Part shown: in pieces, positions 1 through 64,000 of the stretch
Numbering within the stretch: position 1 is the stretch's first letter
Layout: each line of letters starts with the position of its first letter
DNA from: Paraburkholderia ginsengiterrae
GTDB taxonomy: Bacteria > Pseudomonadota > Gammaproteobacteria > Burkholderiales > Burkholderiaceae
Direction: 5' to 3'
Length of the DNA stretch: 64,000 nucleotides
Assembly: GCF_001645125.1 (NCBI RefSeq)
Contig: NZ_LXKA01000132.1
Location: 62,001-126,000 of the forward strand
Notes under the pieces: model-generated
What the model saw: the letters and a program-made list of their open reading frames with translations, nothing else
What the model was told of the DNA's origin: nothing
Database searches by the model: none
Program-made: the position numbers and the translations under genes

Positions 1-2
1 GC

Positions 3-1652
3 TATGACGGACAGGCGATTGCCGACCGTCTACGCAACGACTACCTGCGCGTGCTGGGGGCGCGCCACGACTGGCACGATTTCGATTTGCAATATTCACA
101 GTTCGTCCTGGACGACGACACGCAGGTGAAGTGCTATGCGCTCGAGTCGCGCGCCGCGCGGGGTGAGAACGTGGCCGACGCGGCGCGCGCGCTGCTCGTC
201 GAGCCGAAGTGGTACGGCGACGGCTGCGTCGATCTGATCACCGCGCTCGACCGTAACCAGCAGTTCACTTCGGAGGATGTCTGGCAGCAGATTCGCCAGG
301 CCTACGAACAGGGTGCGACGACGACGGGCGGCAGACTGGTCGATGCGCTGGGCGCGGCGCGCCCGGATCCGCTGCTCCTCGATCAGGCGACGAACCAGCC
401 GCGTCTGCTGCTCTCGAAAGGCGTCCAGATGGATGCGGCGTCCCATCAACTCGCGCTGCTCGCCATCACACAGTTGGCGGTCGGCGATCCGGAGGCCGCC
501 CAGGCCACCTTCACCGTAATCGCACCGTCGCTCACCCTGGCAGAACGGGCTATCGGTTGGGGCACAATAGCCTATCAGGCGGTGATCAGGCAGCTACCGG
601 GCGCGGTGAACTGGTACCGGCTGTCGGCGAACGCGCCCCTGTCGAGTCAGGCCTACGAGTGGCGCACGCGCAGCGCGCTGCTGACCGGGGATTGGACAAT
701 GGTGCGCTGGTCGATCGAGCAGATGCCGGCCGCGCTGCGCGCACAGCCAGCATGGGTCTACTGGTACGCGCGCGCCTTGAAGCAGAGCGGCGAGGTGGCG
801 GCAGCCGACCAGGAATTCGGAAAGATCGCGGGAACCTACACCTTCTATGGCCAGTTGGCCTCCGAAGCGCTCGGGCAGCAGATCGTAATTCCGCCACAGA
901 CAAAAGTGACCGACGAGGAAGTTGAGAGGGCCGGCCAGACACCGGGCTTCGAGCTGGCAAAACGTTTTTATGCGCTGCACCTGCGCACGGAAGGCAACCG
1001 TGAGTGGAACTGGCAGCTGCGCGGCATGACTGACCGACAACTGCTCGCAGTCGCCGAGTACGCGCGTCGCATCGAGCTTTATGACCGGGCTGTGAGCACT
1101 GCCGACAGGACGCAAACGGAACATGATTTTTCGCTGCGCTACCTGGCGCCATTCCGCACGATTGTCGAGCGCGATACGCGGTCCACCGGGTTCGACGTCG
1201 GGTGGGCGTATGGCCTCATTCGCCAGGAGTCGCGCTTCATAATCAATGCGCGCTCGGAGGTTGGCGCGGGCGGCCTGATGCAGGTGATGCCGAACACCGC
1301 TGAGATGGTCGCGAGGAAGATCGGGCTCGGTACGATCTCGCGGGCTAAGATGAACGACATTGACACGAACATCCTGCTTGGCACGTACTATCTATCGATG
1401 ATTTACAACCAGCTTGACCGTTCTGCTGTGCTCGCGACCGCCGGCTACAACGCCGGCCCTGGGCGCCCGCGTAAGTGGCAGGCCAACCTGCCGCGACCGG
1501 TGGAAGGCGCGATTTTCGCGGAGACAATTCCGTTTAACGAAACCCGCGACTACGTCAAGAATGTATTGTCGAACACGGTTTACTACGCGGCGCTGTTTGA
1601 TGGCCACCCGCAATCGCTGACGGAGCGGCTTGGCCAAATCGAGCCCCGATGA
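3..1652 (+). CDS. slt: Soluble lytic murein transglycosylase (Slt70 type), 5' end outside window
   Basis: Periplasmic GH23 enzyme that cleaves the MurNAc-GlcNAc bond of peptidoglycan and forms anhydro-MurNAc. The frame is open to the left edge, so the start and signal peptide are missing; 549 residues remain. The first two thirds is helical repeat sequence, as in the ring-shaped U and L domains of Slt70. The catalytic domain follows, with the motif QESRF (catalytic Glu near visible residue 409), then GAGGLMQVMP and AGYNAGPGRPRKW, which are the conserved blocks of the family. It ends with a TGA and the next gene is on the other strand, so it is not cotranscribed with the polysaccharide genes. 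The family call is secure. Which Slt paralog this is cannot be told without the N terminus. Confidence 0.95.
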   Translation, partial: YDGQAIADRLRNDYLRVLGARHDWHDFDLQYSQFVLDDDTQVKCYALESRAARGENVADAARALLVEPKWYGDGCVDLITALDRNQQFTSEDVWQQIRQAYEQGATTTGGRLVDALGAARPDPLLLDQATNQPRLLLSKGVQMDAASHQLALLAITQLAVGDPEAAQATFTVIAPSLTLAERAIGWGTIAYQAVIRQLPGAVNWYRLSANAPLSSQAYEWRTRSALLTGDWTMVRWSIEQMPAALRAQPAWVYWYARALKQSGEVAAADQEFGKIAGTYTFYGQLASEALGQQIVIPPQTKVTDEEVERAGQTPGFELAKRFYALHLRTEGNREWNWQLRGMTDRQLLAVAEYARRIELYDRAVSTADRTQTEHDFSLRYLAPFRTIVERDTRSTGFDVGWAYGLIRQESRFIINARSEVGAGGLMQVMPNTAEMVARKIGLGTISRAKMNDIDTNILLGTYYLSMIYNQLDRSAVLATAGYNAGPGRPRKWQANLPRPVEGAIFAETIPFNETRDYVKNVLSNTVYYAALFDGHPQSLTERLGQIEPR

Positions 1653-2098
1653 TATCGCCCGCAACGCTGATCCACGGACCGCTCGGGTGCAGTAAGTGCG
1701 GCTACATACGCGCCACTGTATAACGATCCTTCTATCTCTGGATGACCTCTCGACACGGAACCGAGAAGGTGAAGCTGAATTTCTCCAGCCGCGATTTAGC
1801 GACACGGCACACATACTGAAATCATGCATGTATGTCATGTCAACGTTCGTCGCCCGAAAGCTGACATGTACCGTGAGGCGAACGACTTTTACCCGAAACC
1901 CGTGTCGATGCCAAAGTCCGTCGACGCTTCAGACATTCAGCAGGACGAGCGAGCATTGCGCGATCCAGCTCATATGCGTGTCCGAGGTCACTGCGAAAGA
2001 CGAGTGTTTCAACATCAAGAATGTCACGCCCGACGCTTGCGAATATGTTGGCCGGTACCGCCCGTACCGAGTCCGGCCTTCTCGCGTACAAACCCCAT
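1653..2098. other. Gap between slt and rfbD
   Basis: No convincing gene. Open frames exist on both strands, but they overlap each other, have no ribosome binding site and translate to Arg/Ser/Cys-rich sequence. No hairpin with a T-run was found for either convergent gene. Confidence 0.6.
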
Positions 2099-3046
2099 TC
2101 ACGAAACCAACCGTGCATCTTGCGCAATCAGCCGCAGCACAGGCTCTAACGTCGACTGCCAGTCGGGTAGCACGACACCTGGAATCGCACGCAGCTTCGT
2201 CGTGTCGAGCATCGAGTTGGCAGGACGCTTAGCCAAAACAGGGTACTCGGAAGTCGAGATCGGCACGACGCGCAGCTCATCGGCACGCAGCTTCACGCCG
2301 AGCGCGGTGAGCCGGCGTACCACGTGCTGCGCATAGCCGTGCCACGTAGTCTCGCCCTGCGGGCTGACGTGATACACCCCCGCGTGACGGTCGACAAAAT
2401 CGCGGTCGAATTGTGCCGAGCGGATCATGAAAGCCGCAAGGTCCGCGAGCAGCCAAGCCGGTGTGGGGGCACCTTTCTGATCGGCCACGATGCGGATCTC
2501 CTCGCGTTCGCGTGCCAATCGAAGCACCGTCTTCGCGAAGTTGCTGCCATATGCGCCGACTACCCAACTGGTACGGAAGATGAAGTGGGCAGCGCCACTT
2601 GCGGCGATCCCTTCTTCGCCGGCGTACTTCGTCGCACCGTAAACGGACTCTGGCGCGCAAGCGTCGGTTTCCTTGTACGGCGCGAGCGATCTGCCATCGA
2701 AGACATAGTCGGTGGAGTAATGGAGCAGCGTCGCACCGCATGCAAGCGCCGCTTCGGCCATCATCTGCGGTGCGACAGCGTTCACGAGCCGGCAGGTCTC
2801 TCTGTCCGACTCAGCCTTGTCCACAGCGGTATATGCTGCTGCGTTAACGATGAAGTCCGGGCACTCCTGCGCGATCAGGTTGCGGATTTTCTGACCGTCC
2901 GTCATATCGAGCGCATCGCGGCCGACGGCGATGACCTGCCCCACCGTTTGCAAACTGCGCGACAGTTCGAAGCCGAGCTGACCGTCCTTGCCCGTTACGA
3001 GGATGCGGGGTACCTTCCGCGTTACCTTTGTGTCTGGCGTGCCCAT
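2099..3046 (-). CDS. rfbD: dTDP-4-dehydrorhamnose reductase
   Basis: Last step of dTDP-L-rhamnose synthesis: NADPH-dependent reduction of dTDP-4-keto-L-rhamnose in the cytoplasm. It is an RmlD-type short-chain dehydrogenase. The Rossmann motif GKDGQLG is near residue 20, the STDYVFDG block lies in the middle, and the catalytic Tyr/Lys pair is in VYGATKYAGE. The frame stays open about 68 codons further upstream, but that stretch (His/Ser/Thr-rich) is outside the family. The ATG chosen gives 315 residues, close to the usual 290-300; its ribosome binding site is weak, so the start is uncertain. It lies about 10 kb away from rfbC-rfbA-rfbB, although all four enzymes are needed together. It supplies rhamnose to the exopolysaccharide locus that follows. 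Confidence 0.93.
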   Translation of the reverse strand: MGTPDTKVTRKVPRILVTGKDGQLGFELSRSLQTVGQVIAVGRDALDMTDGQKIRNLIAQECPDFIVNAAAYTAVDKAESDRETCRLVNAVAPQMMAEAALACGATLLHYSTDYVFDGRSLAPYKETDACAPESVYGATKYAGEEGIAASGAAHFIFRTSWVVGAYGSNFAKTVLRLAREREEIRIVADQKGAPTPAWLLADLAAFMIRSAQFDRDFVDRHAGVYHVSPQGETTWHGYAQHVVRRLTALGVKLRADELRVVPISTSEYPVLAKRPANSMLDTTKLRAIPGVVLPDWQSTLEPVLRLIAQDARLVS

Positions 3047-3639
3047 CAGAGCATGATGGTGTTTCGTTTCACCATGCCGTGGCAGAAAGGTAAGCGGCTT
3101 GCTTTGCACGCTCGAGCTCTCTCGACCAAGCTCGCGGTCAAGCGTCTCCTCAAAGCATGCAACGGGAGTGGGCAATGTAGTGTTCATATTTCGGACAAGG
3201 GGCTCCCCACTCAAGCTGCTGAGCGTCTGCAATGTATCAAAGATAAGCATGCAGTCTTGATATGGCAGTCTGAAAATTCGAGGGGTGGAGTTCGTCTAGC
3301 CGACTACCTCGAACGACCAGCGCGCAGTGTAGTCCTGCAATTTTCGCGGCGAGTGCTAGCGGCGATTTGCGCCAATGTTTTGACTGAAGAAGGTCAAACG
3401 AAGAAAGAAGGCTACGCCTGCGTGGCCTTCATCAATCCCCACGACACCGCGCTCGAGACATTCACGTGTCGATGCAATGACCTGAAACCCAGCACCGCGA
3501 TTGACTCGCAAGGTCAGGTCAGCAGTGGCAAACCAGCTTGGGGAGTCCTTTTTCATGTCGTGTTCGGTCAAGAACGGGACCCCATCCGCCGCTTGACTCG
3601 CTTGCCTGCTTTGAACGACTAAACTCAGCTCCGGTCTTT
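3047..3639. other. Gap upstream of rfbD
   Basis: No firm gene. A near-perfect 11-bp inverted repeat at 3407-3430 with a 2-base loop is followed, on the minus strand, by a T/C-rich stretch, so it could stop leftward transcription before rfbD. A 100-codon minus-strand frame runs through it and is not supported by a ribosome binding site or a known family. Confidence 0.4.
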
Positions 3640-3715
3640 CGAGGGGAGCTTCTCTCAAGCAAACCCCACCCCTCGATTTTTAGCCTGCCGCTCCCTCGGG
3701 CGGCAGGTTCTTTTT
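3640..3715 (+). ncRNA. Candidate small RNA 3' end: double hairpin plus intrinsic terminator (copy A)
   Basis: Two stacked structures are visible. An outer stem CGAGGGG/CCCCTCG (3640-3646 with 3669-3675) encloses a small GCTT/AAGC hairpin. After seven bases comes a terminator stem CCTGCCGC/GCGGCAGG (3684-3691 with 3700-3707) and a T-run TTCTTTTT. No protein gene on this strand precedes it, so the terminator has no obvious client. A TTGACT at 3593 could be part of a promoter, but no well-spaced -10 box is seen. The same layout recurs on the opposite strand at 33619-33694. Reading it as a small RNA is inference. Confidence 0.45.
3684..3715 (+). terminator. Intrinsic terminator
   Basis: Perfect 8-bp GC-rich stem with an 8-base loop, followed by TTCTTTTT on the plus strand. 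It is the 3' half of candidate small RNA copy A; no plus-strand coding gene ends here. Confidence 0.75.
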
Positions 3716-3864
3716 CGTCGATCTATTTAATACCAAGCGGTATGGATGACGCCGCAGACTACTTGCATGGAGCTTCGCGCAATTCCAGAGATACCGGCGC
3801 ACAGGGAAGTCACGTGATGCTTGCAAGTTCAGGCCCACGCCGCACGTGAACCATGCGGCGCCAG

Positions 3865-4050
3865 CTATTCGAACATTGAGAGCAAATCGGCAATGTCCGT
3901 GTTAGGCAGCCGCTTGGCAAGCATGTCCCAGAAGATCACAGCGTGCATCGCGCATGCATCTTCGGTCGTCTTCCACTCGCGCGCACCGACGATAGAATCG
4001 GCCGTTTCGCGAGCTGCGGAAACAATTGTCTGAATGTCTTGTTTGTGCAT
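3865..4050 (-). CDS. Small hypothetical protein (61 aa)
   Basis: Unrecognised. The 61-residue translation has a natural, soluble, mostly helical composition (start MHKQDIQTIVSAARE, end DIADLLSMFE), unlike the Arg/Ser/Cys-rich shadow frames around it. It has no membrane segment, no signal peptide and no known motif. The ribosome binding site is weak and there is no neighbour on the same strand closer than rfbD. It may be a real small gene or a remnant; a search for homologues of equal length would decide. Confidence 0.4.
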   Translation of the reverse strand: MHKQDIQTIVSAARETADSIVGAREWKTTEDACAMHAVIFWDMLAKRLPNTDIADLLSMFE

Positions 4051-5030
4051 GAACCCGTTAACGGTCGCGCGCGAAACTTTTTTAGCCCCACGCGCAATCG
4101 TTTGCCAAAATTTTTATCCACCTCTCCCCCGGCTGTGCGGTGGACGAGCTGAACATAGCGCTTCCTATGATACAAGCCTGCGCTGTGCGCAAGCACGCAG
4201 TAAACTCCTTACTTGAAAACCCGGGGCGAGTCGCACGCAAACACCTGTAGATCACAGCAGCGGGCACACGCCGGAAAAGCCACCATTCAGCGGCTGGCGC
4301 GGCTCCATAGCACTGGATAATCCGGAGGGTGCTCGACACGTTTAAAGCTTGCCGCCCGGAACGACTCCGGGTCTCCGAAGCGTGATCGCCCGATTCCGCT
4401 ATGAAAGGAGAGTCGACGTACGAAGTGTCACAGTGAATGAATGTGGAAGAGCCGTGTCCGCAGACCTATCTCGTTGCCGAGTCCTCGAAATAGAGTCGAG
4501 GCCACCGGATTACGGCATAGGCGGGCAACGATACGCGTGGTATGTGTCTGCAAGCGCCCATCCTGAGTAACCGAACGTAATTCTAACTGTTGCGGTGCGC
4601 CGCACCACTTTGCGGCGGTTTTCGGAAAGCTTCTGTCTTAGAAGACCAAACTCGTGAACACCGCCTTCCGAATCACCCGAGGCACCCGCTTTCCCGGCGC
4701 CAGCGCGCGACATTCGTGACAACGTACCACGCTGCTTAGCGAACGCATCAAAGTAAGTCAACGTAACGCAAAATGAATGCCTTACGATATATTTCCCTGC
4801 GTTGCTTAAATCACCAATATTGGGCAACAATAATTCGATTCCCTATATAAGTAATAAATATATGCACTAGACATTCTGTCTCATTTTTGTATGCGATATG
4901 CACTAAGTGGGCTCGTAAATTCATTTGAATTTTGCTAATCTTACGTTCTCTTGACGCCGGGATACCGGATGCAGAGGCCGAATCACAAGCCCAGCAGGGC
5001 TGTTGGCGACCTCGCGACCCAGTGTCGTCA
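4051..5030. other. Long intergenic region, AT-rich toward its right end
   Basis: Only short, overlapping frames on both strands with shadow-like composition. From about 4740 rightwards the DNA becomes clearly richer in A and T than anything else in the window, with runs such as TATATAAGTAATAAATATA near 4850. This is what a large promoter or silencer-bound region ahead of the AraC-type gene would look like. No gene is claimed. Confidence 0.5.
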
Positions 5031-5059
5031 ACGGCCAATGTGTTGGCTAATTCCGACAT
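5031..5059. promoter_or_regulatory. AdpA-like TGGC box pair upstream of the broken GlxA-type regulator
   Basis: Plus-strand TGGCTAATTC (5044-5053) lies six bases from an opposed minus-strand TGGCCGT half (5031-5037). The block CGGCCAAT-N2-GTTGGC-N2-ATTCCGACAT is shared almost base for base with 15914-15942. It sits about 110 bp before the regulator's ATG. GlxA-like proteins such as Streptomyces AdpA bind TGGC-started boxes, so an operator for one or both local regulators is likely; that assignment is inference. Confidence 0.5.
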
Positions 5060-5161
5060 GAAATATTGCTAAGGGAATCAAACGTATAGCATGCTCAAAT
5101 AAGAAAAATACAGGGTCTTGGAGAGAAGACTTTGCAGACCAAACATTCCGGGGAAAAATAA

Positions 5162-6145
5162 ATGGACTTGGTAGAAACTCTGCCGCGCAGCTCGCGGCAA
5201 AGTGCCGCGCCGATACAAATGAACGCGTTGACTCGCGTTGATATTGCGCTGTTTAACGGATTCGCACTACCTACAGTCGCAGCAATCATCGAGATATTTC
5301 AGAAGGCAAACTCGCTTGTCGCGGCGCAGCGACCGGGCCGTGCCCGCTACGATGTCTCATTGCTTTCGGCTGCGGGTGGACGCATTGCCAGTTCGTCGTC
5401 AGTATTTGTCTGGACGGATGACGTGCAGTCGCATCGAGGCACGAACGAGACACACCTCTTGTTTATTGCCGGTGGTGCGGGCGTACAGCAAGCATGCCGC
5501 GACGAGCGGTTGAGCACCTGGATTCGACGCAGGCATCCGTTCAGCGAGATCGTGCACCCTATCGCGGAAGGCCAACTGCTGCTCTAGGCAGCCGGGCTAC
5601 CTAGTCGCTATTACCCGCTTGTTTCAGGAGGCAACGAAGCAAACGGCCTGCAACCGGCGCGCTCGCTGACAGAAGCGCCAGGCGCCGTAATGACGGCGCT
5701 GCGCATCGTCGAAGAGGATCTCGGGGCCGATCTGGCGCAACAGGTTGCTGAGTCGATCGCGCCGCAACCCACGCCTTCGTTCTGCTCATCGGTTACGATT
5801 GGCATCACGCCGCAGGTCAGCGAGAAAATCTTGGCGTCGGCACGGTGGCTGGAAGCGAACGTCGATCGCCCCATCTCGATCGACGATGCCGCTCAGGTCG
5901 CGGCAATGAGCGAGCGCAACTTCCTGCGCCGCTTCAAGAGCGAGATCGGCATGACGCCTTCTGACTATCTGCTCCGTGCGCGTCTAAAGATGAGTTGCCG
6001 GATGCTCGTTGATTCACGTCTGCCGGTCGACAAGATCGCGCGCCGCTGCGGTATCGGCAGTGGCGGGCAGTTGTCGAAGCTGTTCAGAAAATATCTGGCG
6101 ACGACACCGACGGACTATCGCGTGCGCAACCAGGTAGCACCGTAG
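5162..6145 (+). pseudogene. GlxA-type AraC-family regulator interrupted by one in-frame TAG
   Basis: Without the stop this would be a 327-residue transcription factor: an N-terminal DJ-1/PfpI-like domain (roughly residues 25-195) and a C-terminal AraC double helix-turn-helix (roughly 225-320, with MSERNFLRRFK and VDKIARRCGIGSGG). A TAG at 5585-5587 falls in frame after 141 codons, and the frame is open again right after it. The paralog in this window reads LLLEAAGY where this gene reads LLL-stop-AAG, so a single GAG-to-TAG change explains the break. The upstream piece would lack DNA binding. The downstream piece has an ATG at 5690 and could give a free DNA-binding domain. A sequencing error or recent inactivation are both possible. 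It is transcribed away from rfbD and toward the exopolysaccharide genes. Confidence 0.85.
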
Positions 6146-6166
6146 ACGGCTCGAACAGGCTCCAGT

Positions 6167-6715
6167 TCAACGGCACGAGCTCGCTCCATGGAGCTCGGTC
6201 GTCATGCCTGATAGCGGCATCGAACAGGCAATGCCAGACATGTTCAACATCGATGCGGGCGGTAACGAAGCCGCATTCATTCCTGGCACCATCGATGGCA
6301 GGACCACCCCGCCGCCCGCTTTGCGCATGCCAGGCAGACTCAGCAACGCACTGTTCTTCATCGACATCGCGCCGGCCAGCGCACCCGCACCACCCATGCC
6401 ACTCGCAAGAGCCATCTGGCCCGCCAGCAAGGTCCGGGACGTTGTGATCTGCGCTGTCGGCGACAGCGGATCGGTGTTGGACGTGAGTTCCCGCAAACGC
6501 CGGTCCGGATCGCTCTGTGCAATGAGCGCCATATACGGATCGTTCGATATCCGCCGACGATGCTTTTGCTGAGTCGTTTGCAGAAGCGACGAAGTCAACG
6601 CTGATCGCAGGCCGGAGTCGCCTACCATCTGTGCCTGTGCGACTGGAAAACCGAGCGCAGAAATCATTGCGGAGGCAACCAGACCGTGGGCAAGATACTT
6701 CGCGAAAGATTTCAT
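6167..6715 (-). CDS. Hypothetical exported protein
   Basis: Unrecognised 182-residue protein. The start chosen (MKSFAKYLAHG) gives a classic Sec signal peptide ending near PVAQAQ at about residue 29, with AGG ahead of the ATG. The mature part is rich in Ser, Ala, Met and Gly, has no cysteine pairs or membrane segment, and contains a basic KHRRR stretch. It is the last gene of the leftward run that begins with the second AraC-type regulator and the glycosyl-1-phosphate transferase, 45 bases after the latter. A periplasmic or secreted accessory role in polysaccharide production is possible, but only context supports it. Confidence 0.7.
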   Translation of the reverse strand: MKSFAKYLAHGLVASAMISALGFPVAQAQMVGDSGLRSALTSSLLQTTQQKHRRRISNDPYMALIAQSDPDRRLRELTSNTDPLSPTAQITTSRTLLAGQMALASGMGGAGALAGAMSMKNSALLSLPGMRKAGGGVVLPSMVPGMNAASLPPASMLNMSGIACSMPLSGMTTELHGASSCR

Positions 6716-6760
6716 GTGAACCTGGAATAGAAACGGCAAACGGTATGCGCAACCGTGGGA

Positions 6761-7852
6761 TCAATACGCGGCTTTGGCGATGAAGCCTTTGAAAAACGTC
6801 ATCCCGATAATCTTGATATCCAACCAGAAACTCCAGTTCTGAATGTAGTAGAGATCGAACATCACGCGAGCCGCCATCTTCTCGACGCGGTCCGTTTCAC
6901 CACGCAATCCGTTGATCTGCGCCCAACCCGTGATACCTGGCTTGATGCGATACCGGTACATATAGTCGTCGACCAGGTCCTTGTACAACTCATCATGTTC
7001 GACTGCGTGGGGGCGAGGCCCAACCACTGACATCTGCCCTTTGAGCACATTGAAGAACTGCGGCAATTCGTCGAGACTCGACTTGCGCAGGAATGCACCG
7101 ACTCGGGTAATGCGCTTGTCGCCGCGACGGGCCTGGGTCAACCGGCCCGCCTCCTCGACATGCTGGTGCATCGTGCGAAACTTGTAGATCGCAAACTCTC
7201 GTCCGTCGACGCCTTTGCGCATCTGCCTGAACAGAATCGGCCCTGGCGAGGAGAACCGCACGGCAATCGCAATCATCACGAGAAGCGGCGAGATCGACAA
7301 CAGCACGAACGCTGCGAACAGACAATCGAAAAGGCGCTTGGGCCACTCGACGTTCGGCGTCAACGGCGAGGCCACAAGATTGATTGCGGGCAATCCATGC
7401 ACATTGACGAAAGCCGGCTTCGCAAGTGCAAAGTCGCGTAAATCCGGTATCAGCCGGATATTGACGAAGTCGTGCCGGAACTCGCGAACGTAATGCTCGA
7501 TCGATGGTTGGCGCATGGGATAGCCGAGAAGCCAGAGCTCCCTGATTCCACGCAGGCGCACCAAGGCACCCAGTGTTTCCAGCGAGTTGACAAGCGGCAG
7601 GCCCGCGACGTTGCCCGCTTCCTGCGCATGCTCATCGAACACGAGCTCCGGTGAGAACGGTCCGGAGGTAGAAGCGAGGACGTGGTCGAGCAAGGCACCC
7701 GACGCCGGGCCAATCGCGATCGCGACCGGCGAACTATCGCGCGGCGCACGTCCGCCGAACCTGGCCACTTGACTGAGTGCGGCCTTGGCCACCAGCGACG
7801 CTCCGATCACAGCGAGCACGAGATAGGTCAGGTTGAGCATAGCGGAGAACAT
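6761..7852 (-). CDS. Undecaprenyl-phosphate glycosyl-1-phosphate transferase, short form (WcaJ/BceB family)
   Basis: Starts the repeat unit by moving a hexose-1-phosphate (glucose or galactose) from the UDP-sugar to undecaprenyl phosphate at the inner membrane. The C-terminal half is a full bacterial sugar transferase domain: membrane re-entrant stretch after KRLFDCLFA, SPGPILFRQ, YKFRTM, SSLDELPQFFNVLKG, SVVGPRP and KPGITGWAQINGLRGE. A Rossmann-like CoA-binding_3 region covers about residues 40-150. The protein has 363 residues where most family members have about 460, and only one N-terminal membrane helix (residues 5-26) where four are usual. It follows the AraC-type regulator by 24 bases on the same strand. 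The reaction is secure; the sugar is not readable from sequence. Confidence 0.9.
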   Translation of the reverse strand: MFSAMLNLTYLVLAVIGASLVAKAALSQVARFGGRAPRDSSPVAIAIGPASGALLDHVLASTSGPFSPELVFDEHAQEAGNVAGLPLVNSLETLGALVRLRGIRELWLLGYPMRQPSIEHYVREFRHDFVNIRLIPDLRDFALAKPAFVNVHGLPAINLVASPLTPNVEWPKRLFDCLFAAFVLLSISPLLVMIAIAVRFSSPGPILFRQMRKGVDGREFAIYKFRTMHQHVEEAGRLTQARRGDKRITRVGAFLRKSSLDELPQFFNVLKGQMSVVGPRPHAVEHDELYKDLVDDYMYRYRIKPGITGWAQINGLRGETDRVEKMAARVMFDLYYIQNWSFWLDIKIIGMTFFKGFIAKAAY

Positions 7853-7876
7853 GAATAAGCCCCCAAAAACATTGTC

Positions 7877-8896
7877 CTAACTGGATCGAAAGACCTGCCG
7901 AAGGTTGGCACGATAGTCGGTCGGTGTCTTGCCTAGATGCTTGCGGAACAGCTTCGCGAGCCGACCACCGCTCCCGATGCCGCAGCGTCGCGCGATCTTA
8001 TCGACCGGCAACGTGGTCTCCGCCAATAACCGGCAAGACATGTCGAGCCGGACATAAAGCAGGTAGTCGGAAGGCGTCACGCCGAGCTCTGCCTTGAAGC
8101 GCCGCAGAAAATTGCGCTCGCTCATCGCGGCGACCACCGCTGCTTCGTCAATACCCACCTGACGATGGCCGTTCTCCTCGAGCCAACGTGCCGATGCCCG
8201 GATTTTTTCGCTAACGCCGTGCGTCGCATTCCGGCGCACGATATCGGTGAACTGGGTCGCGGCGGGAGGCGACACGACATCCGTGATATGGCGGACTGCC
8301 TGCGGCCCCAGCTCATCGTGGATCAACGTCAGAGCCGAACGCAGCGGACTTGACACGCTGCCGCGAGTCATATCCCACGCGTCCCGCTCTCCAGCGGCGC
8401 GATAGGTTGTTTTTTCGCCTGCCGACTCGGCCTCGAAATAACGCCGGTAGCCCGCGGCTTCAAGCAGCAACCGTCCTTCACCAACCGGATATACGTTCTC
8501 GGTCATGGGGCACGTGCGGCGCAGCCACGCGAGCAGTTCTTCGTCCCGCAATGCATGATTGACATCCGCCCCTCCCGCGATAAAGAGCGCATGAAAACGG
8601 TCCGGATGCCGTCGTGTCTCGATGCTTTCCGTCCAGACGAAGACCGATGACGAACTTGCGATACGGCCGCCGATTGTCGATAGCAGACAAACGTTAAAGC
8701 GTGCCGAACTGCTCTCACCCGACCTGGTGATTTCGTTCGCGCATTGGAAAGCTTCCATAATGCAAGCGATCTCAGGAAGCGCAAAGCCATCGAATAATGC
8801 GATGCCTATTGTTTTCACTGTGTCATTGCTGTGTAAGGTGCGCCGGCCATATCCGCTGCGGCAATTTAGAGGCACGAACACCGCGATGCTCGCCAA
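7877..8896 (-). CDS. GlxA-type AraC-family transcriptional regulator
   Basis: A DJ-1/PfpI-like sensor domain (about residues 28-205, IGIALFDGFALPE to the EAAGY block) is joined to an AraC helix-turn-helix domain (about 230-335, with MSERNFLRRFKAE and VDKIARRCGIGSGGRLAKLF). It is the intact paralog of the broken gene at 5162-6145; the two share long identical stretches in both domains. The N-terminal 26 residues are poorly supported, and a GTG at 8818 that starts VKTIGIALF is a good alternative start. It heads a leftward run with the glycosyl-1-phosphate transferase and an exported protein, so it probably controls exopolysaccharide synthesis and perhaps itself, through the TGGC boxes at 8955-8970. 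The ligand is unknown. Confidence 0.88.
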   Translation of the reverse strand: MASIAVFVPLNCRSGYGRRTLHSNDTVKTIGIALFDGFALPEIACIMEAFQCANEITRSGESSSARFNVCLLSTIGGRIASSSSVFVWTESIETRRHPDRFHALFIAGGADVNHALRDEELLAWLRRTCPMTENVYPVGEGRLLLEAAGYRRYFEAESAGEKTTYRAAGERDAWDMTRGSVSSPLRSALTLIHDELGPQAVRHITDVVSPPAATQFTDIVRRNATHGVSEKIRASARWLEENGHRQVGIDEAAVVAAMSERNFLRRFKAELGVTPSDYLLYVRLDMSCRLLAETTLPVDKIARRCGIGSGGRLAKLFRKHLGKTPTDYRANLRQVFRSS

Positions 8897-8954
8897 CCAC
8901 GCCGTCCTTCAAACGAGCCCATGTTACGAAACACTCCGTTCGAAACGACCGGGC

Positions 8955-8970
8955 TGGCCGAATCAGGCCA
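8955..8970. promoter_or_regulatory. AdpA-like overlapping TGGC boxes ahead of the intact GlxA-type regulator
   Basis: Plus-strand TGGCCGAATC (8955-8964) overlaps minus-strand TGGCCTGATT (8961-8970), forming a near-palindrome. The minus copy fits the published AdpA consensus TGGCSNGWWY. It lies 59 bp upstream of the annotated start. Autoregulation is inferred. Confidence 0.45.
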
Positions 8971-9129
8971 CATCTTGACCGTTCGCGGACATGGATCTTA
9001 AATTAGGTATCCGATACATATTCAATGCAAGTAAGGCTTGATAAGACTTGCGGGTTTCTTGACTTTTAGCAGCTACCATGAACGTCGCTCAGACCAAGGT
9101 CCGTGTGCTCCGTCCTCACCGTCAATGCC

Positions 9130-9155
9130 CGGGGTGCTTTAAAGAGAACACCCCG
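9130..9155 (-). terminator. Hairpin after wzc, weak terminator
   Basis: A perfect 7-bp stem CGGGGTG/CACCCCG with a 12-base loop lies 34-59 bases past the wzc stop. There is no T-run on the minus strand, so it may be an RNA-stabilising or Rho-assisted end rather than a true intrinsic terminator. Confidence 0.4.
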
Positions 9156-9188
9156 CGGCCCCACATCCTGTCACGGTGCCATATTCAA

Positions 9189-11453
9189 TCAGCCTTGACG
9201 GGCGTACCGGTAGCCATAGCCGTAGTCATAGCGCGTCGCGTGGAAGCCGTTGAACACCTGCCCCGCGACCTTGATGCCAAATTGATTGAAACGATTCATG
9301 GTTTCAATCAACTGGTGCCGGCTCGTCACTTCGGCTCGCGAGACCACGAAGACGGCGCTGCAGACCTGCGAGACAGTCACCGCGTCGCTAACCGGCAGAA
9401 CCGGAGGCGAGTCGACAATCACATAGTCGTAGTGGGCTTCCGCGTCCTTTAGCAACGCTGCGAACGCAGGCCTCTCCAGCAACTCACCTGGATTCGGCGG
9501 CAAATTGCCACCGGCAGGTAAAAATTCAAGCCCGTCGAATCCAGTCTTGATGACTGCCTTGTCGAGTGCCGTGTTATCAGCAAGGACGTTCGCGAGCCCG
9601 AGATGTGCCGGTGCCAGCGAGAAATACCGTTTGAGTCCCGAACGCCGCATGTCGGCGTCGATCAGGAGCACGCGCAGCCCTTTCATCGCGAGGAGATAAG
9701 CGAAGTTCGCGGCGACGAAGGTCTTGCCGACACCCTGCGTCGGACCAGTGAACAGGATCGAGCCGCCTTCCTTGCCAAGCAAAGCGAATTTGAGTGTGGT
9801 TCTCAACGAGCGTAAGGCTTCGACGCTAGGGTCGGACGCATCCGTACCGGCCAAAAGCGCCATCACACGTTTGCCAGTCTTGCTCCTGTCTCTCGCGATC
9901 TCCAGCTCGGCAGGGCTGGACGGCACGACCGCATAGATCGGCACCTGCGCCACGCGCTCCACCTCCAGAGGATCACTCAGTGCATCTTTCATCGCTGCCA
10001 ACGCCTGCACCACGACGAATGCGATCAACAATCCGCCAAGCACGCCGCCGGCGATCACGATCGGGACCTTTGGCCAGTCAGCCGACTCCGGCGGGACCGC
10101 GAAATCGATGATGGATACGTTACCCGTCGTCCCCGCCTCAGCGACCTCGAGTTGCTGCGCATTGGCCACCAGCGCCGTATAGAGCTGAGTGTCCACCGCT
10201 ACGTCACGCGCAAGGCGCAGGTAGTCCTGCTGTGTCGAAGGGAGTGCCTGTACCTCCTTGTCGATCCCGTGCAGCGCCTGGTCGAGCGCCGCATCCTGCG
10301 CCTGCAGGGTCTGCACGGCCGGGTGCCCGGCTCGGAACTGCTCGCGCGTCGCCTGCAGATTCAGATCGACTAGCGTCTTCTGTTTCGTCAGATCCACGGC
10401 GCGCGTGAGCAGCGCCTCTGTTTGTGCTTCCACATCGATCGTTTTCGTGCGGATGCGATACGCGTTCAAGCGGTCTTCGGACTGCTCGAGCTCCTGGCGA
10501 AACGCGGGCAGCTTGCGACTGAGGAATTGCAGGCTCAGGCGCGATTGTTCGGCGCGATGGCGAATGTTCAGCGCCACATAGGCGCGTGCAACCTCGTTGG
10601 TAAAGCTGGCGGCCAGTTCCGGGTCCGTATTTTTAAAAGACAGTGCGATCATCGACGAATCCTTTGTCGTCTCCTCGACTTTCAGGCGCTTGCTGATCCC
10701 CTCAATCGTGTCTTGCAACGACGCTTCGACGAGCTTGAACGATGTGCCCGGACGTCCGCGCAGCATACGCACCTCAATCGAACCTTTGCCCGGGCCGTAG
10801 TCCGTCTGCACAGTAAAGTCCACGCGCTGGCCAACGCCTCCCGACGCCACCGTCATGTCGTCGCGATCGACGAGTGTCCAGCGATTGCCGGGCTGCACGT
10901 GCAGTCGGAATTTCTCGCCAAAGAGTGCTCTGGGTACGTCGAAGGCAGCCAACTCAAGCCGCTCACCGCCCCAGGCGAATCCCGAGAGTCCAAGCGGCGG
11001 GTCGGCGAGGCCGCCCGGCGGCGTGGCGTAGCGGCCATAGAGCCGCCCCAATACAGGAATACGGTTCGCCACGGATATCGCCGTGCGCGCCTGGGTGGCG
11101 TTGATAGCCTGCTCGAGTACAGCGCGTGAAGCAACGATGTCGAGCTCGCCATCGATCGGCTTGTTGAGGCTAAGCGCACTGGCTACGTCCGACAATGCCC
11201 CGAGCGCGGAGCCTTGCTGCTCGTCCACCTGGATCAGCGCCTCGGCCTTGTACACAGGCGATGCGACCAGCACATAGAGCAGCGCCAAGGTGGCAATTCC
11301 TGCGGCTACGCCTGCAAACAGACGGGCATGGCTCTGAACGTTGTGCCAGAGAGTCAGAAGACTAATGTCTTCTTCGGCACCGGCTGACGCCAGGTTAGGG
11401 ATCGGCATCTTATGCAACGTCGATTCTGACTTCATGTTGAGTGTCGCCTTCAT
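9189..11453 (-). CDS. wzc: Polysaccharide co-polymerase and tyrosine autokinase (Wzc/BceF)
   Basis: Inner-membrane protein that sets chain length and couples polymerisation to export through Wza. Its cytoplasmic BY-kinase domain phosphorylates its own tyrosines. 754 residues: Wzz domain with a first membrane helix near residues 38-60, a long periplasmic coiled region, a second helix near 455-480, then the kinase with Walker A GPTQGVGKTF, Walker A' VLLIDADMRRSG and Walker B YVIVDSPPVLPVSDA. The C-terminal tail is a tyrosine cluster (YDYGYGYRY), the usual autophosphorylation site. Its ATG overlaps the stop of the phosphatase gene by 4 bases, so the kinase and the enzyme that dephosphorylates it are translationally coupled. 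Confidence 0.95.
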   Translation of the reverse strand: MKATLNMKSESTLHKMPIPNLASAGAEEDISLLTLWHNVQSHARLFAGVAAGIATLALLYVLVASPVYKAEALIQVDEQQGSALGALSDVASALSLNKPIDGELDIVASRAVLEQAINATQARTAISVANRIPVLGRLYGRYATPPGGLADPPLGLSGFAWGGERLELAAFDVPRALFGEKFRLHVQPGNRWTLVDRDDMTVASGGVGQRVDFTVQTDYGPGKGSIEVRMLRGRPGTSFKLVEASLQDTIEGISKRLKVEETTKDSSMIALSFKNTDPELAASFTNEVARAYVALNIRHRAEQSRLSLQFLSRKLPAFRQELEQSEDRLNAYRIRTKTIDVEAQTEALLTRAVDLTKQKTLVDLNLQATREQFRAGHPAVQTLQAQDAALDQALHGIDKEVQALPSTQQDYLRLARDVAVDTQLYTALVANAQQLEVAEAGTTGNVSIIDFAVPPESADWPKVPIVIAGGVLGGLLIAFVVVQALAAMKDALSDPLEVERVAQVPIYAVVPSSPAELEIARDRSKTGKRVMALLAGTDASDPSVEALRSLRTTLKFALLGKEGGSILFTGPTQGVGKTFVAANFAYLLAMKGLRVLLIDADMRRSGLKRYFSLAPAHLGLANVLADNTALDKAVIKTGFDGLEFLPAGGNLPPNPGELLERPAFAALLKDAEAHYDYVIVDSPPVLPVSDAVTVSQVCSAVFVVSRAEVTSRHQLIETMNRFNQFGIKVAGQVFNGFHATRYDYGYGYRYARQG

Positions 11454-11899
11454 AGGGCAGGATGCATATTGAGTGTGGGCAACCAGCTGTCTGCGCTGCG
11501 CTCGATCAGCGCCAGCGACGCCTCGAACAGGGCCTGGTCACCGCCAACCGGGTCGTCGATTTCCCTTCCAAGCCAGTGCCCCAGCGTCCATACCTTGCCG
11601 GTTGCGAACGGATAGCGTCTGAGCACTTCCCCGCGTTGGGCCATCTCCATGACGAGGACAAGGTCCGCCCAATGCAACATCGGCATCGTCAGGCGCATCG
11701 CCGACGAGTCGGCTGGGACCGCATAGCCCTTCGCGACGAGCAGGTTGTGCACGATCGGCGGAACCGGCACCCCGCTCAACGCCTCGAGACCCGCTGACAA
11801 CACGGAGACGTTCGCCGCGTCGGACAGGACATGCCGAAACACGCATTCGGCGATACGGCTGCGAAACACGTTCGCACGGCAGATCAGCAGCAAATTCAA
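11450..11899 (-). CDS. wzb: Low-molecular-weight protein tyrosine phosphatase (Wzb/BceD)
   Basis: Removes phosphate from the Wzc tyrosine tail, which is needed for the polymerisation cycle. 149 residues, the normal size. The P-loop at the N terminus reads LLICRANVFRSRIAE. The nucleophile Cys and the Arg keep C-X5-R spacing, but the usual VGNICRSP core is changed, with the second Cys replaced by Phe and Pro by Arg. The general acid Asp is in DDPVGG near residue 118. It lies between wza and wzc in the standard order wza-wzb-wzc. The function call rests on fold, motif and context; the altered P-loop could shift activity. Confidence 0.88.
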   Translation of the reverse strand: MNLLLICRANVFRSRIAECVFRHVLSDAANVSVLSAGLEALSGVPVPPIVHNLLVAKGYAVPADSSAMRLTMPMLHWADLVLVMEMAQRGEVLRRYPFATGKVWTLGHWLGREIDDPVGGDQALFEASLALIERSADSWLPTLNMHPAL

Positions 11900-11936
11900 A
11901 GTTAGCTCCGTGTGTCGATAAAAGTCATCGCGCGCC

Positions 11937-13175
11937 TTATTTGAATGCCGAGGCGCCGAGGTACAGGGAGCTAGCGAACGGTAAGATCTGCGAGACCACG
12001 CGATAGAAACGGGTCACGTGCGCCGCGTCGACGAAGACCACATCACGGGGTTGCAACGGAAACTGATCCGCCAGCACCAGCATGCCCGGCGAAGTCGCAT
12101 CGAGTTGAAACACGTCGACAGTGCGATTAGGCCCCTGGCGGAATACGTAGACCTGCGATGCATTCGCCGACAACGGATTGAGGCCACCTGCATCGGCTAT
12201 CGCTTCTGACAGGCTGAACGGACCCACCGGCATCACCTGCGATACGGGCTTGGTCACTTCCCCGAGTACAAACACTTTCTTCAGACGGCGCTCCGGCACG
12301 TTGATCACGTCGCCGTCCTTGAGCAGCACATTCTGCGAGAGGTCGCCGTTATAGAAAAACGCGTACAGGTCGAGCGGGAACACTTGACCACCCCGATTGA
12401 GCGTCGCCGCCGCCAGGTCCGCACCTTCGCTATAGCCACCCGCCCCGGAAATGACATCCGCCACCGTTTCCGGCGTATCGGTCACGGCAAGCGAGCCCGG
12501 CGCCTTGACCGCGCCCGACACGTAGACCTTCTGGCTGCGATAGGACGAGATCGTGACGTCGAGTTGCGGATCCTTCACGAACTTGTTGAGGCGATTCGTG
12601 AGATCGATGCGAATCGCGTCCGTCGTCTGGCCGGCCACCTTCACCTTGCCGACATATGGAAAGTAGATCGAACCATCGGGCTGCACGACGCGTCCCACGG
12701 GGTCCAGGTTGCCGCCCGCAGTAGCCGAAGGCACGCTGCTGCTCTCCGTCCCGCCGATCGAAACGATCGACGTGGTCAATGCGGAGAACCCAGGATTATT
12801 CAGTTCTGGCCGATCCCATACGATCACACGCAGCGTATCGCCATTGCGCACCCGGTAGGCCGAAGCAACGCTCGGAGGCAGGCGTGACGATACCTGTTCG
12901 GCAGAACCCGGCCGCGACGACAGGTGCGCGACCAGGTCGCCGTTTACCGGATGCAGACGAAACGTAATGCCGTCCTGGACCAGTTCCGTCGGCTGCGGTT
13001 CACCGCCGGTCTGCGCGCGCGTGTCCTGCGAGGGCGGCACCCCCATATAGGGACCAGGGGCCAACACACACCCGCTGAGCGCAGTCAGTAACGCCAGTGA
13101 CAAACCGCGCACGACCATGGCCTGTTGCGGCAGGCGAACTCTGAAGGGTCCGTGAATGAAGAGGTCTTTAATCAA
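11937..13175 (-). CDS. wza: Outer-membrane polysaccharide export lipoprotein (Wza/BceE)
   Basis: Forms the octameric outer-membrane channel for exopolysaccharide and docks to Wzc in the periplasm. A lipoprotein signal with lipobox LSGC is present. The Poly_export domain (YRVRNGDTLRVIVWDRPEL) follows, then two SLBB segments (VYVSGAVKAPGSL and VFVLGEVTKPV) and an amphipathic C-terminal helix. The frame is open to 13304, overlapping rfbC. I chose a TTG start preceded by AAGGA at good spacing, which puts the signal peptide near the N terminus and gives 412 residues. An ATG at 13118 is an alternative. It precedes wzb on the same strand and is probably cotranscribed with the rfb genes. Confidence 0.92.
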   Translation of the reverse strand: MIKDLFIHGPFRVRLPQQAMVVRGLSLALLTALSGCVLAPGPYMGVPPSQDTRAQTGGEPQPTELVQDGITFRLHPVNGDLVAHLSSRPGSAEQVSSRLPPSVASAYRVRNGDTLRVIVWDRPELNNPGFSALTTSIVSIGGTESSSVPSATAGGNLDPVGRVVQPDGSIYFPYVGKVKVAGQTTDAIRIDLTNRLNKFVKDPQLDVTISSYRSQKVYVSGAVKAPGSLAVTDTPETVADVISGAGGYSEGADLAAATLNRGGQVFPLDLYAFFYNGDLSQNVLLKDGDVINVPERRLKKVFVLGEVTKPVSQVMPVGPFSLSEAIADAGGLNPLSANASQVYVFRQGPNRTVDVFQLDATSPGMLVLADQFPLQPRDVVFVDAAHVTRFYRVVSQILPFASSLYLGASAFK

Positions 13176-13272
13176 TTGTCGATCCTTGACTGCTTGAGCC
13201 GTTGCAATGACGGCCGGTGAGCGCACCACGAGTCCCGATGCCAGGCGCGCGCCCGTCCGGCATCGGCGTGCG

Positions 13273-13821
13273 TCAATAAATTTCCGCTGAGCTGAAACTG
13301 GCACCCGCGGCGTCCTTCGCTGCGATCAACGGCAACCCGTCGATGCCCCAGTCGATGCCGATATCCGGGTCGTTCCACAGCAGCGTGCGTTCGTGCTCGG
13401 GGAACCAGAAGTCGGTTGCCTTATAGAGAAACTCGGCAACATCGGACAACACCACGAAGCCATGCGCGAAACCCGGCGGAATCCATAGCTGATGGCCATT
13501 CGCAGCCGACAGACGTGCACCGACCCAGCGGCCGAACGTAGGCGACCAGCGGCGCAGATCGACGGCGACATCGAACACCTCGCCCACCACGACACGCACC
13601 AGCTTGCCTTGCGGACGTTCGATCTGGTAGTGCAGTCCGCGCAGCACATGACGTGTCGACACCGAGTGGTTGTCCTGCACGAACCGGAAGCCACGCGCAA
13701 CCTTCTCTTCGAACTCGTTCTGGTTGAAGCTCTCGAAGAACGCGCCGCGGGCGTCGCTGAAAATTTTTGGCTCAATCAGCTTCACGTCGTGAATGGCCGT
13801 ATGTTTTACATTAATAGTCAT
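13273..13821 (-). CDS. rfbC: dTDP-4-dehydrorhamnose 3,5-epimerase
   Basis: Converts dTDP-4-keto-6-deoxyglucose to dTDP-4-keto-L-rhamnose. It has 182 residues and a cupin fold with the family blocks [19 protein letters not shown] (active-site His), [19 protein letters not shown] and [15 protein letters not shown]. The start ATG overlaps the rfbA stop by 4 bases. Step three of the dTDP-rhamnose pathway, cytoplasmic. Confidence 0.96.
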
Positions 13822-14705
13822 GGCGCGACAGCATGCAGAAGGGAAGACAGGTAACGGCCGTAGTCAGTCTTGCGAAGCGGTTCGGCCAATATGTCGAGTT
13901 GCTCCGCATTGATCCAGCGGTTGCGGAACGCCACCTCTTCCGGACTCGAAACGAGTAGCGCTTGCCGCTGCTGCACGGTTGAAATGAAGGTTGCGGCCTC
14001 GATCAGCGATTGATGCGTGCCTGTATCGAACCAGGCAAACCCGCGGCCGAGCTTTTCCAGATGCAGGTCGTCACGCTCGAGATAGCGACGATTGACGTCG
14101 GTGATCTCAAGTTCGCCGCGCACGGACGGAGCGATATCGGCGGCGATATCGCACACGTCGTTGTCATAGAAGTACAGGCCGGTCACCGCATAGTTCGAGC
14201 GCGGTTTGATCGGTTTCTCCTCGATCGAGACAACCTTGCCCTGAGCGTCGAACTCCACTACGCCGTAGCGCTGCGGATCATGCACGTGATACCCGAACAC
14301 CGTCGCGCCCACTGTACGAGCATCCGCTTCGCGCAGGTGCGTGCCAAGATCCGCGCCATAGAAGATGTTGTCTCCGAGAACCAGGGCAGAAGGCTTGTTG
14401 CCGATGAAATCGCGGCCGAGCAGGAACGCTTGTGCAAGGCCGTCCGGCGAAGGCTGGACCGCGTAGCTGATACTCATGCCCCACTGGCTTCCGTCACCCA
14501 GCATAGAAGTGAAGCGCGGCGTGTCGTCAGGTGTCGAGATAAGGAGGATCTCGCTGATGCCCGCCATCATCAAGGTCGATAGCGCGTAGTAGATCATCGG
14601 CTTGTCGTACACCGGCAGGAGCTGCTTCGAGATCACGCGCGTGATCGGGTAAAGACGGGTGCCGGACCCGCCCGCCAGAATGATGCCCTTCCGTGTCGAT
14701 CTCAT
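13818..14705 (-). CDS. rfbA: Glucose-1-phosphate thymidylyltransferase
   Basis: Joins glucose-1-phosphate and dTTP to give dTDP-glucose, the first committed step of dTDP-rhamnose synthesis. 295 residues. The nucleotidyltransferase signature [17 protein letters not shown] is at residues 7-23, followed by [15 protein letters not shown] and, later, the metal and sugar site [10 protein letters not shown]. It lies between rfbB (3-base gap) and rfbC (4-base overlap), so the three are one translational unit. The start is unambiguous. Confidence 0.97.
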
Positions 14706-14708
14706 CGC

Positions 14709-15770
14709 TCAGGTTCCTGTCAGTTCATTGGAAAGGAATGCCCGGCGATAAGCGCCGGAGTGAATGGCGTCCGTCCACGCCTCGTTGTCGACGTACCATT
14801 GCACGGTCCGTGCAAGACCGCTGTCGAAAGTCTGGCTCGGCTTCCAGTCGAGTTCCCTCTCGATCTTGCTCGCGTCGATTGCGTACCGACGGTCGTGACC
14901 TTTGCGATCAGCCACGTAAGCGATCTGATCGCGATAGCTGCCGTTTCGGCGCGGACGCACTTCATCGAGCAGGGAGCAGATGCGGTTCACCACATCGACG
15001 TTGGTGTGTTCGTTGCGCCCGCCGATGTTGTACGTCTCGCCGGGCCGCCCCTTTGCCAGTACTGTGCGGATCGCATCGCAGTGGTCGCCAGCGTAGAGCC
15101 AGTCGCGCACATTGCGCCCGTCGCCGTATACCGGCATCGGCTGACCATGCAGCGCGCGCTGGATCATCAGTGGAATGAGCTTCTCGGGAAACTGGTAAGG
15201 ACCGTAGTTGTTCGAACAGTTCGTTGTCAGCGTTGGCAGACCGTAGGTGTGGTGATAGGCACGCACCAGATGATCGGAGGAGGCCTTCGAAGCTGCGTAC
15301 GGGCTATTCGGCGCATAAGGCGTCATTTCTGAAAACGGATGATCGTCTGGCTCGAGGGAGCCGTACACTTCATCGGTGGACACGTGCAGAAACCGGAATG
15401 CGCTCTGCTGCGGCAGCGGCAACGTGCCCCAATAGGCGCGCGCAGCATCCAGCAACGTCGCCGTGCCGACCACGTTGGTTTCGATGAACTCGTGCGGCTG
15501 ATCGATCGAGCGGTCTACGTGGCTCTCCGCAGCAAAATGCACGACGGCACGCGGCTGGTAGCGCCTGAAAAGCGTGTCCAGCGATTCGCGGTCGACGATA
15601 TCCACGTGCGCAAATGTGTGCCGGGCGTCACCTTGCAACTCATGCAATGTCGTGTAGTTACCCGCGTAAGTGAGCTTATCGACGTTGAGGACGGGTTCGG
15701 CATTGCAGGCCAGCCAGTCGATGACGAAATTCGCTCCGATGAAACCGGCCCCGCCAGTCACAAGGATCAT
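14709..15770 (-). CDS. rfbB: dTDP-glucose 4,6-dehydratase
   Basis: NAD-dependent dehydration of dTDP-glucose to the 4-keto-6-deoxy sugar. It is a 353-residue extended short-chain dehydrogenase with GGAGFIGANFV at the N terminus, HVSTDEVYGSLE (active-site Thr-Asp-Glu) and the catalytic Tyr/Lys in YAASKASSD. It is the first gene of the leftward rfbB-rfbA-rfbC-wza-wzb-wzc run. Its promoter must lie in the gap shared with the divergent glycosyltransferase, where a cluster of TGGC boxes is seen. Confidence 0.97.
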   Translation of the reverse strand: MILVTGGAGFIGANFVIDWLACNAEPVLNVDKLTYAGNYTTLHELQGDARHTFAHVDIVDRESLDTLFRRYQPRAVVHFAAESHVDRSIDQPHEFIETNVVGTATLLDAARAYWGTLPLPQQSAFRFLHVSTDEVYGSLEPDDHPFSEMTPYAPNSPYAASKASSDHLVRAYHHTYGLPTLTTNCSNNYGPYQFPEKLIPLMIQRALHGQPMPVYGDGRNVRDWLYAGDHCDAIRTVLAKGRPGETYNIGGRNEHTNVDVVNRICSLLDEVRPRRNGSYRDQIAYVADRKGHDRRYAIDASKIERELDWKPSQTFDSGLARTVQWYVDNEAWTDAIHSGAYRRAFLSNELTGT

Positions 15771-15897
15771 GTTGAGCCCTCGTTATATTGTTGGAAATAT
15801 CTCGACCACCTGGTCCTAATCCGCCACGCTCATTGAATCAAATGCAACCGTGACGCACCGCACGAATTTCACGGCTGGAGGATGGCTATGTTAGGAG

Positions 15898-15940
15898 TGG
15901 CGAAGTAGCCGATTCGGCCAATTCGTTGGCGCATTCCGAC
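15898..15940. promoter_or_regulatory. AdpA-like TGGC box cluster in the rfbB / glycosyltransferase divergent promoter
   Basis: Minus-strand TGGCCGAATC (15911-15920) and plus-strand TGGCGCATTC (15927-15936) face apart with a 6-base spacer, the same layout as the pair at 5031-5053. A weaker plus-strand TGGCGAAGTA begins at 15898. Placement between the two divergent exopolysaccharide transcripts suggests joint control by a GlxA-type regulator. Confidence 0.5.
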
Positions 15941-16017
15941 ATCGTCGGCAAACGAGTCTGCATGCCTTAATAACGTCGGTGCGAAATCTGCGGGCGATGC
16001 GGGTCCACCGGTTAGTT

Positions 16018-16053
16018 TGGCGGAATCGATAACAACAGTGACCGAATTCGCCA
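16018..16053. promoter_or_regulatory. Second AdpA-like TGGC box pair in the same divergent promoter
   Basis: Plus-strand TGGCGGAATC (16018-16027) and minus-strand TGGCGAATTC (16044-16053) point toward each other across 16 bases. Both match TGGCBNAWTC exactly. They lie 83 bases or more ahead of the glycosyltransferase ATG. Confidence 0.45.
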
Positions 16054-16135
16054 CGCTCTTTGCCCTACCCTAACGTCTGGGTAGCTTTTGTTCAGCGCAA
16101 CATCGGTGCGCGAATCAACGACGGAATCAAGCGAT

Positions 16136-17398
16136 ATGCCAGTCGGTCAACTTTTCATTTTGGGCACGCGAGGGATCCCTGCGCGCCACGGTGGTTTCGA
16201 GACGTTTGCGGAGAGACTTGCGCTTTATCTCACCCAACGCGACTGGAAAGTCACGGTGTATTGCCAGGGCGAGACCGGTGAAACGGAGACCGTCGAAGAC
16301 ACGTGGCGTGGCGTACACCGGATCACCATTCCCGTCGCGCGCGACGGTGCTCTGGGTACGATGGAGTTCGACTGGAAGTCGGTGCGCGACACGGTTGCGC
16401 GCAAGCCTGCGCTGGTCCTGACGCTCGGCTACAACACGGCTGTTTTCTGCACGTATTTGCGCTGGCACGGCATTACGAATCTGATCAACATGGACGGACT
16501 CGAGTGGCGTCGCGAGAAGTGGAAGTTCCATGAGCGCGTGTGGCTCTGGCTCAACGAGCGAGTTGGTTGCTGGACGGGCAATCACCTGATCGCCGATCAC
16601 CCGGAGATCGCATCACACCTCGCCACACGCGTCAATCGCCGCAAGATCACAACGATTCCTTACGGGGCGGACCCCGTCGGCGCCGCAAGCCTCGAGCCGC
16701 TCAAGGAGCTTGGAATCGAGGACACGTTCTATGGGCTCGTGATCGCACGCCCGGAGCCGGAGAATTCGGTGCTGGAGATTGTGACCGCATTCTCGCGCCG
16801 GCCGCGCGGCGCGAAGCTCGTCGTGCTGGGCAAATACGACGCCGAGGCTCACACATACCACCGCGAAGTGATCGAGGCGGCAAGCGACGAAGTCGTTTTT
16901 CCCGGCGCCATCTACGATCAATCGGCCGTGCGTGCACTACGACGCCATGCACATTTCTATCTGCATGGTCATCGAGTGGGTGGCACCAACCCGTCACTCG
17001 TCGAAGCACTCGGTGCTGGCAGCGCAGTGATCGCGCACGACAATGTGTTCAATCGATGGGTAGCGGGACCGGAGGCGCGATTCTTCGCGACGGAAGTCGA
17101 CTGCGATATGCACATCTCGGCGCTGCTCGGCGATCCTGCTACCGCGCGAGCCATGGGCGATGCGAGCCTTCAACGCTTCGAGAGCGCGTTTCGCTGGGAC
17201 AGCGTGCTAGCGCAGTATGAGGCGTTGCTGCATCGTCATACGGGCGGGGGCAAACGCAATGTGGTGCCCGCTTCACGTCCGGCACATCGTGTCCCGGATC
17301 GCAAACCAGCAATCGACACGCTCGCTCGAATTCCCAATGCAGGTTCGGGAGTCGCGAATGCGGTACGTGTGGAGCATCTTGGGAGCGAGGTGGAATAG
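16136..17398 (+). CDS. Glycosyltransferase, family 4 with DUF1972 (rhamnosyltransferase-like)
   Basis: 420 residues. The N-terminal DUF1972 domain (LFILGTRGIPARHGGFETFAERLA) is the hallmark of a GT4 subgroup that includes rhamnosyl- and galactosyltransferases of capsule loci. The GT-B C-terminal domain contains IPYGAD, LVVLGKY and the donor-site motif GGTNPSLVEALGAGSAVIAHD, with the expected Glu. The first ATG of the frame is 48 bases upstream; I chose the later ATG because it starts next to the conserved fold. It is transcribed away from rfbB and followed by the GH5-like gene. With dTDP-rhamnose made next door, a rhamnosyltransferase is likely; the acceptor is unknown. Confidence 0.88.
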   Translation: MPVGQLFILGTRGIPARHGGFETFAERLALYLTQRDWKVTVYCQGETGETETVEDTWRGVHRITIPVARDGALGTMEFDWKSVRDTVARKPALVLTLGYNTAVFCTYLRWHGITNLINMDGLEWRREKWKFHERVWLWLNERVGCWTGNHLIADHPEIASHLATRVNRRKITTIPYGADPVGAASLEPLKELGIEDTFYGLVIARPEPENSVLEIVTAFSRRPRGAKLVVLGKYDAEAHTYHREVIEAASDEVVFPGAIYDQSAVRALRRHAHFYLHGHRVGGTNPSLVEALGAGSAVIAHDNVFNRWVAGPEARFFATEVDCDMHISALLGDPATARAMGDASLQRFESAFRWDSVLAQYEALLHRHTGGGKRNVVPASRPAHRVPDRKPAIDTLARIPNAGSGVANAVRVEHLGSEVE

Positions 17399-17511
17399 AC
17401 GTGTGGCGTCATTCACTCTCGAAAGACCTGAGAGTACGCACTCGGCAGCATCGCTCTTTGAATGCTTTGTCTATACTTAATGTCCCATCAAACCAAGGCT
17501 CATCGCTCTTC

Positions 17512-19674
17512 ATGTCTCGACGTTTTCTTACCAGTGCCGGCAAGAAAATCTCTGTTACGGCAATCGCGTCGATTCTCTGCTGCTGCGAATCTCAAGGTTC
17601 CGACGTCTTGCGATACGAGCCGGTCAGCATCGCGGGGACATCACCGGGTCTCGTGCTTGATGCGAAACAGCAGCGCGCGCCGCTCGGAAGTGCAGATCGC
17701 GTTGTCATACGCAACGGTCATTTCTTCACAGTCGGCACACCGGGCACGCCAGGCAGTAGCAGGCGCGTGCGATTTTTCGGTGTATCGCTAGCGCTCGCGG
17801 CGAATTTTCCTTCTGAAAATGACGGCGAAGTACTCGCACAACGTCTCGCAGCGCTCGGCGTCAATATCGTCAGGCTCCATGCAATCGATCAACCCGCACA
17901 AAATTCTGCCGACGGCCCCGTCGGCATGTTACGAGATGCTGCGAGTCCGCAACTCGATCCGCAAGCCGTCGCCGTGCTATCGAGATTCATTACCCAGCTG
18001 GGACGCCATGGCATCTACGTTGATCTGAATCTTCACGCGAATCACACCTTTCCGGTCAAACAGACCGGCGATCGCATTCCTCCGCAAAGCAAGCCCTTGT
18101 CCATTATCGACGCGGATATGATGGTCTGGCAGGCAACTTATACAAAGAACCTGCTTTCGGCACTTCAACTGCGCGACCGCCCAAACCTTGCGATGGTCGA
18201 GATCAACAATGAAGCCAGTCTTGTTGATACATGGCAGGAAGGGAACCTGGCTTCACTTGTTACTGGCGGGTTCCTCGATGCATTGCGTGAGAAATGGCTT
18301 GTCTATCGCAAAAATCGGCAGTTGAATGCCACGCCTCTACCGCTTGAGCGCTCGGGGTTATCTACTGACGATGCGCGCGTTGCCGCCAGCTTCTTCATTG
18401 ACCTGGACGCAAGCTACATCAGGCGAATGGTTGGCACAGTCAGGGACGAGCTTGGCGACGACGTACCGATATCCGGCACTCAAATCATTCATTCCGGGCG
18501 CTGGAATCATGGAGGCTTTGCGAACTTCGACGTAAATAGCGCCGCGAGCTTCACGGACGCACATTTCTACGTCGACCACTATCTTTTCCCGCATCGGCAA
18601 TGGGACTGGACTGACTGGCGCATTTCGAATGGCTGGTTAGGTGACGCCCCTGAACAGACCTTGCTCAACACCGCCTTTGCGCGCGCTGCTGGTCGCCCAT
18701 TTGTGATCAGCGAGTTCAATCAGGCGTGGCCAAACCAGCAGGCCTCCGACCTGCTTCCGGTTGTGACGCAGTTTGCCGTCGCGCAAGATTGGGATGGACT
18801 GATCCTTTACGATTACGCGCACGATCGCGAATGGAACGCCTTTACGCCTTCCGATTTCAGCTTGCGTGGGGATCTCACAAAACTCGCTCAATTCGCGCAA
18901 TGCGCGGCTTACTTTCGTGCCCTGTATCCCGGCACTGCGTTAGCGCAGTCATTTATTGCCCTCTCACCCGACGATCGTGCGGTGGCCGATGGTAAGGGCA
19001 TAACGGGCAACCTCGCATCTTATCTCTCGAAGCACTTCGGCATTCCTCCAAGTGTCGCAATGACGCGCCAGATTGCGCTCGAAAATGCACCCAACTTCGG
19101 TGTGCGCTCGGCCGCTACCATGGAGACGTCGTCTTATTTCTCCTATGACAAGGCAGCGCGTCAATTCATATTCGGATCCGCGTACGCTGCCGGAATCTCT
19201 GGCTTTATTCCGGTCGGTCATCGCGTGGCCTCCTCATTGCTCGAATTGACGCTAGCTCCGGGAAGCCGTGGATTTGCAACGGCATTCCTCACTAGTCTGG
19301 ATGGCAAGCCGCTCTCCACCTCGCACCGCCTGCTGCTTTCAATACCCGGGTTCACCATGGGGACTGACAACCGTGAAACGCAGCAACTCGCAGCAGCCGA
19401 CTTGCGGGGACAATGGCGAACAATACTGCCCAGAGAAGGCGATCAGCCTTCCGCCAGTCTTTACAAGGTCGCAGGGCCCGCACAGATGGAACGCATTCCT
19501 GCCACCGTCGCCCTTCAGCTTTCGACCGCCCGAGCTTCCGTATTCGCTCTTGACATCCAGGGACGCAGGGTTCAGCCTGTCACGTCCAAAACCGATGGTC
19601 AGCGCATCACTTTCGACATCAATCGCGAAGGACAGCCTTGGGCAGCAAACTACGAGATCACGTTAGAGCGGTAG
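17512..19674 (+). CDS. GH5/cellulase-like glycoside hydrolase, exported
   Basis: 720 residues from the chosen ATG, with a hydrophobic N-terminal segment (about residues 11-25, running into CCC) that looks like an export signal but lacks a canonical lipobox. The core has the clan GH-A layout: FFGVSLALAANFP start, the acid/base in MVEINNEAS (Glu 234) and the nucleophile in FVISEFNQAW (Glu 401), about 167 residues apart. The last 200 residues look like a beta-rich appended domain. Encoded just after the glycosyltransferase on the same strand. It probably trims or releases the polysaccharide in the periplasm or outside the cell. The substrate is not known, and the start could be at 17401. Confidence 0.78.
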   Translation: MSRRFLTSAGKKISVTAIASILCCCESQGSDVLRYEPVSIAGTSPGLVLDAKQQRAPLGSADRVVIRNGHFFTVGTPGTPGSSRRVRFFGVSLALAANFPSENDGEVLAQRLAALGVNIVRLHAIDQPAQNSADGPVGMLRDAASPQLDPQAVAVLSRFITQLGRHGIYVDLNLHANHTFPVKQTGDRIPPQSKPLSIIDADMMVWQATYTKNLLSALQLRDRPNLAMVEINNEASLVDTWQEGNLASLVTGGFLDALREKWLVYRKNRQLNATPLPLERSGLSTDDARVAASFFIDLDASYIRRMVGTVRDELGDDVPISGTQIIHSGRWNHGGFANFDVNSAASFTDAHFYVDHYLFPHRQWDWTDWRISNGWLGDAPEQTLLNTAFARAAGRPFVISEFNQAWPNQQASDLLPVVTQFAVAQDWDGLILYDYAHDREWNAFTPSDFSLRGDLTKLAQFAQCAAYFRALYPGTALAQSFIALSPDDRAVADGKGITGNLASYLSKHFGIPPSVAMTRQIALENAPNFGVRSAATMETSSYFSYDKAARQFIFGSAYAAGISGFIPVGHRVASSLLELTLAPGSRGFATAFLTSLDGKPLSTSHRLLLSIPGFTMGTDNRETQQLAAADLRGQWRTILPREGDQPSASLYKVAGPAQMERIPATVALQLSTARASVFALDIQGRRVQPVTSKTDGQRITFDINREGQPWAANYEITLER

Positions 19675-19825
19675 TCCTTTCGAATGGAGATGTGCGTGAT
19701 TACCGACGCGGCCGATGATCGACCACACCGGGGGACAACGTACACGTTGCGCGCAACACCACGACAGCGACCGGCGCTATGTCAGAAAGTGCCGGCCTTT
19801 CCTTACGCCCTTAAACCGTAGCCAA

Positions 19826-21088
19826 TTACCGGCTCACGAGTTGTGGCAACGGCTTCGTGATGTAAATCGTCATATAGCTCCCTGCCTGCGTGCCGAGTGT
19901 AGCAGCCAGTACCGCTACCAATGCGGTCAAAGGACTGGCCAACAGCCAGAAATGCGTTTCCGTCACACCAAATAAAAGGCAGCTGATCAGCGTCACGCTG
20001 AAGAATCCGCGGCAACGTTGATTAACGCTGGCCATGCGCCGCATGCCGAGCATAGCGATGACGAAGATCAGAAACCCGACATAGCCTTCGCCATATATCA
20101 GGTTGATGTAGAGACCATCAATTCCGGCGCCCCGCGTGGTGGTATCGGCAAGGAGATTGGCGCCTGGCGGCATCAAGCCGACTCCCAGGATCAGATCTTT
20201 CGCCGAGAACAGAACGTCCGCGGCGAAAGAGAGGCGACCGCTAAACAATGCATCGACCGCTTGACGACCCAGATCGGAATAGATGGCGTAGGTACACCCG
20301 CAAACGGCAATTATTGTGCAAAGCTTGAGGGCACCCTTGACGGCACCTGATTCGCGGTTAACGTCGTCTTTCAAATAGGTCAGCGCAAAGACATTGGACA
20401 GCGCGAGTACAGTCGTGACAACCGCCACGGCCAACGTAGTGCGAGAGTTGGTCATAGCGAGCGCGACGAGGCTGAACACGACGCAGAACACATCGAACCA
20501 CCTGAAGCCACGCTTCACCCCTGTGCCGAACATGACAATAGTAAGCATATAGATCGCAAGCGGGTACATCGCAGCAATGTTCGGATGCGCGAACGCCCAA
20601 CTGGCTCCTTTATCCCAGCCAGCCATGTCCGTTCGGGGGGGAATGAATGGGTGAGCGACCATAGAAAGTGCGAGCGCAAATACCATAACGCGGCGAAAGT
20701 CGATGAGCCACGATCGCACGGAGAAAATGCGCGGCGCAATGGCGAGGCAACAGGTGTAAGTGATCAAAAAATCCACAAAGAAGAGCGTGGCTGTACCGAT
20801 CTGACCTGGCGCTCTCATCAATTCGACAAATTTCCAACCGAACACGAGCAAGAACGGTCCCATCAAGCCTCTCGACGGGATGACGAATCTCCTGCGCTGA
20901 AGATCTCGCATGAACATACGAAAAATCAGCACTGCCGCTATACCCCAGAATCCGATGCGGGAATTCTCCACATGGAGATCGGAGTACTGATAGGCAGGCA
21001 CAAGCAGCCAGATACAGAACAGGATCTTGTCGAACAGATAAACCTTCTCCCCTGTCGCGCTAAGTTCTTTCTTCGTCTGATTCTTCAT
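19826..21088 (-). CDS. Polysaccharide polymerase / O-antigen ligase-like protein (Wzy)
   Basis: Multi-pass inner-membrane protein of 420 residues with 10 or more hydrophobic helices and a large periplasmic loop in the second half. The sequence AGWDKGASWAFAHPNIAA in the middle and the NSRTTLAVAVV block are typical of the Wzy_C/O-antigen ligase group. AGGTG sits right before the chosen ATG; a GTG two codons upstream is the alternative. The flippase gene ends 6 bases upstream on the same strand, so the two are coupled. It is assigned as the polymerase because the locus has Wzx and Wzc but no other candidate. Confidence 0.82.
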   Translation of the reverse strand: MKNQTKKELSATGEKVYLFDKILFCIWLLVPAYQYSDLHVENSRIGFWGIAAVLIFRMFMRDLQRRRFVIPSRGLMGPFLLVFGWKFVELMRAPGQIGTATLFFVDFLITYTCCLAIAPRIFSVRSWLIDFRRVMVFALALSMVAHPFIPPRTDMAGWDKGASWAFAHPNIAAMYPLAIYMLTIVMFGTGVKRGFRWFDVFCVVFSLVALAMTNSRTTLAVAVVTTVLALSNVFALTYLKDDVNRESGAVKGALKLCTIIAVCGCTYAIYSDLGRQAVDALFSGRLSFAADVLFSAKDLILGVGLMPPGANLLADTTTRGAGIDGLYINLIYGEGYVGFLIFVIAMLGMRRMASVNQRCRGFFSVTLISCLLFGVTETHFWLLASPLTALVAVLAATLGTQAGSYMTIYITKPLPQLVSR

Positions 21089-21094
21089 GTTCAC

Positions 21095-22585
21095 CTAACC
21101 ACCCATTATCTTCAACCGCCGACAGGTCGAACTCATGACCCAGGCCCCACCGATTGCCACTCCGAACAACACGGAGAACGTGGCGCTCGCCGCCATAAAC
21201 CCCCAAAAATTGCCGTCGAAATGCCACGAGGAAGAAACGCGTCTGGACAAAATAGACGCAGCGATGGCGAGTACCGACACCGTAGCCAGCCGGTCGAGGC
21301 GGATCCGCCACTTCACGATCTTCCGGCCGCGCACAGTGCTTAACAGGCAATAGAGCGCGCCCGAAGCCAACGCCGCCGCGCCTGCTCCGATACCGCCCAG
21401 ACGCGGGGTAAGCACCGCGCTAAGAAGACCGTTCACCAGCAGCACGATCGCGGCAAAGACACACATCGTGACCTTCATCTCCTTGAACTCGAGCGGCTTG
21501 TGGAAAAACGGTCCAAGCGAAAAACTGAAGGCGGACGCCGTCAATAGAGGAAGCAGCGTGGATGCGCCGCTAAATTTCGCGCCCAGGAACAGTCGCGTAG
21601 CCGGCTCCGCAACCGCATTGACAACCGCGACCAGCGCAACGCCCGCGCACAACAGATAGGTCAAGAGATCGCCCAGCAGACGCGAAGCCGCGCGCTCGTT
21701 CTTCATGTTCCAGGTCGCCATGAGCTGTGGCCACGTTGCCGCGAGGATCGGCGCCATCACCAGGCTGACCGAACCGACCACCAGCGTAGACGCCGCACCG
21801 TAGAGACCGGCTTGCGCCGGGCCCACCAATGCGCGTACCAGCAACCGGTCGCAATACATGGCCAGATTCATGAAGATGAACCAGAGTGTCATCGCGCCGC
21901 CATAGACACGCAGCTTGTGCAAGATGAGTCGCGTACGCGGTGATCCGAGCTTGCTTAGCACGCTAGCGTCGAAAAAGCGGGCTCGCCATGCGCCAAATGC
22001 AATGCCGATCAGTTGCGCCGTAGCTCCGGCATACAGTAATCCGTCGACGTTCTGCTGCGATGCGCGGCACACCAACACGGAAAAGCCGATTTTCAGACCG
22101 CCTGAGCAAGACTGCTGGACCGAATAAGGCCAGGCTCGCTGTTCAGACTGCAGCGAGGTTCCCACCAACGTGAAGAGGGTTTGCGCCGCAATGCCGAACA
22201 GACAGGCAAGCCAGAGGCCGACGCCTTGCCTGCTATCGAACAGAAGGAATAGCGCGACCAACGCATAGAGAACTAGAAGCACCAATGTGATACCACCCGC
22301 ACCCAGCAATACCGCGGCCTTGGTGTAGTTCGACGCGACCGCCGACGAGCCGGCCAGATAGCGCCCGGTTGCCTGCTGCAGCCACTGTCCCACAATCGAG
22401 CTCGCCAGAACGATCACCGTGACCGCCACCGAGTATGTCCCGTACTCGGACGGCGCAAGTCGATGCGTCAACAGCGAAATCAACACGATGTTAAGTCCCG
22501 CGTTGCTGGCAATGCCAAGCGCGTAGGGCACATAGGTTGACCAGACTTTGTGCAGGCGAGGACTCCGCGAGACGCGGCTCAGCAT
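21095..22585 (-). CDS. Polysaccharide flippase (Wzx, MOP superfamily)
   Basis: Moves the lipid-linked repeat unit across the inner membrane. It has 496 residues with 12-14 predicted helices, beginning with WSTYVPYALGIASNAGLNIV and SLLTHRLAPSEYGTYSV, the usual N-terminal start of Wzx proteins. The frame is open for 37 codons further upstream, inside the previous gene; the chosen ATG overlaps the preceding glycosyltransferase stop by 7 bases, which fits operon coupling. Followed by wzy. Confidence 0.88.
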   Translation of the reverse strand: MLSRVSRSPRLHKVWSTYVPYALGIASNAGLNIVLISLLTHRLAPSEYGTYSVAVTVIVLASSIVGQWLQQATGRYLAGSSAVASNYTKAAVLLGAGGITLVLLVLYALVALFLLFDSRQGVGLWLACLFGIAAQTLFTLVGTSLQSEQRAWPYSVQQSCSGGLKIGFSVLVCRASQQNVDGLLYAGATAQLIGIAFGAWRARFFDASVLSKLGSPRTRLILHKLRVYGGAMTLWFIFMNLAMYCDRLLVRALVGPAQAGLYGAASTLVVGSVSLVMAPILAATWPQLMATWNMKNERAASRLLGDLLTYLLCAGVALVAVVNAVAEPATRLFLGAKFSGASTLLPLLTASAFSFSLGPFFHKPLEFKEMKVTMCVFAAIVLLVNGLLSAVLTPRLGGIGAGAAALASGALYCLLSTVRGRKIVKWRIRLDRLATVSVLAIAASILSRRVSSSWHFDGNFWGFMAASATFSVLFGVAIGGAWVMSSTCRRLKIMGG

Positions 22586-23691
22586 CGCATTTCCGCAACG
22601 GGCCTGTCTTCTAAAGCAGCGACGAGCTTCGAGACCGACGCCTGCAAGGTAAACTCCTTCGCCATCTCGACCGAGCGCACGGCAAAGATCGTGCACCGCT
22701 CAGCGTCGGCGAGCAAGGACATCAGCGCCTGACCCAACGCGTCTGGTGACTTAGGCGCGACCACGAGGCCGTTCTCCTCATTCACGACGAAATCTCGCGT
22801 GCCGCCGTTGTCCGATGTGACGATTGCACAACCGCATGCCATTGCCTCCAGCACCGGAAGCCCCCATCCTTCCGTCCAGCTTGGACACATATAAATCGAC
22901 GACGCGTTATAAATCTCCTCGCGCAGCACGCGCTTTGCCGGATTCTGGACGTACTTTATCCAGCTGGGCAACGCGTCCGGTCGGGGCGAAATACCAAACA
23001 AAATCGCTTCCATGTCGGGAAACTTGCGCTTCGCGAGAGCAAGTGCCGCAAGGCCGTCGGCAGCCCCTTTCCAGATATGCGGCGAGTACAGCATGCTGAC
23101 CAAGTGGCGTCGATTCGCGATCGGCGCAGTCGGAAAGAACTCGTCATGGTCGACGGGATTGGGAACCTGATAAGCGTCGTCGCCGGACAGATCTTTCACG
23201 ACGTCCCTGAGCCACCCGGAAATGACGATCTTGTTCATGCTCGACATGAGCGTCTGGTTGACCCGCCGCTCGGGCCCCGACCACGTCTCATGGTGCTGAA
23301 TGAAATAGAACTTGGCGCCCTTGCTTGCAGGGTAGTTCTCGACATACTCTGCGGTACGCCAGAGCGAAGCAACGACCACATCCGCGTGTGGGATGTATCG
23401 GGGGAACAGCGCGGGCACGACGCGGATCTTCACCGCTGGATCAATAGTCATCCACGATACGATCGATGCGCTCCGCCCCATCCACCCTCTCAGCAGCCTC
23501 GCACAGTCGGCCGCAAGCGAGAGCAACATGAGGAACGGGTTCTTGCGCAGGTTCCAGAGAAAGAGCGTCTCAGGATGCAGGACTTCAACCGAATGACCAG
23601 CATTCGCCATGGCATTTGCATACTGATACACGATCTTGCCGCCACCAGTCGGATGCCGTGTGAGCTTCGGAAGAATAAACGTAATTTTCAT
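22579..23691 (-). CDS. Glycosyltransferase, family 4
   Basis: 370-residue GT-B enzyme. The start ATG gives MKITFILPKLTRHPTGGGKIV, whose Gly-rich loop binds the donor nucleotide. The C-terminal domain has VSMLYSPHIWKG, ILFGISPRP and MCPSWTEGWGLPVLEAMACG, with the conserved E-X7-E arrangement. The frame is open 60 codons upstream but those residues are Arg-rich shadow sequence. It lies between another GT4 gene and wzx on the same strand. The sugar specificity is not readable. Confidence 0.88.
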   Translation of the reverse strand: MKITFILPKLTRHPTGGGKIVYQYANAMANAGHSVEVLHPETLFLWNLRKNPFLMLLSLAADCARLLRGWMGRSASIVSWMTIDPAVKIRVVPALFPRYIPHADVVVASLWRTAEYVENYPASKGAKFYFIQHHETWSGPERRVNQTLMSSMNKIVISGWLRDVVKDLSGDDAYQVPNPVDHDEFFPTAPIANRRHLVSMLYSPHIWKGAADGLAALALAKRKFPDMEAILFGISPRPDALPSWIKYVQNPAKRVLREEIYNASSIYMCPSWTEGWGLPVLEAMACGCAIVTSDNGGTRDFVVNEENGLVVAPKSPDALGQALMSLLADAERCTIFAVRSVEMAKEFTLQASVSKLVAALEDRPVAEMRC

Positions 23692-23710
23692 CGATTTACG
23701 ACTATCGTCT

Positions 23711-24865
23711 TTAGCGTGTTCTGCGCTGAAATACAGCAGCCAGGCCCGACCGCCTTGCGTTATCGGGCAATGGCTGCACCGTGTCGGCAACCGAGCGCAT
23801 GTATGTCTGGACAGTGAATGCGCCGAGATACTTCTGCTGCGCGGCTTCCGCCATCTCGGCAAACGCCTCATGCGTTGTCGCCAGCGCCCGTTCCACCACT
23901 CTTATAAAATCCGTCATATCGCCAGGTACGAACAGAAAACCGTCGACACCGTCGGTCACGATCTCCTGCAAGCCGCCAGCGGCCGCGGCGATCACCGGCC
24001 GCCCCGACGCGAAACTTTCGATCGCCACCCGTCCGAAAGGTTCGGGCAGAACCGAAGGCACCACGACGAAGTCGGCCCAAGCGAAATGCGCAGCGGGATC
24101 GCTCGTAAAGCCTTCGATTTCCACTGTCTGCGCGCACTTTTTCGCGGTCTCATGAAGCGTATCCAGCAAGGCCTCGTACCCCGGGAAGACATCCCCCACA
24201 ATGCGCACCTGCACCGGCAACCGTCGCCCAAGCGTGGACAGCGCATCGAGTACGAATTGCTGTCCTTTCCATGGATTGATACGGCCGATGATCGCGAGCC
24301 TCAGCGTACGGTTCTGCATCGCGTCGATACGGGCAACAGGGCCGGCGACGTCGACCCCGTTGTGGATCACGACACCCGGCAACGCGAATGCCTCCGCCGT
24401 CGCACGCGAGTTATAGATTAGCGAGGCACGCGAGACCTTCAGCAAGGTCCTGAAACATCCAAGGGCGAACGAGGACGGAATCTCCCGCACATGCACGTAG
24501 GTGCCCGCACGCTGTCCGCGCAGCGCCGCTATCGCGGCCACGCACACAACCGTATTCACATAGCAGATCTGGTACGAGCGAAACATGCGCCGATAGTCCA
24601 GCCACGCCGCGATCATGCGCCGGCATGTTTGCCAGGGCCGTGCCTTTAGTTCCTTCTTGCGCAGCACACCATAGCCGTTGTAAAGAATTCGGCTCGCGTA
24701 GCGCGCGACGTGATCGACAATTGGACCCGGCTCCGGCAACACAACGTCGATCGTCGCGTGCGGATGTCGCTCGCGCAAAGCACACAGTGCTGACACGAAG
24801 CTGCGATCGGACCCATAGAGTTCCGCGCCCTGATGGACCATCACGATTGCAAGCGATGTACTCAA
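23711..24865 (-). CDS. Glycosyltransferase, family 4
   Basis: 384-residue GT-B protein. It begins with LAIVMVHQGAELYGSDRSF, typical of the loop near the acceptor site. The C-terminal half holds AIIGRINPWKGQQFVLDAL, the Rossmann block VQVRIVGD, and VVPSVLPEPFGRVAIESFASG with the E-X7-E donor motif. Its start overlaps the stop of the upstream GT2 gene by 4 bases. It adds one sugar of the exopolysaccharide repeat on the cytoplasmic side; donor unknown. Confidence 0.9.
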   Translation of the reverse strand: MSTSLAIVMVHQGAELYGSDRSFVSALCALRERHPHATIDVVLPEPGPIVDHVARYASRILYNGYGVLRKKELKARPWQTCRRMIAAWLDYRRMFRSYQICYVNTVVCVAAIAALRGQRAGTYVHVREIPSSFALGCFRTLLKVSRASLIYNSRATAEAFALPGVVIHNGVDVAGPVARIDAMQNRTLRLAIIGRINPWKGQQFVLDALSTLGRRLPVQVRIVGDVFPGYEALLDTLHETAKKCAQTVEIEGFTSDPAAHFAWADFVVVPSVLPEPFGRVAIESFASGRPVIAAAAGGLQEIVTDGVDGFLFVPGDMTDFIRVVERALATTHEAFAEMAEAAQQKYLGAFTVQTYMRSVADTVQPLPDNARRSGLAAVFQRRTR

Positions 24866-25698
24866 CGAAACACCTCCGCAAGCACGTCAAAGAAATTTCC
24901 CCGCGCGCGCGCGCCGATTGACACGCTCAAGGCTTTCCACAACACATAGCAGCGGATTGCCAAGGCCTCGAACAGATTGCGGTCGAATACGCGCAACCAC
25001 GACTGCCAAAGCCATATCTGGCGCTGCAGTGCCGCTCGCGGGTCGATCGTGCTGCGCAGCGCCGAATCGTGGCCGAGCACCGCCCCATGGAGATAAGCCC
25101 GCGCGCCATGCCGCCCAAGATCGCGGCAGAAGCGGGTGTCGACGCCGTAGAAGCGCAGCCGCTCGTCGAATGGCTGTGGTGCCAGTTGCGAGAGGAGGCT
25201 CCGGCTGATGCACATCCCGCTCATCATCGCGGTAAAGTCAGTCGGCAACATGGCATTCGTGGTGACACTGCGCAGTGCCTGGCCCTTGATCCATCGCAGG
25301 CGTCCGGGACTAATCAGATGCCCGTCGTGGCGGATGACGGGGACGAATACATCGGCCCCGAGTTCGGCCTTGCCGAGACTGTCCGCCAGCTTTTCAAAGA
25401 ACGCCGCATCGACGCTCGAGTCCTGATCGAAGATGATCACGTGCTGGCGCGTCGATTCGTTCACCAGCACGTTGTACACCTTGGAGAGTGGTTCATTTTC
25501 CGGAGAGGCCAGATAGCGCCAACGGAACGGCAAAAAATGCGGATTCGGTGGTGTGGGGATCGCTCGCCCGTTGTCCCAGATGTGCACCTCGACATCGATG
25601 CCGAGCGCCGCGAAATCTATACGGCTCAACGTCACGAGCGTTTCGGCCGCTTCGGGATCGCGCCGGTACAGTACAACGAAGATATCAAGCTCCGCCAT
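24862..25698 (-). CDS. Glycosyltransferase, family 2 (rhamnosyltransferase-like)
   Basis: 278 residues from the ATG that starts MAELDIFVVLYRRDPEAAETL. The GT-A nucleotide-binding fold is followed by IIFDQDSSVDAAFFEKL, where DQDSS carries the DXD metal site; the same motif is common in RfbF-like rhamnosyltransferases. Another 23 codons are open upstream but lie inside the acetyltransferase gene. The start overlaps that gene's end by 14 bases. With dTDP-rhamnose as a local product, rhamnose transfer is a fair guess. Confidence 0.85.
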   Translation of the reverse strand: MAELDIFVVLYRRDPEAAETLVTLSRIDFAALGIDVEVHIWDNGRAIPTPPNPHFLPFRWRYLASPENEPLSKVYNVLVNESTRQHVIIFDQDSSVDAAFFEKLADSLGKAELGADVFVPVIRHDGHLISPGRLRWIKGQALRSVTTNAMLPTDFTAMMSGMCISRSLLSQLAPQPFDERLRFYGVDTRFCRDLGRHGARAYLHGAVLGHDSALRSTIDPRAALQRQIWLWQSWLRVFDRNLFEALAIRCYVLWKALSVSIGARARGNFFDVLAEVFR

Positions 25699-26398
25699 CG
25701 TCGCCTCCGCGCCGGCTACCCACGACACGTCCTGGAACGCCAGCGACAATGGAGTACGGCGGCACATCGCGGGTGACCACTGAACCCGCGGCGATCACAC
25801 TGCCCTTACCGATCCTCACGCCGCCGAGTACCGTGACGCGCGCGCCCAGCCAGCAGTCTTCTTCAATGTAGATCGCCATGCGTGTTGTGCCCTGCTCCCG
25901 AATCGGCCGTGACAGATCCTTGAAGTTGTGATTCTCCGGATGCGCGCTGAAGTACTGACCAATGATCGTGTTCCTTCCGATAGAAACACCCCCCGAGCCA
26001 CCTATACTCGAGTACTCGCCAATGCCACAACCGTCACCGATATGAATGTGGCTGCCGGGACGGGCGACGTCCGTGCCGACGATAAGCCTCGAATACGCAC
26101 CGACGTTGACCCGTGTACCGAGCCGCAAGCCGTTTAGACCCAGGCCGCTAAGAATTGCACCGTCGCCAATAGTGGTGTAGCGTCCGAGTTCGATATTCCT
26201 CGCGAAACGCATCCGCACATTCCGCCCCACAAAGCACAGCTCGGTGCGTTTGGAGCGTAACGACAGCACCGTGCCTCGCAGCCCATTCCAACTCTGTTCC
26301 GCGAGATAGAGCATCAGATCAAGGCCGCCCACTTCACCGGCGATCTGCTTACCGGGCCGAACACGCATCAGTACCCGGTTGACAATCTCTTTCAACAT
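25685..26398 (-). CDS. Hexapeptide-repeat acetyltransferase (LbH fold)
   Basis: 237 residues. From about residue 70 there are repeated hexapeptide turns ([LIV]-G-X4), e.g. IGDGAILSG, VNVGAYSRL, IGDGCGIGEYSSIGG and IGKGSVIAAGSVVTRDVPPYSIVAGVPGRVV, the left-handed beta-helix of CysE/WcaF-type O-acetyltransferases. The HPENHNF stretch offers the catalytic His. It probably acetylates a sugar of the exopolysaccharide using acetyl-CoA. It lies between ugd and the GT2 gene on one strand. Confidence 0.87.
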   Translation of the reverse strand: MLKEIVNRVLMRVRPGKQIAGEVGGLDLMLYLAEQSWNGLRGTVLSLRSKRTELCFVGRNVRMRFARNIELGRYTTIGDGAILSGLGLNGLRLGTRVNVGAYSRLIVGTDVARPGSHIHIGDGCGIGEYSSIGGSGGVSIGRNTIIGQYFSAHPENHNFKDLSRPIREQGTTRMAIYIEEDCWLGARVTVLGGVRIGKGSVIAAGSVVTRDVPPYSIVAGVPGRVVGSRRGGDDGGA

Positions 26399-26473
26399 CG
26401 CGTCGCCATACAAAATTGCGCGCCGGCAACCTGAAGTGACCAGCGCGCACGTTAGACACCTTGCTCTTCGTGC

Positions 26474-27844
26474 TCAGGCCGCGGCACGAGCAGCATCGCG
26501 GCCGATCGTGTAATAGACCCAGCCTGCCGATTTCATAGCGTGCGGGTCATACAGATTGCGTCCATCGAAAATCAATGTGTCTTTGAGCGCCACCTTCATC
26601 TGTTCGAAGTCGGGGCTGCGGAATTCCTTCCATTCCGTGAGGATGACGAGAGCGTCCGCGCCGAGAAGCGCCTGATCGCGGTCTTGCGAGAATTCGATGC
26701 GCGCGAAACTGTTAGCGTCGAGGTCATCCCTCAGGCAACGCCTAGCCTCCTCGAGGGCAACAGGGTCGTAGACGCACAACGTGGCGCCGTGGCGCAGCAG
26801 ATCCGCGATCAGACGGCGGCTTGTCGCCTCCCGCATATCGTCCGTGTTTGGTTTGAACGACAACCCCCACACGGCGAGGCGTGCGCCGCGCAGTGCGTCG
26901 CCGAAATGCCTGCGGATTTTGTTGAACAGCACGGTCTTCTGGCGCTCATTGACGAATTCGGCAGAGGCGAGGATGTTCAACTCCATGTCGTATTCTCCAG
27001 CGGTTCGCATTAGCGCCTGTACGTCCTTTGGAAAACACGAGCCACCGTACCCGCAGCCCGCATACAGGAAGCTGTAGCCGATGCGCGGATCGGAGCCAAT
27101 GCCGCGGCGAACATTCTCGATGTCGGCCCCGACGCAGTCGGCCAGGTTGGCCATCTCGTTCATGAACGAGATGCGCGTGGCCAGCATGGCGTTCGCGGCA
27201 TACTTGGTGAATTCGGCCGAACGCACATCCATGAACAGCGTGCGCTGGTGGTTGCGATTGAACGGTGCGTAGAGCTGCTCGAGCAAACTTCGGGCGCGAA
27301 GTCCCGACACGTCATCGTCGCATCCGATCACGATGCGATCAGGCCGCATAAAATCCTCGATCGCTGCCCCTTCCTTGAGGAACTCGGGGTTCGATACGAC
27401 CGCAAACGGCAAGTCCACCTTGCGCAACGCCAGCTCTTCTGCAATTGCCGCTTGCACCTTGCCGGCGGTACCGACGGGCACCGTCGATTTGTCGACGATG
27501 ATCTTGAACCCGTTCATGTATTTGCCGATGTTCTTCGCGGCAGCGATCACATATTGCAGATCGGCAGATCCGTCCTCGTCCGGCGGTGTACCCACGGCGA
27601 TGAACTGTATATCGCCGTGCGTGGCTGCTTGCGCCACATCGGTCGAGAACGCAAGGCGCCCTGCTTCGCGATTGCGGTCGATCACGTTCGCCAACCCCGG
27701 CTCGTAAATCGGGATCCGACCATTGTTAAGCATTGCAATTTTTGCTTCATCGACGTCAAGGCAGAGCACGTCATTGCCCAGTTCTGCCAGACACGCGCCC
27801 GTAACGAGGCCGACGTATCCGGTTCCGATAATGGTGACTTTCAT
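26474..27844 (-). CDS. ugd: UDP-glucose 6-dehydrogenase
   Basis: Oxidises UDP-glucose to UDP-glucuronate with two NAD+; this supplies the acidic sugar. 456 residues from [23 protein letters not shown] (NAD-binding loop). The catalytic Cys is in [14 protein letters not shown] near residue 260, and the C-terminal UDP-binding domain has [17 protein letters not shown]. Fifteen more codons are open upstream but are not part of the family. It heads the leftward run ugd, acetyltransferase, GT2, GT4, GT4, wzx, wzy. Ahead of it is a TGGC box pair. Confidence 0.96.
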
Positions 27845-27967
27845 TGATCCGGGTAGCAGGAGTGAGAATAGGCGGCATGGCATCGACAAGTACGGCTGTA
27901 TGCGCCACGATGGTTAATACTCGATCGGCACCCATTCTTCACGAACCATTCGCTGGGTTGATTTATC

Positions 27968-27982
27968 TGGCGGATTTCGCCA
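27968..27982. promoter_or_regulatory. AdpA-like TGGC box pair upstream of ugd
   Basis: Minus-strand TGGCGAAATC (27973-27982) matches TGGCBNAWTC exactly and overlaps plus-strand TGGCGGATTT (27968-27977), forming TGGCG-N5-CGCCA. It is 124-138 bases upstream of the ugd start and faces it. Confidence 0.45.
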
Positions 27983-28241
27983 ACATAATTTCCGTATATC
28001 GCAAAGTCTGCCCTCCGAACCACTATAGCCTCTGCGTCGAGGGAGGCTGCACTTATAACGAGCGGGGGACCTTACACGCCTCATCGCCTACGATGAGTCA
28101 GCTTTTACTCGCATTAGCCAAAATTGGGGCTTCTTCCGCCAGCGCGTTCCTCGCACGATTCGCCACACCTATGCTTAACCCGGGTCATCCGCAAGATGAT
28201 CTGACAGGCTCGCGCGAGCGTGGCCTGCCGCCTCGGAATTA

Positions 28242-28274
28242 AGCCTGCCTCTTCCAGAGCGCAGGCTCTTTTTT
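28242..28274 (+). terminator. Intrinsic terminator ahead of galU
   Basis: Stem AGCCTGC/GCAGGCT (28242-28248 with 28261-28267), then CTTTTTT. No plus-strand protein gene lies between ugd's start and this site, so it ends either a small RNA or the galU leader transcript. Confidence 0.7.
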
Positions 28275-28304
28275 GTCTAGCCATCACATACAGCCGAACA
28301 ACTC

Positions 28305-29186
28305 ATGCTTAAAGTTACCAAGGCAGTATTTCCGGTTGCGGGTCTTGGTACCCGGTTCCTCCCGGCCACGAAGGCCAGCCCGAAGGAGATGCTGCCGATC
28401 GTCGACAAGCCGTTGATTCAATACGCGGTTGAAGAGGCAATGGCGGCGGGAATCACGGAAATGATTTTTGTCACGGGCCGCAGCAAGCGCGCCATCGAGG
28501 ATCATTTCGACAAGTCCTATGAAGTCGAGGTCGAACTCGAAGCGCGCGGCAAGGACAAGCTGCTGGAGCTGGTGCGCAGCATCAAGCCGAGCCATGTGGA
28601 CTGCTTCTACGTACGTCAGCCGGAAGCGCTCGGTCTCGGCCACGCGGTGCTGTGCGCTGAGAAGCTGGTGGGCGACAAGCCATTCGCTGTGATTCTCGCG
28701 GACGACTTGCTGTACGGCACGCCGCCCGTCATGACGCAGATGATCGAGGTATTCGATCACTATCACAGCTCGGTAATCGGGGTCGAAGAGATTCCGCCGC
28801 AGGACACCAAGTCGTACGGCATTGTGGACGGCAAGAAGTGGGAAGACGCGATCATCAAGATGTCCGCCATCATCGAAAAGCCTGAGCCGGATGTCGCCCC
28901 GTCGAATCTCGGCGTGGTGGGCCGCTATGTGTTGAAGCCCCGGATTTTCGAACATCTTCGAGCACTGAAGCCAGGTGCCGGCGGCGAATTGCAACTCACC
29001 GACGCGATTCAGTCGCTGCTCGCAGACGAGCAGGTGCTGGCGTACAAGTACCACGGCACGCGATTCGACTGCGGCAGCAAGCTGGGATACCTGAAGGCGA
29101 CGGTCGAGTTCGCGCTACGTCACCCCGAGGTGGCTGCCAACTTTGGAGAGTACCTACTTACACGCTCGCCAGTACTCGGGGGCTGA
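28305..29186 (+). CDS. galU: UTP-glucose-1-phosphate uridylyltransferase
   Basis: Makes UDP-glucose from UTP and glucose-1-phosphate, the substrate of ugd and of glucosyl transfer. 293 residues with VAGLGTRFLPATKASPKEML at residues 11-30, the binding block ILADDLLYG, and IIEKPEPDVAPSNLGVVGRYV. The ribosome binding site is weak. It is a single gene after an intrinsic terminator, transcribed away from ugd. Placement beside ugd gives the pair glucose-1-P to UDP-glucose to UDP-glucuronate. Confidence 0.96.
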   Translation: MLKVTKAVFPVAGLGTRFLPATKASPKEMLPIVDKPLIQYAVEEAMAAGITEMIFVTGRSKRAIEDHFDKSYEVEVELEARGKDKLLELVRSIKPSHVDCFYVRQPEALGLGHAVLCAEKLVGDKPFAVILADDLLYGTPPVMTQMIEVFDHYHSSVIGVEEIPPQDTKSYGIVDGKKWEDAIIKMSAIIEKPEPDVAPSNLGVVGRYVLKPRIFEHLRALKPGAGGELQLTDAIQSLLADEQVLAYKYHGTRFDCGSKLGYLKATVEFALRHPEVAANFGEYLLTRSPVLGG

Positions 29187-29377
29187 CTGTCTGGTCGTCG
29201 TAGATATGGACAACAGACGATTGAGGGGCGTCGAACGCATCACGGTCTGATTCGCTTAACCAAATCAGCCAAGATTGTGGTTCATTCAGCCACCCTTTCA
29301 TTACTCCAGTACGGCTTCGGTAATATCAAACCGCATTCAATTTCCGGCGATTTAACGTAGCGGGTGTGCAAGGAGTT

Positions 29378-29686
29378 ATGGGCGAGTTTATTCCGGAGTA
29401 TCTGATTCGAGAACAGGCAGCCGTGGGTGCGCTCGTGTTGTTCGCCATTCTGCGCGTTGTCGCTGCTGCCGTTGCCTTCGAGAAGGGCTGGCGCATATCC
29501 GTCACGCAAGCTTGTTGCATAGCGACAGCGGGACTGTACTGCCTGCCCCAGCTTTTCGATCTGCTCGTGCATTTGTATGGAATGCGAGCCGCAGCTGCCG
29601 CCGCGGAACTCGAGGGCAAGGCGGCGGGGTCTGCGATTGCACTCTTCTTGGCACCTATTCTCAGTCATAAGCTCGGCTACGAATAG
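29378..29686 (+). CDS. Small hypothetical membrane protein (102 aa)
   Basis: Unrecognised. Three hydrophobic segments are visible (about residues 13-33, 42-62 and an alanine-rich one near 84-98). AAGGAG lies very close to the chosen ATG, and a GTG four codons earlier is an alternative. Composition is natural for a membrane protein, whereas the opposing minus-strand frame is not. It follows galU on the same strand after 190 bases. A role in polysaccharide production is only suggested by position. Confidence 0.55.
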   Translation: MGEFIPEYLIREQAAVGALVLFAILRVVAAAVAFEKGWRISVTQACCIATAGLYCLPQLFDLLVHLYGMRAAAAAAELEGKAAGSAIALFLAPILSHKLGYE

Positions 29687-29916
29687 TTGCGCTTAGCGTC
29701 TCAAGCCGTTGTTGTTCCGCTCGTAGATCTCGCGAATAAATCGCGAAGACCATTGTCGCCAAATCCCGATCATTGCCACGCCAACGCTCAAATACTTCTT
29801 AACCCATTTGAGTGATTTCCTATCGGACAGCGATTCTTCAATGGGCCACCAGTCAAGCTCCGTTGGGAATTTGAACCTGGTCCGGCGGCCCGACTTCCTA
29901 CTTCCGTAAGCGAAAG

Positions 29917-30648
29917 CTATTTCGCTGTAGTTCCTGTGCCACCAGTGCCGCCCGTTCCGCCGGTTGCTCCACCGCCGGTTCCCCCGGAGGAGCTGGGCGC
30001 CGCCGCCCCGGCCGCAGTGGCAGCGGCTGTTAACGACGCGACTGGTTGACCATTCGAGGTAATCGCGCCAGCAGCCAGCAGAGTGTCCAGATCCGCATCC
30101 GCGCCGGGCTGCCCCGGGGTAAACGAAACTGTCAGGAACGACGACGAAGAAAGCGTGATCCCATACGTCTTCTTGATGAGCGCCGCCACCGCCGCCTCGG
30201 CATTCGCAATCACCGTGCTATTCGACAGTGCGTTCTGGTACGACACGTTAGAAGTGATGCCAGCGAGCAATCCGCTAACGGTCGTGCCCAATTGCGCCGC
30301 GATATAGTCCAGCAACAATTCCGTCAGCGGCGTCACGTTGTAAGTGCCCGCGCCGGCAGCGAACGAATGGAGCGCGGTGGCGCCGCTCGACGCAGTGATC
30401 GAACACGGTCCGTCGAACTTAAAGGTTGCTGAATACGCGCCGTTTGCATTAGCCGTCGCACTCCCCGCACCGTTCTTGCAAGTCAGTACAATGCTTGCGT
30501 TTGCCATTGCCGCGCCCACAGCGGCCGTCCCGCTCACCGTCGCGCCCGGCGAATCGCCGCTGCCACCGCATGCGACCAGCGCACTTGTCGCCAGCACTAT
30601 CGATCCGAACTGCAGCGTGCGCAGCGTGGCGCCGTTTAGAAGCTTCAT
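29917..30648 (-). CDS. Putative lipoprotein with Gly/Thr-rich tail
   Basis: 243 residues. Signal peptide followed by lipobox LVAC at about residue 27 and GGSGD, which predicts outer-membrane sorting. The body looks like a carboxypeptidase-regulatory-like fold (residues 38-90) followed by a helical segment. The C terminus is low complexity, built of GGTGG units. It starts 22 bases after the YjbH-like gene on the same strand, so the pair is cotranscribed. E. coli yjbEFGH likewise pairs a lipoprotein with YjbH for exopolysaccharide. Its own family is not recognised. Confidence 0.75.
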   Translation of the reverse strand: MKLLNGATLRTLQFGSIVLATSALVACGGSGDSPGATVSGTAAVGAAMANASIVLTCKNGAGSATANANGAYSATFKFDGPCSITASSGATALHSFAAGAGTYNVTPLTELLLDYIAAQLGTTVSGLLAGITSNVSYQNALSNSTVIANAEAAVAALIKKTYGITLSSSSFLTVSFTPGQPGADADLDTLLAAGAITSNGQPVASLTAAATAAGAAAPSSSGGTGGGATGGTGGTGGTGTTAK

Positions 30649-30670
30649 CGCCTATCTCCCAAGAAAGTCA

Positions 30671-33046
30671 TTAACAATTGACCGGCACCAGCGCCTGTCC
30701 GTCGCTTACGCCCTGCAAATCTTTTCCGCAGACGCCATGTGAAAGTGCGGCACCCGTTGATATAGCAGGCACACTCGCCTGCGGCTTCGGCTTCGTTTCG
30801 TTGCTATCGGGTCGCCCGTAACGCAGGTACGCATCACGCATCCGGTAAAGCTGGGTCGAGAAGTACTCGCCGCTAAAGCGCCCCTGATTCAGCAGGAACT
30901 GCTGCGTGCTATACGGAAAGGTCATGTTCTCTGCCGCACTGGTCGTCAGGTAATTCGTCGAACCAACCTTGGTGCGGAAGTCGAGCCCGAACTGTTCCGA
31001 TCCGTATACCTGACTGATCCCGGGCTTCATGCCCTGGCGCAACGTCAGCGGGAAGCTGATTGCGGCGCCCACGAACGTGCCCTGCCCGCTATGCTCGCCA
31101 TGCACGCTCACCGAAACGTCGTCGAACCAGCGCGTCAGCGTTGCGACCGGTCCCTTGTCTCCACCGACAAAGCGCGCTACGCCCGCTTCAATCCACAGCT
31201 TCCAGGACGGCTGCACCCAGCGGTAAGTCAACTCGGCATTCTTCTCACTCGGCAATTGGTCATGGCCCGGTTCATGGTGCAAATAGGCAAGTCGCAGGCG
31301 AATCAGGTCGGGGCGCCCCGGCACGAACACCGTTGTTTCGTTTTGCACGCCGACATACGAGTAATCGAACTTGCCGACCGATGCCACGTTGAACACCTGC
31401 GGCACGATCCAGAAGCTTTGCGCCAACGCGACCGAATTCAGGCCGCCACGCAGGCGGTAGTTGCTGAATACGCGGCCGTCATCCATGTTCTTCGTGTTGT
31501 AGAGCGGTGCGATATAGCTCGCATACAACTCCGCACCCCGCCACAGCGGTACGAACCCTTCAATGTTGGCGCCAACGGAGACGTCGAAGTTGCCGTACTC
31601 AGTGCCGTACAGGTAACTGAGGACCGGCTCGATCTGGATGCGCGTGAGCCCATGCGTGTGCTCGTTGCCATGCCACGCGATCGAATCCGCGTCGTAAGTC
31701 GGACGCGTGCGCATCGTCATCGATGCGCCAGCAGCCGTCGGCGCACCACCCTCAACAAACTGCGCAAATGCGTCTCGATCGACAATGACCTCGCCCAACG
31801 GCTCGTTGGCCTTCTTGATGACCACGTGAATCTTGTCCGTGCCGCGCGGCGCATTCACGCTCGCCACGCCGAGCACGATGCCGAGCGCATCCGCTTCGTT
31901 CTGGTTGTAACGATGGTTCTCGTACTCGACCACCAGATCGCGACCGCTCATCCCGACGCGCACACGCTCAAGGCCGGCGGCAAAAAGTTGCGCAGCGATT
32001 TCATCGAGCGAGGAGGTATCCAGCGCTTCCGGAATGGCGGGAGACTGCGCATCTGTCAATTTGTCAGCCGTCACGTCACTCAGCATCACGGACGCATATG
32101 ACTGCAGCGGTGGCACAAACGTAATCGGCGCCGCGGTCAGCGCGTTGTTGGTACTGGTGGTCGCGTGCGTGTCCACCGGTTGCAGGCTGGCGAGACGGAT
32201 TGGACCGTCATTGTCGGCATCGGCGGCGTGGGCGACCGGCACCTGTGGACCCTCGCACAAGCCGCTTGCACAACGCGCACTGCTGAAGCGTTTGCCCAGC
32301 GGAATCTGAATCCCCACCGAGAACGAGGTGCGCGGTGAAGCGCCGTTCGTCGACCCGATCGACCGCATGAACGTACCAATCACGTTCGCATCGGCTAGCC
32401 AGCTTATCCGCGGGGACTGATAGCGCACGCCGGCATAAGGTGTTTTCGAATCGTCTTCTGCGAGCAGCGACAGCCCCGTGTTCCATAGCGAGAGTTGCGC
32501 ACCGCCGAATAAACCATCAAGGCGATCGCCTTGTCCATAACCAGCAGTCAACGTCACCGGTCCAAATGCTTGCGACACAACGCCGTATTTCGAGCGGAAG
32601 AAATGCGTCTGCCCGCCAATGTCAGTCACACCAAAGGCGATGTCCGGCTGATACTTGAAGAACTTCGGCACTTCGAGCTTGATATCCGCCATCAGGTGAC
32701 GAACGACGAAATGCTCTTCATGTGCAAGCGGGACCGATACGTTCGCCGGATAATTTGCCAGTCCACCTGCCAGCTCAACATACGGAAACAAGCCAACAGC
32801 GCCCCAGTAGACCTGGGATCCAGTCGCTGTCTTCGCATACCGAGGATCGATGAAATCGTTGTATTGCACCTCACCGACACCTTCAGGCAATGCAAATCCA
32901 TACGGAATAACCAGACCGCCAGCCTGGCCTAGTGCGTTCAACGCCGGATCGACGGCATGCGCCGAAGTCGAAAACGTCAGGATAGCGGCCAACGCCAAGG
33001 TCCTACGGCTTCCTATCGGTTCCAGTCCAAACGAGTTTCCGCTCAT
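30671..33046 (-). CDS. YjbH-like exopolysaccharide-associated outer-membrane protein
   Basis: 791 residues with a signal peptide ending near SAHA (about residue 29). The N-terminal block DPALNALGQAGGLVIPYGFALPEGVGEVQYND and repeated beta-strand segments with aromatic ends (for example GAVGLFPYVELAGGLANY) match the YjbH (DUF940) family. These are predicted outer-membrane beta-barrels in exopolysaccharide operons. A second barrel-like half runs from about residue 480 to 740. It is the first gene of a two-gene leftward unit with the lipoprotein. No clear ribosome binding site is seen before the ATG. Confidence 0.82.
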   Translation of the reverse strand: MSGNSFGLEPIGSRRTLALAAILTFSTSAHAVDPALNALGQAGGLVIPYGFALPEGVGEVQYNDFIDPRYAKTATGSQVYWGAVGLFPYVELAGGLANYPANVSVPLAHEEHFVVRHLMADIKLEVPKFFKYQPDIAFGVTDIGGQTHFFRSKYGVVSQAFGPVTLTAGYGQGDRLDGLFGGAQLSLWNTGLSLLAEDDSKTPYAGVRYQSPRISWLADANVIGTFMRSIGSTNGASPRTSFSVGIQIPLGKRFSSARCASGLCEGPQVPVAHAADADNDGPIRLASLQPVDTHATTSTNNALTAAPITFVPPLQSYASVMLSDVTADKLTDAQSPAIPEALDTSSLDEIAAQLFAAGLERVRVGMSGRDLVVEYENHRYNQNEADALGIVLGVASVNAPRGTDKIHVVIKKANEPLGEVIVDRDAFAQFVEGGAPTAAGASMTMRTRPTYDADSIAWHGNEHTHGLTRIQIEPVLSYLYGTEYGNFDVSVGANIEGFVPLWRGAELYASYIAPLYNTKNMDDGRVFSNYRLRGGLNSVALAQSFWIVPQVFNVASVGKFDYSYVGVQNETTVFVPGRPDLIRLRLAYLHHEPGHDQLPSEKNAELTYRWVQPSWKLWIEAGVARFVGGDKGPVATLTRWFDDVSVSVHGEHSGQGTFVGAAISFPLTLRQGMKPGISQVYGSEQFGLDFRTKVGSTNYLTTSAAENMTFPYSTQQFLLNQGRFSGEYFSTQLYRMRDAYLRYGRPDSNETKPKPQASVPAISTGAALSHGVCGKDLQGVSDGQALVPVNC

Positions 33047-33618
33047 GTCTATAGTTTTAGGTATAAAAAGGCACGGCGTTGAATGGAGCCCTTGTCAATC
33101 ACCATCACAACTCACGGCTGCAATGCGACATTCAAGTAAGTCGACCTATAGAGAGGCCTTAAATATAAAATTGAGTAGATATCCTATATATATGAACAGA
33201 AATAACCGCACACCAAGTCATGCTAAAGAGCGCTCTCAACAACAGCCGAGTATATAAATACCTTCTCGTTGCGGTGCATCATACATAGTCCACCGCATCG
33301 AAAATGGCGGCTGACGGAAAAAGCTAACATGTTGGCGGATTACTACACTTAACTGTTCGTGGGAAATCAACGCGAAATCTTGTGCCTCTCCGCCGAACAG
33401 TTCAGCGAGTTCAGCATCAATGGTTTCCCTGGTCGACGTGACGAAGCGTTGCCAGTGGTATTTGAAGCGCTTCCGGATAATCTCGATCAGATATCGAAGA
33501 ACGCCTCGTGCTAAATAAATCAGCGCTCTATCGTGTCCCGATCCATGTAGCGATGAATGCCCGCGTTGACGGAATGAAACTGGCGACACCGGTCTTCGCG
33601 CGAGTGTCGAAGGCACGC
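33047..33618. other. Intergenic region upstream of the YjbH-like gene
   Basis: AT-rich around 33160-33235 (runs such as ATATCCTATATATATGA), suitable for the promoter of the YjbH gene. A minus-strand frame covers 33236 onward, and its C-terminal 90 codons look fairly natural, but no start codon supports it and it reads through the terminator next to it; possibly a relic. Confidence 0.4.
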
Positions 33619-33652
33619 AAAAAAAAGCCTGCTCGCACGGGGAGCGGCAGGC
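33619..33652 (-). terminator. Intrinsic terminator
   Basis: GCCTGC/GCAGGC stem, extended by an inner CGC/GCG after a one-base bulge, followed on the minus strand by TTTTTTTT. It is the 3' half of candidate small RNA copy B. Confidence 0.75.
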
Positions 33653-33694
33653 CGAAACTCCGAAGGGTGCGAGGACCAGCTCGGTCCCCCCTCG
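33619..33694 (-). ncRNA. Candidate small RNA 3' end: double hairpin plus intrinsic terminator (copy B)
   Basis: On the minus strand an outer stem CGAGGG/CCCTTCG (33694-33689 with 33667-33661, one G-U pair) encloses a perfect GGACC/GGTCC hairpin. After eight bases comes a terminator that starts GCCTGCCGCTCC, exactly as in copy A, closes with GCAGGC and ends in eight Ts. No protein gene on this strand lies within 1.5 kb upstream. A TTGCCG and TACTCT 19 bases apart upstream could be a weak promoter. The two copies face each other across the exopolysaccharide locus. Interpretation as a small RNA is inference. Confidence 0.45.
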
Positions 33695-34077
33695 AAGTGC
33701 CAACGCAAAGAGTAGGCCAATTTAAGGCTTTGCCGGCAAGAATGACTGAAGATGCCAAAACGTTGGCTGTACGGGACCAAATAAGAGGAAAACTCTGACG
33801 GTATGCTATTCAAATACATAGGTTTGGGGTGTGGGCGCTGAACCGCGCAACGCACGGAGCGCCGCCCAGTGAGTTTCGGCGGAATCTGTCAATGTTTCGG
33901 CGGACCAGGTTAGATCCGACCGGAGACTATCGGTCTTGGGTTCTTAGCCTCGTGTGGCGTCACCTGGATGCAGCCGCCTGCACGATAAGGATGGCTACCC
34001 TTCTTTTGCGCTCATGCTAGGCAAAGCCGCGTCCATAACCAATTGCTGCTTGCCTCCACCTGCACAGCCCATCCATC
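33695..34077. other. Gap without recognised gene
   Basis: Short overlapping frames only; possible promoter of small RNA copy B near 33700-33760. Nothing else seen. Confidence 0.4.
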
Positions 34078-34461
34078 ATGACTCGGCTGCTAGATTTCGA
34101 CCTGCTTGCGCGCACGGAACTGTTGACCTATCTCGTTGTTTCACAATTGGTCATGCGTCAGAGGACCGGGCGATGGCTCAAGGTCGAGCACCTCGTCGAG
34201 TGCACACATCTCTGGCTGCGTTTAAACGGTCACCAGGCTGACTGGCTGCAGCGCACGACGCTGGCCTGCCGTGCGCAATCTCTGGCGGAGAAAATAGCAC
34301 GGTCCTCCCAAAGAAAGTACGACGCGAGAACCGTGGTACCCATGTTTTTCGGCAGCTTGCGCCTCGACTTACGGTCTTCGGCAGTGGTCGAGATCTTCGT
34401 CATCTGCGCGGCGAATCTCCCTGGTCAGCTAGACTTCCCCAACAGGCCGGGCGCTACGTGA
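34078..34461 (+). CDS. Hypothetical protein (127 aa), doubtful
   Basis: Unrecognised. The translation from the ATG has a plausible soluble, helical composition (MTRLLDFDLLARTELLTYLV...) and is less Arg/Ser/Cys-rich than nearby shadow frames. There is no ribosome binding site and no known motif. It sits in a decayed stretch next to a truncated response regulator and a truncated DUF3443 gene, so it may be a relic. Confidence 0.3.
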   Translation: MTRLLDFDLLARTELLTYLVVSQLVMRQRTGRWLKVEHLVECTHLWLRLNGHQADWLQRTTLACRAQSLAEKIARSSQRKYDARTVVPMFFGSLRLDLRSSAVVEIFVICAANLPGQLDFPNRPGAT

Positions 34462-34748
34462 CATGGGTGTTGCAGACTAGGACTGCGGAGTGCGCGCGAT
34501 GTGTGTCGATAATACGGTCGAGTGAAAACTTAAAGAATCCGAATAATGTCGATTGACGACCGCCCGACCGGCACGACACATCGTAGTCTCTTTCCCGCAG
34601 TTGACATTTCTTGACAATTTTCTCGTGTACTTTCGCGTAGACTCGCGCGTCGAAGTGCATGCACCCATACAGGTGTTGCCTACCAATTCGTCGACCTGCT
34701 CGCCACCGATCACTCACGTCGCGGCACTCCGCAAGCGCAACTGTTCAC

Positions 34749-35174
34749 ATGAGAATCGCCATCCTTGAGTCCGATGCCGTGGCACTTGACCGCGCGCTCG
34801 AAACCCTGTCATCCGCTGGGCATCTCTGCTTTGGCGCACTCTGCGACCAAACATTACGCACGCTGGTCAACCAGGTGGTCGTCGATCTGGTGTTACTCGA
34901 TTGGGTGGCGCCGGATCCACTCCGCTACGATACGCTGCGCGGCCTGTGCAGTCATGGATCCGTGATTCCCGTTGTCTTGTGCGTAACGTCGCGAACGTCG
35001 CAGCAAGTGGTTGCCGCAGGACTGAAGGGCGGCGCGAACATCTGCCTCCAGAAGCCACTCGGCAGCGCGCAGTCGCTTGCGCACATTCATGCTTTTTGTG
35101 CGTCATGGCAATCTTTCCAGATGAACGGTAGCATGCTAGCGGACGGTTCTGTAGCTCTAGCACCATTTCATTAG
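34749..35174 (+). CDS. Receiver-only response regulator, probably truncated
   Basis: 141 residues forming a CheY-like receiver: MRIAILESDAVALDRALETL start, the phospho-acceptor Asp in VVDLVLLDWVAP (about residue 47) and the conserved Lys in ICLQKPLG (about residue 99). The acidic pair near the N terminus is Glu-Ser-Asp instead of Asp-Asp. Related Burkholderia proteins begin the same way but carry a DNA-binding output domain; here the protein ends soon after the receiver. It has no histidine kinase nearby. Either a stand-alone receiver or the remaining half of a broken regulator. Confidence 0.6.
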   Translation: MRIAILESDAVALDRALETLSSAGHLCFGALCDQTLRTLVNQVVVDLVLLDWVAPDPLRYDTLRGLCSHGSVIPVVLCVTSRTSQQVVAAGLKGGANICLQKPLGSAQSLAHIHAFCASWQSFQMNGSMLADGSVALAPFH

Positions 35175-35239
35175 GCCAGCCGAGTTTCCGTATTCGATAA
35201 AGCATCCGCCGCAAAGATGGCGGATTAATGCAACGTACC

Positions 35240-35815
35240 TCAGTACGCAATATAGGGCCCGGCTCCGCCAGGCGTCGATTGCTGCTCGACGGCGGCATAG
35301 ACGTTACGCCCATAGAAGAACGGCATGCCCCAGACGAAGATCGCCGAGGAGACGCAAGCCGGACCGGCTAGCAGCGGCACCACTGAATTGCCGCCGCGGT
35401 TCTGCTCGGGTTCCGCGCCATTGCCGACGTCAATCGAGACGGCACTGTTCGTACCGTTCACACCCTCAATCATGGCGCTCAACTGCTGAGTTGATGCGGG
35501 GCAGTAATACAGGTTGTTTCTGCTCGCGCAGACAGGGAGCACTCTAGTTTGAAAGAATAGTCCATTCGACCCACTGTCCACGATACTCCTCGAGTAGTTC
35601 GTTCCATTTAGTGCCGTCGTGAACGTGCCGCTGGACGGACTGAGCCCGATCACCTGCGCGTTGCCCAAGCCATTATTGCTCTGCGTACCGATGCCGAACA
35701 ACGGTTGCCCCGTGAGCGAAGTCTGCCCGCTCGGCGAGACGGCTGGCAACATCAATATCGAACCGTTGTTATTTGGTCGCGAAGTCAGGGACGGGGACCT
35801 GTCTCGAACCGGCAA
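35240..35815 (-). pseudogene. DUF3443 family protein, N-terminally truncated
   Basis: The 191 residues match the C-terminal part of the Burkholderia DUF3443 family: GQPLFGIGTQSNNGLG, the SIVDSGSNGLFF block, YYCPAS, and the ending WGMPFFYGRNVYAAVEQQST. Full members have a signal or lipoprotein N terminus and another 200 or so residues. Here homology stops at about NNGSILMLPAV, and the sequence ahead of it is unrelated and contains no continuation in another frame. The missing 5' half makes this a remnant. Confidence 0.7.
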
Positions 35816-36438
35816 GCCGGGATGCGCCGTCTAGCCCTTTCGGGCCACGCGGAAACTCGACCTGTGACCGTCAGTAATGGACGAAGCGGCCTCTAAGGCA
35901 TGAAAGTCGGCGTCCCCAAGTGCTTAGTGACCGACTTGATGATTCGCGAGCGGAAATGACTATTGCCCCCTGGAGAGCGGTCGTTGAGGTCGTGCTCGCT
36001 CGAAAGAAGGCGGAGGGTCGGGAGTGTGAATTCGCGACGCAGAAAGCTGTAGCCCGGCTGCTCGACGCCGTCACCGTCGGCAGTCCGTCCCATTGCGGAC
36101 ATAGGACGCATCCCGGCTCAATGTCATCAATGGCCGATCAAGAGCCAGTGATCGGCGAGGAACTCAACGACGAGTCGTCGGCCATTGCAGACGTTAGGAC
36201 GATCTCGGGTCTACGTCACCAATGCGGCGGATTGCTGACCGCTGCGCCGCTTGAAGTTGAGCGGCGGCGTCCCGCACTAGCGAACTCACACTCACGACCC
36301 GTTGGCGCCAGCCGCACAGTCGGCCAATCAGGGGCCGCTAACAGAGACGTTCGGTCATCCACACCAAAGTATCGGCGGCAGCAGTTCGGCCGAAGTGGAC
36401 CAAGTTCGCCGACCGCAGGACGTTAGTCCCGTTCCTCC
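35816..36438. other. Non-coding or decayed region
   Basis: About 620 bases between the truncated DUF3443 gene and the IclR gene. One plus-strand frame of 168 codons exists, but it lacks a ribosome binding site and has shadow-like composition after residue 60. No repeat or insertion sequence end was seen at the truncation point. Confidence 0.45.
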
Positions 36439-37224
36439 TCATCCCTTGCCGAGTGGCGGCCGACTGGGGAATCCCGCCATATTGCTCAACTGGGCAAGCT
36501 CATTCGCCGCCTCGCGCAGCAGTACGGAGTACTCGTGAATCTTCTCGGCGGTCAGCCGCACCCGCGGACCGGCCAAACTGATAACGCCGACGCAGCGCGA
36601 GCCGCTTACCACGGGTACGGCTACCGCTGACATGCGCGGAGCAAACACCTCGTCGATCATCGCGTAACCGCGCACGCGCGCAGCGTGCAGGTAACCCAAC
36701 AGTGCTTTGAGCGTCGTCGGCGCATTGGGTCCGAACTCATTAGGCTGTCCGAAGCCCTGCTTCAAAACGAGTGCCATCGCCTGTTCGTCGGTCATCGTCA
36801 TAAGCCATGCGTGTCCCGTCGACGTGCATGAAAGTCGTGCTGCCTGCCCCATGTCGGGATCGTAGCGAAAGCCGATGCGCTGTCCGTCTGCCTTACCCAC
36901 CCAAATAATTGCCTCGCCGTCCACCAGCGACAGCCGCGCCAGTTCGCCGGTCTGCGCGGCGACGCGTTCGATGATTGGCTGTGCGATATCTGCGATGCCC
37001 GTCAGGCTGAGGAATTCGAGCCCGTTCGACGTCATGCGCATTGTCAGAATGTAGCGGCTGTGGTCGACCAGTTGCCTGACATACCCGCCTTCAACGAGTT
37101 CGGTGAGCACGCGGTGGCACGTGCTGCGTGGCAGAGACAAGGCGTCGGCAATGGCCACGAGGCCTGCGCCTTCGCCTTGCGACGCCAGCAAATCGAGAAT
37201 TCTTAGGCCGTTCTTGAGCGACAT
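36439..37224 (-). CDS. IclR-family transcriptional regulator
   Basis: 261 residues from MSLKNGLRILDLLASQGEGAG. Winged helix-turn-helix at residues 5-60 (LVAIADALSLPRSTCHRVLTELVEGGYV), then the IclR effector domain (about 80-250) with LSCTSTGHAWLMT and the RGYAMIDEVFAPRMSAVAVPV block. The frame is open far upstream but only this ATG matches the family, with GGCGAG ahead of it. It is divergent, across 127 bases, from an MHS transporter and a dehydroquinase-like gene, so it most likely controls them in response to quinate, shikimate or a related aromatic acid. Confidence 0.92.
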   Translation of the reverse strand: MSLKNGLRILDLLASQGEGAGLVAIADALSLPRSTCHRVLTELVEGGYVRQLVDHSRYILTMRMTSNGLEFLSLTGIADIAQPIIERVAAQTGELARLSLVDGEAIIWVGKADGQRIGFRYDPDMGQAARLSCTSTGHAWLMTMTDEQAMALVLKQGFGQPNEFGPNAPTTLKALLGYLHAARVRGYAMIDEVFAPRMSAVAVPVVSGSRCVGVISLAGPRVRLTAEKIHEYSVLLREAANELAQLSNMAGFPSRPPLGKG

Positions 37225-37351
37225 TTCTCGCCATTTACCACGATGTGAAATACAGTTCCGGTGCGGAACGCCCCGCCTTTGCAGCGCAAACAATAGCACT
37301 TGTTCGTCGCCAGAAACGAACGTTTCATGTACCGAGAATTCAGGAGACAAC

Positions 37352-38695
37352 ATGTCATTTTTTGCGGACTCAGACCTCGCCGCGGAAGAACAGTCCGCGC
37401 AGGCCCACTTGATGGCGCGTCGCGCGGTGGCCGGCGCAACCGTCGGTACAGCGCTCGAATGGTTCGACTTCGCGTTGTATGGCGTGGTCGCGGCCACGAT
37501 CTTTCCGAAGCTGTTTTTCCCGTCCCTCGACCCGACCGCCTCGCTGCTCGCGTCGCTAGCGAGTTTCTGGGCCGGGCTCGCCGCACGCCCACTGGGCGCA
37601 GTGATCTGTGGGATGCTCGGCGACCGTTGGGGACGCCGCAAACTGATGCTGGTCACTGTCTCGGTGATGGGCGCGTCGTCGTTCCTGATGGGATTGCTGC
37701 CGACTTACCACCAGGTCGGCATTCTCGCGCCTACGTTGCTGGTCTCGCTGCGGATCATCCAGGGCTTCGCGCTTGGCGGGGAATCGACGGGCGCGCAACT
37801 GATGGCGGTGGAGCATGCGTCTGCTAACCGACGCGGTTGGTATTCGGGCCTGCTTGGCATCTGCTCGCCACTCAGCCAGATTCTCGCCAACTTCTCGCTG
37901 TTTACGCTGGCCGCCCTGCTTTCATCGGACGACTTCGATTCCTGGGGATGGCGAGTCCCGTTCCTCGCAAGCTTTGTCCTGGTGTTGCTGGGCATCTATA
38001 TCCGCAGGAAGGTTAGCGAGACACCCGCCTTCGAGGCGCTCAAGAAGGCCAGCGCTCCCACACGCGCCGTCAATCCGCTCGGCATCGTGTTCAAGTACCA
38101 CTGGCGCACCGCGCTTCGCCTGACGCTGTTCTTTTGCGGGCCGGCTGCGCTGTTTTATCTAATCGTGGTTTTCTCTCTCAGCTATCTGACAAAGCACCTC
38201 GGTGTGCCCAAGCAGACAGGTTTCATGCTGTTGATGATTGCAAATGTCTGCGCCATCGTGGGCGCGCTGGCAGGCGGCTATCTCAGCGATCGGATTGGAC
38301 GCAAACGCGCACTGATGATCGGCTCGTTCTGCACACTAATCTGCTGCCTGATCTATTTTCCGATTCTCAACCAGAACTCGATCGCCATGACAATGGCCGT
38401 GATGGGCGCCTTCCTCGGCTTCACACAGTTCCAGAGTGGCATCCAGCCGGTATGGTTCGCCGAGTCCTTTCCGACCGAGGCACGATACACGGGGTCCGCA
38501 CTGTCGTACTCGGGCGCCAACCTGCTCACCGGCGGTCCGATGCCGATTGTCGCTGTGGCGCTGCTGAATGTCTTTCACGGTTCCCCCTGGGCCATCGTCG
38601 CTGTGTGCGCCTCGCTGAATCTGCTTTCCTTTCTCATGATTGCTGTATCCCGGGAAACCAGAGGCACCGCCCTCGAACGCTCCTCTACACATTGA
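37352..38695 (+). CDS. MFS transporter, metabolite:H+ symporter (MHS/ShiA-like) family
   Basis: 447-residue inner-membrane permease with 12 helices. MHS signatures: ATVGTALEWFDFALYG near residue 28, RPLGAVICGMLGDRWGRRK, RIIQGFALGGESTGAQLM, and GYLSDRIGRKRALM in the second half. The ATG follows CAGGAG. The dehydroquinase-like gene starts 5 bases after its stop, so the two form an operon. Imports an organic acid with protons; shikimate or quinate is suggested by the neighbour, not proven. Confidence 0.9.
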   Translation: MSFFADSDLAAEEQSAQAHLMARRAVAGATVGTALEWFDFALYGVVAATIFPKLFFPSLDPTASLLASLASFWAGLAARPLGAVICGMLGDRWGRRKLMLVTVSVMGASSFLMGLLPTYHQVGILAPTLLVSLRIIQGFALGGESTGAQLMAVEHASANRRGWYSGLLGICSPLSQILANFSLFTLAALLSSDDFDSWGWRVPFLASFVLVLLGIYIRRKVSETPAFEALKKASAPTRAVNPLGIVFKYHWRTALRLTLFFCGPAALFYLIVVFSLSYLTKHLGVPKQTGFMLLMIANVCAIVGALAGGYLSDRIGRKRALMIGSFCTLICCLIYFPILNQNSIAMTMAVMGAFLGFTQFQSGIQPVWFAESFPTEARYTGSALSYSGANLLTGGPMPIVAVALLNVFHGSPWAIVAVCASLNLLSFLMIAVSRETRGTALERSSTH

Positions 38696-38699
38696 AACC

Positions 38700-39146
38700 A
38701 TGACTCGCAAACTCTACATCCTCAATGGCTCCAACCTGAACATGCTAGGCGTAAGGGAGCCTCACATTTACGGCAGCACCACCCTGAAGGACATCGAACA
38801 GAATTGCCTGATACTCGCCGATGCGCTCAAGTTCGACTGCGCATTCCGTCAGACCAACAGCGAAAGCGAGCTGATCGACTGGATCCAGGAAGCGTTCCTG
38901 CAGGACGCCGCGCTGATCATCAATCCGGCCGGCTTTTCGTTTGGTCGGATTCCGGTGCTCGACGCAGTCAAGCTCGTCCGTCGGCCGGTAGTGGAATTGC
39001 ATATCACCAACATACACGCGCGCTCGGAAGAATATCGTCACTCGACGATCTCGGTAGCGGCTACGGCGGTGATCTGCGGGGCAGGAGCAAACGGATATCT
39101 GCTAGCGATCCGCGCGATTGACGATCTGTGGGGTAACCAGACTTGA
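38700..39146 (+). CDS. Type II 3-dehydroquinate dehydratase-like protein, divergent
   Basis: 148 residues, the family size. It keeps NGSNLNMLGVREPHIYG with the active-site Arg and Tyr, SELIDWIQEA, and ELHITNIHARSEEYRHS with the catalytic His, plus VICGAGANGYLLAI. It departs from the norm elsewhere: the usual NPGAYTHTS block reads NPAGFSFGRIP, so that His is lost, and QSNHEGE reads QTNSESE. Dehydration of 3-dehydroquinate to 3-dehydroshikimate is the family reaction. Given the transporter ahead of it and an IclR regulator, a catabolic quinate/shikimate role or a related substrate is more likely than aromatic amino acid synthesis. Confidence 0.8.
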   Translation: MTRKLYILNGSNLNMLGVREPHIYGSTTLKDIEQNCLILADALKFDCAFRQTNSESELIDWIQEAFLQDAALIINPAGFSFGRIPVLDAVKLVRRPVVELHITNIHARSEEYRHSTISVAATAVICGAGANGYLLAIRAIDDLWGNQT

Positions 39147-39171
39147 GCCGGTTCCTCAATTTATGAAGTAC

Positions 39172-39194
39172 GCGGGCTCCGTGATGGAGCCCGC
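39172..39194 (+). terminator. Hairpin between convergent genes
   Basis: Perfect 9-bp stem GCGGGCTCC/GGAGCCCGC with a 5-base loop, 26 bases after the dehydroquinase-like stop. No long T-run follows on either strand, so efficiency is uncertain. Confidence 0.5.
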
Positions 39195-39360
39195 TTCGGC
39201 CGACATCCGGGCGACTCATATCATTGCAATTGACGGTTCGGCGCTCGAAAAAAGTATGTTTTTCACAACGGGCAGCCTCTCGACACTGCACCGCCCGCCC
39301 AATTTCTTCATGCGCCGTTCGGCGTCGGAAATGGGAGCACTTCCGATGCTTCGGCGACGC

Positions 39361-40257
39361 TTACTGCGCCATGGTGTGCTGTTCCGTCGCCGCCATACTT
39401 CCAAAACACCCACTGTTGAAATCCTCTACCGCCTCGCGAATTTCTTCGAACGTGTTCATGACAAACGGGCCATGCGCCGCAACGGGTTCGTCGATGGGCT
39501 CGCCACTCAACACCAGGACGACTGCATCGCTGATGGCGTCAAGCTGAACGTCGTTGCCCTCTTGCGCAAGCAAAACAAGTTGCGCATCACTGATGACTCG
39601 CTCGTCGCCGTTGACACGGACCTGACCGCGCAGCACAACGAGCGCGAGCGTCCGGCCCCCCGGCAGCGTCAGCGTTGCACCGCGTCCTGCGTTGAGCCGC
39701 ACATCCCAGACGTCCATCGGCGTGAAGGTGTGCGCTGGCCCCGCCTTGCCTGCGAAGTTGCCTGCGATCACCCGCACATGTCCTGCGCCTGCCGGCAAGT
39801 CGACCGACGGAATCTGGCTGGCCACGATGCTCTGATAACCGGGGGCCGCCATCTTGTGCCGCGCTGGAAGATTCACCCAGAGTTGGACCATCTCGAGCGT
39901 CCCGCCTGTTTTCGCAAACGCTCGCGAGTGGAACTCCTCATGCAGAATGCCGGCGCCCGCCGTCATCCACTGCACGTCGCCGGGGCCGATCTGGCCACCG
40001 CTACCCGTTGAGTCGAGGTGCTCCAGTTCACCCTCGTACACGATGGTCACGGTTTCGAAGCCACGATGCGGATGCTGCCCAACGCCCAGTCGGCGGCCTG
40101 TCGGCGAGAAGCTTTTCGGTCCAGCGTAGTCGAGCATCAGAAACGGGCTCAAGTGGCGGCCCATGGTGTGATGCGAGAACAGCGTGCGCACGGGAAAACC
40201 GTCGCCGACCCAATGCGCGTTAGCGTTACTGTATGCGCCGAGAATCTTTTTCATCAT
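39361..40257 (-). CDS. Pirin family protein
   Basis: 298 residues, bicupin. The metal site is in VGQHPHRGFETVTIVYEGELEH: the HPH pair and the downstream His and Glu of the pirin motif. GPGDVQWMTAGAGILHEE follows, and the C-terminal cupin ends with PIDEPVAAHGPFVMNT. Pirins bind Fe or Ni and act as quercetinases or as redox-sensitive partners of transcription factors; which applies here cannot be read. A TGTCT-N8-GAACA box lies 95 bases ahead of the ATG, the same motif found in front of the isochorismatase-like and LysR genes. Confidence 0.9.
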   Translation of the reverse strand: MMKKILGAYSNANAHWVGDGFPVRTLFSHHTMGRHLSPFLMLDYAGPKSFSPTGRRLGVGQHPHRGFETVTIVYEGELEHLDSTGSGGQIGPGDVQWMTAGAGILHEEFHSRAFAKTGGTLEMVQLWVNLPARHKMAAPGYQSIVASQIPSVDLPAGAGHVRVIAGNFAGKAGPAHTFTPMDVWDVRLNAGRGATLTLPGGRTLALVVLRGQVRVNGDERVISDAQLVLLAQEGNDVQLDAISDAVVLVLSGEPIDEPVAAHGPFVMNTFEEIREAVEDFNSGCFGSMAATEQHTMAQ

Positions 40258-40351
40258 CGTATGTTCCTGTTCAACGGCCCGCGGCCGTGGTTGTGTGAAT
40301 ACAGGGTAGTCGCGCGACGATGACGGCGGTAGAGATGGGAGCGGTCCTCTG

Positions 40352-40369
40352 TGTCTCATTGATAGAACA
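40352..40369. promoter_or_regulatory. TGTTC-N8-GAACA-type box upstream of the pirin gene
   Basis: TGTCT-N8-GAACA, one mismatch from the perfect dyad found twice near the LysR gene. It is 95 bases upstream of the pirin start. Probable LysR operator, inferred from repetition. Confidence 0.5.
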
Positions 40370-40533
40370 ATGGGTCGCGTTCACGGTTGTGTTGATGCGT
40401 GACGAACTGACAGCCGGCACACTCGTCCACACCGCGCCGGTCAGAATTTCGTCTGCAAAGCGATGCCTCGACATTCGTCGGACATCGCGTATGCGCGCGG
40501 ACGGGTGCCGCAACCGGCCGCGCGCATGAAACA

Positions 40534-41172
40534 TCAGTTTTTGTCGTACGAGAACTGGATGCCGGCCGTGCCGCCGGTTTCGATGAACAGGCTGATGAAT
40601 GCCGGGACGGTGTCGCTGCGCGCCCAGTCGCGTTGCAACTCGCAGAACAGCTGGGCAACACTGATCATCTTGCCGCCTGCCTGTTCGATACGGCGCAACG
40701 CGGCTTCGTGCGCCGCGACGGACGTGCCGCCGACCGCATCGACGACCACATAGACCTCGTAGCCGGCCTTCAGCGCGTCGAGCGCCGGGAACGTCAGGCA
40801 GGCTTCCGTCCAGAGCGCCGTCATGATCAGCTTCTTGCGGCCGGTTGCCTCGACGGCCTTGCGGAATTCGACGTCTTCCCACGAGTTGATGCTGGTGCGG
40901 TCGTACGTCGGATAGTCGCCAAGCGCGGCGCGCAGTTGCGGGATAGGCGGCTTGTTCAGTCCCGTCTTCACGTTGACCGTCGAATGGATGATCGGCAGCT
41001 TGTAGGCGACTGCGGCCTTGGCGGCGCCCACAATGTTGTTGACCAGCAGTTGGCGGTCCATCGACGCGATGGAATTCACCTGGACCGGCTGGTAATCGAT
41101 GACGATGAATGCCGAGTTCTGCGGGGTGAGCAGATGATCGTTCGCGGGGTCGCGAATGGGTTCGCTTGCCAT
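40534..41172 (-). CDS. Isochorismatase-family cysteine hydrolase
   Basis: 212 residues. It starts MASEPIRDPANDHLLTPQNS, with FIVIDYQPVQVNSI (catalytic Asp) and the nucleophile in ALWTEACLTFPALDALKAGY (Cys near residue 119); the cis-peptide VGGTS follows. Closest in style to the YcaC-like hydrolases found beside pirin and LysR genes. The substrate is unknown; hydrolysis of an amide or similar bond is expected. It is divergent from the LysR gene and shares two dyad boxes with it. Confidence 0.88.
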   Translation of the reverse strand: MASEPIRDPANDHLLTPQNSAFIVIDYQPVQVNSIASMDRQLLVNNIVGAAKAAVAYKLPIIHSTVNVKTGLNKPPIPQLRAALGDYPTYDRTSINSWEDVEFRKAVEATGRKKLIMTALWTEACLTFPALDALKAGYEVYVVVDAVGGTSVAAHEAALRRIEQAGGKMISVAQLFCELQRDWARSDTVPAFISLFIETGGTAGIQFSYDKN

Positions 41173-41304
41173 GGTTGTCTCCAGAAACAGTGCAGGAAGG
41201 GGAAGTGGGATCCTGAGGATCGAGGCGTGGCGCATCGGATCTGCATGCACCATCAATCCTATGTCGGCGACACACCGGCTTAAAGGCCCGAATAATGCCG
41301 ACTG

Positions 41305-41322
41305 TGTTCTATGGGAGGAACA
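41305..41322. promoter_or_regulatory. Perfect TGTTC-N8-GAACA dyad, first copy
   Basis: Perfect 5-base inverted arms with an 8-base spacer in the gap shared by the isochorismatase-like and LysR genes. LysR proteins bind T-N11-A dyads, and this one contains that core. Second perfect copy 56 bases away. Confidence 0.6.
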
Positions 41323-41360
41323 ATGACGATCGCTGGCATCGTGCCTTAAGATGTCTTGAT

Positions 41361-41378
41361 TGTTCTGCCAGAGGAACA
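41361..41378. promoter_or_regulatory. Perfect TGTTC-N8-GAACA dyad, second copy, overlapping the LysR ribosome binding site
   Basis: Ends 4 bases before the LysR ATG and includes its GAGGA ribosome binding site, a position suited to autorepression. Confidence 0.6.
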
Positions 41379-41381
41379 GTA

Positions 41382-42278
41382 ATGGACGACCTGAACGACC
41401 TCTTCTACTTCGTGAAAGTGGTCGAAAACCACGGTTTCACGCAGGCAGGCCGGGCGCTCAACATGCCCAAGTCCAAGCTGAGCCGCCGCGTCGCCGAACT
41501 CGAAGCCAAATACGGCGTTCGCCTGCTCAATCGCTCCACGCGGCATTTCTCGGTAACGGAGACAGGACAAGAGTTCTACGAGCGCTGCGTCGCGGTGCTC
41601 GTGGAAGCCGATGCGGCCCGCGAGGTCATGGAGCGCAGGGTTTCGGAACCCCAGGGCGTCGTGCGCATGAGTTGCCCTACGACGCTGCTCGAATACCGCA
41701 TCGGAGGTCTCATGGCTGACTTCATGATGCAATATCCGAAGGTGCGGATCCTTCTCGATGCAACCAATCGCCGGGTCGATGTCCTCAGCGAAGGGCTCGA
41801 TCTTGCGCTGCGCGTGCGCTTTCCCCCGCTCGAAGACAGCGGGCTCGTCATGCGTGTGCTCTCCGGAAGTCCGCAGCGCCTCGTTGCCGCTCCGGCGCTG
41901 CTGAAACAGCACACCAAGATCGCGCATCCGGCGGATCTCGCCGGCATGCCCAGCCTCGATTGGGGACCGCAGCGCGATCACGCCTGGGCTTTGGTGGGCC
42001 CAGACGGAGCCGAGGCGCGCTTGCCTCACGCGCCGCGCTACATCACCGACGACATGACCGTACTTCGCCAGGCCGCCCTGAAAGGCGTGGGTGTCGTGCA
42101 GCTGCCCTACATGGTCGTCGAAAACGAGCTCAAAAAAGGCACTCTGGTTGATGTGGTGCCGGGCTGGGCGCCCAAGGGCGGACTGGCTCATGCCGTCTTT
42201 CCCTCACGCAGAGGCCTGCTGCCGGCCGTGCGGCTCCTGATCGACTACCTCGCCACGCACATTCAGAAGGACGAGTGA
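41382..42278 (+). CDS. LysR-family transcriptional regulator
   Basis: 298 residues from MDDLNDLFYFVKVVENHGFTQ. Helix-turn-helix at residues 5-62 (AGRALNMPKSKLSRRVAELE), then the periplasmic-binding-protein-like effector domain from about 90. The ATG has GAGGA at proper spacing; an upstream in-frame start at 41295 is less likely. It is divergent from the isochorismatase-like gene. Four similar dyads near it and near the pirin gene suggest one small regulon of three genes. Confidence 0.93.
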   Translation: MDDLNDLFYFVKVVENHGFTQAGRALNMPKSKLSRRVAELEAKYGVRLLNRSTRHFSVTETGQEFYERCVAVLVEADAAREVMERRVSEPQGVVRMSCPTTLLEYRIGGLMADFMMQYPKVRILLDATNRRVDVLSEGLDLALRVRFPPLEDSGLVMRVLSGSPQRLVAAPALLKQHTKIAHPADLAGMPSLDWGPQRDHAWALVGPDGAEARLPHAPRYITDDMTVLRQAALKGVGVVQLPYMVVENELKKGTLVDVVPGWAPKGGLAHAVFPSRRGLLPAVRLLIDYLATHIQKDE

Positions 42279-42335
42279 GCGTTCTATGCGCGATATCTGG
42301 CTTGAGCCGCGTGCTTCCATTGCGCCTTCTTCGAT

Positions 42336-42353
42336 TGTTCCTTTGACAGGACA
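42336..42353. promoter_or_regulatory. TGTTC-N8-GGACA box downstream of the LysR gene
   Basis: One mismatch from the perfect dyad. It has no clear gene to regulate to its right; a 64-codon plus-strand frame overlaps it but is not convincing. Confidence 0.35.
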
Positions 42354-42549
42354 CTCGGTACGGCCGCGCATCGGGCGCGTACTGATGGCGTACGGTCGCG
42401 ACGCCGCCGATGTCGCGATCAGCAACGCTTTCGGGCCCGCCGTACTAACCCACTTCGAGGTGCACTGCGACCAGGAGTGACCGCGCCACAGGCCGCCAAG
42501 GCTGAGCCGATGTGCAGGTCTTTGGATTAAGCGCTTTCCCTATCCATCG

Positions 42550-43512
42550 TTACCGTAACAAAGTGTCCCGATGATCCCTCAACCACGCATACCATGCCTC
42601 CATGCCTGCACCGGTCTCCGCGGAAATCTGCAGAATGTCGATCGCGGGATTGACGCGCCGCGCGTAGTCGATGCAGCGCGCCACATCGAAACGCAAATAC
42701 GGCAGCAAATCGATCTTGTTCAACAGCATCAGCGAACTGGCCCGAAACATATGTGGATACTTGATCGGCTTGTCTTCTCCCTCCGTTACCGACAGTATCA
42801 GCACCTTTGCCAGCTCACCCAGATCGAATAACGCCGGACATACCAGATTGCCGACATTCTCGATCATTACGACCGAACGCAGCGGTGGCTCGAGTTGCTT
42901 CAGACCACGGAAGATCATCTCCGCGTCAAGGTGACACCCGGTACCGGTATTGATCTGGACGACGCGGCAACCGGTCGCTCGAATCCTCTCGGCATCGTTC
43001 AGTGTCGCCTGATCCCCCTCGATCACCGTCAGCGGCATCGTGCCTCCCGTCTCGCGAATAGTGCGTTCGAGCAGCGTCGTCTTGCCCGCGCCCGGCGAAC
43101 TCATCAGATTCACCGCGAGGATCGAACGTCCGGCCAGCCAGCCGCGATTACGCTCGGCCAACAACTGGTTCTTAGCCAGAATCTCCTGTTCCAGCGTGAT
43201 CGACGTGCCATGCTCATGCGCGTGAACATGTACCTGATCGTGCTCATGTTCATTTTCATGTTCGTGTTCGTGTTCGTGACTGTGCGGACGAGCTTGATCG
43301 TGCGGATGCGGATGCGGATGCGGGTGCGGATGCGTATGTCCATGCCCATCGACGCGCCGATAGAGATGCTCGTGCGCGGCAACCGCAGCACTTTGCGGCT
43401 GTTGTGGCGAACCGCTCTCCTCCCGCGGCTGTGCTTGCGCCGCTTCCTGCGCATCCAGATCGGTCACCGCCGCGCTCTGCTTATTCGAACAGCCGCATGT
43501 CGTGCACATCAC
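42550..43512 (-). CDS. hypB: Hydrogenase nickel incorporation GTPase HypB, His-rich
   Basis: GTPase that delivers nickel to the large subunit with HypA. 320 residues. The N-terminal CTTCGC metal motif is followed by a long His-rich stretch (about residues 47-102, runs of His-Pro then His-Glu) for nickel storage. The SIMIBI GTPase domain has the P-loop SSPGAGKTTLLE, IEGDQATLNDAERI, GTGCHLDA, a switch ENVGNLVCP and NKIDLLPY. The start overlaps the hypA stop by 4 bases. It is the last gene of the hydrogenase operon. Confidence 0.97.
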   Translation of the reverse strand: MMCTTCGCSNKQSAAVTDLDAQEAAQAQPREESGSPQQPQSAAVAAHEHLYRRVDGHGHTHPHPHPHPHPHDQARPHSHEHEHEHENEHEHDQVHVHAHEHGTSITLEQEILAKNQLLAERNRGWLAGRSILAVNLMSSPGAGKTTLLERTIRETGGTMPLTVIEGDQATLNDAERIRATGCRVVQINTGTGCHLDAEMIFRGLKQLEPPLRSVVMIENVGNLVCPALFDLGELAKVLILSVTEGEDKPIKYPHMFRASSLMLLNKIDLLPYLRFDVARCIDYARRVNPAIDILQISAETGAGMEAWYAWLRDHRDTLLR

Positions 43513-43838
43513 ACCACCTCCATCTGCCTGATCTTCAACTGCTGGCCGGAAATCAGTTCGAGATTCTCACTCCCGCAGTCACACTGCCCGTACGGCACCG
43601 CGATGGCGAGCGTCGCTCCGCACGCGAGGCAGCGCGCCTGCCCGGGCATCTCGACGATTTCCAGCGTCGCGCCTTCCGCCGCTGTGTCCTTCGCGCAGAC
43701 GTCGAAGCAGAAACGGATCGCGTCCGGCATCACCGCCGACAATTGCCCGATCTCCAGCGTCACACGCGTCACGCGCGCGCCGTTGGCCTGCTCCACGCAA
43801 ATCTCGACGACGCTGTTTGCAATACTCAACTCATGCAT
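43509..43838 (-). CDS. hypA: Hydrogenase nickel chaperone HypA
   Basis: 109 residues. N-terminal MHELSIANSVVEIC with the nickel-binding Met-His-Glu. The zinc site is made by CLAC and CDCG near the C terminus. It hands nickel to HypB and the large subunit. Lies 21 bases after hypE. Confidence 0.96.
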   Translation of the reverse strand: MHELSIANSVVEICVEQANGARVTRVTLEIGQLSAVMPDAIRFCFDVCAKDTAAEGATLEIVEMPGQARCLACGATLAIAVPYGQCDCGSENLELISGQQLKIRQMEVV

Positions 43839-43859
43839 GGCGCGTTCCTCGACAGCGCG

Positions 43860-44942
43860 TTAGCAGATGCGCGGCAACTGCTCGCCCACCAGCATATCGA
43901 CGATGCGCTGTCCGCCGAACGTCGTCTGCATGACGACGAGACCACCCTCGCCCGCCTCGACCTCGCCGATCGCCGCCGCCTCACGCCCTGCCGGATGCGC
44001 TCGCATGGCCGCAAGCACCCGTTCGGCCGCGTCGGCTGGAACGACCGCTACGAGTTTTCCTTCGTTGGCCAGATACAGCGGATCGAGACCGAGGATTTCG
44101 CAAGCGCCCTGCACCGGTTCGCGCACCGGAACATCGGTTTCGCGAATCCGTATCGTCACGTTCGAACTCTGCGCAAACTCGTTGAGCACGGTCGCCGCTC
44201 CACCGCGTGTCGCGTCGCGCAAGCAGTGAATCTGCGGACATATATCGAGCATTACCGCAATCAGCCCGTTGAGCGGACAGCAATCGCTTTGCACATCGGC
44301 TTCCAGCGCCAGTTGCTGACGCGCCACCAGAATCGCCGCGCCGTGGTCGCCGAGATAGCCATTGACGATCACGACGTCGCCAGGACGCGCGTTGCGCGCC
44401 GAAATCGACACATCCCCGCGTACCACGCCAATGCCCGCGGTGTTGATAAAGAGCTTGTCCGCACAACCGCGTTCGACCACCTTGGTATCGCCCGTCACGA
44501 TAGCGACGCCCGCTTCAAGCGCGACACGCTGCATGCTGGCCGCGACGCGCCGCAAGATGTCGACGGCGAGCCCCTCCTCGATCACTACCGCGCACGACAG
44601 ATACAGGGGCGTCGCGCCGCACACCGCCAGATCGTTAACCGTGCCGGACACGGCCAATGTGCCGATGTCGCCGCCGGGAAAGAACAGCGGATCGACCACG
44701 TAGCTATCGGTCGTAAAGGCGAGCCGGTCGCCGTGCGTGGCGAGACCGGCGAGTGCGAACACGGCCTGGTCTTCGAGCGCCGACAAGGTGGGATTGTCGA
44801 AGGTCGAGACGAACACATCCTCGATCAGGTCGCGCATCGCGCGGCCGCCGCTTCCATGCGCCAAATTGACCGATACGTCGCGAACACTGGCGACGCGGCG
44901 CGGTGGCCCGGGATCAATTGGAGCGGACGCACGGTCGTTCAT
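43860..44942 (-). CDS. hypE: Hydrogenase maturation protein HypE
   Basis: 360 residues, PurM-like ATPase. It dehydrates the C-terminal thiocarboxamide to thiocyanate, the source of the iron-bound cyanide. LAHGSGGRAMRDLI at the N terminus, TDSYVVDPLFFPGGDIGTLAVSGTVND in the middle, and the essential C-terminal PRIC with the acceptor Cys. Its ATG overlaps the hypD stop by 4 bases. Confidence 0.96.
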   Translation of the reverse strand: MNDRASAPIDPGPPRRVASVRDVSVNLAHGSGGRAMRDLIEDVFVSTFDNPTLSALEDQAVFALAGLATHGDRLAFTTDSYVVDPLFFPGGDIGTLAVSGTVNDLAVCGATPLYLSCAVVIEEGLAVDILRRVAASMQRVALEAGVAIVTGDTKVVERGCADKLFINTAGIGVVRGDVSISARNARPGDVVIVNGYLGDHGAAILVARQQLALEADVQSDCCPLNGLIAVMLDICPQIHCLRDATRGGAATVLNEFAQSSNVTIRIRETDVPVREPVQGACEILGLDPLYLANEGKLVAVVPADAAERVLAAMRAHPAGREAAAIGEVEAGEGGLVVMQTTFGGQRIVDMLVGEQLPRIC

Positions 44943-46243
44943 GACGGAACTCGCGTGGCGGGCGTGACGGGCCTGGAAACGGTATCGGAGGTGGCGCTGC
45001 CCGTGAATGCCGGTGAAAGCAGAGTCTCGCCGGCAACGCCGCTTGCTCCCAGACCACCAGACGCGCCCGCATCGCCCGTATCACCTGAATGCACCGCTTG
45101 CCGTGCGCCGCGCCGCTGTTCGAGCCGCGACGTATCGATGCGCCCGTAGTTGTAGTACGCCGCGCACGCGCCTTCGCTCGACACCATCAGCGACCCTAGT
45201 GGCGACTCCGGTGTGCAGGCGGTGCCGAATACCTTGCATTGATGCGGCTTGATCACGCCCTTCAGCACCTCGCCGCATTGGCATGCCTTCGGGTCGGCGA
45301 TTTTCAGGTTCGGCACGGCGAACTTGCGCTCCGCGTCGAATCCTGCAAACGCCTCACGCACCCTGACGCCGGAATGATCGATTGAGCCGAGTCCGCGCCA
45401 TTCGAAGAACTCGCGCGGTTCGAACACCCGCGCAAGCGCCGACAAGGCCTGCGCATTGCCGTCCTCCGGCACGACCCGGCCGTACTGGTTCTCGACCTCG
45501 CAGCGGCCATCGGCGATCTGCCGCAGCACCATCCACATCGATTGCAGCACGTCGAGCGGTTCGAAGCCCGCCACCGTAATCGGCTTGCCGTAGTGCCGCG
45601 CAATGAATTCATAGGGCCGCGTGCCGATCACCATGCTGACGTGTCCCGGGCCGAGGAAGCCGTCGAGATGCAGATCCGGCGAATCGAGAATCGCCTTGAT
45701 GGTCGGGATGATCGTGATGTGATTGCAGAACAGCGAAAAATTCTTGACCTTTTGCGCATGCGCTTGCAAGACCGTCATCGCGGTGCTCGGCATGGTCGTT
45801 TCGAAGCCGAGGCCGAAGAAGATCACTTCCCGGTCGGGATTGAGCCGCGCGATCTTCAGCGCGTCGAGCGGGGAGTAAACCATCCGTACGTCGGCGCCAT
45901 CAGCTTTCGCTTTCAGCAAACTCTTCTTCGAGCCGGGCACGCGCATCGCATCGCCAAAGGTCGTGAAAATCACTTCCGGACGCTCGGCCAGCGCGACGCA
46001 ATCGTCGACGCGGCCCATAGGCAGCACGCACACCGGGCAACCTGGGCCGTGAACGAACTCCACCGCATCGGGCAGCAACTGCTGGATGCCGTAGCGGAAA
46101 ATGGTATGGGTATGACCTCCGCACACTTCCATGATCTGCAGCGGCCGCTGCTTCGCACGCTCGATGCGCGGCAGCAGCGCGCGGATTTCCTTCTCCAGCG
46201 CGCGCGCCTTGAGCGGATCGCGAAACTCGTCGACGTATTTCAT
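44939..46243 (-). CDS. hypD: Hydrogenase maturation protein HypD with C-terminal extension
   Basis: Iron-sulfur scaffold on which the Fe(CN)2CO unit is assembled with HypC. Core residues 1-370 carry MEVCGGHTHTIFRYG, GPGCPVCVLP, TFGDAMRVPGS, GFETTMPSTA, the cluster region CQCGEVLKGVIKPHQCKVFGTACTPE and YYNYGRID. Normal HypD ends about here; this one continues about 60 Gly/Ala/Ser/Thr-rich residues. The chosen ATG is the one that starts MKYVDEFRDP; it overlaps the upstream isomerase stop by 4 bases. 434 residues. Confidence 0.95.
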   Translation of the reverse strand: MKYVDEFRDPLKARALEKEIRALLPRIERAKQRPLQIMEVCGGHTHTIFRYGIQQLLPDAVEFVHGPGCPVCVLPMGRVDDCVALAERPEVIFTTFGDAMRVPGSKKSLLKAKADGADVRMVYSPLDALKIARLNPDREVIFFGLGFETTMPSTAMTVLQAHAQKVKNFSLFCNHITIIPTIKAILDSPDLHLDGFLGPGHVSMVIGTRPYEFIARHYGKPITVAGFEPLDVLQSMWMVLRQIADGRCEVENQYGRVVPEDGNAQALSALARVFEPREFFEWRGLGSIDHSGVRVREAFAGFDAERKFAVPNLKIADPKACQCGEVLKGVIKPHQCKVFGTACTPESPLGSLMVSSEGACAAYYNYGRIDTSRLEQRRGARQAVHSGDTGDAGASGGLGASGVAGETLLSPAFTGSATSDTVSRPVTPATRVPS

Positions 46244-46938
46244 CGCACGCCTCCCTCCGCCACGCCGGCCATGCCGCCGCGATCGTCGGCGAGCAGCGTA
46301 TGCACCAGGTCCCACAGAATGTGATAAATCGCGACGTGGGTCTCCTGCACGCGATGAATGCTGTCGCTTGGCACCACGAGGCAATGATCGACGGCGGCAC
46401 TCGTGGCCATCCGTCCGCCGTCGTGCCCCGACAGGCCGATGGTCAGGAGCCCCATCTCTTTCGCTTTCGCAAATGCGGCGAGCAGGTTCTCCGAATTGCC
46501 GCTGGTCGACACGCCGATCAGCGCGTCGCCGCGCCGGGCCTGCGCAACCAGTTGCCGCACGAAAATATGGCTAAAGCCAACGTCGTTACCAACCGCCGTC
46601 ATCATGGCCGTGTCCGCCACCAGATTGATCGCGGTCAGCGCCGGACGGCCCGTGGTAATCGGATGCAGGAATTCGACGGCAATATGGGCGGCATCGCAGC
46701 TCGAACCACCGTTACCCATCGCGAAGAGCCGGCCGTCACGCCGGTACATCTCGGCAATCGCATGGGCGACCTGAACCACTGCCGGGCCGTTTTCATCGAA
46801 AAAGCGCCGTTTGGTATCGACGCTGTCCCACGCTTTCTGACGCACCGACTCGAGCAGCGCCGCGTCGAGCTTGTCCGCATCCTGACGGGTGCCGTGCAGG
46901 AAGGGATAAAGCGTCTGCAAAGTTTCATGTTCGGGCAT
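46240..46938 (-). CDS. GmhA-like SIS-domain phosphoheptose isomerase in hydrogenase operon
   Basis: 232 residues with a sugar isomerase (SIS) domain: FAMGNGGSSCDAAHIAVEFL, VSTSGNSENLLAAFAKAKE, IGLSGHDGGRM and QETHVAIYHILWDLVH with a conserved Glu and His, all typical of GmhA. The family converts sedoheptulose-7-phosphate to heptose-7-phosphate for LPS. Here it is embedded between hypC and hypD with a 4-base overlap to hypD. SIS proteins in this position are a known mark of actinobacterial-type hydrogenase loci. Its job in maturation is not established. Confidence 0.88.
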   Translation of the reverse strand: MPEHETLQTLYPFLHGTRQDADKLDAALLESVRQKAWDSVDTKRRFFDENGPAVVQVAHAIAEMYRRDGRLFAMGNGGSSCDAAHIAVEFLHPITTGRPALTAINLVADTAMMTAVGNDVGFSHIFVRQLVAQARRGDALIGVSTSGNSENLLAAFAKAKEMGLLTIGLSGHDGGRMATSAAVDHCLVVPSDSIHRVQETHVAIYHILWDLVHTLLADDRGGMAGVAEGGVR

Positions 46939-46966
46939 GCTGGGTCTCCGTTGCTTCCGGTCGCGC

Positions 46967-47242
46967 TCAGGCCGCGCCGCGCAGCTCGTCGAATTCGGCC
47001 TGCGCGACGCCCAGTTCGTGCAGCAAAGCAAGCGTGCGCGCCGCTTCCTGCTCGTCGAGCCGGCTCATCGCGAAGCCGACGTGCACCAACACCCAGTCGC
47101 CGACGCAGGCGCTTGCCGGTCGCGCTTCGTCGATGACAAAGGCGATATTGATCACGCGCCGCACGCCGCCCACATTGACGAGCGCAAGGTCGTTCGCCGC
47201 ATCGGTCACTTCAACAATCTGCCCCGGGATGCCCAAACACAT
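46967..47242 (-). CDS. hypC: Hydrogenase maturation chaperone HypC
   Basis: 91 residues beginning MCLGIPGQIVEV; the N-terminal Cys 2 carries the iron unit with HypD and delivers it to the large subunit. GDWVLVHVGFAMSRLDEQEA is the family block. GGAGAG precedes the ATG. Lies between hypF and the SIS-domain gene. Confidence 0.96.
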   Translation of the reverse strand: MCLGIPGQIVEVTDAANDLALVNVGGVRRVINIAFVIDEARPASACVGDWVLVHVGFAMSRLDEQEAARTLALLHELGVAQAEFDELRGAA

Positions 47243-47272
47243 GTCGCTCTCCGCTAACCTGCTTCTGCACGG

Positions 47273-49669
47273 CTACGCCAGACGCCGCTGTGCTCCTGCC
47301 ACTACCGCCTGTCCGAGCGCCAGGCCGCCGTCGTTGGCGGGCACCTGCCGATGCGTCAGCACGCGAAAACCCGCCACGCCCAATCGCCCGGCCACCTGTT
47401 CGAACAGGACGCGATTCTGGAAAACGCCGCCCGACAGCGCGACACTGCGGGCGTCGACCGGTTCTGCCAACAAGTCGGCCAGGCCCTCGACCATCCGCAC
47501 GATCGCGATCGCCAGCCCCTTATGAAAACGCGCGGCGATGACCGGCACGGGCGTGCCGCTGCGCAGGTCGTCGAGCAAGGCTTCCCACATCGGCCACGGT
47601 TCGATGCAACGCAAACCGTGCGGTACGGTGCTGGTGATTTCGAACTGATAGGCGCAAGCGTCGCGCTCGTCGCGCAGCGCGCCCATATCGACCAGCGCCT
47701 CCAGTTCAACGGCCGCCTGTCCTTCGTAAAGCACGCGCTCGCGACACACGCCGAGGGTCGCGGCCACCGCATCGAACAAACGGCCCGCGGAACTCGCGAG
47801 CGGGCTGTTGACGCGCTGCGCAATCATCGTATCGAGGACGGCGCGCGGACGACTGCTCAGAAACCGCTCGATGTCGAGCCCGGCGTATTGCCGCGTAAAG
47901 CCGGCCCAATCGAATGCCGCGTGCAGATGCGCGTAAGCATTGCGCCATGGCTCGTCGATGGCGCGCGTTCCGCCGGGCATGGCCACCGGTTTGAACAGAC
48001 CTAGCCGAGTGAAGCCGCGGTAGTCCGCCAGCATGAATTCGCCGCCCCATAGCGTGCCGTCGTCGCCCAGACCAAGACCGTCGAGCGCAACACCGAGCAT
48101 GGGCGGCGCATCGAGCGCGACTCCGTTTTCGGCCATGCACGCGGCAAGATGCGCGTGATGATGCTGCACCTCGACAACCGGTATTTGCCACGCTTGCGCG
48201 AGGTTGCAGCCGATTTTGCGCGACAGATACTCGGGATGAAAGTCGACCGCAATGGCATGCGGTTCGTGTTCGAAGAGCCGCAGGTATTGCATAACGGAGC
48301 GGCGATAGTCCGCGTAAGTCAGCGCGTCTTCCAGATCGCCGATATGGTGCGAAACGATCGCCTGGGCGTTGCGCGTCAGACAAAAGGTGTTCTTGAGCTC
48401 GCCGCCCATCGCCAGCACCGCAGGCGTAGCGGCGAAACCGTCGGGCAACAGCAGCGGCGCCGGCGCGTAGCCCCGCGCGCGCCGCAGCATGCGCGTTTCG
48501 CCCAGCACCACGCGCGTCACCGAATCGTCGACGCGGCGCGCGATGTCGCGATCGTGCATCAGGAAAACATCGGCGATGCGGCCGAGGCGCGCGCGCGCAT
48601 CCGCGTTGTCGATGCACGGCGGCTCTTCGCTGGTGTTGCCGCTCGTCATCACGAGGGCGGTATCGATCGACTCCATCAGCAACCGATGCAACGGCGTGGA
48701 CGGCAGCATGAAACCGAGCGTGCCGACACCGGGCGCGACGCTCGCCGCAACACGCTCGGCGCCGTCCGCACGCAGAATCACGATGGGACCGCCCGCGCTA
48801 TGCAGCAACGCGCACTCCGTCTCGCCGGCCGTGCCGTAGCGGCGCACCGCTTGCAGATCGCGCGCCATCAGCGCGAACGGCTTGCGCTCGCGCCGTTTGA
48901 GCCGGCGCAAACGCGCAACCGCCGTTTCATCGCAGGCGTCGCAGGCGAGCTGGAAACCACCCAGCCCCGTGATCGCGACGATCGAGCCGTGCCGCAACAG
49001 CAGACTAGCCGCGCGACAGGGATCGTCGGCATCGGCGCGCTCGCCGTCCCTGCTTTCCAGCCAGACGCGCGGCCCGCATACCGGACAGGCAACCGGCTGC
49101 GCATGAAAACGACGGTCACCCGGATCGTCGTACTCAGCGCGGCAGGCGTCGCACATCGCGAAGGCGGCCATCGTCGTGTTGGCGCGATCGTAGGGAATCG
49201 CCTCGACGATCGACAGACGCGGTCCGCAATGCGTGCAATTCGTAAACGGATAGCGATAACGTCGGTTCGCAGGGTCGGCGATCTCCGCGGCGCATGCGGC
49301 GCAGATCACCGCGTCGGGTGTGACGGCGGTCTGCACATGGCCGGCTACGCTCGCGACGATACGGAAATCACTGACGTCCGCCGTCTCAGTCAATTCATGC
49401 CGCTCGATCGCGTCGATCCGCGCAAGCGGCGGGCATTCTGCGCTCAGGCTCCTGATAAATCGCTCGATCGTCCATGCATCGCCCCACGCATGAATCAGCA
49501 CGCCGTCGCTATCGTTGCGCACGTCGCCGACAACGCCGCAAGCATGCGCAAGCCGCCATACCGTCGGTCTGAAGCCGACGCCTTGCACCAATCCGCGCAC
49601 ACGGATTTCCTCGCCGACCGGCTGCGTGACGGTCGGACGGTGTCCAGAAGGTTGCGCTTGAGTGCTCAT
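47273..49669 (-). CDS. hypF: Carbamoyltransferase HypF
   Basis: Uses carbamoyl phosphate and ATP to carbamoylate the HypE Cys, the first step of cyanide ligand synthesis. 798 residues: acylphosphatase domain with VRGLVQGVGFRPTVWRLA (residues about 20-110), two zinc-finger motifs (CAAC...CTHCGPR, CDAC...CPVCGPR), a YrdC-like domain (about 210-395) and a Kae1-like domain with the metal site HHHAHLAACMAE. The start chosen has GGAG ahead of it. It lies between the 33-residue peptide and hypC. Confidence 0.96.
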   Translation of the reverse strand: MSTQAQPSGHRPTVTQPVGEEIRVRGLVQGVGFRPTVWRLAHACGVVGDVRNDSDGVLIHAWGDAWTIERFIRSLSAECPPLARIDAIERHELTETADVSDFRIVASVAGHVQTAVTPDAVICAACAAEIADPANRRYRYPFTNCTHCGPRLSIVEAIPYDRANTTMAAFAMCDACRAEYDDPGDRRFHAQPVACPVCGPRVWLESRDGERADADDPCRAASLLLRHGSIVAITGLGGFQLACDACDETAVARLRRLKRRERKPFALMARDLQAVRRYGTAGETECALLHSAGGPIVILRADGAERVAASVAPGVGTLGFMLPSTPLHRLLMESIDTALVMTSGNTSEEPPCIDNADARARLGRIADVFLMHDRDIARRVDDSVTRVVLGETRMLRRARGYAPAPLLLPDGFAATPAVLAMGGELKNTFCLTRNAQAIVSHHIGDLEDALTYADYRRSVMQYLRLFEHEPHAIAVDFHPEYLSRKIGCNLAQAWQIPVVEVQHHHAHLAACMAENGVALDAPPMLGVALDGLGLGDDGTLWGGEFMLADYRGFTRLGLFKPVAMPGGTRAIDEPWRNAYAHLHAAFDWAGFTRQYAGLDIERFLSSRPRAVLDTMIAQRVNSPLASSAGRLFDAVAATLGVCRERVLYEGQAAVELEALVDMGALRDERDACAYQFEITSTVPHGLRCIEPWPMWEALLDDLRSGTPVPVIAARFHKGLAIAIVRMVEGLADLLAEPVDARSVALSGGVFQNRVLFEQVAGRLGVAGFRVLTHRQVPANDGGLALGQAVVAGAQRRLA

Positions 49670-49694
49670 CGCCCACTCCACGGACCGATGCCGC

Positions 49695-49796
49695 TTACAT
49701 GTTGCGGATCCGCAAATAACGCTTGATGTCTTTCATATTCGCCAGCAGACCGGCCACCAGCGCCGGTAATACGAGGTACTTCAAGAATCCTTTCAT
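49695..49796 (-). CDS. 33-residue membrane peptide of the hydrogenase operon (DUF6893-like)
   Basis: Too short for usual gene calling. The peptide starts MKGFLKYLVLPALVAGLLA, a basic start with one hydrophobic segment, and ends MKDIKRYLRIRNM, a basic amphipathic tail. The ribosome binding site GGGAGG lies about 5 bases ahead of the ATG and is one of the best in the window. It fills the gap between the maturation protease and hypF in an operon with otherwise almost no free space. From memory it resembles the DUF6893 small proteins annotated near actinobacterial hydrogenases; this was not checked. Likely a membrane anchor or small subunit. Confidence 0.7.
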   Translation of the reverse strand: MKGFLKYLVLPALVAGLLANMKDIKRYLRIRNM

Positions 49797-49849
49797 CACG
49801 CCCTCCCACCTCAGGGATATTTCACGCCGTATCGCTGCCCGACCGCCGC

Positions 49850-50398
49850 TCAAGCCGCGCGCGCGGACAGCCGTTCCATCCTTGCCGTCACCAGCTTCAC
49901 GACCAGTTCTACCGCCTGCCCGACCGCTGCCGCCACCGCCGTGCTCAAACCCATCCGTCCTTCTTCACCCTGCTCGAAACCGAAGTCATTCGGCTCGCAG
50001 CCGAGCACGACGATGTCCTCGCAGCCACCGCCGAGCATCCTCACCGATTGCAGCACCTTGGCCGGATCCATTTCGTGCGGCGACATCAGCATCGGCACCG
50101 CATAGGGATCGCTGTCCTCAGCGCTCGCCTCCTCATGCGATGGTTCAATCACATACAGCGTGCCCGGCACGCCACCGCGCTGGGTGGCGTCGATCAAAAT
50201 CGCACTGTCCACGCCGTCCAGCAGCGCATAGCAAAGGTCGATGCCGCGAATGCCGAAGTCGGCGACGCTCACACCAGCACCGAACGCCGGCAGTTCACCC
50301 GCCGCAAGCTTTTCCTGAAGACGGCGCGCCACTTCGACGCCGAAGCCGTCGTCGCCGAAAAACACGTTGCCGATGCCGGCGACCAGAATGGCGCTCAT
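49850..50398 (-). CDS. Hydrogenase maturation protease (HupD/HyaD family)
   Basis: Nickel-dependent endopeptidase that removes the C-terminal peptide of the large subunit after cofactor insertion. 182 residues with the motif VAGIGNVFFGDDGFGVEVAR (first metal ligand Asp), the second Asp in DSAILIDATQRGG, and the His in MSPHEMDPAKVL. Its ATG overlaps the stop of the 480-residue gene by 4 bases. Its target is the HhyL C terminus after DPCLPCGVH. Confidence 0.93.
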   Translation of the reverse strand: MSAILVAGIGNVFFGDDGFGVEVARRLQEKLAAGELPAFGAGVSVADFGIRGIDLCYALLDGVDSAILIDATQRGGVPGTLYVIEPSHEEASAEDSDPYAVPMLMSPHEMDPAKVLQSVRMLGGGCEDIVVLGCEPNDFGFEQGEEGRMGLSTAVAAAVGQAVELVVKLVTARMERLSARAA

Positions 50399-51837
50399 GC
50401 GTGGCTCCCGTTTCCGCGTTCATTCCCGCTTCCGTTCCCATCACGGCCGGATCGCCCCACGAGCGGCTCGATTTCGTCCGGGGCGAAAAAGAAGCGATGA
50501 CCCGGCATGCGCTGCATGCCGAAATCTTTACCGGGGTCGTCGTCGATCGTCACGGCAACGTGCACGTGACCGTCGAAATCGCGTTCGATCGATTCGATCG
50601 TCGCCACCATGCCGCTCAATGCAATATCGAAGATGTCTGCACGGCCGTGTGGACGCAACCGGACCTGGTCGCTCACCCTGATCTCGACGCCCGCCACGCG
50701 CACGCAAGCGAGATGCGGCCGCGCATCCAGCTCGGCCCACGGCGAGACCGGCACGTGAGGTTCTTCCGGCGGAGTGACCGCACCCACGCTCGCCGCATCG
50801 ATCGTACGCAGTTGTCGCAAGGTGCCGTGCAGCTTTTGCATCTGCTCGGCGCCAAGACTCTCGGTGCGTGCGAGCAATTCACGCGCGCGCTCGTCAGTGG
50901 CGATCATTTCGCGCTTTTCGTCGTCCGTCATCGTGAGAATGCGCAGCGTGAGGATCTCGTCGATCTCGGTGGCGTCGAACAGATCGCCGGTGCTTTCGGG
51001 CGCAATCTGCGGGAAATCGTAGAGAATGATCGGCGATGCGAGCATCGTGTCGGGCTGTTGTTCATTGCCGACCAGCACCGGCCACACGCCGATATTGCGG
51101 CATGCGGCGGCCGCCGCGGCAAGCTCGGTGGGCGGATCGATTGACGAGACCCATTCGCCGCCCATGATAGTCAGCACCGTATGACACGACACCAGTGCGT
51201 ACAGCGACGCCGCGTCACGTTTCAACGTGCCGGCATCCGCAAGGGGCGTCTCGTTGATGATGCGCACTCTCAAACGAAAAGCGTCGGCCGCCACGCTCGC
51301 CGCACTCACTTCGACGCGGCCTTCCAGCGATGCGCGCGTGCGGCGCAGCGCCCCGCGCAGCGTGCCGTGCCGGTCGGCAAGCGGTTCGAGATCGCAGGCC
51401 GCTTCGAATAAAAACGGGATCTCGCGCCCTTCGTGCAGCAGTTCCCCAAGCATGAGAGCCGGCACGGCAATATGCCGCTCGGCCGCTTCCTGCCAGGGGG
51501 AGTAGCGCCGTTCGTCGATATCGAGCCGCTGCACCATGCGCCAGGCCGGCCGGTCCTGCGCCGGCCGCGCGTTCGGCGCGTCATCCACATCCAGCACCAC
51601 CCTCTCGATCACTTGCAGAAAGCCGGGCCGCACCGCGACCCGGGTGCGCTCATCGCCGCGCAGCAGGCACTCGGTCTGCGTCACCCATGGATCGCTGCCG
51701 GACGCCTCGGCGTAGGCACGGGGATACACGCCGCCGAACGTCCAGCGTTGCCGGTTCTTCACCGAGGTCGGCCGGTACGGATACAGCATGTAGCCTTCGT
51801 ACAGCACCGCCTGCACCACGCTCTCGACCGCGTTCAC
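50395..51837 (-). CDS. Conserved hydrogenase-operon protein of unknown function (480 aa)
   Basis: Not recognised. Start chosen: a GTG with GAGGAGG ahead of it that overlaps the DUF6084 stop by 4 bases; the frame is open much further, but that part lies inside DUF6084. The protein is soluble with no cysteine pair. It begins VNAVESVVQAVLYEGYMLYPYRP, has a helical middle and ends in a small beta-rich domain (about residues 395-465) with DIFDIALSGMVATIESI, VHVAVTIDDDPG and HRFFFAPDEIEPL. It sits between DUF6084 and the protease in the run that is specific to this hydrogenase type, so an assembly role is likely. Confidence 0.8.
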   Translation of the reverse strand: MNAVESVVQAVLYEGYMLYPYRPTSVKNRQRWTFGGVYPRAYAEASGSDPWVTQTECLLRGDERTRVAVRPGFLQVIERVVLDVDDAPNARPAQDRPAWRMVQRLDIDERRYSPWQEAAERHIAVPALMLGELLHEGREIPFLFEAACDLEPLADRHGTLRGALRRTRASLEGRVEVSAASVAADAFRLRVRIINETPLADAGTLKRDAASLYALVSCHTVLTIMGGEWVSSIDPPTELAAAAAACRNIGVWPVLVGNEQQPDTMLASPIILYDFPQIAPESTGDLFDATEIDEILTLRILTMTDDEKREMIATDERARELLARTESLGAEQMQKLHGTLRQLRTIDAASVGAVTPPEEPHVPVSPWAELDARPHLACVRVAGVEIRVSDQVRLRPHGRADIFDIALSGMVATIESIERDFDGHVHVAVTIDDDPGKDFGMQRMPGHRFFFAPDEIEPLVGRSGRDGNGSGNERGNGSHA

Positions 51838-52481
51838 GATATGTCCTCCTCGAGACCGTCGAGCAGGCCCGCTACGGCCTGCTCCCAACTCGTGAGACCA
51901 CGCCGGCTCTTGTAGCGCGAAAGGCGATCGAACACATCCCGGTGCAGGCACAGCCAGGCGCCGTTCGGGTAGTAGCGGCTCATCATGTCGCGCCATAGCG
52001 AGACCGGCAGACGGAACGCCGCTTCCTTGTGCCACGGAATCGGTGCGGCTTGCAGGGCGCCATTGTCTTCGCGATAGAACACGGTGCCGCTGAATTGCAG
52101 CATCAGCGGAATTTCGCCGTTTTCCAGACCATGAAAATATTTCGTTGCGGCGACGTTGAAGTCGTAGCTGCATGGCACCGGCAAATCGAGCGTGCACTCG
52201 CCGGTGAAGGGCGGTGCTATCACCGTCGTATGCGTCCAAAGCAGCGTGCGCAGCGTCTCGCCCCAACGCGGCGGCACGCCGAATAGGTCCTTGAGCCCGT
52301 ACTGCTCGACGGGCGTGTAGCGGCGCCTGGTTGCCTCGATCTGGATCTGGCATTGCAAGGTAATGCTGGCGATGTCTTCCTGCGGCGGCGTGCTCACGAC
52401 CCGCAGCCTGAACGTCAGGAGCGGCGCCGTCGCGAATGGGACGACTTCGGCCGACTCGACAGTGAACGCGAGGTCAGGCAC
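51834..52481 (-). CDS. DUF6084 family protein, hydrogenase operon
   Basis: 215 residues from a GTG start (VPDLAFTVESAEVVPF). A beta-rich N-terminal half (LLTFRLRVVS, ITLQCQIQIEATRRRYTP) and a conserved middle block, WTHTTVIAPPFTG and YFHGLENGEIPLMLQFSGTVFY, identify the family as I recall it. No metal motif or signal peptide. It overlaps DUF5947 by 8 bases and the following gene by 4. Known only from association with group 1h hydrogenase loci; function unknown. Confidence 0.82.
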   Translation of the reverse strand: MPDLAFTVESAEVVPFATAPLLTFRLRVVSTPPQEDIASITLQCQIQIEATRRRYTPVEQYGLKDLFGVPPRWGETLRTLLWTHTTVIAPPFTGECTLDLPVPCSYDFNVAATKYFHGLENGEIPLMLQFSGTVFYREDNGALQAAPIPWHKEAAFRLPVSLWRDMMSRYYPNGAWLCLHRDVFDRLSRYKSRRGLTSWEQAVAGLLDGLEEDIS

Positions 52482-53112
52482 GGAGGAGGCCCTCCGGCAC
52501 ACGGCCGTCGGTCTTGAGCGCGGCAAAGAAACGATGAATCGCGTCCCACGCCTCCCTGCCGCCCGAGAGGCCGCGCCAACGCGCGCGGATCACGCCGGTC
52601 AGCGCGTAGCATTGGTCGATCGGCACGCGGTAGTAATCGCGCACGCCTTCGCTGCGGTTGACCAGCAGCGCTTCGACGTCGGGCTCCAGTTGCGCGAGCA
52701 ACGGATTGTCGGCAACCAGTTCGTCCCACGCGGACAATTCCAGTAGCGATTGGGTGCCGCCGGCCGGCCCGGGATAGAGCGCGACGACGCGCTGTGCCTG
52801 ACTGTCGTGAAAGAAGAAAGCGATATCGATGGGAATCGCCAACGCGTCCCACTGCGCGTCGCTCATGCGGAAGCCGTCGAGATAATGCGCGTCGCGCGGC
52901 ACAGGACGGTAACGCGCATTCTGCTGATTGCCGAAGAGCAGCGCGCAGGCGCGGCAACAGCAGTACAACCGGCGTTTGGTGGTTTCGAACAGATGCGGAT
53001 GATCGGATAGAAGCGGCGCGCCGCACAACTCGCATTGCACATCGTCGGCTTTGCGGACGAAATGGCGCACGCGCGCGACCCAACCGCGTGTCGTGGTGGC
53101 GGCGGCAGTCAT
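52474..53112 (-). CDS. DUF5947 family protein, hydrogenase operon
   Basis: 212 residues. The N-terminal zinc- or cluster-binding region has CELCGAPLLSDHPHLFE and RRLYCCCRACALLF, i.e. two CXXC pairs plus two His. The rest is an alpha/beta domain with LSAWDELVADNPLLAQLEPDVEALLVN and YRVPIDQCYALTGVIRARW. The start overlaps the NifU-like stop by 4 bases. The family travels with DUF6084 in actinobacterial hydrogenase loci. A role in cluster or electron transfer is suggested by the cysteines only. Confidence 0.85.
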   Translation of the reverse strand: MTAAATTTRGWVARVRHFVRKADDVQCELCGAPLLSDHPHLFETTKRRLYCCCRACALLFGNQQNARYRPVPRDAHYLDGFRMSDAQWDALAIPIDIAFFFHDSQAQRVVALYPGPAGGTQSLLELSAWDELVADNPLLAQLEPDVEALLVNRSEGVRDYYRVPIDQCYALTGVIRARWRGLSGGREAWDAIHRFFAALKTDGRVPEGLLRA

Positions 53113-53675
53113 CGCGCGCCGGCCTCGGTCCGGCTCGTCACCTCGGTGTGGTTCGGCACAAAGCGCAGTTCATGCACGTTGACTTCCGGCAGGCCAGCGA
53201 TCTCGACGCGCATCGCTTCGGGCGCCGCGTCGAAAATCGCGCGCTCTATTTCCCGCTGCAATTCGCCGACCGAGTTGTGCTTGCCCTGCAAGCGGCCGGT
53301 CACTTGCACGCGCACAGCGTCTTGCGCCGCATCCAGCAGTTCGATCTGAATGCCCTGCGCACCGAGCAGCGGCCGCATTTTCTCGACCGCGCGCGACACG
53401 CGTGCCGACAGATCGCGTGGATGCAGACCATGCAGAAGCAGCAACGCCGATACTCCGGCGTCGCGCTCGAATGCCTCGACCATGGCGTCGTCCAGCACGC
53501 CCGCCGCCGAAACGATTTCCATCAGACGCGCGAGTCCGTTCGTATGCAGATCGAGCACGACCTGAAGTAGTTCTTTGGCAGGCTCACGCGCGCGCGGGTC
53601 GTCGAGCGCTTCCAGCGCGGCAATCAGTTCCTCGATGCGGTGTTGCTGGGCGGCGACCGCACTCTCGTTGCTCAC
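53109..53675 (-). CDS. NifU C-terminal-like protein without cysteines, hydrogenase operon
   Basis: 188 residues from a GTG that overlaps the large subunit stop (GTGA). The N-terminal half is helical (HRIEELIAALEALDD...). Residues about 95-165 match the NifU C-terminal fold (VEKMRPLLGAQGIQIELL, VRVQVTGRLQG). In normal NifU domains a CXXC follows that binds the iron-sulfur cluster; here the stretch reads KHNSVGELQ and the whole protein has no Cys. It is placed directly after hhyL, so it probably binds the hydrogenase or acts as a scaffold rather than carrying a cluster. Confidence 0.85.
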   Translation of the reverse strand: MSNESAVAAQQHRIEELIAALEALDDPRAREPAKELLQVVLDLHTNGLARLMEIVSAAGVLDDAMVEAFERDAGVSALLLLHGLHPRDLSARVSRAVEKMRPLLGAQGIQIELLDAAQDAVRVQVTGRLQGKHNSVGELQREIERAIFDAAPEAMRVEIAGLPEVNVHELRFVPNHTEVTSRTEAGAR

Positions 53676-55486
53676 GTGTGCGCTCCCTGCATCACGCCGA
53701 AGGTCGGCGAGTGCGATGTATCGATCGTCTTGCCATTGCCGACGTACATATGCACACCGCACGGCAGACACGGATCGAAACTGCGCACCGCGCGCATGAT
53801 GTCGATGCCCTTGAATTTGTCCGGGCCGTTCTCTTCGAAGATCGGTGTGTTCTGTACCGCGTCTTCATACGGTCCAGGCGTGCCGTAAATATCGCGTGGA
53901 TTGGCATTCCACGGGGTTGGCGGATACGGGTGATAGTTGGCGATCTTGCCCTCACGAATCACCAGATGATGCGAGAGCACGCCGCGCACCGCTTCATGGA
54001 AGCCGCAACCGATCGCCTCTTCCGGCACCGTGAATGCGCTGAACGTGTGGGTGCGGCCCGCATGCAATTCAGCCAGCGCCTGTTCCGCGAAGTACAGGGC
54101 AGCCGCCGCCGAATAGGCCTGAAAATAGGTGCGGGCGCGATCGCGTTCAATCGCATTGCTCCATTTCGGAATCTTCCATTCGAATTCGACTTCGGGCTTC
54201 AGCGCGGTCTTCGGCAAATAGATCTTCACACTGTGACCGGTCGCCTTGATGTAGCCGATATCGACGAGACCTGCCAGCGCAGTCGCCCACAGCCGTGCAA
54301 TCGGGCCGCCGCCCGTGTCGAGAGCAAGGTGGTCGCCCGTGCGCTTGTCGAGCCAGCGCGGCGACATTACCCACGTGTAGTTACCGTCGAATTTGCGCTT
54401 TTGCGGATGCGGCAGCGTGGTCTGATTCCACGGATGCTTGCGGTCGACGGGATTGCCGAGCGGATCGTTCTTGACGAAAGTCTCTTCATGATCCCAGTCG
54501 TCGTAATAGGAGCTGCCCAGCAGAATGCGAATGTTCAGGTTGATGTCGACCAGATCGGTCGTCACCAGTTCGCCGTCGACCACCACGCCCGGCGTGACGA
54601 ACATGCCACGGCCCCATTGCGTCATGGAGTTGTAGCTGTAGTCGCACACGTTCGGGTCCTGGAACGAACCCCAACAGCCCAGCAGAACGCGGCGCCGGCC
54701 GACCTCTTCATAACCGGGCAATGCTTCGTAGAAGAAGTCGAACAGATCGTCATGCAGCGGCACGACCTTCTTCATGAACTCGACGTACTTCATCAGACGC
54801 GTGATGTAATCCGTGAACAACTGGATAGTCGGCACGGTGCCCACGCCGCCGGGATAAAGCGTCGATGGATGCACGTGGCGCCCTTCCATCAGACAGAACA
54901 TTTCGCGCGTGTAGCGGCTGACCATCAAGGTCTCGCGATAGAACTCGCCGGTAAACGGATTGAGCGCCGTCATGATGTCGGCGATCGTTTTATACCCGTG
55001 CTTGTCCGCGTGCGGTGCGGGTGCTTTCTGTGCCTTGGCCCATACGCCAGGGTTGGTCTCCTTGACCATCTGCTCGCAGAAATCCACGCCCACCAGGTTG
55101 TCCTGGAAGATGTTGTGGTCGAACATATACTCGGCCGCTTCGCCCAAATTGACGATCCACTCGGCAATCGCCGGCGGTTTCACGCCGTACGCCATGTTCT
55201 GCGCGTAGACGGAACAGGTCGCGTGATTGTCGCCGCAGATGCCGCAGATGCGGCTTGTGATGAAGTGCGCGTCGCGTGGATCCTTGCCCTTCATGAAAAT
55301 GCTGTAGCCACGAAAGATCGACGATGTGCTATAGCACTCCGCCACGCGGCGGTTCGCAAAATCAATCTTGGTGTAAATGCCCAGACTGCCGACGATCCGC
55401 GTAATCGGATCCCAATTCATTTCGATCAGCTTGCCCGGCGTTGCCTGGGTGCTTGCAGTCGCTTCAGGTGCGGTACTAACGGCCAT
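53672..55486 (-). CDS. hhyL: Group 1h [NiFe] hydrogenase large subunit
   Basis: Catalytic subunit for H2 oxidation. 604 residues. The N-terminal nickel motif is TSRICGICGDNHATC (about residue 75) and the C-terminal one is FDPCLPCGVHMYV; these forms are typical of the actinobacterial (group 1h) type, which oxidises hydrogen at atmospheric levels and tolerates oxygen. About 25 residues follow the last His and would be cut off by the maturation protease. GGGAGAAGG precedes the chosen ATG; an in-frame ATG 36 bases earlier is less likely. The small subunit gene ends 48 bases upstream. Confidence 0.95.
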   Translation of the reverse strand: MAVSTAPEATASTQATPGKLIEMNWDPITRIVGSLGIYTKIDFANRRVAECYSTSSIFRGYSIFMKGKDPRDAHFITSRICGICGDNHATCSVYAQNMAYGVKPPAIAEWIVNLGEAAEYMFDHNIFQDNLVGVDFCEQMVKETNPGVWAKAQKAPAPHADKHGYKTIADIMTALNPFTGEFYRETLMVSRYTREMFCLMEGRHVHPSTLYPGGVGTVPTIQLFTDYITRLMKYVEFMKKVVPLHDDLFDFFYEALPGYEEVGRRRVLLGCWGSFQDPNVCDYSYNSMTQWGRGMFVTPGVVVDGELVTTDLVDINLNIRILLGSSYYDDWDHEETFVKNDPLGNPVDRKHPWNQTTLPHPQKRKFDGNYTWVMSPRWLDKRTGDHLALDTGGGPIARLWATALAGLVDIGYIKATGHSVKIYLPKTALKPEVEFEWKIPKWSNAIERDRARTYFQAYSAAAALYFAEQALAELHAGRTHTFSAFTVPEEAIGCGFHEAVRGVLSHHLVIREGKIANYHPYPPTPWNANPRDIYGTPGPYEDAVQNTPIFEENGPDKFKGIDIMRAVRSFDPCLPCGVHMYVGNGKTIDTSHSPTFGVMQGAHT

Positions 55487-55534
55487 GACCTTCTCCCTGC
55501 TGACAAGTCGAATTCCACTCACTACGCCGCCAGA

Positions 55535-56593
55535 TCAGCGACGGTAACCGGTGGTGAGTTCCGAACGGTTGTGACGCCATTTCGGCTCGTCGTTGAGCGT
55601 GTTTTTGGTCAGCTTTCGCAAGCTGCGAATCAGCGGCCCATAGCTCTTGATGAGATTCGACGACAGCACCGATCCCGGTGGCTGATCCATGAACGGCATG
55701 AACTTGTCCGGAAAGCCCGGCATCGTGCAGCCGATGCAGATGCCGCCCACATTCGGACAGCCGCCAATGCCCGCCATCCAGCCGCGCTTGGGCACATTGC
55801 ACTGCACGACCGGCCCCCAGCAACCCAGCTTGACGATGCAGTTCGGGCTGCCGTATTCAGTGGCGAAGATCGCCTGTTCGTAGGAGCCCGCGCGGTCGCA
55901 ACCGTCGTGGACCGTGCGCGTAAACAGCCACCTCGGCCGCAACGCGTCGTCCAGCGGAATCATCGGCGCAAGACCCGCCAACTGATAGAGCAAGTAGAGC
56001 AACGTCTCCATGAAGTTATCCGGCTGCACCGGACAGCCAGGCACATTGACGATCGGCAGTCCCGCTTTCGACTTCCAGTCCCAGCCGAGATAATCGGCGA
56101 GGCCCATGCAGCCGGTCGGATTGCCTTCCATTGCATGGATACCACCATAAGTCGCGCAGGTGCCCGCGCCCACCACCGCCAGTGCGCGTGGCGCAAGACG
56201 GTCGAGCCATTGCGGAATCGTGATCGGTTCGTGCGTATCGGGGTCGGTGCCCAACGCGGCCCAATATCCCTCGCGATTAATACGCTCGTTTGGAATAGAG
56301 CCTTCCATGACCAGCACGAAGTTCTCGAGCTCGCCACGCGCGGCCTGATGAAACGGCTTGAGAAACTCGTCGCCGTTTTCATACGCTAGTACGGGGTTAT
56401 GCAAGTGCACTTTCGGCAGACCGGGAATCGCACCGAGAATAACGTCCTCGATGCTGGGCTGAGCCGCCGCGGTAATCGATACCGAATCACCGTCGCAGCC
56501 GAGGCCCGCGGTAATCCAGATGATGTGCACTTCCTTGAGAGCCGGCGCGTGCTGAGTCTTGCGCCCATAGGGGACGTTATCTGCTTCTGCCAT
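55535..56593 (-). CDS. hhyS: Group 1h [NiFe] hydrogenase small subunit
   Basis: Electron-relay subunit with three iron-sulfur clusters. 352 residues, no Tat signal, so a cytoplasmic enzyme. The proximal cluster start reads ITAGLGCDGDSVSI, with Cys 33 and Asp 36 where most groups have two Cys; this Asp ligand was described for the Cupriavidus actinobacterial-type enzyme. More cluster Cys are in GAGTCATYGG, NVPGCPVQPDN, DGCDRAG, PNCIVKLGCWGP and GGCPNVGGICIGCTMPGFPD. GGAG precedes the ATG. It is the first gene of the 14-kb leftward operon. Confidence 0.95.
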   Translation of the reverse strand: MAEADNVPYGRKTQHAPALKEVHIIWITAGLGCDGDSVSITAAAQPSIEDVILGAIPGLPKVHLHNPVLAYENGDEFLKPFHQAARGELENFVLVMEGSIPNERINREGYWAALGTDPDTHEPITIPQWLDRLAPRALAVVGAGTCATYGGIHAMEGNPTGCMGLADYLGWDWKSKAGLPIVNVPGCPVQPDNFMETLLYLLYQLAGLAPMIPLDDALRPRWLFTRTVHDGCDRAGSYEQAIFATEYGSPNCIVKLGCWGPVVQCNVPKRGWMAGIGGCPNVGGICIGCTMPGFPDKFMPFMDQPPGSVLSSNLIKSYGPLIRSLRKLTKNTLNDEPKWRHNRSELTTGYRR

Positions 56594-56958
56594 GATGTGT
56601 GTCTCCACTGCGAACCACGTTCTTTTCAGTCCAGGCAAAGATACGTGGCGAGTGCCGCACGGCAGTCACGTGTCCAGCAATCGATCGGCAAAAACTCCGC
56701 ATGATGCGGTCAATTGGATCGGATTTGCTGCATGTATTACTGGGTATGGGTGCTCACCGTGATGAGCCCGAGAAACGTCTTCGAGTATAGTTCAGCGATG
56801 CGAAATAACCCAATTTCGGTAAATAACTCACTAAACATTGCCGGCGTAACGATCCGGCAAGCATGCCTTTTGTAATTCTCAGACGAGATGGCTCTTAAGG
56901 GTTTACGCCCTTGCCCCCGTAAGCGCCATAAATCGCAATCATTGAATTGTTACGACGA
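56594..56958. other. Promoter region of the hydrogenase operon
   Basis: 365 bases between the nickel permease stop and hhyS. No gene. It holds a perfect 7-bp inverted repeat TTGCCGG/CCGGCAA at 56838-56860 and an AAGGG/CCCTT repeat near 56897-56912. No clear sigma-54 or FNR site was found. Confidence 0.5.
56838..56860. repeat. Inverted repeat upstream of hhyS
   Basis: TTGCCGG-N9-CCGGCAA, perfect 7-base arms. It could be a terminator-like end for the permease transcript (no T-run) or a regulator site for the hydrogenase operon. Confidence 0.4.
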
Positions 56959-58014
56959 TCACGAGCGAATCTCGAGTTCCTCGAATCTCATCCATTTGTA
57001 GAACGCAACCGACAATAGCCAGCCCGCCAGAAACACGCCGATGATTACGTAGCCGAGCATGCCGAAATTGTCGTTCAGCTTTCCCATTGCCTGCCAGAAT
57101 GCGCCGCTTAGATGCAGTTGGTCGCCAAGCAGGCCGAGGCCTTCAATACCGCCGACAATCACCGCCACCAGTGCCGAGATCGTGGTGATCGTGATGTTGT
57201 AATAGAGCTTGCGGACCGGCCTCACGAAGGCCCAGCCATAGGCGCCCAACATCAGGATGCCGTCGGTGGTGTCGATCAGGGTCATGCCGGCCGTGAACAG
57301 CACCGGAAACACCAGAATCGACCAGATCGACATGCCTTGCGCGGCACCGGCGGCGGATATGCCGAGCAGCCCGACTTCCGTTGCGGTATCGAAACCCAGC
57401 CCGAAAAGGAAGCCTAACGGGTACATGTGCCAGCTTCGAGTGATGAGGCGAAACAGCGGCCGGAAAATCCGCGCGAGAAAACCGCGATTGGCGAGCAGCA
57501 TGTCGAGATCTTCATCGACATAAGCTTCGCCCCGGCGCACGCGCTGAAATGCGCACAGCACCGAGCGCAGCACGATCAGGTTCAGGAGCGCAATGGCAAA
57601 CAGGAAGAAGGTCGATACCAGCGTGCCGATCACTCCGCCGACTTCTTTCATACTCTCCATCCGGCTTTGCAGGGCCATGGCTGTTGCGGCAATGCCGAGC
57701 GTCGCCAGTACCACGATAGTGGAATGCCCGAGCGAGAACATCAGCCCTACTGTCACCGGACGCTGGCCGGACTGCATCATCTTGCGCGTGACGTTGTCGA
57801 TGGCCGCGATGTGGTCCGCGTCCACTGCATGTCTCAGGCCAAACGAGTACGCAAGCAGGCACGAACCCATCAGCAGCGGGTAGTTGCGAAACGCCACGAA
57901 GGCTGCCGCCCACGCAGCGATATTGAATGTAAGTAGTAACGCGTAGACCCACGCGACTTCAGTGCGTTGGTGGCCGCGTTGAGTCCCGAGGAGTGCCTTC
58001 ATAAGCTCAGCCAT
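56959..58014 (-). CDS. Nickel/cobalt permease of the NiCoT family (HoxN-like)
   Basis: 351 residues, about eight membrane helices. The family signature RHAVDADHIAAIDNVTRK (HX4DH) is near residue 62, and the second signature LGFDTATEVGLLGISAAG near 215. It imports Ni2+ with high affinity. It lies on the same strand, 365 bases ahead of the hydrogenase operon, and must supply the metal for the NiFe site. It starts with MAELMKALLGTQRG. Confidence 0.95.
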   Translation of the reverse strand: MAELMKALLGTQRGHQRTEVAWVYALLLTFNIAAWAAAFVAFRNYPLLMGSCLLAYSFGLRHAVDADHIAAIDNVTRKMMQSGQRPVTVGLMFSLGHSTIVVLATLGIAATAMALQSRMESMKEVGGVIGTLVSTFFLFAIALLNLIVLRSVLCAFQRVRRGEAYVDEDLDMLLANRGFLARIFRPLFRLITRSWHMYPLGFLFGLGFDTATEVGLLGISAAGAAQGMSIWSILVFPVLFTAGMTLIDTTDGILMLGAYGWAFVRPVRKLYYNITITTISALVAVIVGGIEGLGLLGDQLHLSGAFWQAMGKLNDNFGMLGYVIIGVFLAGWLLSVAFYKWMRFEELEIRS

Positions 58015-58173
58015 GTGCTTCTACCCGGATGCCAAGGCAGGCGTGTCGCGCGAAGAGCGCCCGACGCCTGTTTCGGATCATAGTACTTTCCACGGCGCTG
58101 TCACGTTAAAGCGTTTCCGGCGCATTGGCGGCGAGGCGGCGCCAGCAGAACTTCGCGCGCCTCGTCGAGCGGG

Positions 58174-58287
58174 TTAACTAGAAACACCCGTGATCTGTAG
58201 CAGCAGGATCAGGTTCAGAATCAGCACGGCGACGGCACCCGCTACTGCCGCGACTGTCGTCAGACGGCTGTTGCGATAGCGTCTCAT
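58174..58287 (-). pseudogene. Nramp transporter C-terminal remnant
   Basis: A 37-codon frame from an ATG, with the open frame continuing upstream to at least about 58330. Translated, it reads WLTSRRALMRRYRNSRLTT and then a hydrophobic helix ending LLLQITGVSS, which resembles the last cytoplasmic loop and helix of Nramp metal transporters. It ends in TAA. An intact Nramp gene begins 5 kb away at the right edge. Taken as a remnant; it could also be a real one-helix peptide, but it has no ribosome binding site. Confidence 0.5.
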
Positions 58288-58392
58288 CAGCGCGCGGCGT
58301 GAGGTGAGCCACAACGGCCGCGCGTCCCCCGCGTCTGGCTCGGGAACACCGCTTGCGCGCCAGCGGAGTACCTTTTTTAAAGGAGGTGAATC

Positions 58393-58874
58393 ATGGGCTC
58401 AATCAACCCGCAAGGTGGCATCCGCCGCGGAGCCGGCATCGTCGGCAGTGGTATGGGTGAAGGACCGGGGCCTGACATCATGGCCGCGCAACGCTCGATG
58501 GGGACAAGGTCATGTCCTCTGACGGCGAACACGTGGGGAAGATCTCAGACATCATGCTCGACGTCGGGAATGGACGCATTGCCTACGCAGTACTTTCAGC
58601 GGGAGGTTTTCTCGGAATGGGTTCTAACCTTCATGCTATCCCGTGGAGTGCGCTGACCCTCGATACGGACGAGAAGTGCTTCGTCGTCGACATCACGGCA
58701 CAGCGCCTCAAGGACGACCCGGGATTTGACAAGGACCACTGGCCGATGATGGCCGACGCGAAGTGGGGCGAGTCGACGTATAGCTATTACAACCGGCAGC
58801 CGTACTGGTCAGCGACCCGTGGCGTGGTGGAAAGCGACCCGGGCCGAGCGAGCACTGAGAACCTCGACAAGTAA
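58393..58874 (+). pseudogene. PRC-barrel domain protein with one-base frameshift
   Basis: Perfect ribosome binding site AAAGGAGGTGAATC before the ATG. The first frame gives MGSINPQGGIRRGAGIVGSG and runs to PDIMAA. Family homology then moves to the frame one base earlier: LDGDKVMSSDGEHVGKISDI, then MLDVGNGRIAYAVLSAGG and the rest of the PRC barrel to the stop. Adding one G after GCCGCG at about 58486-58489 joins both parts as MAAATLDGDKV. This looks like a one-base deletion or a sequencing error. The second part alone (ATG at 58512) has no ribosome binding site. PRC barrels bind RNA or other proteins; this type is often stress-related. Confidence 0.75.
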
Positions 58875-59084
58875 GCAATGCCACGCGGACGGCCAGTCCG
58901 TTGCTGCAGACCTACGTCGCCGCGACCCACTGCGGTAACGTAGGTGCGTGTTCAAGTGCCGACGAGGCGCAGTTGTCTCTTGTGTCCGCCCGGATAAGAT
59001 CGTGCTGTGGATTGCCGATGCTCGGCGGTGTCGCGCGACGCGAAATGCAAATGCGCGCGCGATCACCTGGATCGCCGAGCTGAT

Positions 59085-59357
59085 TTATTGGCTAGCACCG
59101 GAGGCCGCTGCGGTCGCACCAGACATACTTGCCATGCTGGCGGCGGCCGCCGCCGCGCCATAGCTCGTATCCGCAGTGCTGCCGGTTGCCGCGTTGCCAT
59201 TCATCACTCCGCTGCTGGCCATTACGGAACTGGCGGCGGTGGACGTATCCCCGCTGTCGTTAGCGGAGCGTTTGCAGCCCGTAGTCGCGCTCAATAACAC
59301 TATCGCTGCCACGATCAGCGCCTGTTTGCCCGCGCTTTGTCTGGATTGCTGTTTCAT
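59085..59357 (-). CDS. Small lipoprotein
   Basis: 90 residues. Basic start MKQQSRQSAGKQ, hydrophobic segment ALIVAAIVLLS and lipobox ATTGC near residue 28. The mature part is Ala/Ser/Gly/Thr/Met-rich and low complexity. No family recognised. It stands alone between the PRC gene and the hybrid kinase. Confidence 0.7.
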   Translation of the reverse strand: MKQQSRQSAGKQALIVAAIVLLSATTGCKRSANDSGDTSTAASSVMASSGVMNGNAATGSTADTSYGAAAAAASMASMSGATAAASGASQ

Positions 59358-59531
59358 CACTCTCCTCCCTGGCCGGTCAAGCGAACCCGCGCCGGCATCA
59401 CGCGCGCACGACCTCGGCTTCTATCGTCGGTGTTGCCGAACGAAGTGGTCACCACTACTCGGGCGTTACTGTTGACGCTGTTCTCCAATTACGCAGCAAG
59501 GGCTATGCCTCGCGGGGAGATGTCTGTCTAT

Positions 59532-63314
<3,783 letters not shown>

Positions 63315-63571
63315 CAGGAGCTGGTCTCGGCTCAGAAGCAAACGCGCATTTTGACACGTCCCTCCACATTTTAGGCCCGTCTGGCCATGAAGGAACAACC
63401 GGCCCCGCACTCATCAATCGCCGGGTCGGGCACGCGCGTTGCGCACTACCATTGGCAACAGGGACGCCGTAACCGCGGGTCAATGTCGCGACGATCAGCC
63501 GGCACCAGCGACGGTGCGGATGGTACACCGATTGATGTACATTGCCGCCCGGCCCGGGTAACGGAGTTCGC

Positions 63572-64000
63572 ATGCGATCCAACGTCACCTCCTCATCAAC
63601 GCAGGAGCGTCCGACCAGCCCGTGGCATGAGAAGCTCGGCCCAGGGGTAATTACCGGTGCAGCCGACGACGACCCGAGCGGCATTGCCACCTACTCGCAG
63701 GCTGGCGCGGCATTCGGCTATAACATCCTGTGGACGATCCCGCTCACGTATCCGCTGATGGTCGCCATCCAGATCATCAGTGCGCGTATCGGGCGGGTCA
63801 GCGGCCATGGGCTGGCAACAAATATTCGCCACCACTACCCGGTCTCGCTTCTCTACGGCGCAGTGGTGCTTCTGCTTGTCGCCAATACGATCAACATTGC
63901 CGCCGACCTGACCGCTATGGGCGCAGCCGTCAATCTGGTCGTGGGCGGACCCACCCGCGTTTACACGGTCGGGCTCGCCCTGTTTTCACTTGTCCTGCAG
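63572..64000 (+). CDS. Nramp family divalent metal transporter, 3' end outside window
   Basis: Proton-coupled Mn2+/Fe2+ importer. 143 codons are visible and open to the right edge. The first helix carries the family motif GPGVITGAADDDPSG (metal-binding Asp), followed by IATYSQAGAAFGYN and helices II-IV. GGAG sits 6-7 bases ahead of the ATG. It is divergent from the hybrid kinase. The 37-codon remnant at 58174-58287 looks like the tail of a second copy. Confidence 0.92.
   Translation, partial: MRSNVTSSSTQERPTSPWHEKLGPGVITGAADDDPSGIATYSQAGAAFGYNILWTIPLTYPLMVAIQIISARIGRVSGHGLATNIRHHYPVSLLYGAVVLLLVANTINIAADLTAMGAAVNLVVGGPTRVYTVGLALFSLVLQ

Follow-up and report, generated by a model that had tools for sequence, protein, structure and literature searches.

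At araI1-I2, AraC of Escherichia coli occupies tandem half-sites that lie about 21 bp apart, adjoin the −35 position and have the form TNGC-N7-NCCA. CuxR of Sinorhizobium meliloti has a role in exopolysaccharide control. CuxR is described as a c-di-GMP-binding AraC-family protein (PMC9045272), and AdpA of Streptomyces as a regulator that controls hundreds of genes (PMC8653842) and contacts DNA bases through two arginines (PMC8994273). For exopolysaccharide clusters in the same bacterial family as the locus studied here, namely the cepacian (bce) and Bep clusters of Burkholderia, control is attributed to sigma-54, NtrC and BerA/BerB, which are regulator types other than the local ones; "AraC" is a word that the main text of PMC7378592 nowhere contains. 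Exopolysaccharide in these bacteria is described as important for root attachment and drought tolerance (PMC7378592, PMC11341992). No paper on the DNA element or the regulators described below was found in the literature searched, among the matches listed; most subscription journals lay outside its scope.

The window, a 64,000-bp stretch of Paraburkholderia ginsengiterrae DNA, contains an exopolysaccharide locus with two related regulator genes. Regulator 2 (7877..8896, − strand) is intact and combines a DJ-1-like N-terminal domain with an AraC-type DNA-binding domain. Regulator 1 (5162..6145, + strand) has the same two domains and carries an in-frame TAG (5585-5587) that interrupts it; its orthologue in genome G124 has no internal stop. 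Membership in the AraC/XylS family is indicated by matches above cut-off to HTH_18 (5e-21) and HTH_AraC (8.7e-14) and by two helix-turn-helix units, and the N-terminal DJ-1-like fold places the proteins among the DJ-1/PfpI (GATase1)-AraC regulators. The conserved nucleophile-elbow cysteine of catalytic DJ-1/PfpI members is absent across 30 aligned homologues: the only cysteines in invariant or near-invariant columns, C288 and C305, belong to the DNA-binding domain, and the elbow seems, as placed by eye, to be occupied by the conserved E140-G141. The best partial NCBIfam matches are GATase1-AraC regulators of the GbdR/FtrA type, with scores far under the cut-offs (67 versus 480 and 70 versus 425). 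AdpA shares the combination of a DJ-1-like domain with an AraC DNA-binding domain. Of the solved structures, its DNA-binding domain (3w6v) gives the best match to a single sequence; it also matches closely in structure, and other AraC domains are matched in structure as well. R261 and R265 align to the two DNA-contact arginines of AdpA and are invariant in 30 aligned homologues, and many recognition-helix residues are likewise invariant in the aligned homologues. As with CuxR, an AraC-family regulator is linked here to exopolysaccharide genes. Control by c-di-GMP through the kind of RxxxR motif that CuxR and VfmE have was considered and rejected, as the motif is not conserved in the local family; before residue 230, RxxxR is conserved nowhere across 64 aligned homologues, and single members have such strings. 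CuxR does not appear in the 50 fold matches listed, which excludes nothing.

An earlier note had described a box, TGGCBNAWTC, in the promoter gaps of this locus, and a search confirmed the coordinates and strands of its exact matches at 5044 (+), 8955 (+), 15911 (−), 15927 (+), 16018 (+), 16044 (−) and 27973 (−). The 10-mer is a portion of a longer element, ttGnCnnnanCcGCCA-N5-TTGgCnnATTCgGCCA, which from its sequence is best read as two AraC-type half-sites, TTGGCnnATTCgGCCA-like, in tandem and 21 bp apart. Among the direct-repeat shifts of the matrix, the best is 21. The self-similarity of the matrix is higher for an inverted repeat (6.12) than for a direct repeat (2.95), because each half-site is itself nearly palindromic. 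An inverted-repeat reading of CCAANNNNTTGG, favoured by self-similarity, was weighed against the orientation of the sites and rejected: all 56 regulator-linked copies of the 24-base core (30 exact and 26 with one mismatch) lie on the strand of the regulator, so that a directional element is favoured. Like araI1-I2, the local element has tandem half-sites about 21 bp apart that adjoin the −35 position in the TNGC-N7-NCCA form, whereas the half-site letters differ and the N-terminal domain is DJ-1-like rather than a cupin as in AraC. The TGGC half-site core and the two base-reading arginines are common to AdpA and the local system. In contrast, consensus position 7 is A in the local element and G in that of AdpA, and the local element is a longer tandem followed by a −10 at fixed spacing. 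The best reading of the boxes is that they would be parts of operators for Burkholderiaceae AraC-type regulators with a DJ-1-like N-terminal domain; in the window this family is represented by the 7877-8896 protein, which is intact, and by its interrupted neighbour.

A TANNAT-like −10 starts 53 bp past the first GCCA in 57 of 63 regulator promoters, the window's two included (three or more of the letters T, A, A, T matching), and none of the other offsets between 40 and 69 exceeds 20 of the 63. The ugd, yjbH-like and small-protein promoters have a TANNAT-like −10 at offset 53 as well. At offsets 30-35 the consensus of the 63 promoters is not TTGACA, and a four-of-six match to TTGACA at offset 32 is observed in 14. 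This is the class II AraC-type layout, with a putative operator beside the −35 position, a fixed −10 and no good −35. Such a layout, in which the operator borders the −35 position and the bases at that position have a consensus other than TTGACA, is expected of an activator-dependent promoter.

Sites were scored with a first matrix of 51 distinct sites, drawn from 54 of 68 upstream stretches (four of these training sites, L033, L012_3044, L097_17475 and L085_5898, are doubtful), and with a 74-base promoter model trained on 60 promoters, from which the window and the closest orthologues of regulator 2 (L050 and L051) were left out. The model scores in the window are 67.0 (regulator 1), 33.8 (yjbH-like gene), 27.3 (small-protein gene), 25.3 (ugd), 13.3 (rmlB side), 11.8 (regulator 2), 11.1 and 5.3, whereas random sequence (3 Mb) reaches 4.4 at most. 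Trained without the window, the model thus recovers both regulators, ugd and the rmlB side, together with two promoter regions, at 29.3 and 33.3 kb, that the earlier note had missed. The window is outside the training of both matrix and model, and the score of 67.0 is nevertheless not independent because the promoter of the G124 orthologue of regulator 1 (L084) stayed in training.

The putative operator of regulator 1 (5022..5058, +; matrix score 38.0) consists of half-sites at 5022-5037 and 5043-5058, includes the 5044 box and is followed at the canonical distance by a predicted −10, TAGCAT (5087..5092, +). That of regulator 2 (8955..8991, −; 23.5) is a variant in which TGGC is displaced by one base; it includes the 8955 box, is kept in G124 and G136, and has a predicted −10, TAACAT (8921..8926, −). 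The putative ugd operator (27968..28004, −; 21.9) includes the 27973 box, has AAGAAT at the canonical distance (27934-27939) and is the same in G124 and G136; UDP-glucose dehydrogenase (ugd; 26474..27889, −) is the candidate target. Of the two additional putative operators, one (29256..29292, +; 21.5), with TAATAT at 29321-29326, precedes the gene for a small conserved protein of 106 aa (29366..29686, +). This candidate target has no Pfam match and looks, by eye, membrane-bound. The other (33312..33348, −; 27.9), with TATGAT at 33278-33283, precedes the gene for a YjbH-like exopolysaccharide protein (PF06082; 30671..33046, −), also a candidate target. Both arrangements are the same in L092 and L181. 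The sites are thus kept in orthologous promoters, which the earlier note had named as a test of its proposal. Besides regulator genes, the element precedes nucleotide-sugar and export genes.

A different geometry is observed in the gap between two divergent genes that are probable targets. The first encodes a dTDP-glucose 4,6-dehydratase-like protein (14709..15770, −; Pfam), which we take from its neighbours rmlA and rmlC to be rmlB/rfbB. The second encodes a DUF1972 glycosyltransferase (16088..17398, +) that partly resembles the rhamnosyltransferase Cps2T (160.8 bits, cut-off 500). Two overlapping putative operators, one per strand, lie at 15905..15942, where the block GTAGCCnATTCGGnCAAnTCGTTGGCGCATTCCGACATC is kept in four of four genomes, and the long agreement of 15914-15942 with 5031-5059 is real on comparison. 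The promoter model favours the rmlB strand over the other (−6.5), and neither strand has a −10 at the canonical distance; such a −10 is also absent from sites before rmlC in relatives and from some others. Toward rmlB, a TAACAT (15888..15893, −) is found within GCTATGTTAG, a block invariant in four genomes, at a position 16 bp nearer the operator than canonical. A possible third operator, for the glycosyltransferase gene (16017..16053, +), has half-site-like stretches at 16017-16032 and 16038-16053 that correspond to the 16018 and 16044 boxes, is accompanied by TAGCTT at 16082-16087 and forms a partly invariant block in four genomes; it is weak because it falls below the promoter-model threshold.

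As judged from these promoters, a dimeric class-II-type activator probably acts on its own gene and on the local exopolysaccharide operons. The DJ-1-like domains would join the dimer, which would bind the two repeats adjoining the −35 position and recruit sigma-70 RNA polymerase. By such class II activation, the regulator gene would be self-activating and the exopolysaccharide operons would be turned on together; the divergent rmlB/glycosyltransferase gap would use the same operator in another geometry. Alternatively, the bound regulators may repress, with the operator blocking polymerase until a signal arrives and the regulator gene under negative autoregulation. Two features of the rmlB/glycosyltransferase gap are consistent with such an arrangement: at the shorter distance of the conserved TAACAT of rmlB, the −35 position would be covered by the operator, and the two strands carry overlapping sites. 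It is nonetheless unlikely, given that at the 57 regulator promoters and at ugd, the small-protein gene and yjbH the operator ends next to a −35 position with a consensus other than TTGACA.

The element extends well beyond this locus. A leave-one-out matrix, built afresh from 69 sites with at most three mismatches (the window's two included; the 63 promoters above are the distinct sites among them), finds it ahead of 74 out of 96 related DJ-1/AraC regulators at a score above 6, a cut-off chosen after the scores were seen, against a null maximum of 3.3. This count drops identical sites, keeps close orthologues and excludes rows that had fewer than 400 upstream bases, a short match or less than 250 bits. 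Counted back from the residue-30 codon, the sites lie at 168-218 bp, and the 22 regulators of the 96 without a recognisable site include a clade of six. The family belongs to the Burkholderiaceae, mainly Paraburkholderia, and is present in at least 54 of the 145 genomes sampled from the genus (133 matches with E ≤1.6e-84; weaker matches are not counted). In these 145 genomes, 30 of 35 exact copies of the 24-base core, and 26 of 99 with one mismatch, sit 123-188 bp ahead of a regulator's aligned start; 45 of the 99 are nowhere near any regulator. With up to one mismatch there are 134 matches, versus 17 for the reversed pattern.

These counts bear on whether another DNA-binding protein, such as a global regulator, uses the site while the DJ-1/AraC proteins merely adjoin its targets. 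Binding by the latter is a prediction from sequence, and 24 of the 134 matches fall in the 91 genomes without regulators, perhaps by chance. The other 110 are concentrated in the 54 genomes that carry regulators, whose own promoters hold most exact matches and whose recognition helices have many invariant residues, which makes this explanation improbable.

For regulators of this kind in other genera of the family, the matrix has no match in 9 of 12 surrounding stretches, and only 4 of the 12 regulators pass the leave-one-out cut-off, one weakly. The tree covers 94 of the 96 rows, and regulator 1 is missing from it because its protein is cut at the stop. It is possible, as a tentative proposal, that a single self-activating switch serves the exopolysaccharide loci throughout Paraburkholderia: two old regulator clades, whose members often adjoin, with up to ten family copies per genome, would have kept nearly the same geometry of operator and promoter although the proteins are only about 50-60% identical, and paralogous loci would cross-activate. 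If so, an acquired sugar cluster would join a common, possibly bistable, on/off decision. For this regulator family the analysis yields a list of putative operators and targets that is defined at the level of single bases and can be tested, and the putative operator with a −10 at fixed spacing may serve as a rule for finding co-regulated exopolysaccharide genes.

A strict AdpA box, marking a global AdpA-like regulon, is a very improbable reading of the box. Fold and the two DNA-contact arginines support the link to AdpA drawn in the earlier note, but the AdpA consensus TGGCSNGWWY, rejected as the operative motif, is at most weakly enriched in gaps: 5 matches (0.46/kb) versus 15 in coding DNA (0.28/kb) in the window, 38 (0.21/kb) versus 102 (0.20/kb) in relatives, and 1 versus 13 in four other stretches of this genome. 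Look-alike places of the element in this genome, with at most three mismatches, number 129. Of the 100 listed, 14 are at the locus; the other 86 include no convincing promoter, with a score of 5.4 once and 0.8 as the next best. A wide regulon based on the 15-mer TGGCNNAWTCSGNCA was also rejected, 11 of its 13 distinct places outside the locus being within predicted genes. The interpretation in the earlier note is partly supported.

An origin of the repeats by chance or from a mobile repeat, rather than as regulatory sites, is scarcely credible: the 10-mer taken by itself is only moderately abundant, but spacing and position are conserved in many genomes despite diverged flanks, and the element is scarce in coding DNA. 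Two further exact TGGCBNAWTC matches, at 1631 and 13768, both coding, lay outside the earlier list. The resulting count of 9, compared with a shuffle mean of 3.71 (sd 1.95), is weak evidence because 3 of 100 shuffles reached at least 9. Placement is strong evidence: non-coding DNA (10,794 of 64,000 bases, 17%; coding and non-coding DNA being split by our own gene calls from codon usage) has seven of the nine matches (binomial ~1e-4), or 0.65/kb versus 0.04/kb in coding DNA. Non-coding and coding matches number 50 (0.28/kb) and 29 (0.06/kb) in 36 stretches from relatives, and 0 and 3 in four other stretches of the P. ginsengiterrae genome. Equal density in coding DNA, which would have told against the earlier proposal, is likewise not observed for the longer element: across 41 stretches, including the window with its sites outside training, the matrix gives 105 matches in 200,409 non-coding bases, among them regulator sites used in training, versus 6 in 618,674 coding bases.

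A pattern search of the window returned all seven of the TGGCBNAWTC boxes claimed in the earlier note, each where it had been read, and two further boxes absent from that note, at 1631 and 13768, both in coding DNA. The total of nine compares with 3.71 expected in the window and is reached by 3 of 100 shuffles. By itself, this number is just mildly surprising; the surprising part is the placement, as seven of the nine boxes are non-coding, though non-coding DNA makes up 17% of the window. Rather than being equally dense in coding DNA, the box occurs at 0.65 per kb of non-coding versus 0.04 per kb of coding sequence.

A first extension of the box, TGGCNNAWTCSGNCA, occurs 19 times in the 8.53-Mb genome of this strain, at 17 distinct places, and its reversed pattern not once; four places are at the exopolysaccharide locus, and 11 of the 13 others fall within predicted genes. 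The longer element was seen in DNA upstream of collected homologues of the intact regulator (regulator 2, 7877–8896, minus strand), the closest named of which are from Paraburkholderia. Most carry ttGnCnnnanCcGCCAAcaTnTTGgCnnATTCgGCCA and then a weaker AataatG, at a near-constant distance. In a leave-one-out test, whose training sets still included close orthologues of the scored regulator, 74 of 96 regulators score at least 6.9 (four of them just 6.9 to 13.8), against a null maximum of 3.3. Counted against the reading are the 22 of 96 regulators for which this test found no site, the other genera, where 9 of the 12 stretches surrounding a family regulator have no matrix match and 4 of the 12 regulators exceed the leave-one-out cut-off, one weakly, and the self-similarity of the matrix as an inverted repeat also, and more strongly. 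Over 41 stretches, matrix matches are non-coding in 105 cases versus 6 coding.

Across 145 genomes, the 24-base core of the element has 134 matches with up to one mismatch versus 17 for the reversed pattern, and the 54 genomes with such regulators hold 110 of the 134. Thirty of the 35 exact matches precede the aligned start of a family regulator by 123–188 bp, four share a contig with one at a distance of up to 40 kb, and one is elsewhere. For the 99 one-mismatch matches, these three classes (directly upstream, up to 40 kb away, elsewhere) number 26, 28 and 45. A site with at most one mismatch to the core precedes 56 of 133 regulators, and in 56 of 56 cases its strand is the regulator's own.

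Alignment of 63 regulator promoters on the element brings out another conserved block, TANNAT, which starts 53 bp after the first GCCA. At least three of its four letters are present at this offset in 57 of the 63, compared with 20 or fewer at each of the other offsets between 40 and 69; the most frequent versions of this −10 are TAGCAT (22), TACGAT (19) and TAGGAT (10). The consensus at the −35 position of these promoters is not TTGACA, which at offset 32 reaches 4/6 matches in 14 of the 63. Outside the regulator promoters, the 53-bp spacing recurs at those of yjbH, ugd and the 29.3-kb small-protein gene, each time in the window as well as in two relatives, and three relatives have it at manC; it was not found at the rmlB/glycosyltransferase sites, upstream of rmlC in two relatives or at some other sites. 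Both the site and its geometry are shown by this conservation.

A 74-base promoter model, comprising the element and −10 and trained without the window and the two closest orthologues of regulator 2, has eight window matches above 5; they are confined to 5–34 kb, and our own gene calls place them all in non-coding DNA. The model's maximum in 3 Mb of random sequence is 4.4. The matches lie at regulator 1 (5162–6145, plus strand), regulator 2, the divergent gap on its rmlB side, ugd, the small protein and yjbH, the remainder being two weaker sites near yjbH. Those in the 29.3, 33.3 and 33.7 kb regions fall outside the range of the earlier note. The small conserved protein (29366–29686), without a Pfam match, has its own predicted operator and −10 in the window and in the related stretches L092 and L181. 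Ahead of the yjbH region lie operator-like sites at 33737–33770, with TACTCT at the standard distance (33709–33714), and at 33871–33904, neither of them adjoining an obvious gene. In the rmlB/glycosyltransferase gap, where boxes had been claimed, predicted operators are kept in four of four genomes. A −10 at the standard distance is found there on neither strand, and an invariant TAACAT on the rmlB side is 16 bp closer. Together with TAGCTT at 16082, the 16018 and 16044 boxes may make up an additional operator, one not reached by the promoter model. A 757-residue protein of the locus (17401–19674) and, directly downstream of yjbH, a 243-residue lipoprotein-like protein with a Gly/Thr-rich tail (29917–30648) have no Pfam or NCBIfam match.

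With up to three mismatches, the core occurs at 129 places in this strain's genome, and 14 of the 100 listed are at the locus. As far as this mismatch-based list can tell, the regulon appears to be local, because the 86 listed off-locus places score low with the promoter model (best 5.4, next 0.8, others lower). The sole place above the random maximum, C1:205189–205212, is non-coding, has TGACTC where the −10 is expected, and is probably due to chance.

The regulators combine a DJ-1-like N-terminal domain with an AraC-type DNA-binding domain whose top solved-structure matches are AdpA and 3oio. As in AdpA, both base-reading arginines are present, and they are invariant in 30 homologues. Neither a conserved cysteine (30 homologues) nor a conserved RxxxR (64 aligned homologues) was found in the N-terminal domain. 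Together, the sequence comparisons strongly suggest that the regulators bind the element. Class II activators of the AraC type have this layout, with tandem sites beside a promoter lacking a consensus −35; at araI1-I2, the half-sites of AraC are similar in form and have the same spacing. From this layout and likeness, we infer that a regulator dimer would bind the tandem element, activate its own gene and jointly activate nucleotide-sugar and export genes. AraC-type autoactivation is already known; no description of this regulator family, operator or regulon was found in the literature searched, whose coverage omits many journals. The proposal offers precise, testable wiring common to many loci.

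Regulator 1 has an in-frame TAG at 5585–5587, its predicted operator and −10 are intact, and the reading frame of its orthologue in the related genome G124 is open. Stops also occur within matches to other homologues (G123, G055, G125, G048 and G177). A midpoint-rooted homologue tree has two large groups; the element is present in both and missing from several sub-clades. One sub-clade without the operator (L062, L065, L067 and L069) shares another stretch, similar to GCCGTCATGCTAGCGCGCCATTGGGACAATCAA, ~165–189 bp upstream, perhaps a changed operator of new specificity. Among the matches listed, G096 and other genomes hold up to ten regulator homologues each (E 1e-60 or better), some as neighbouring pairs.
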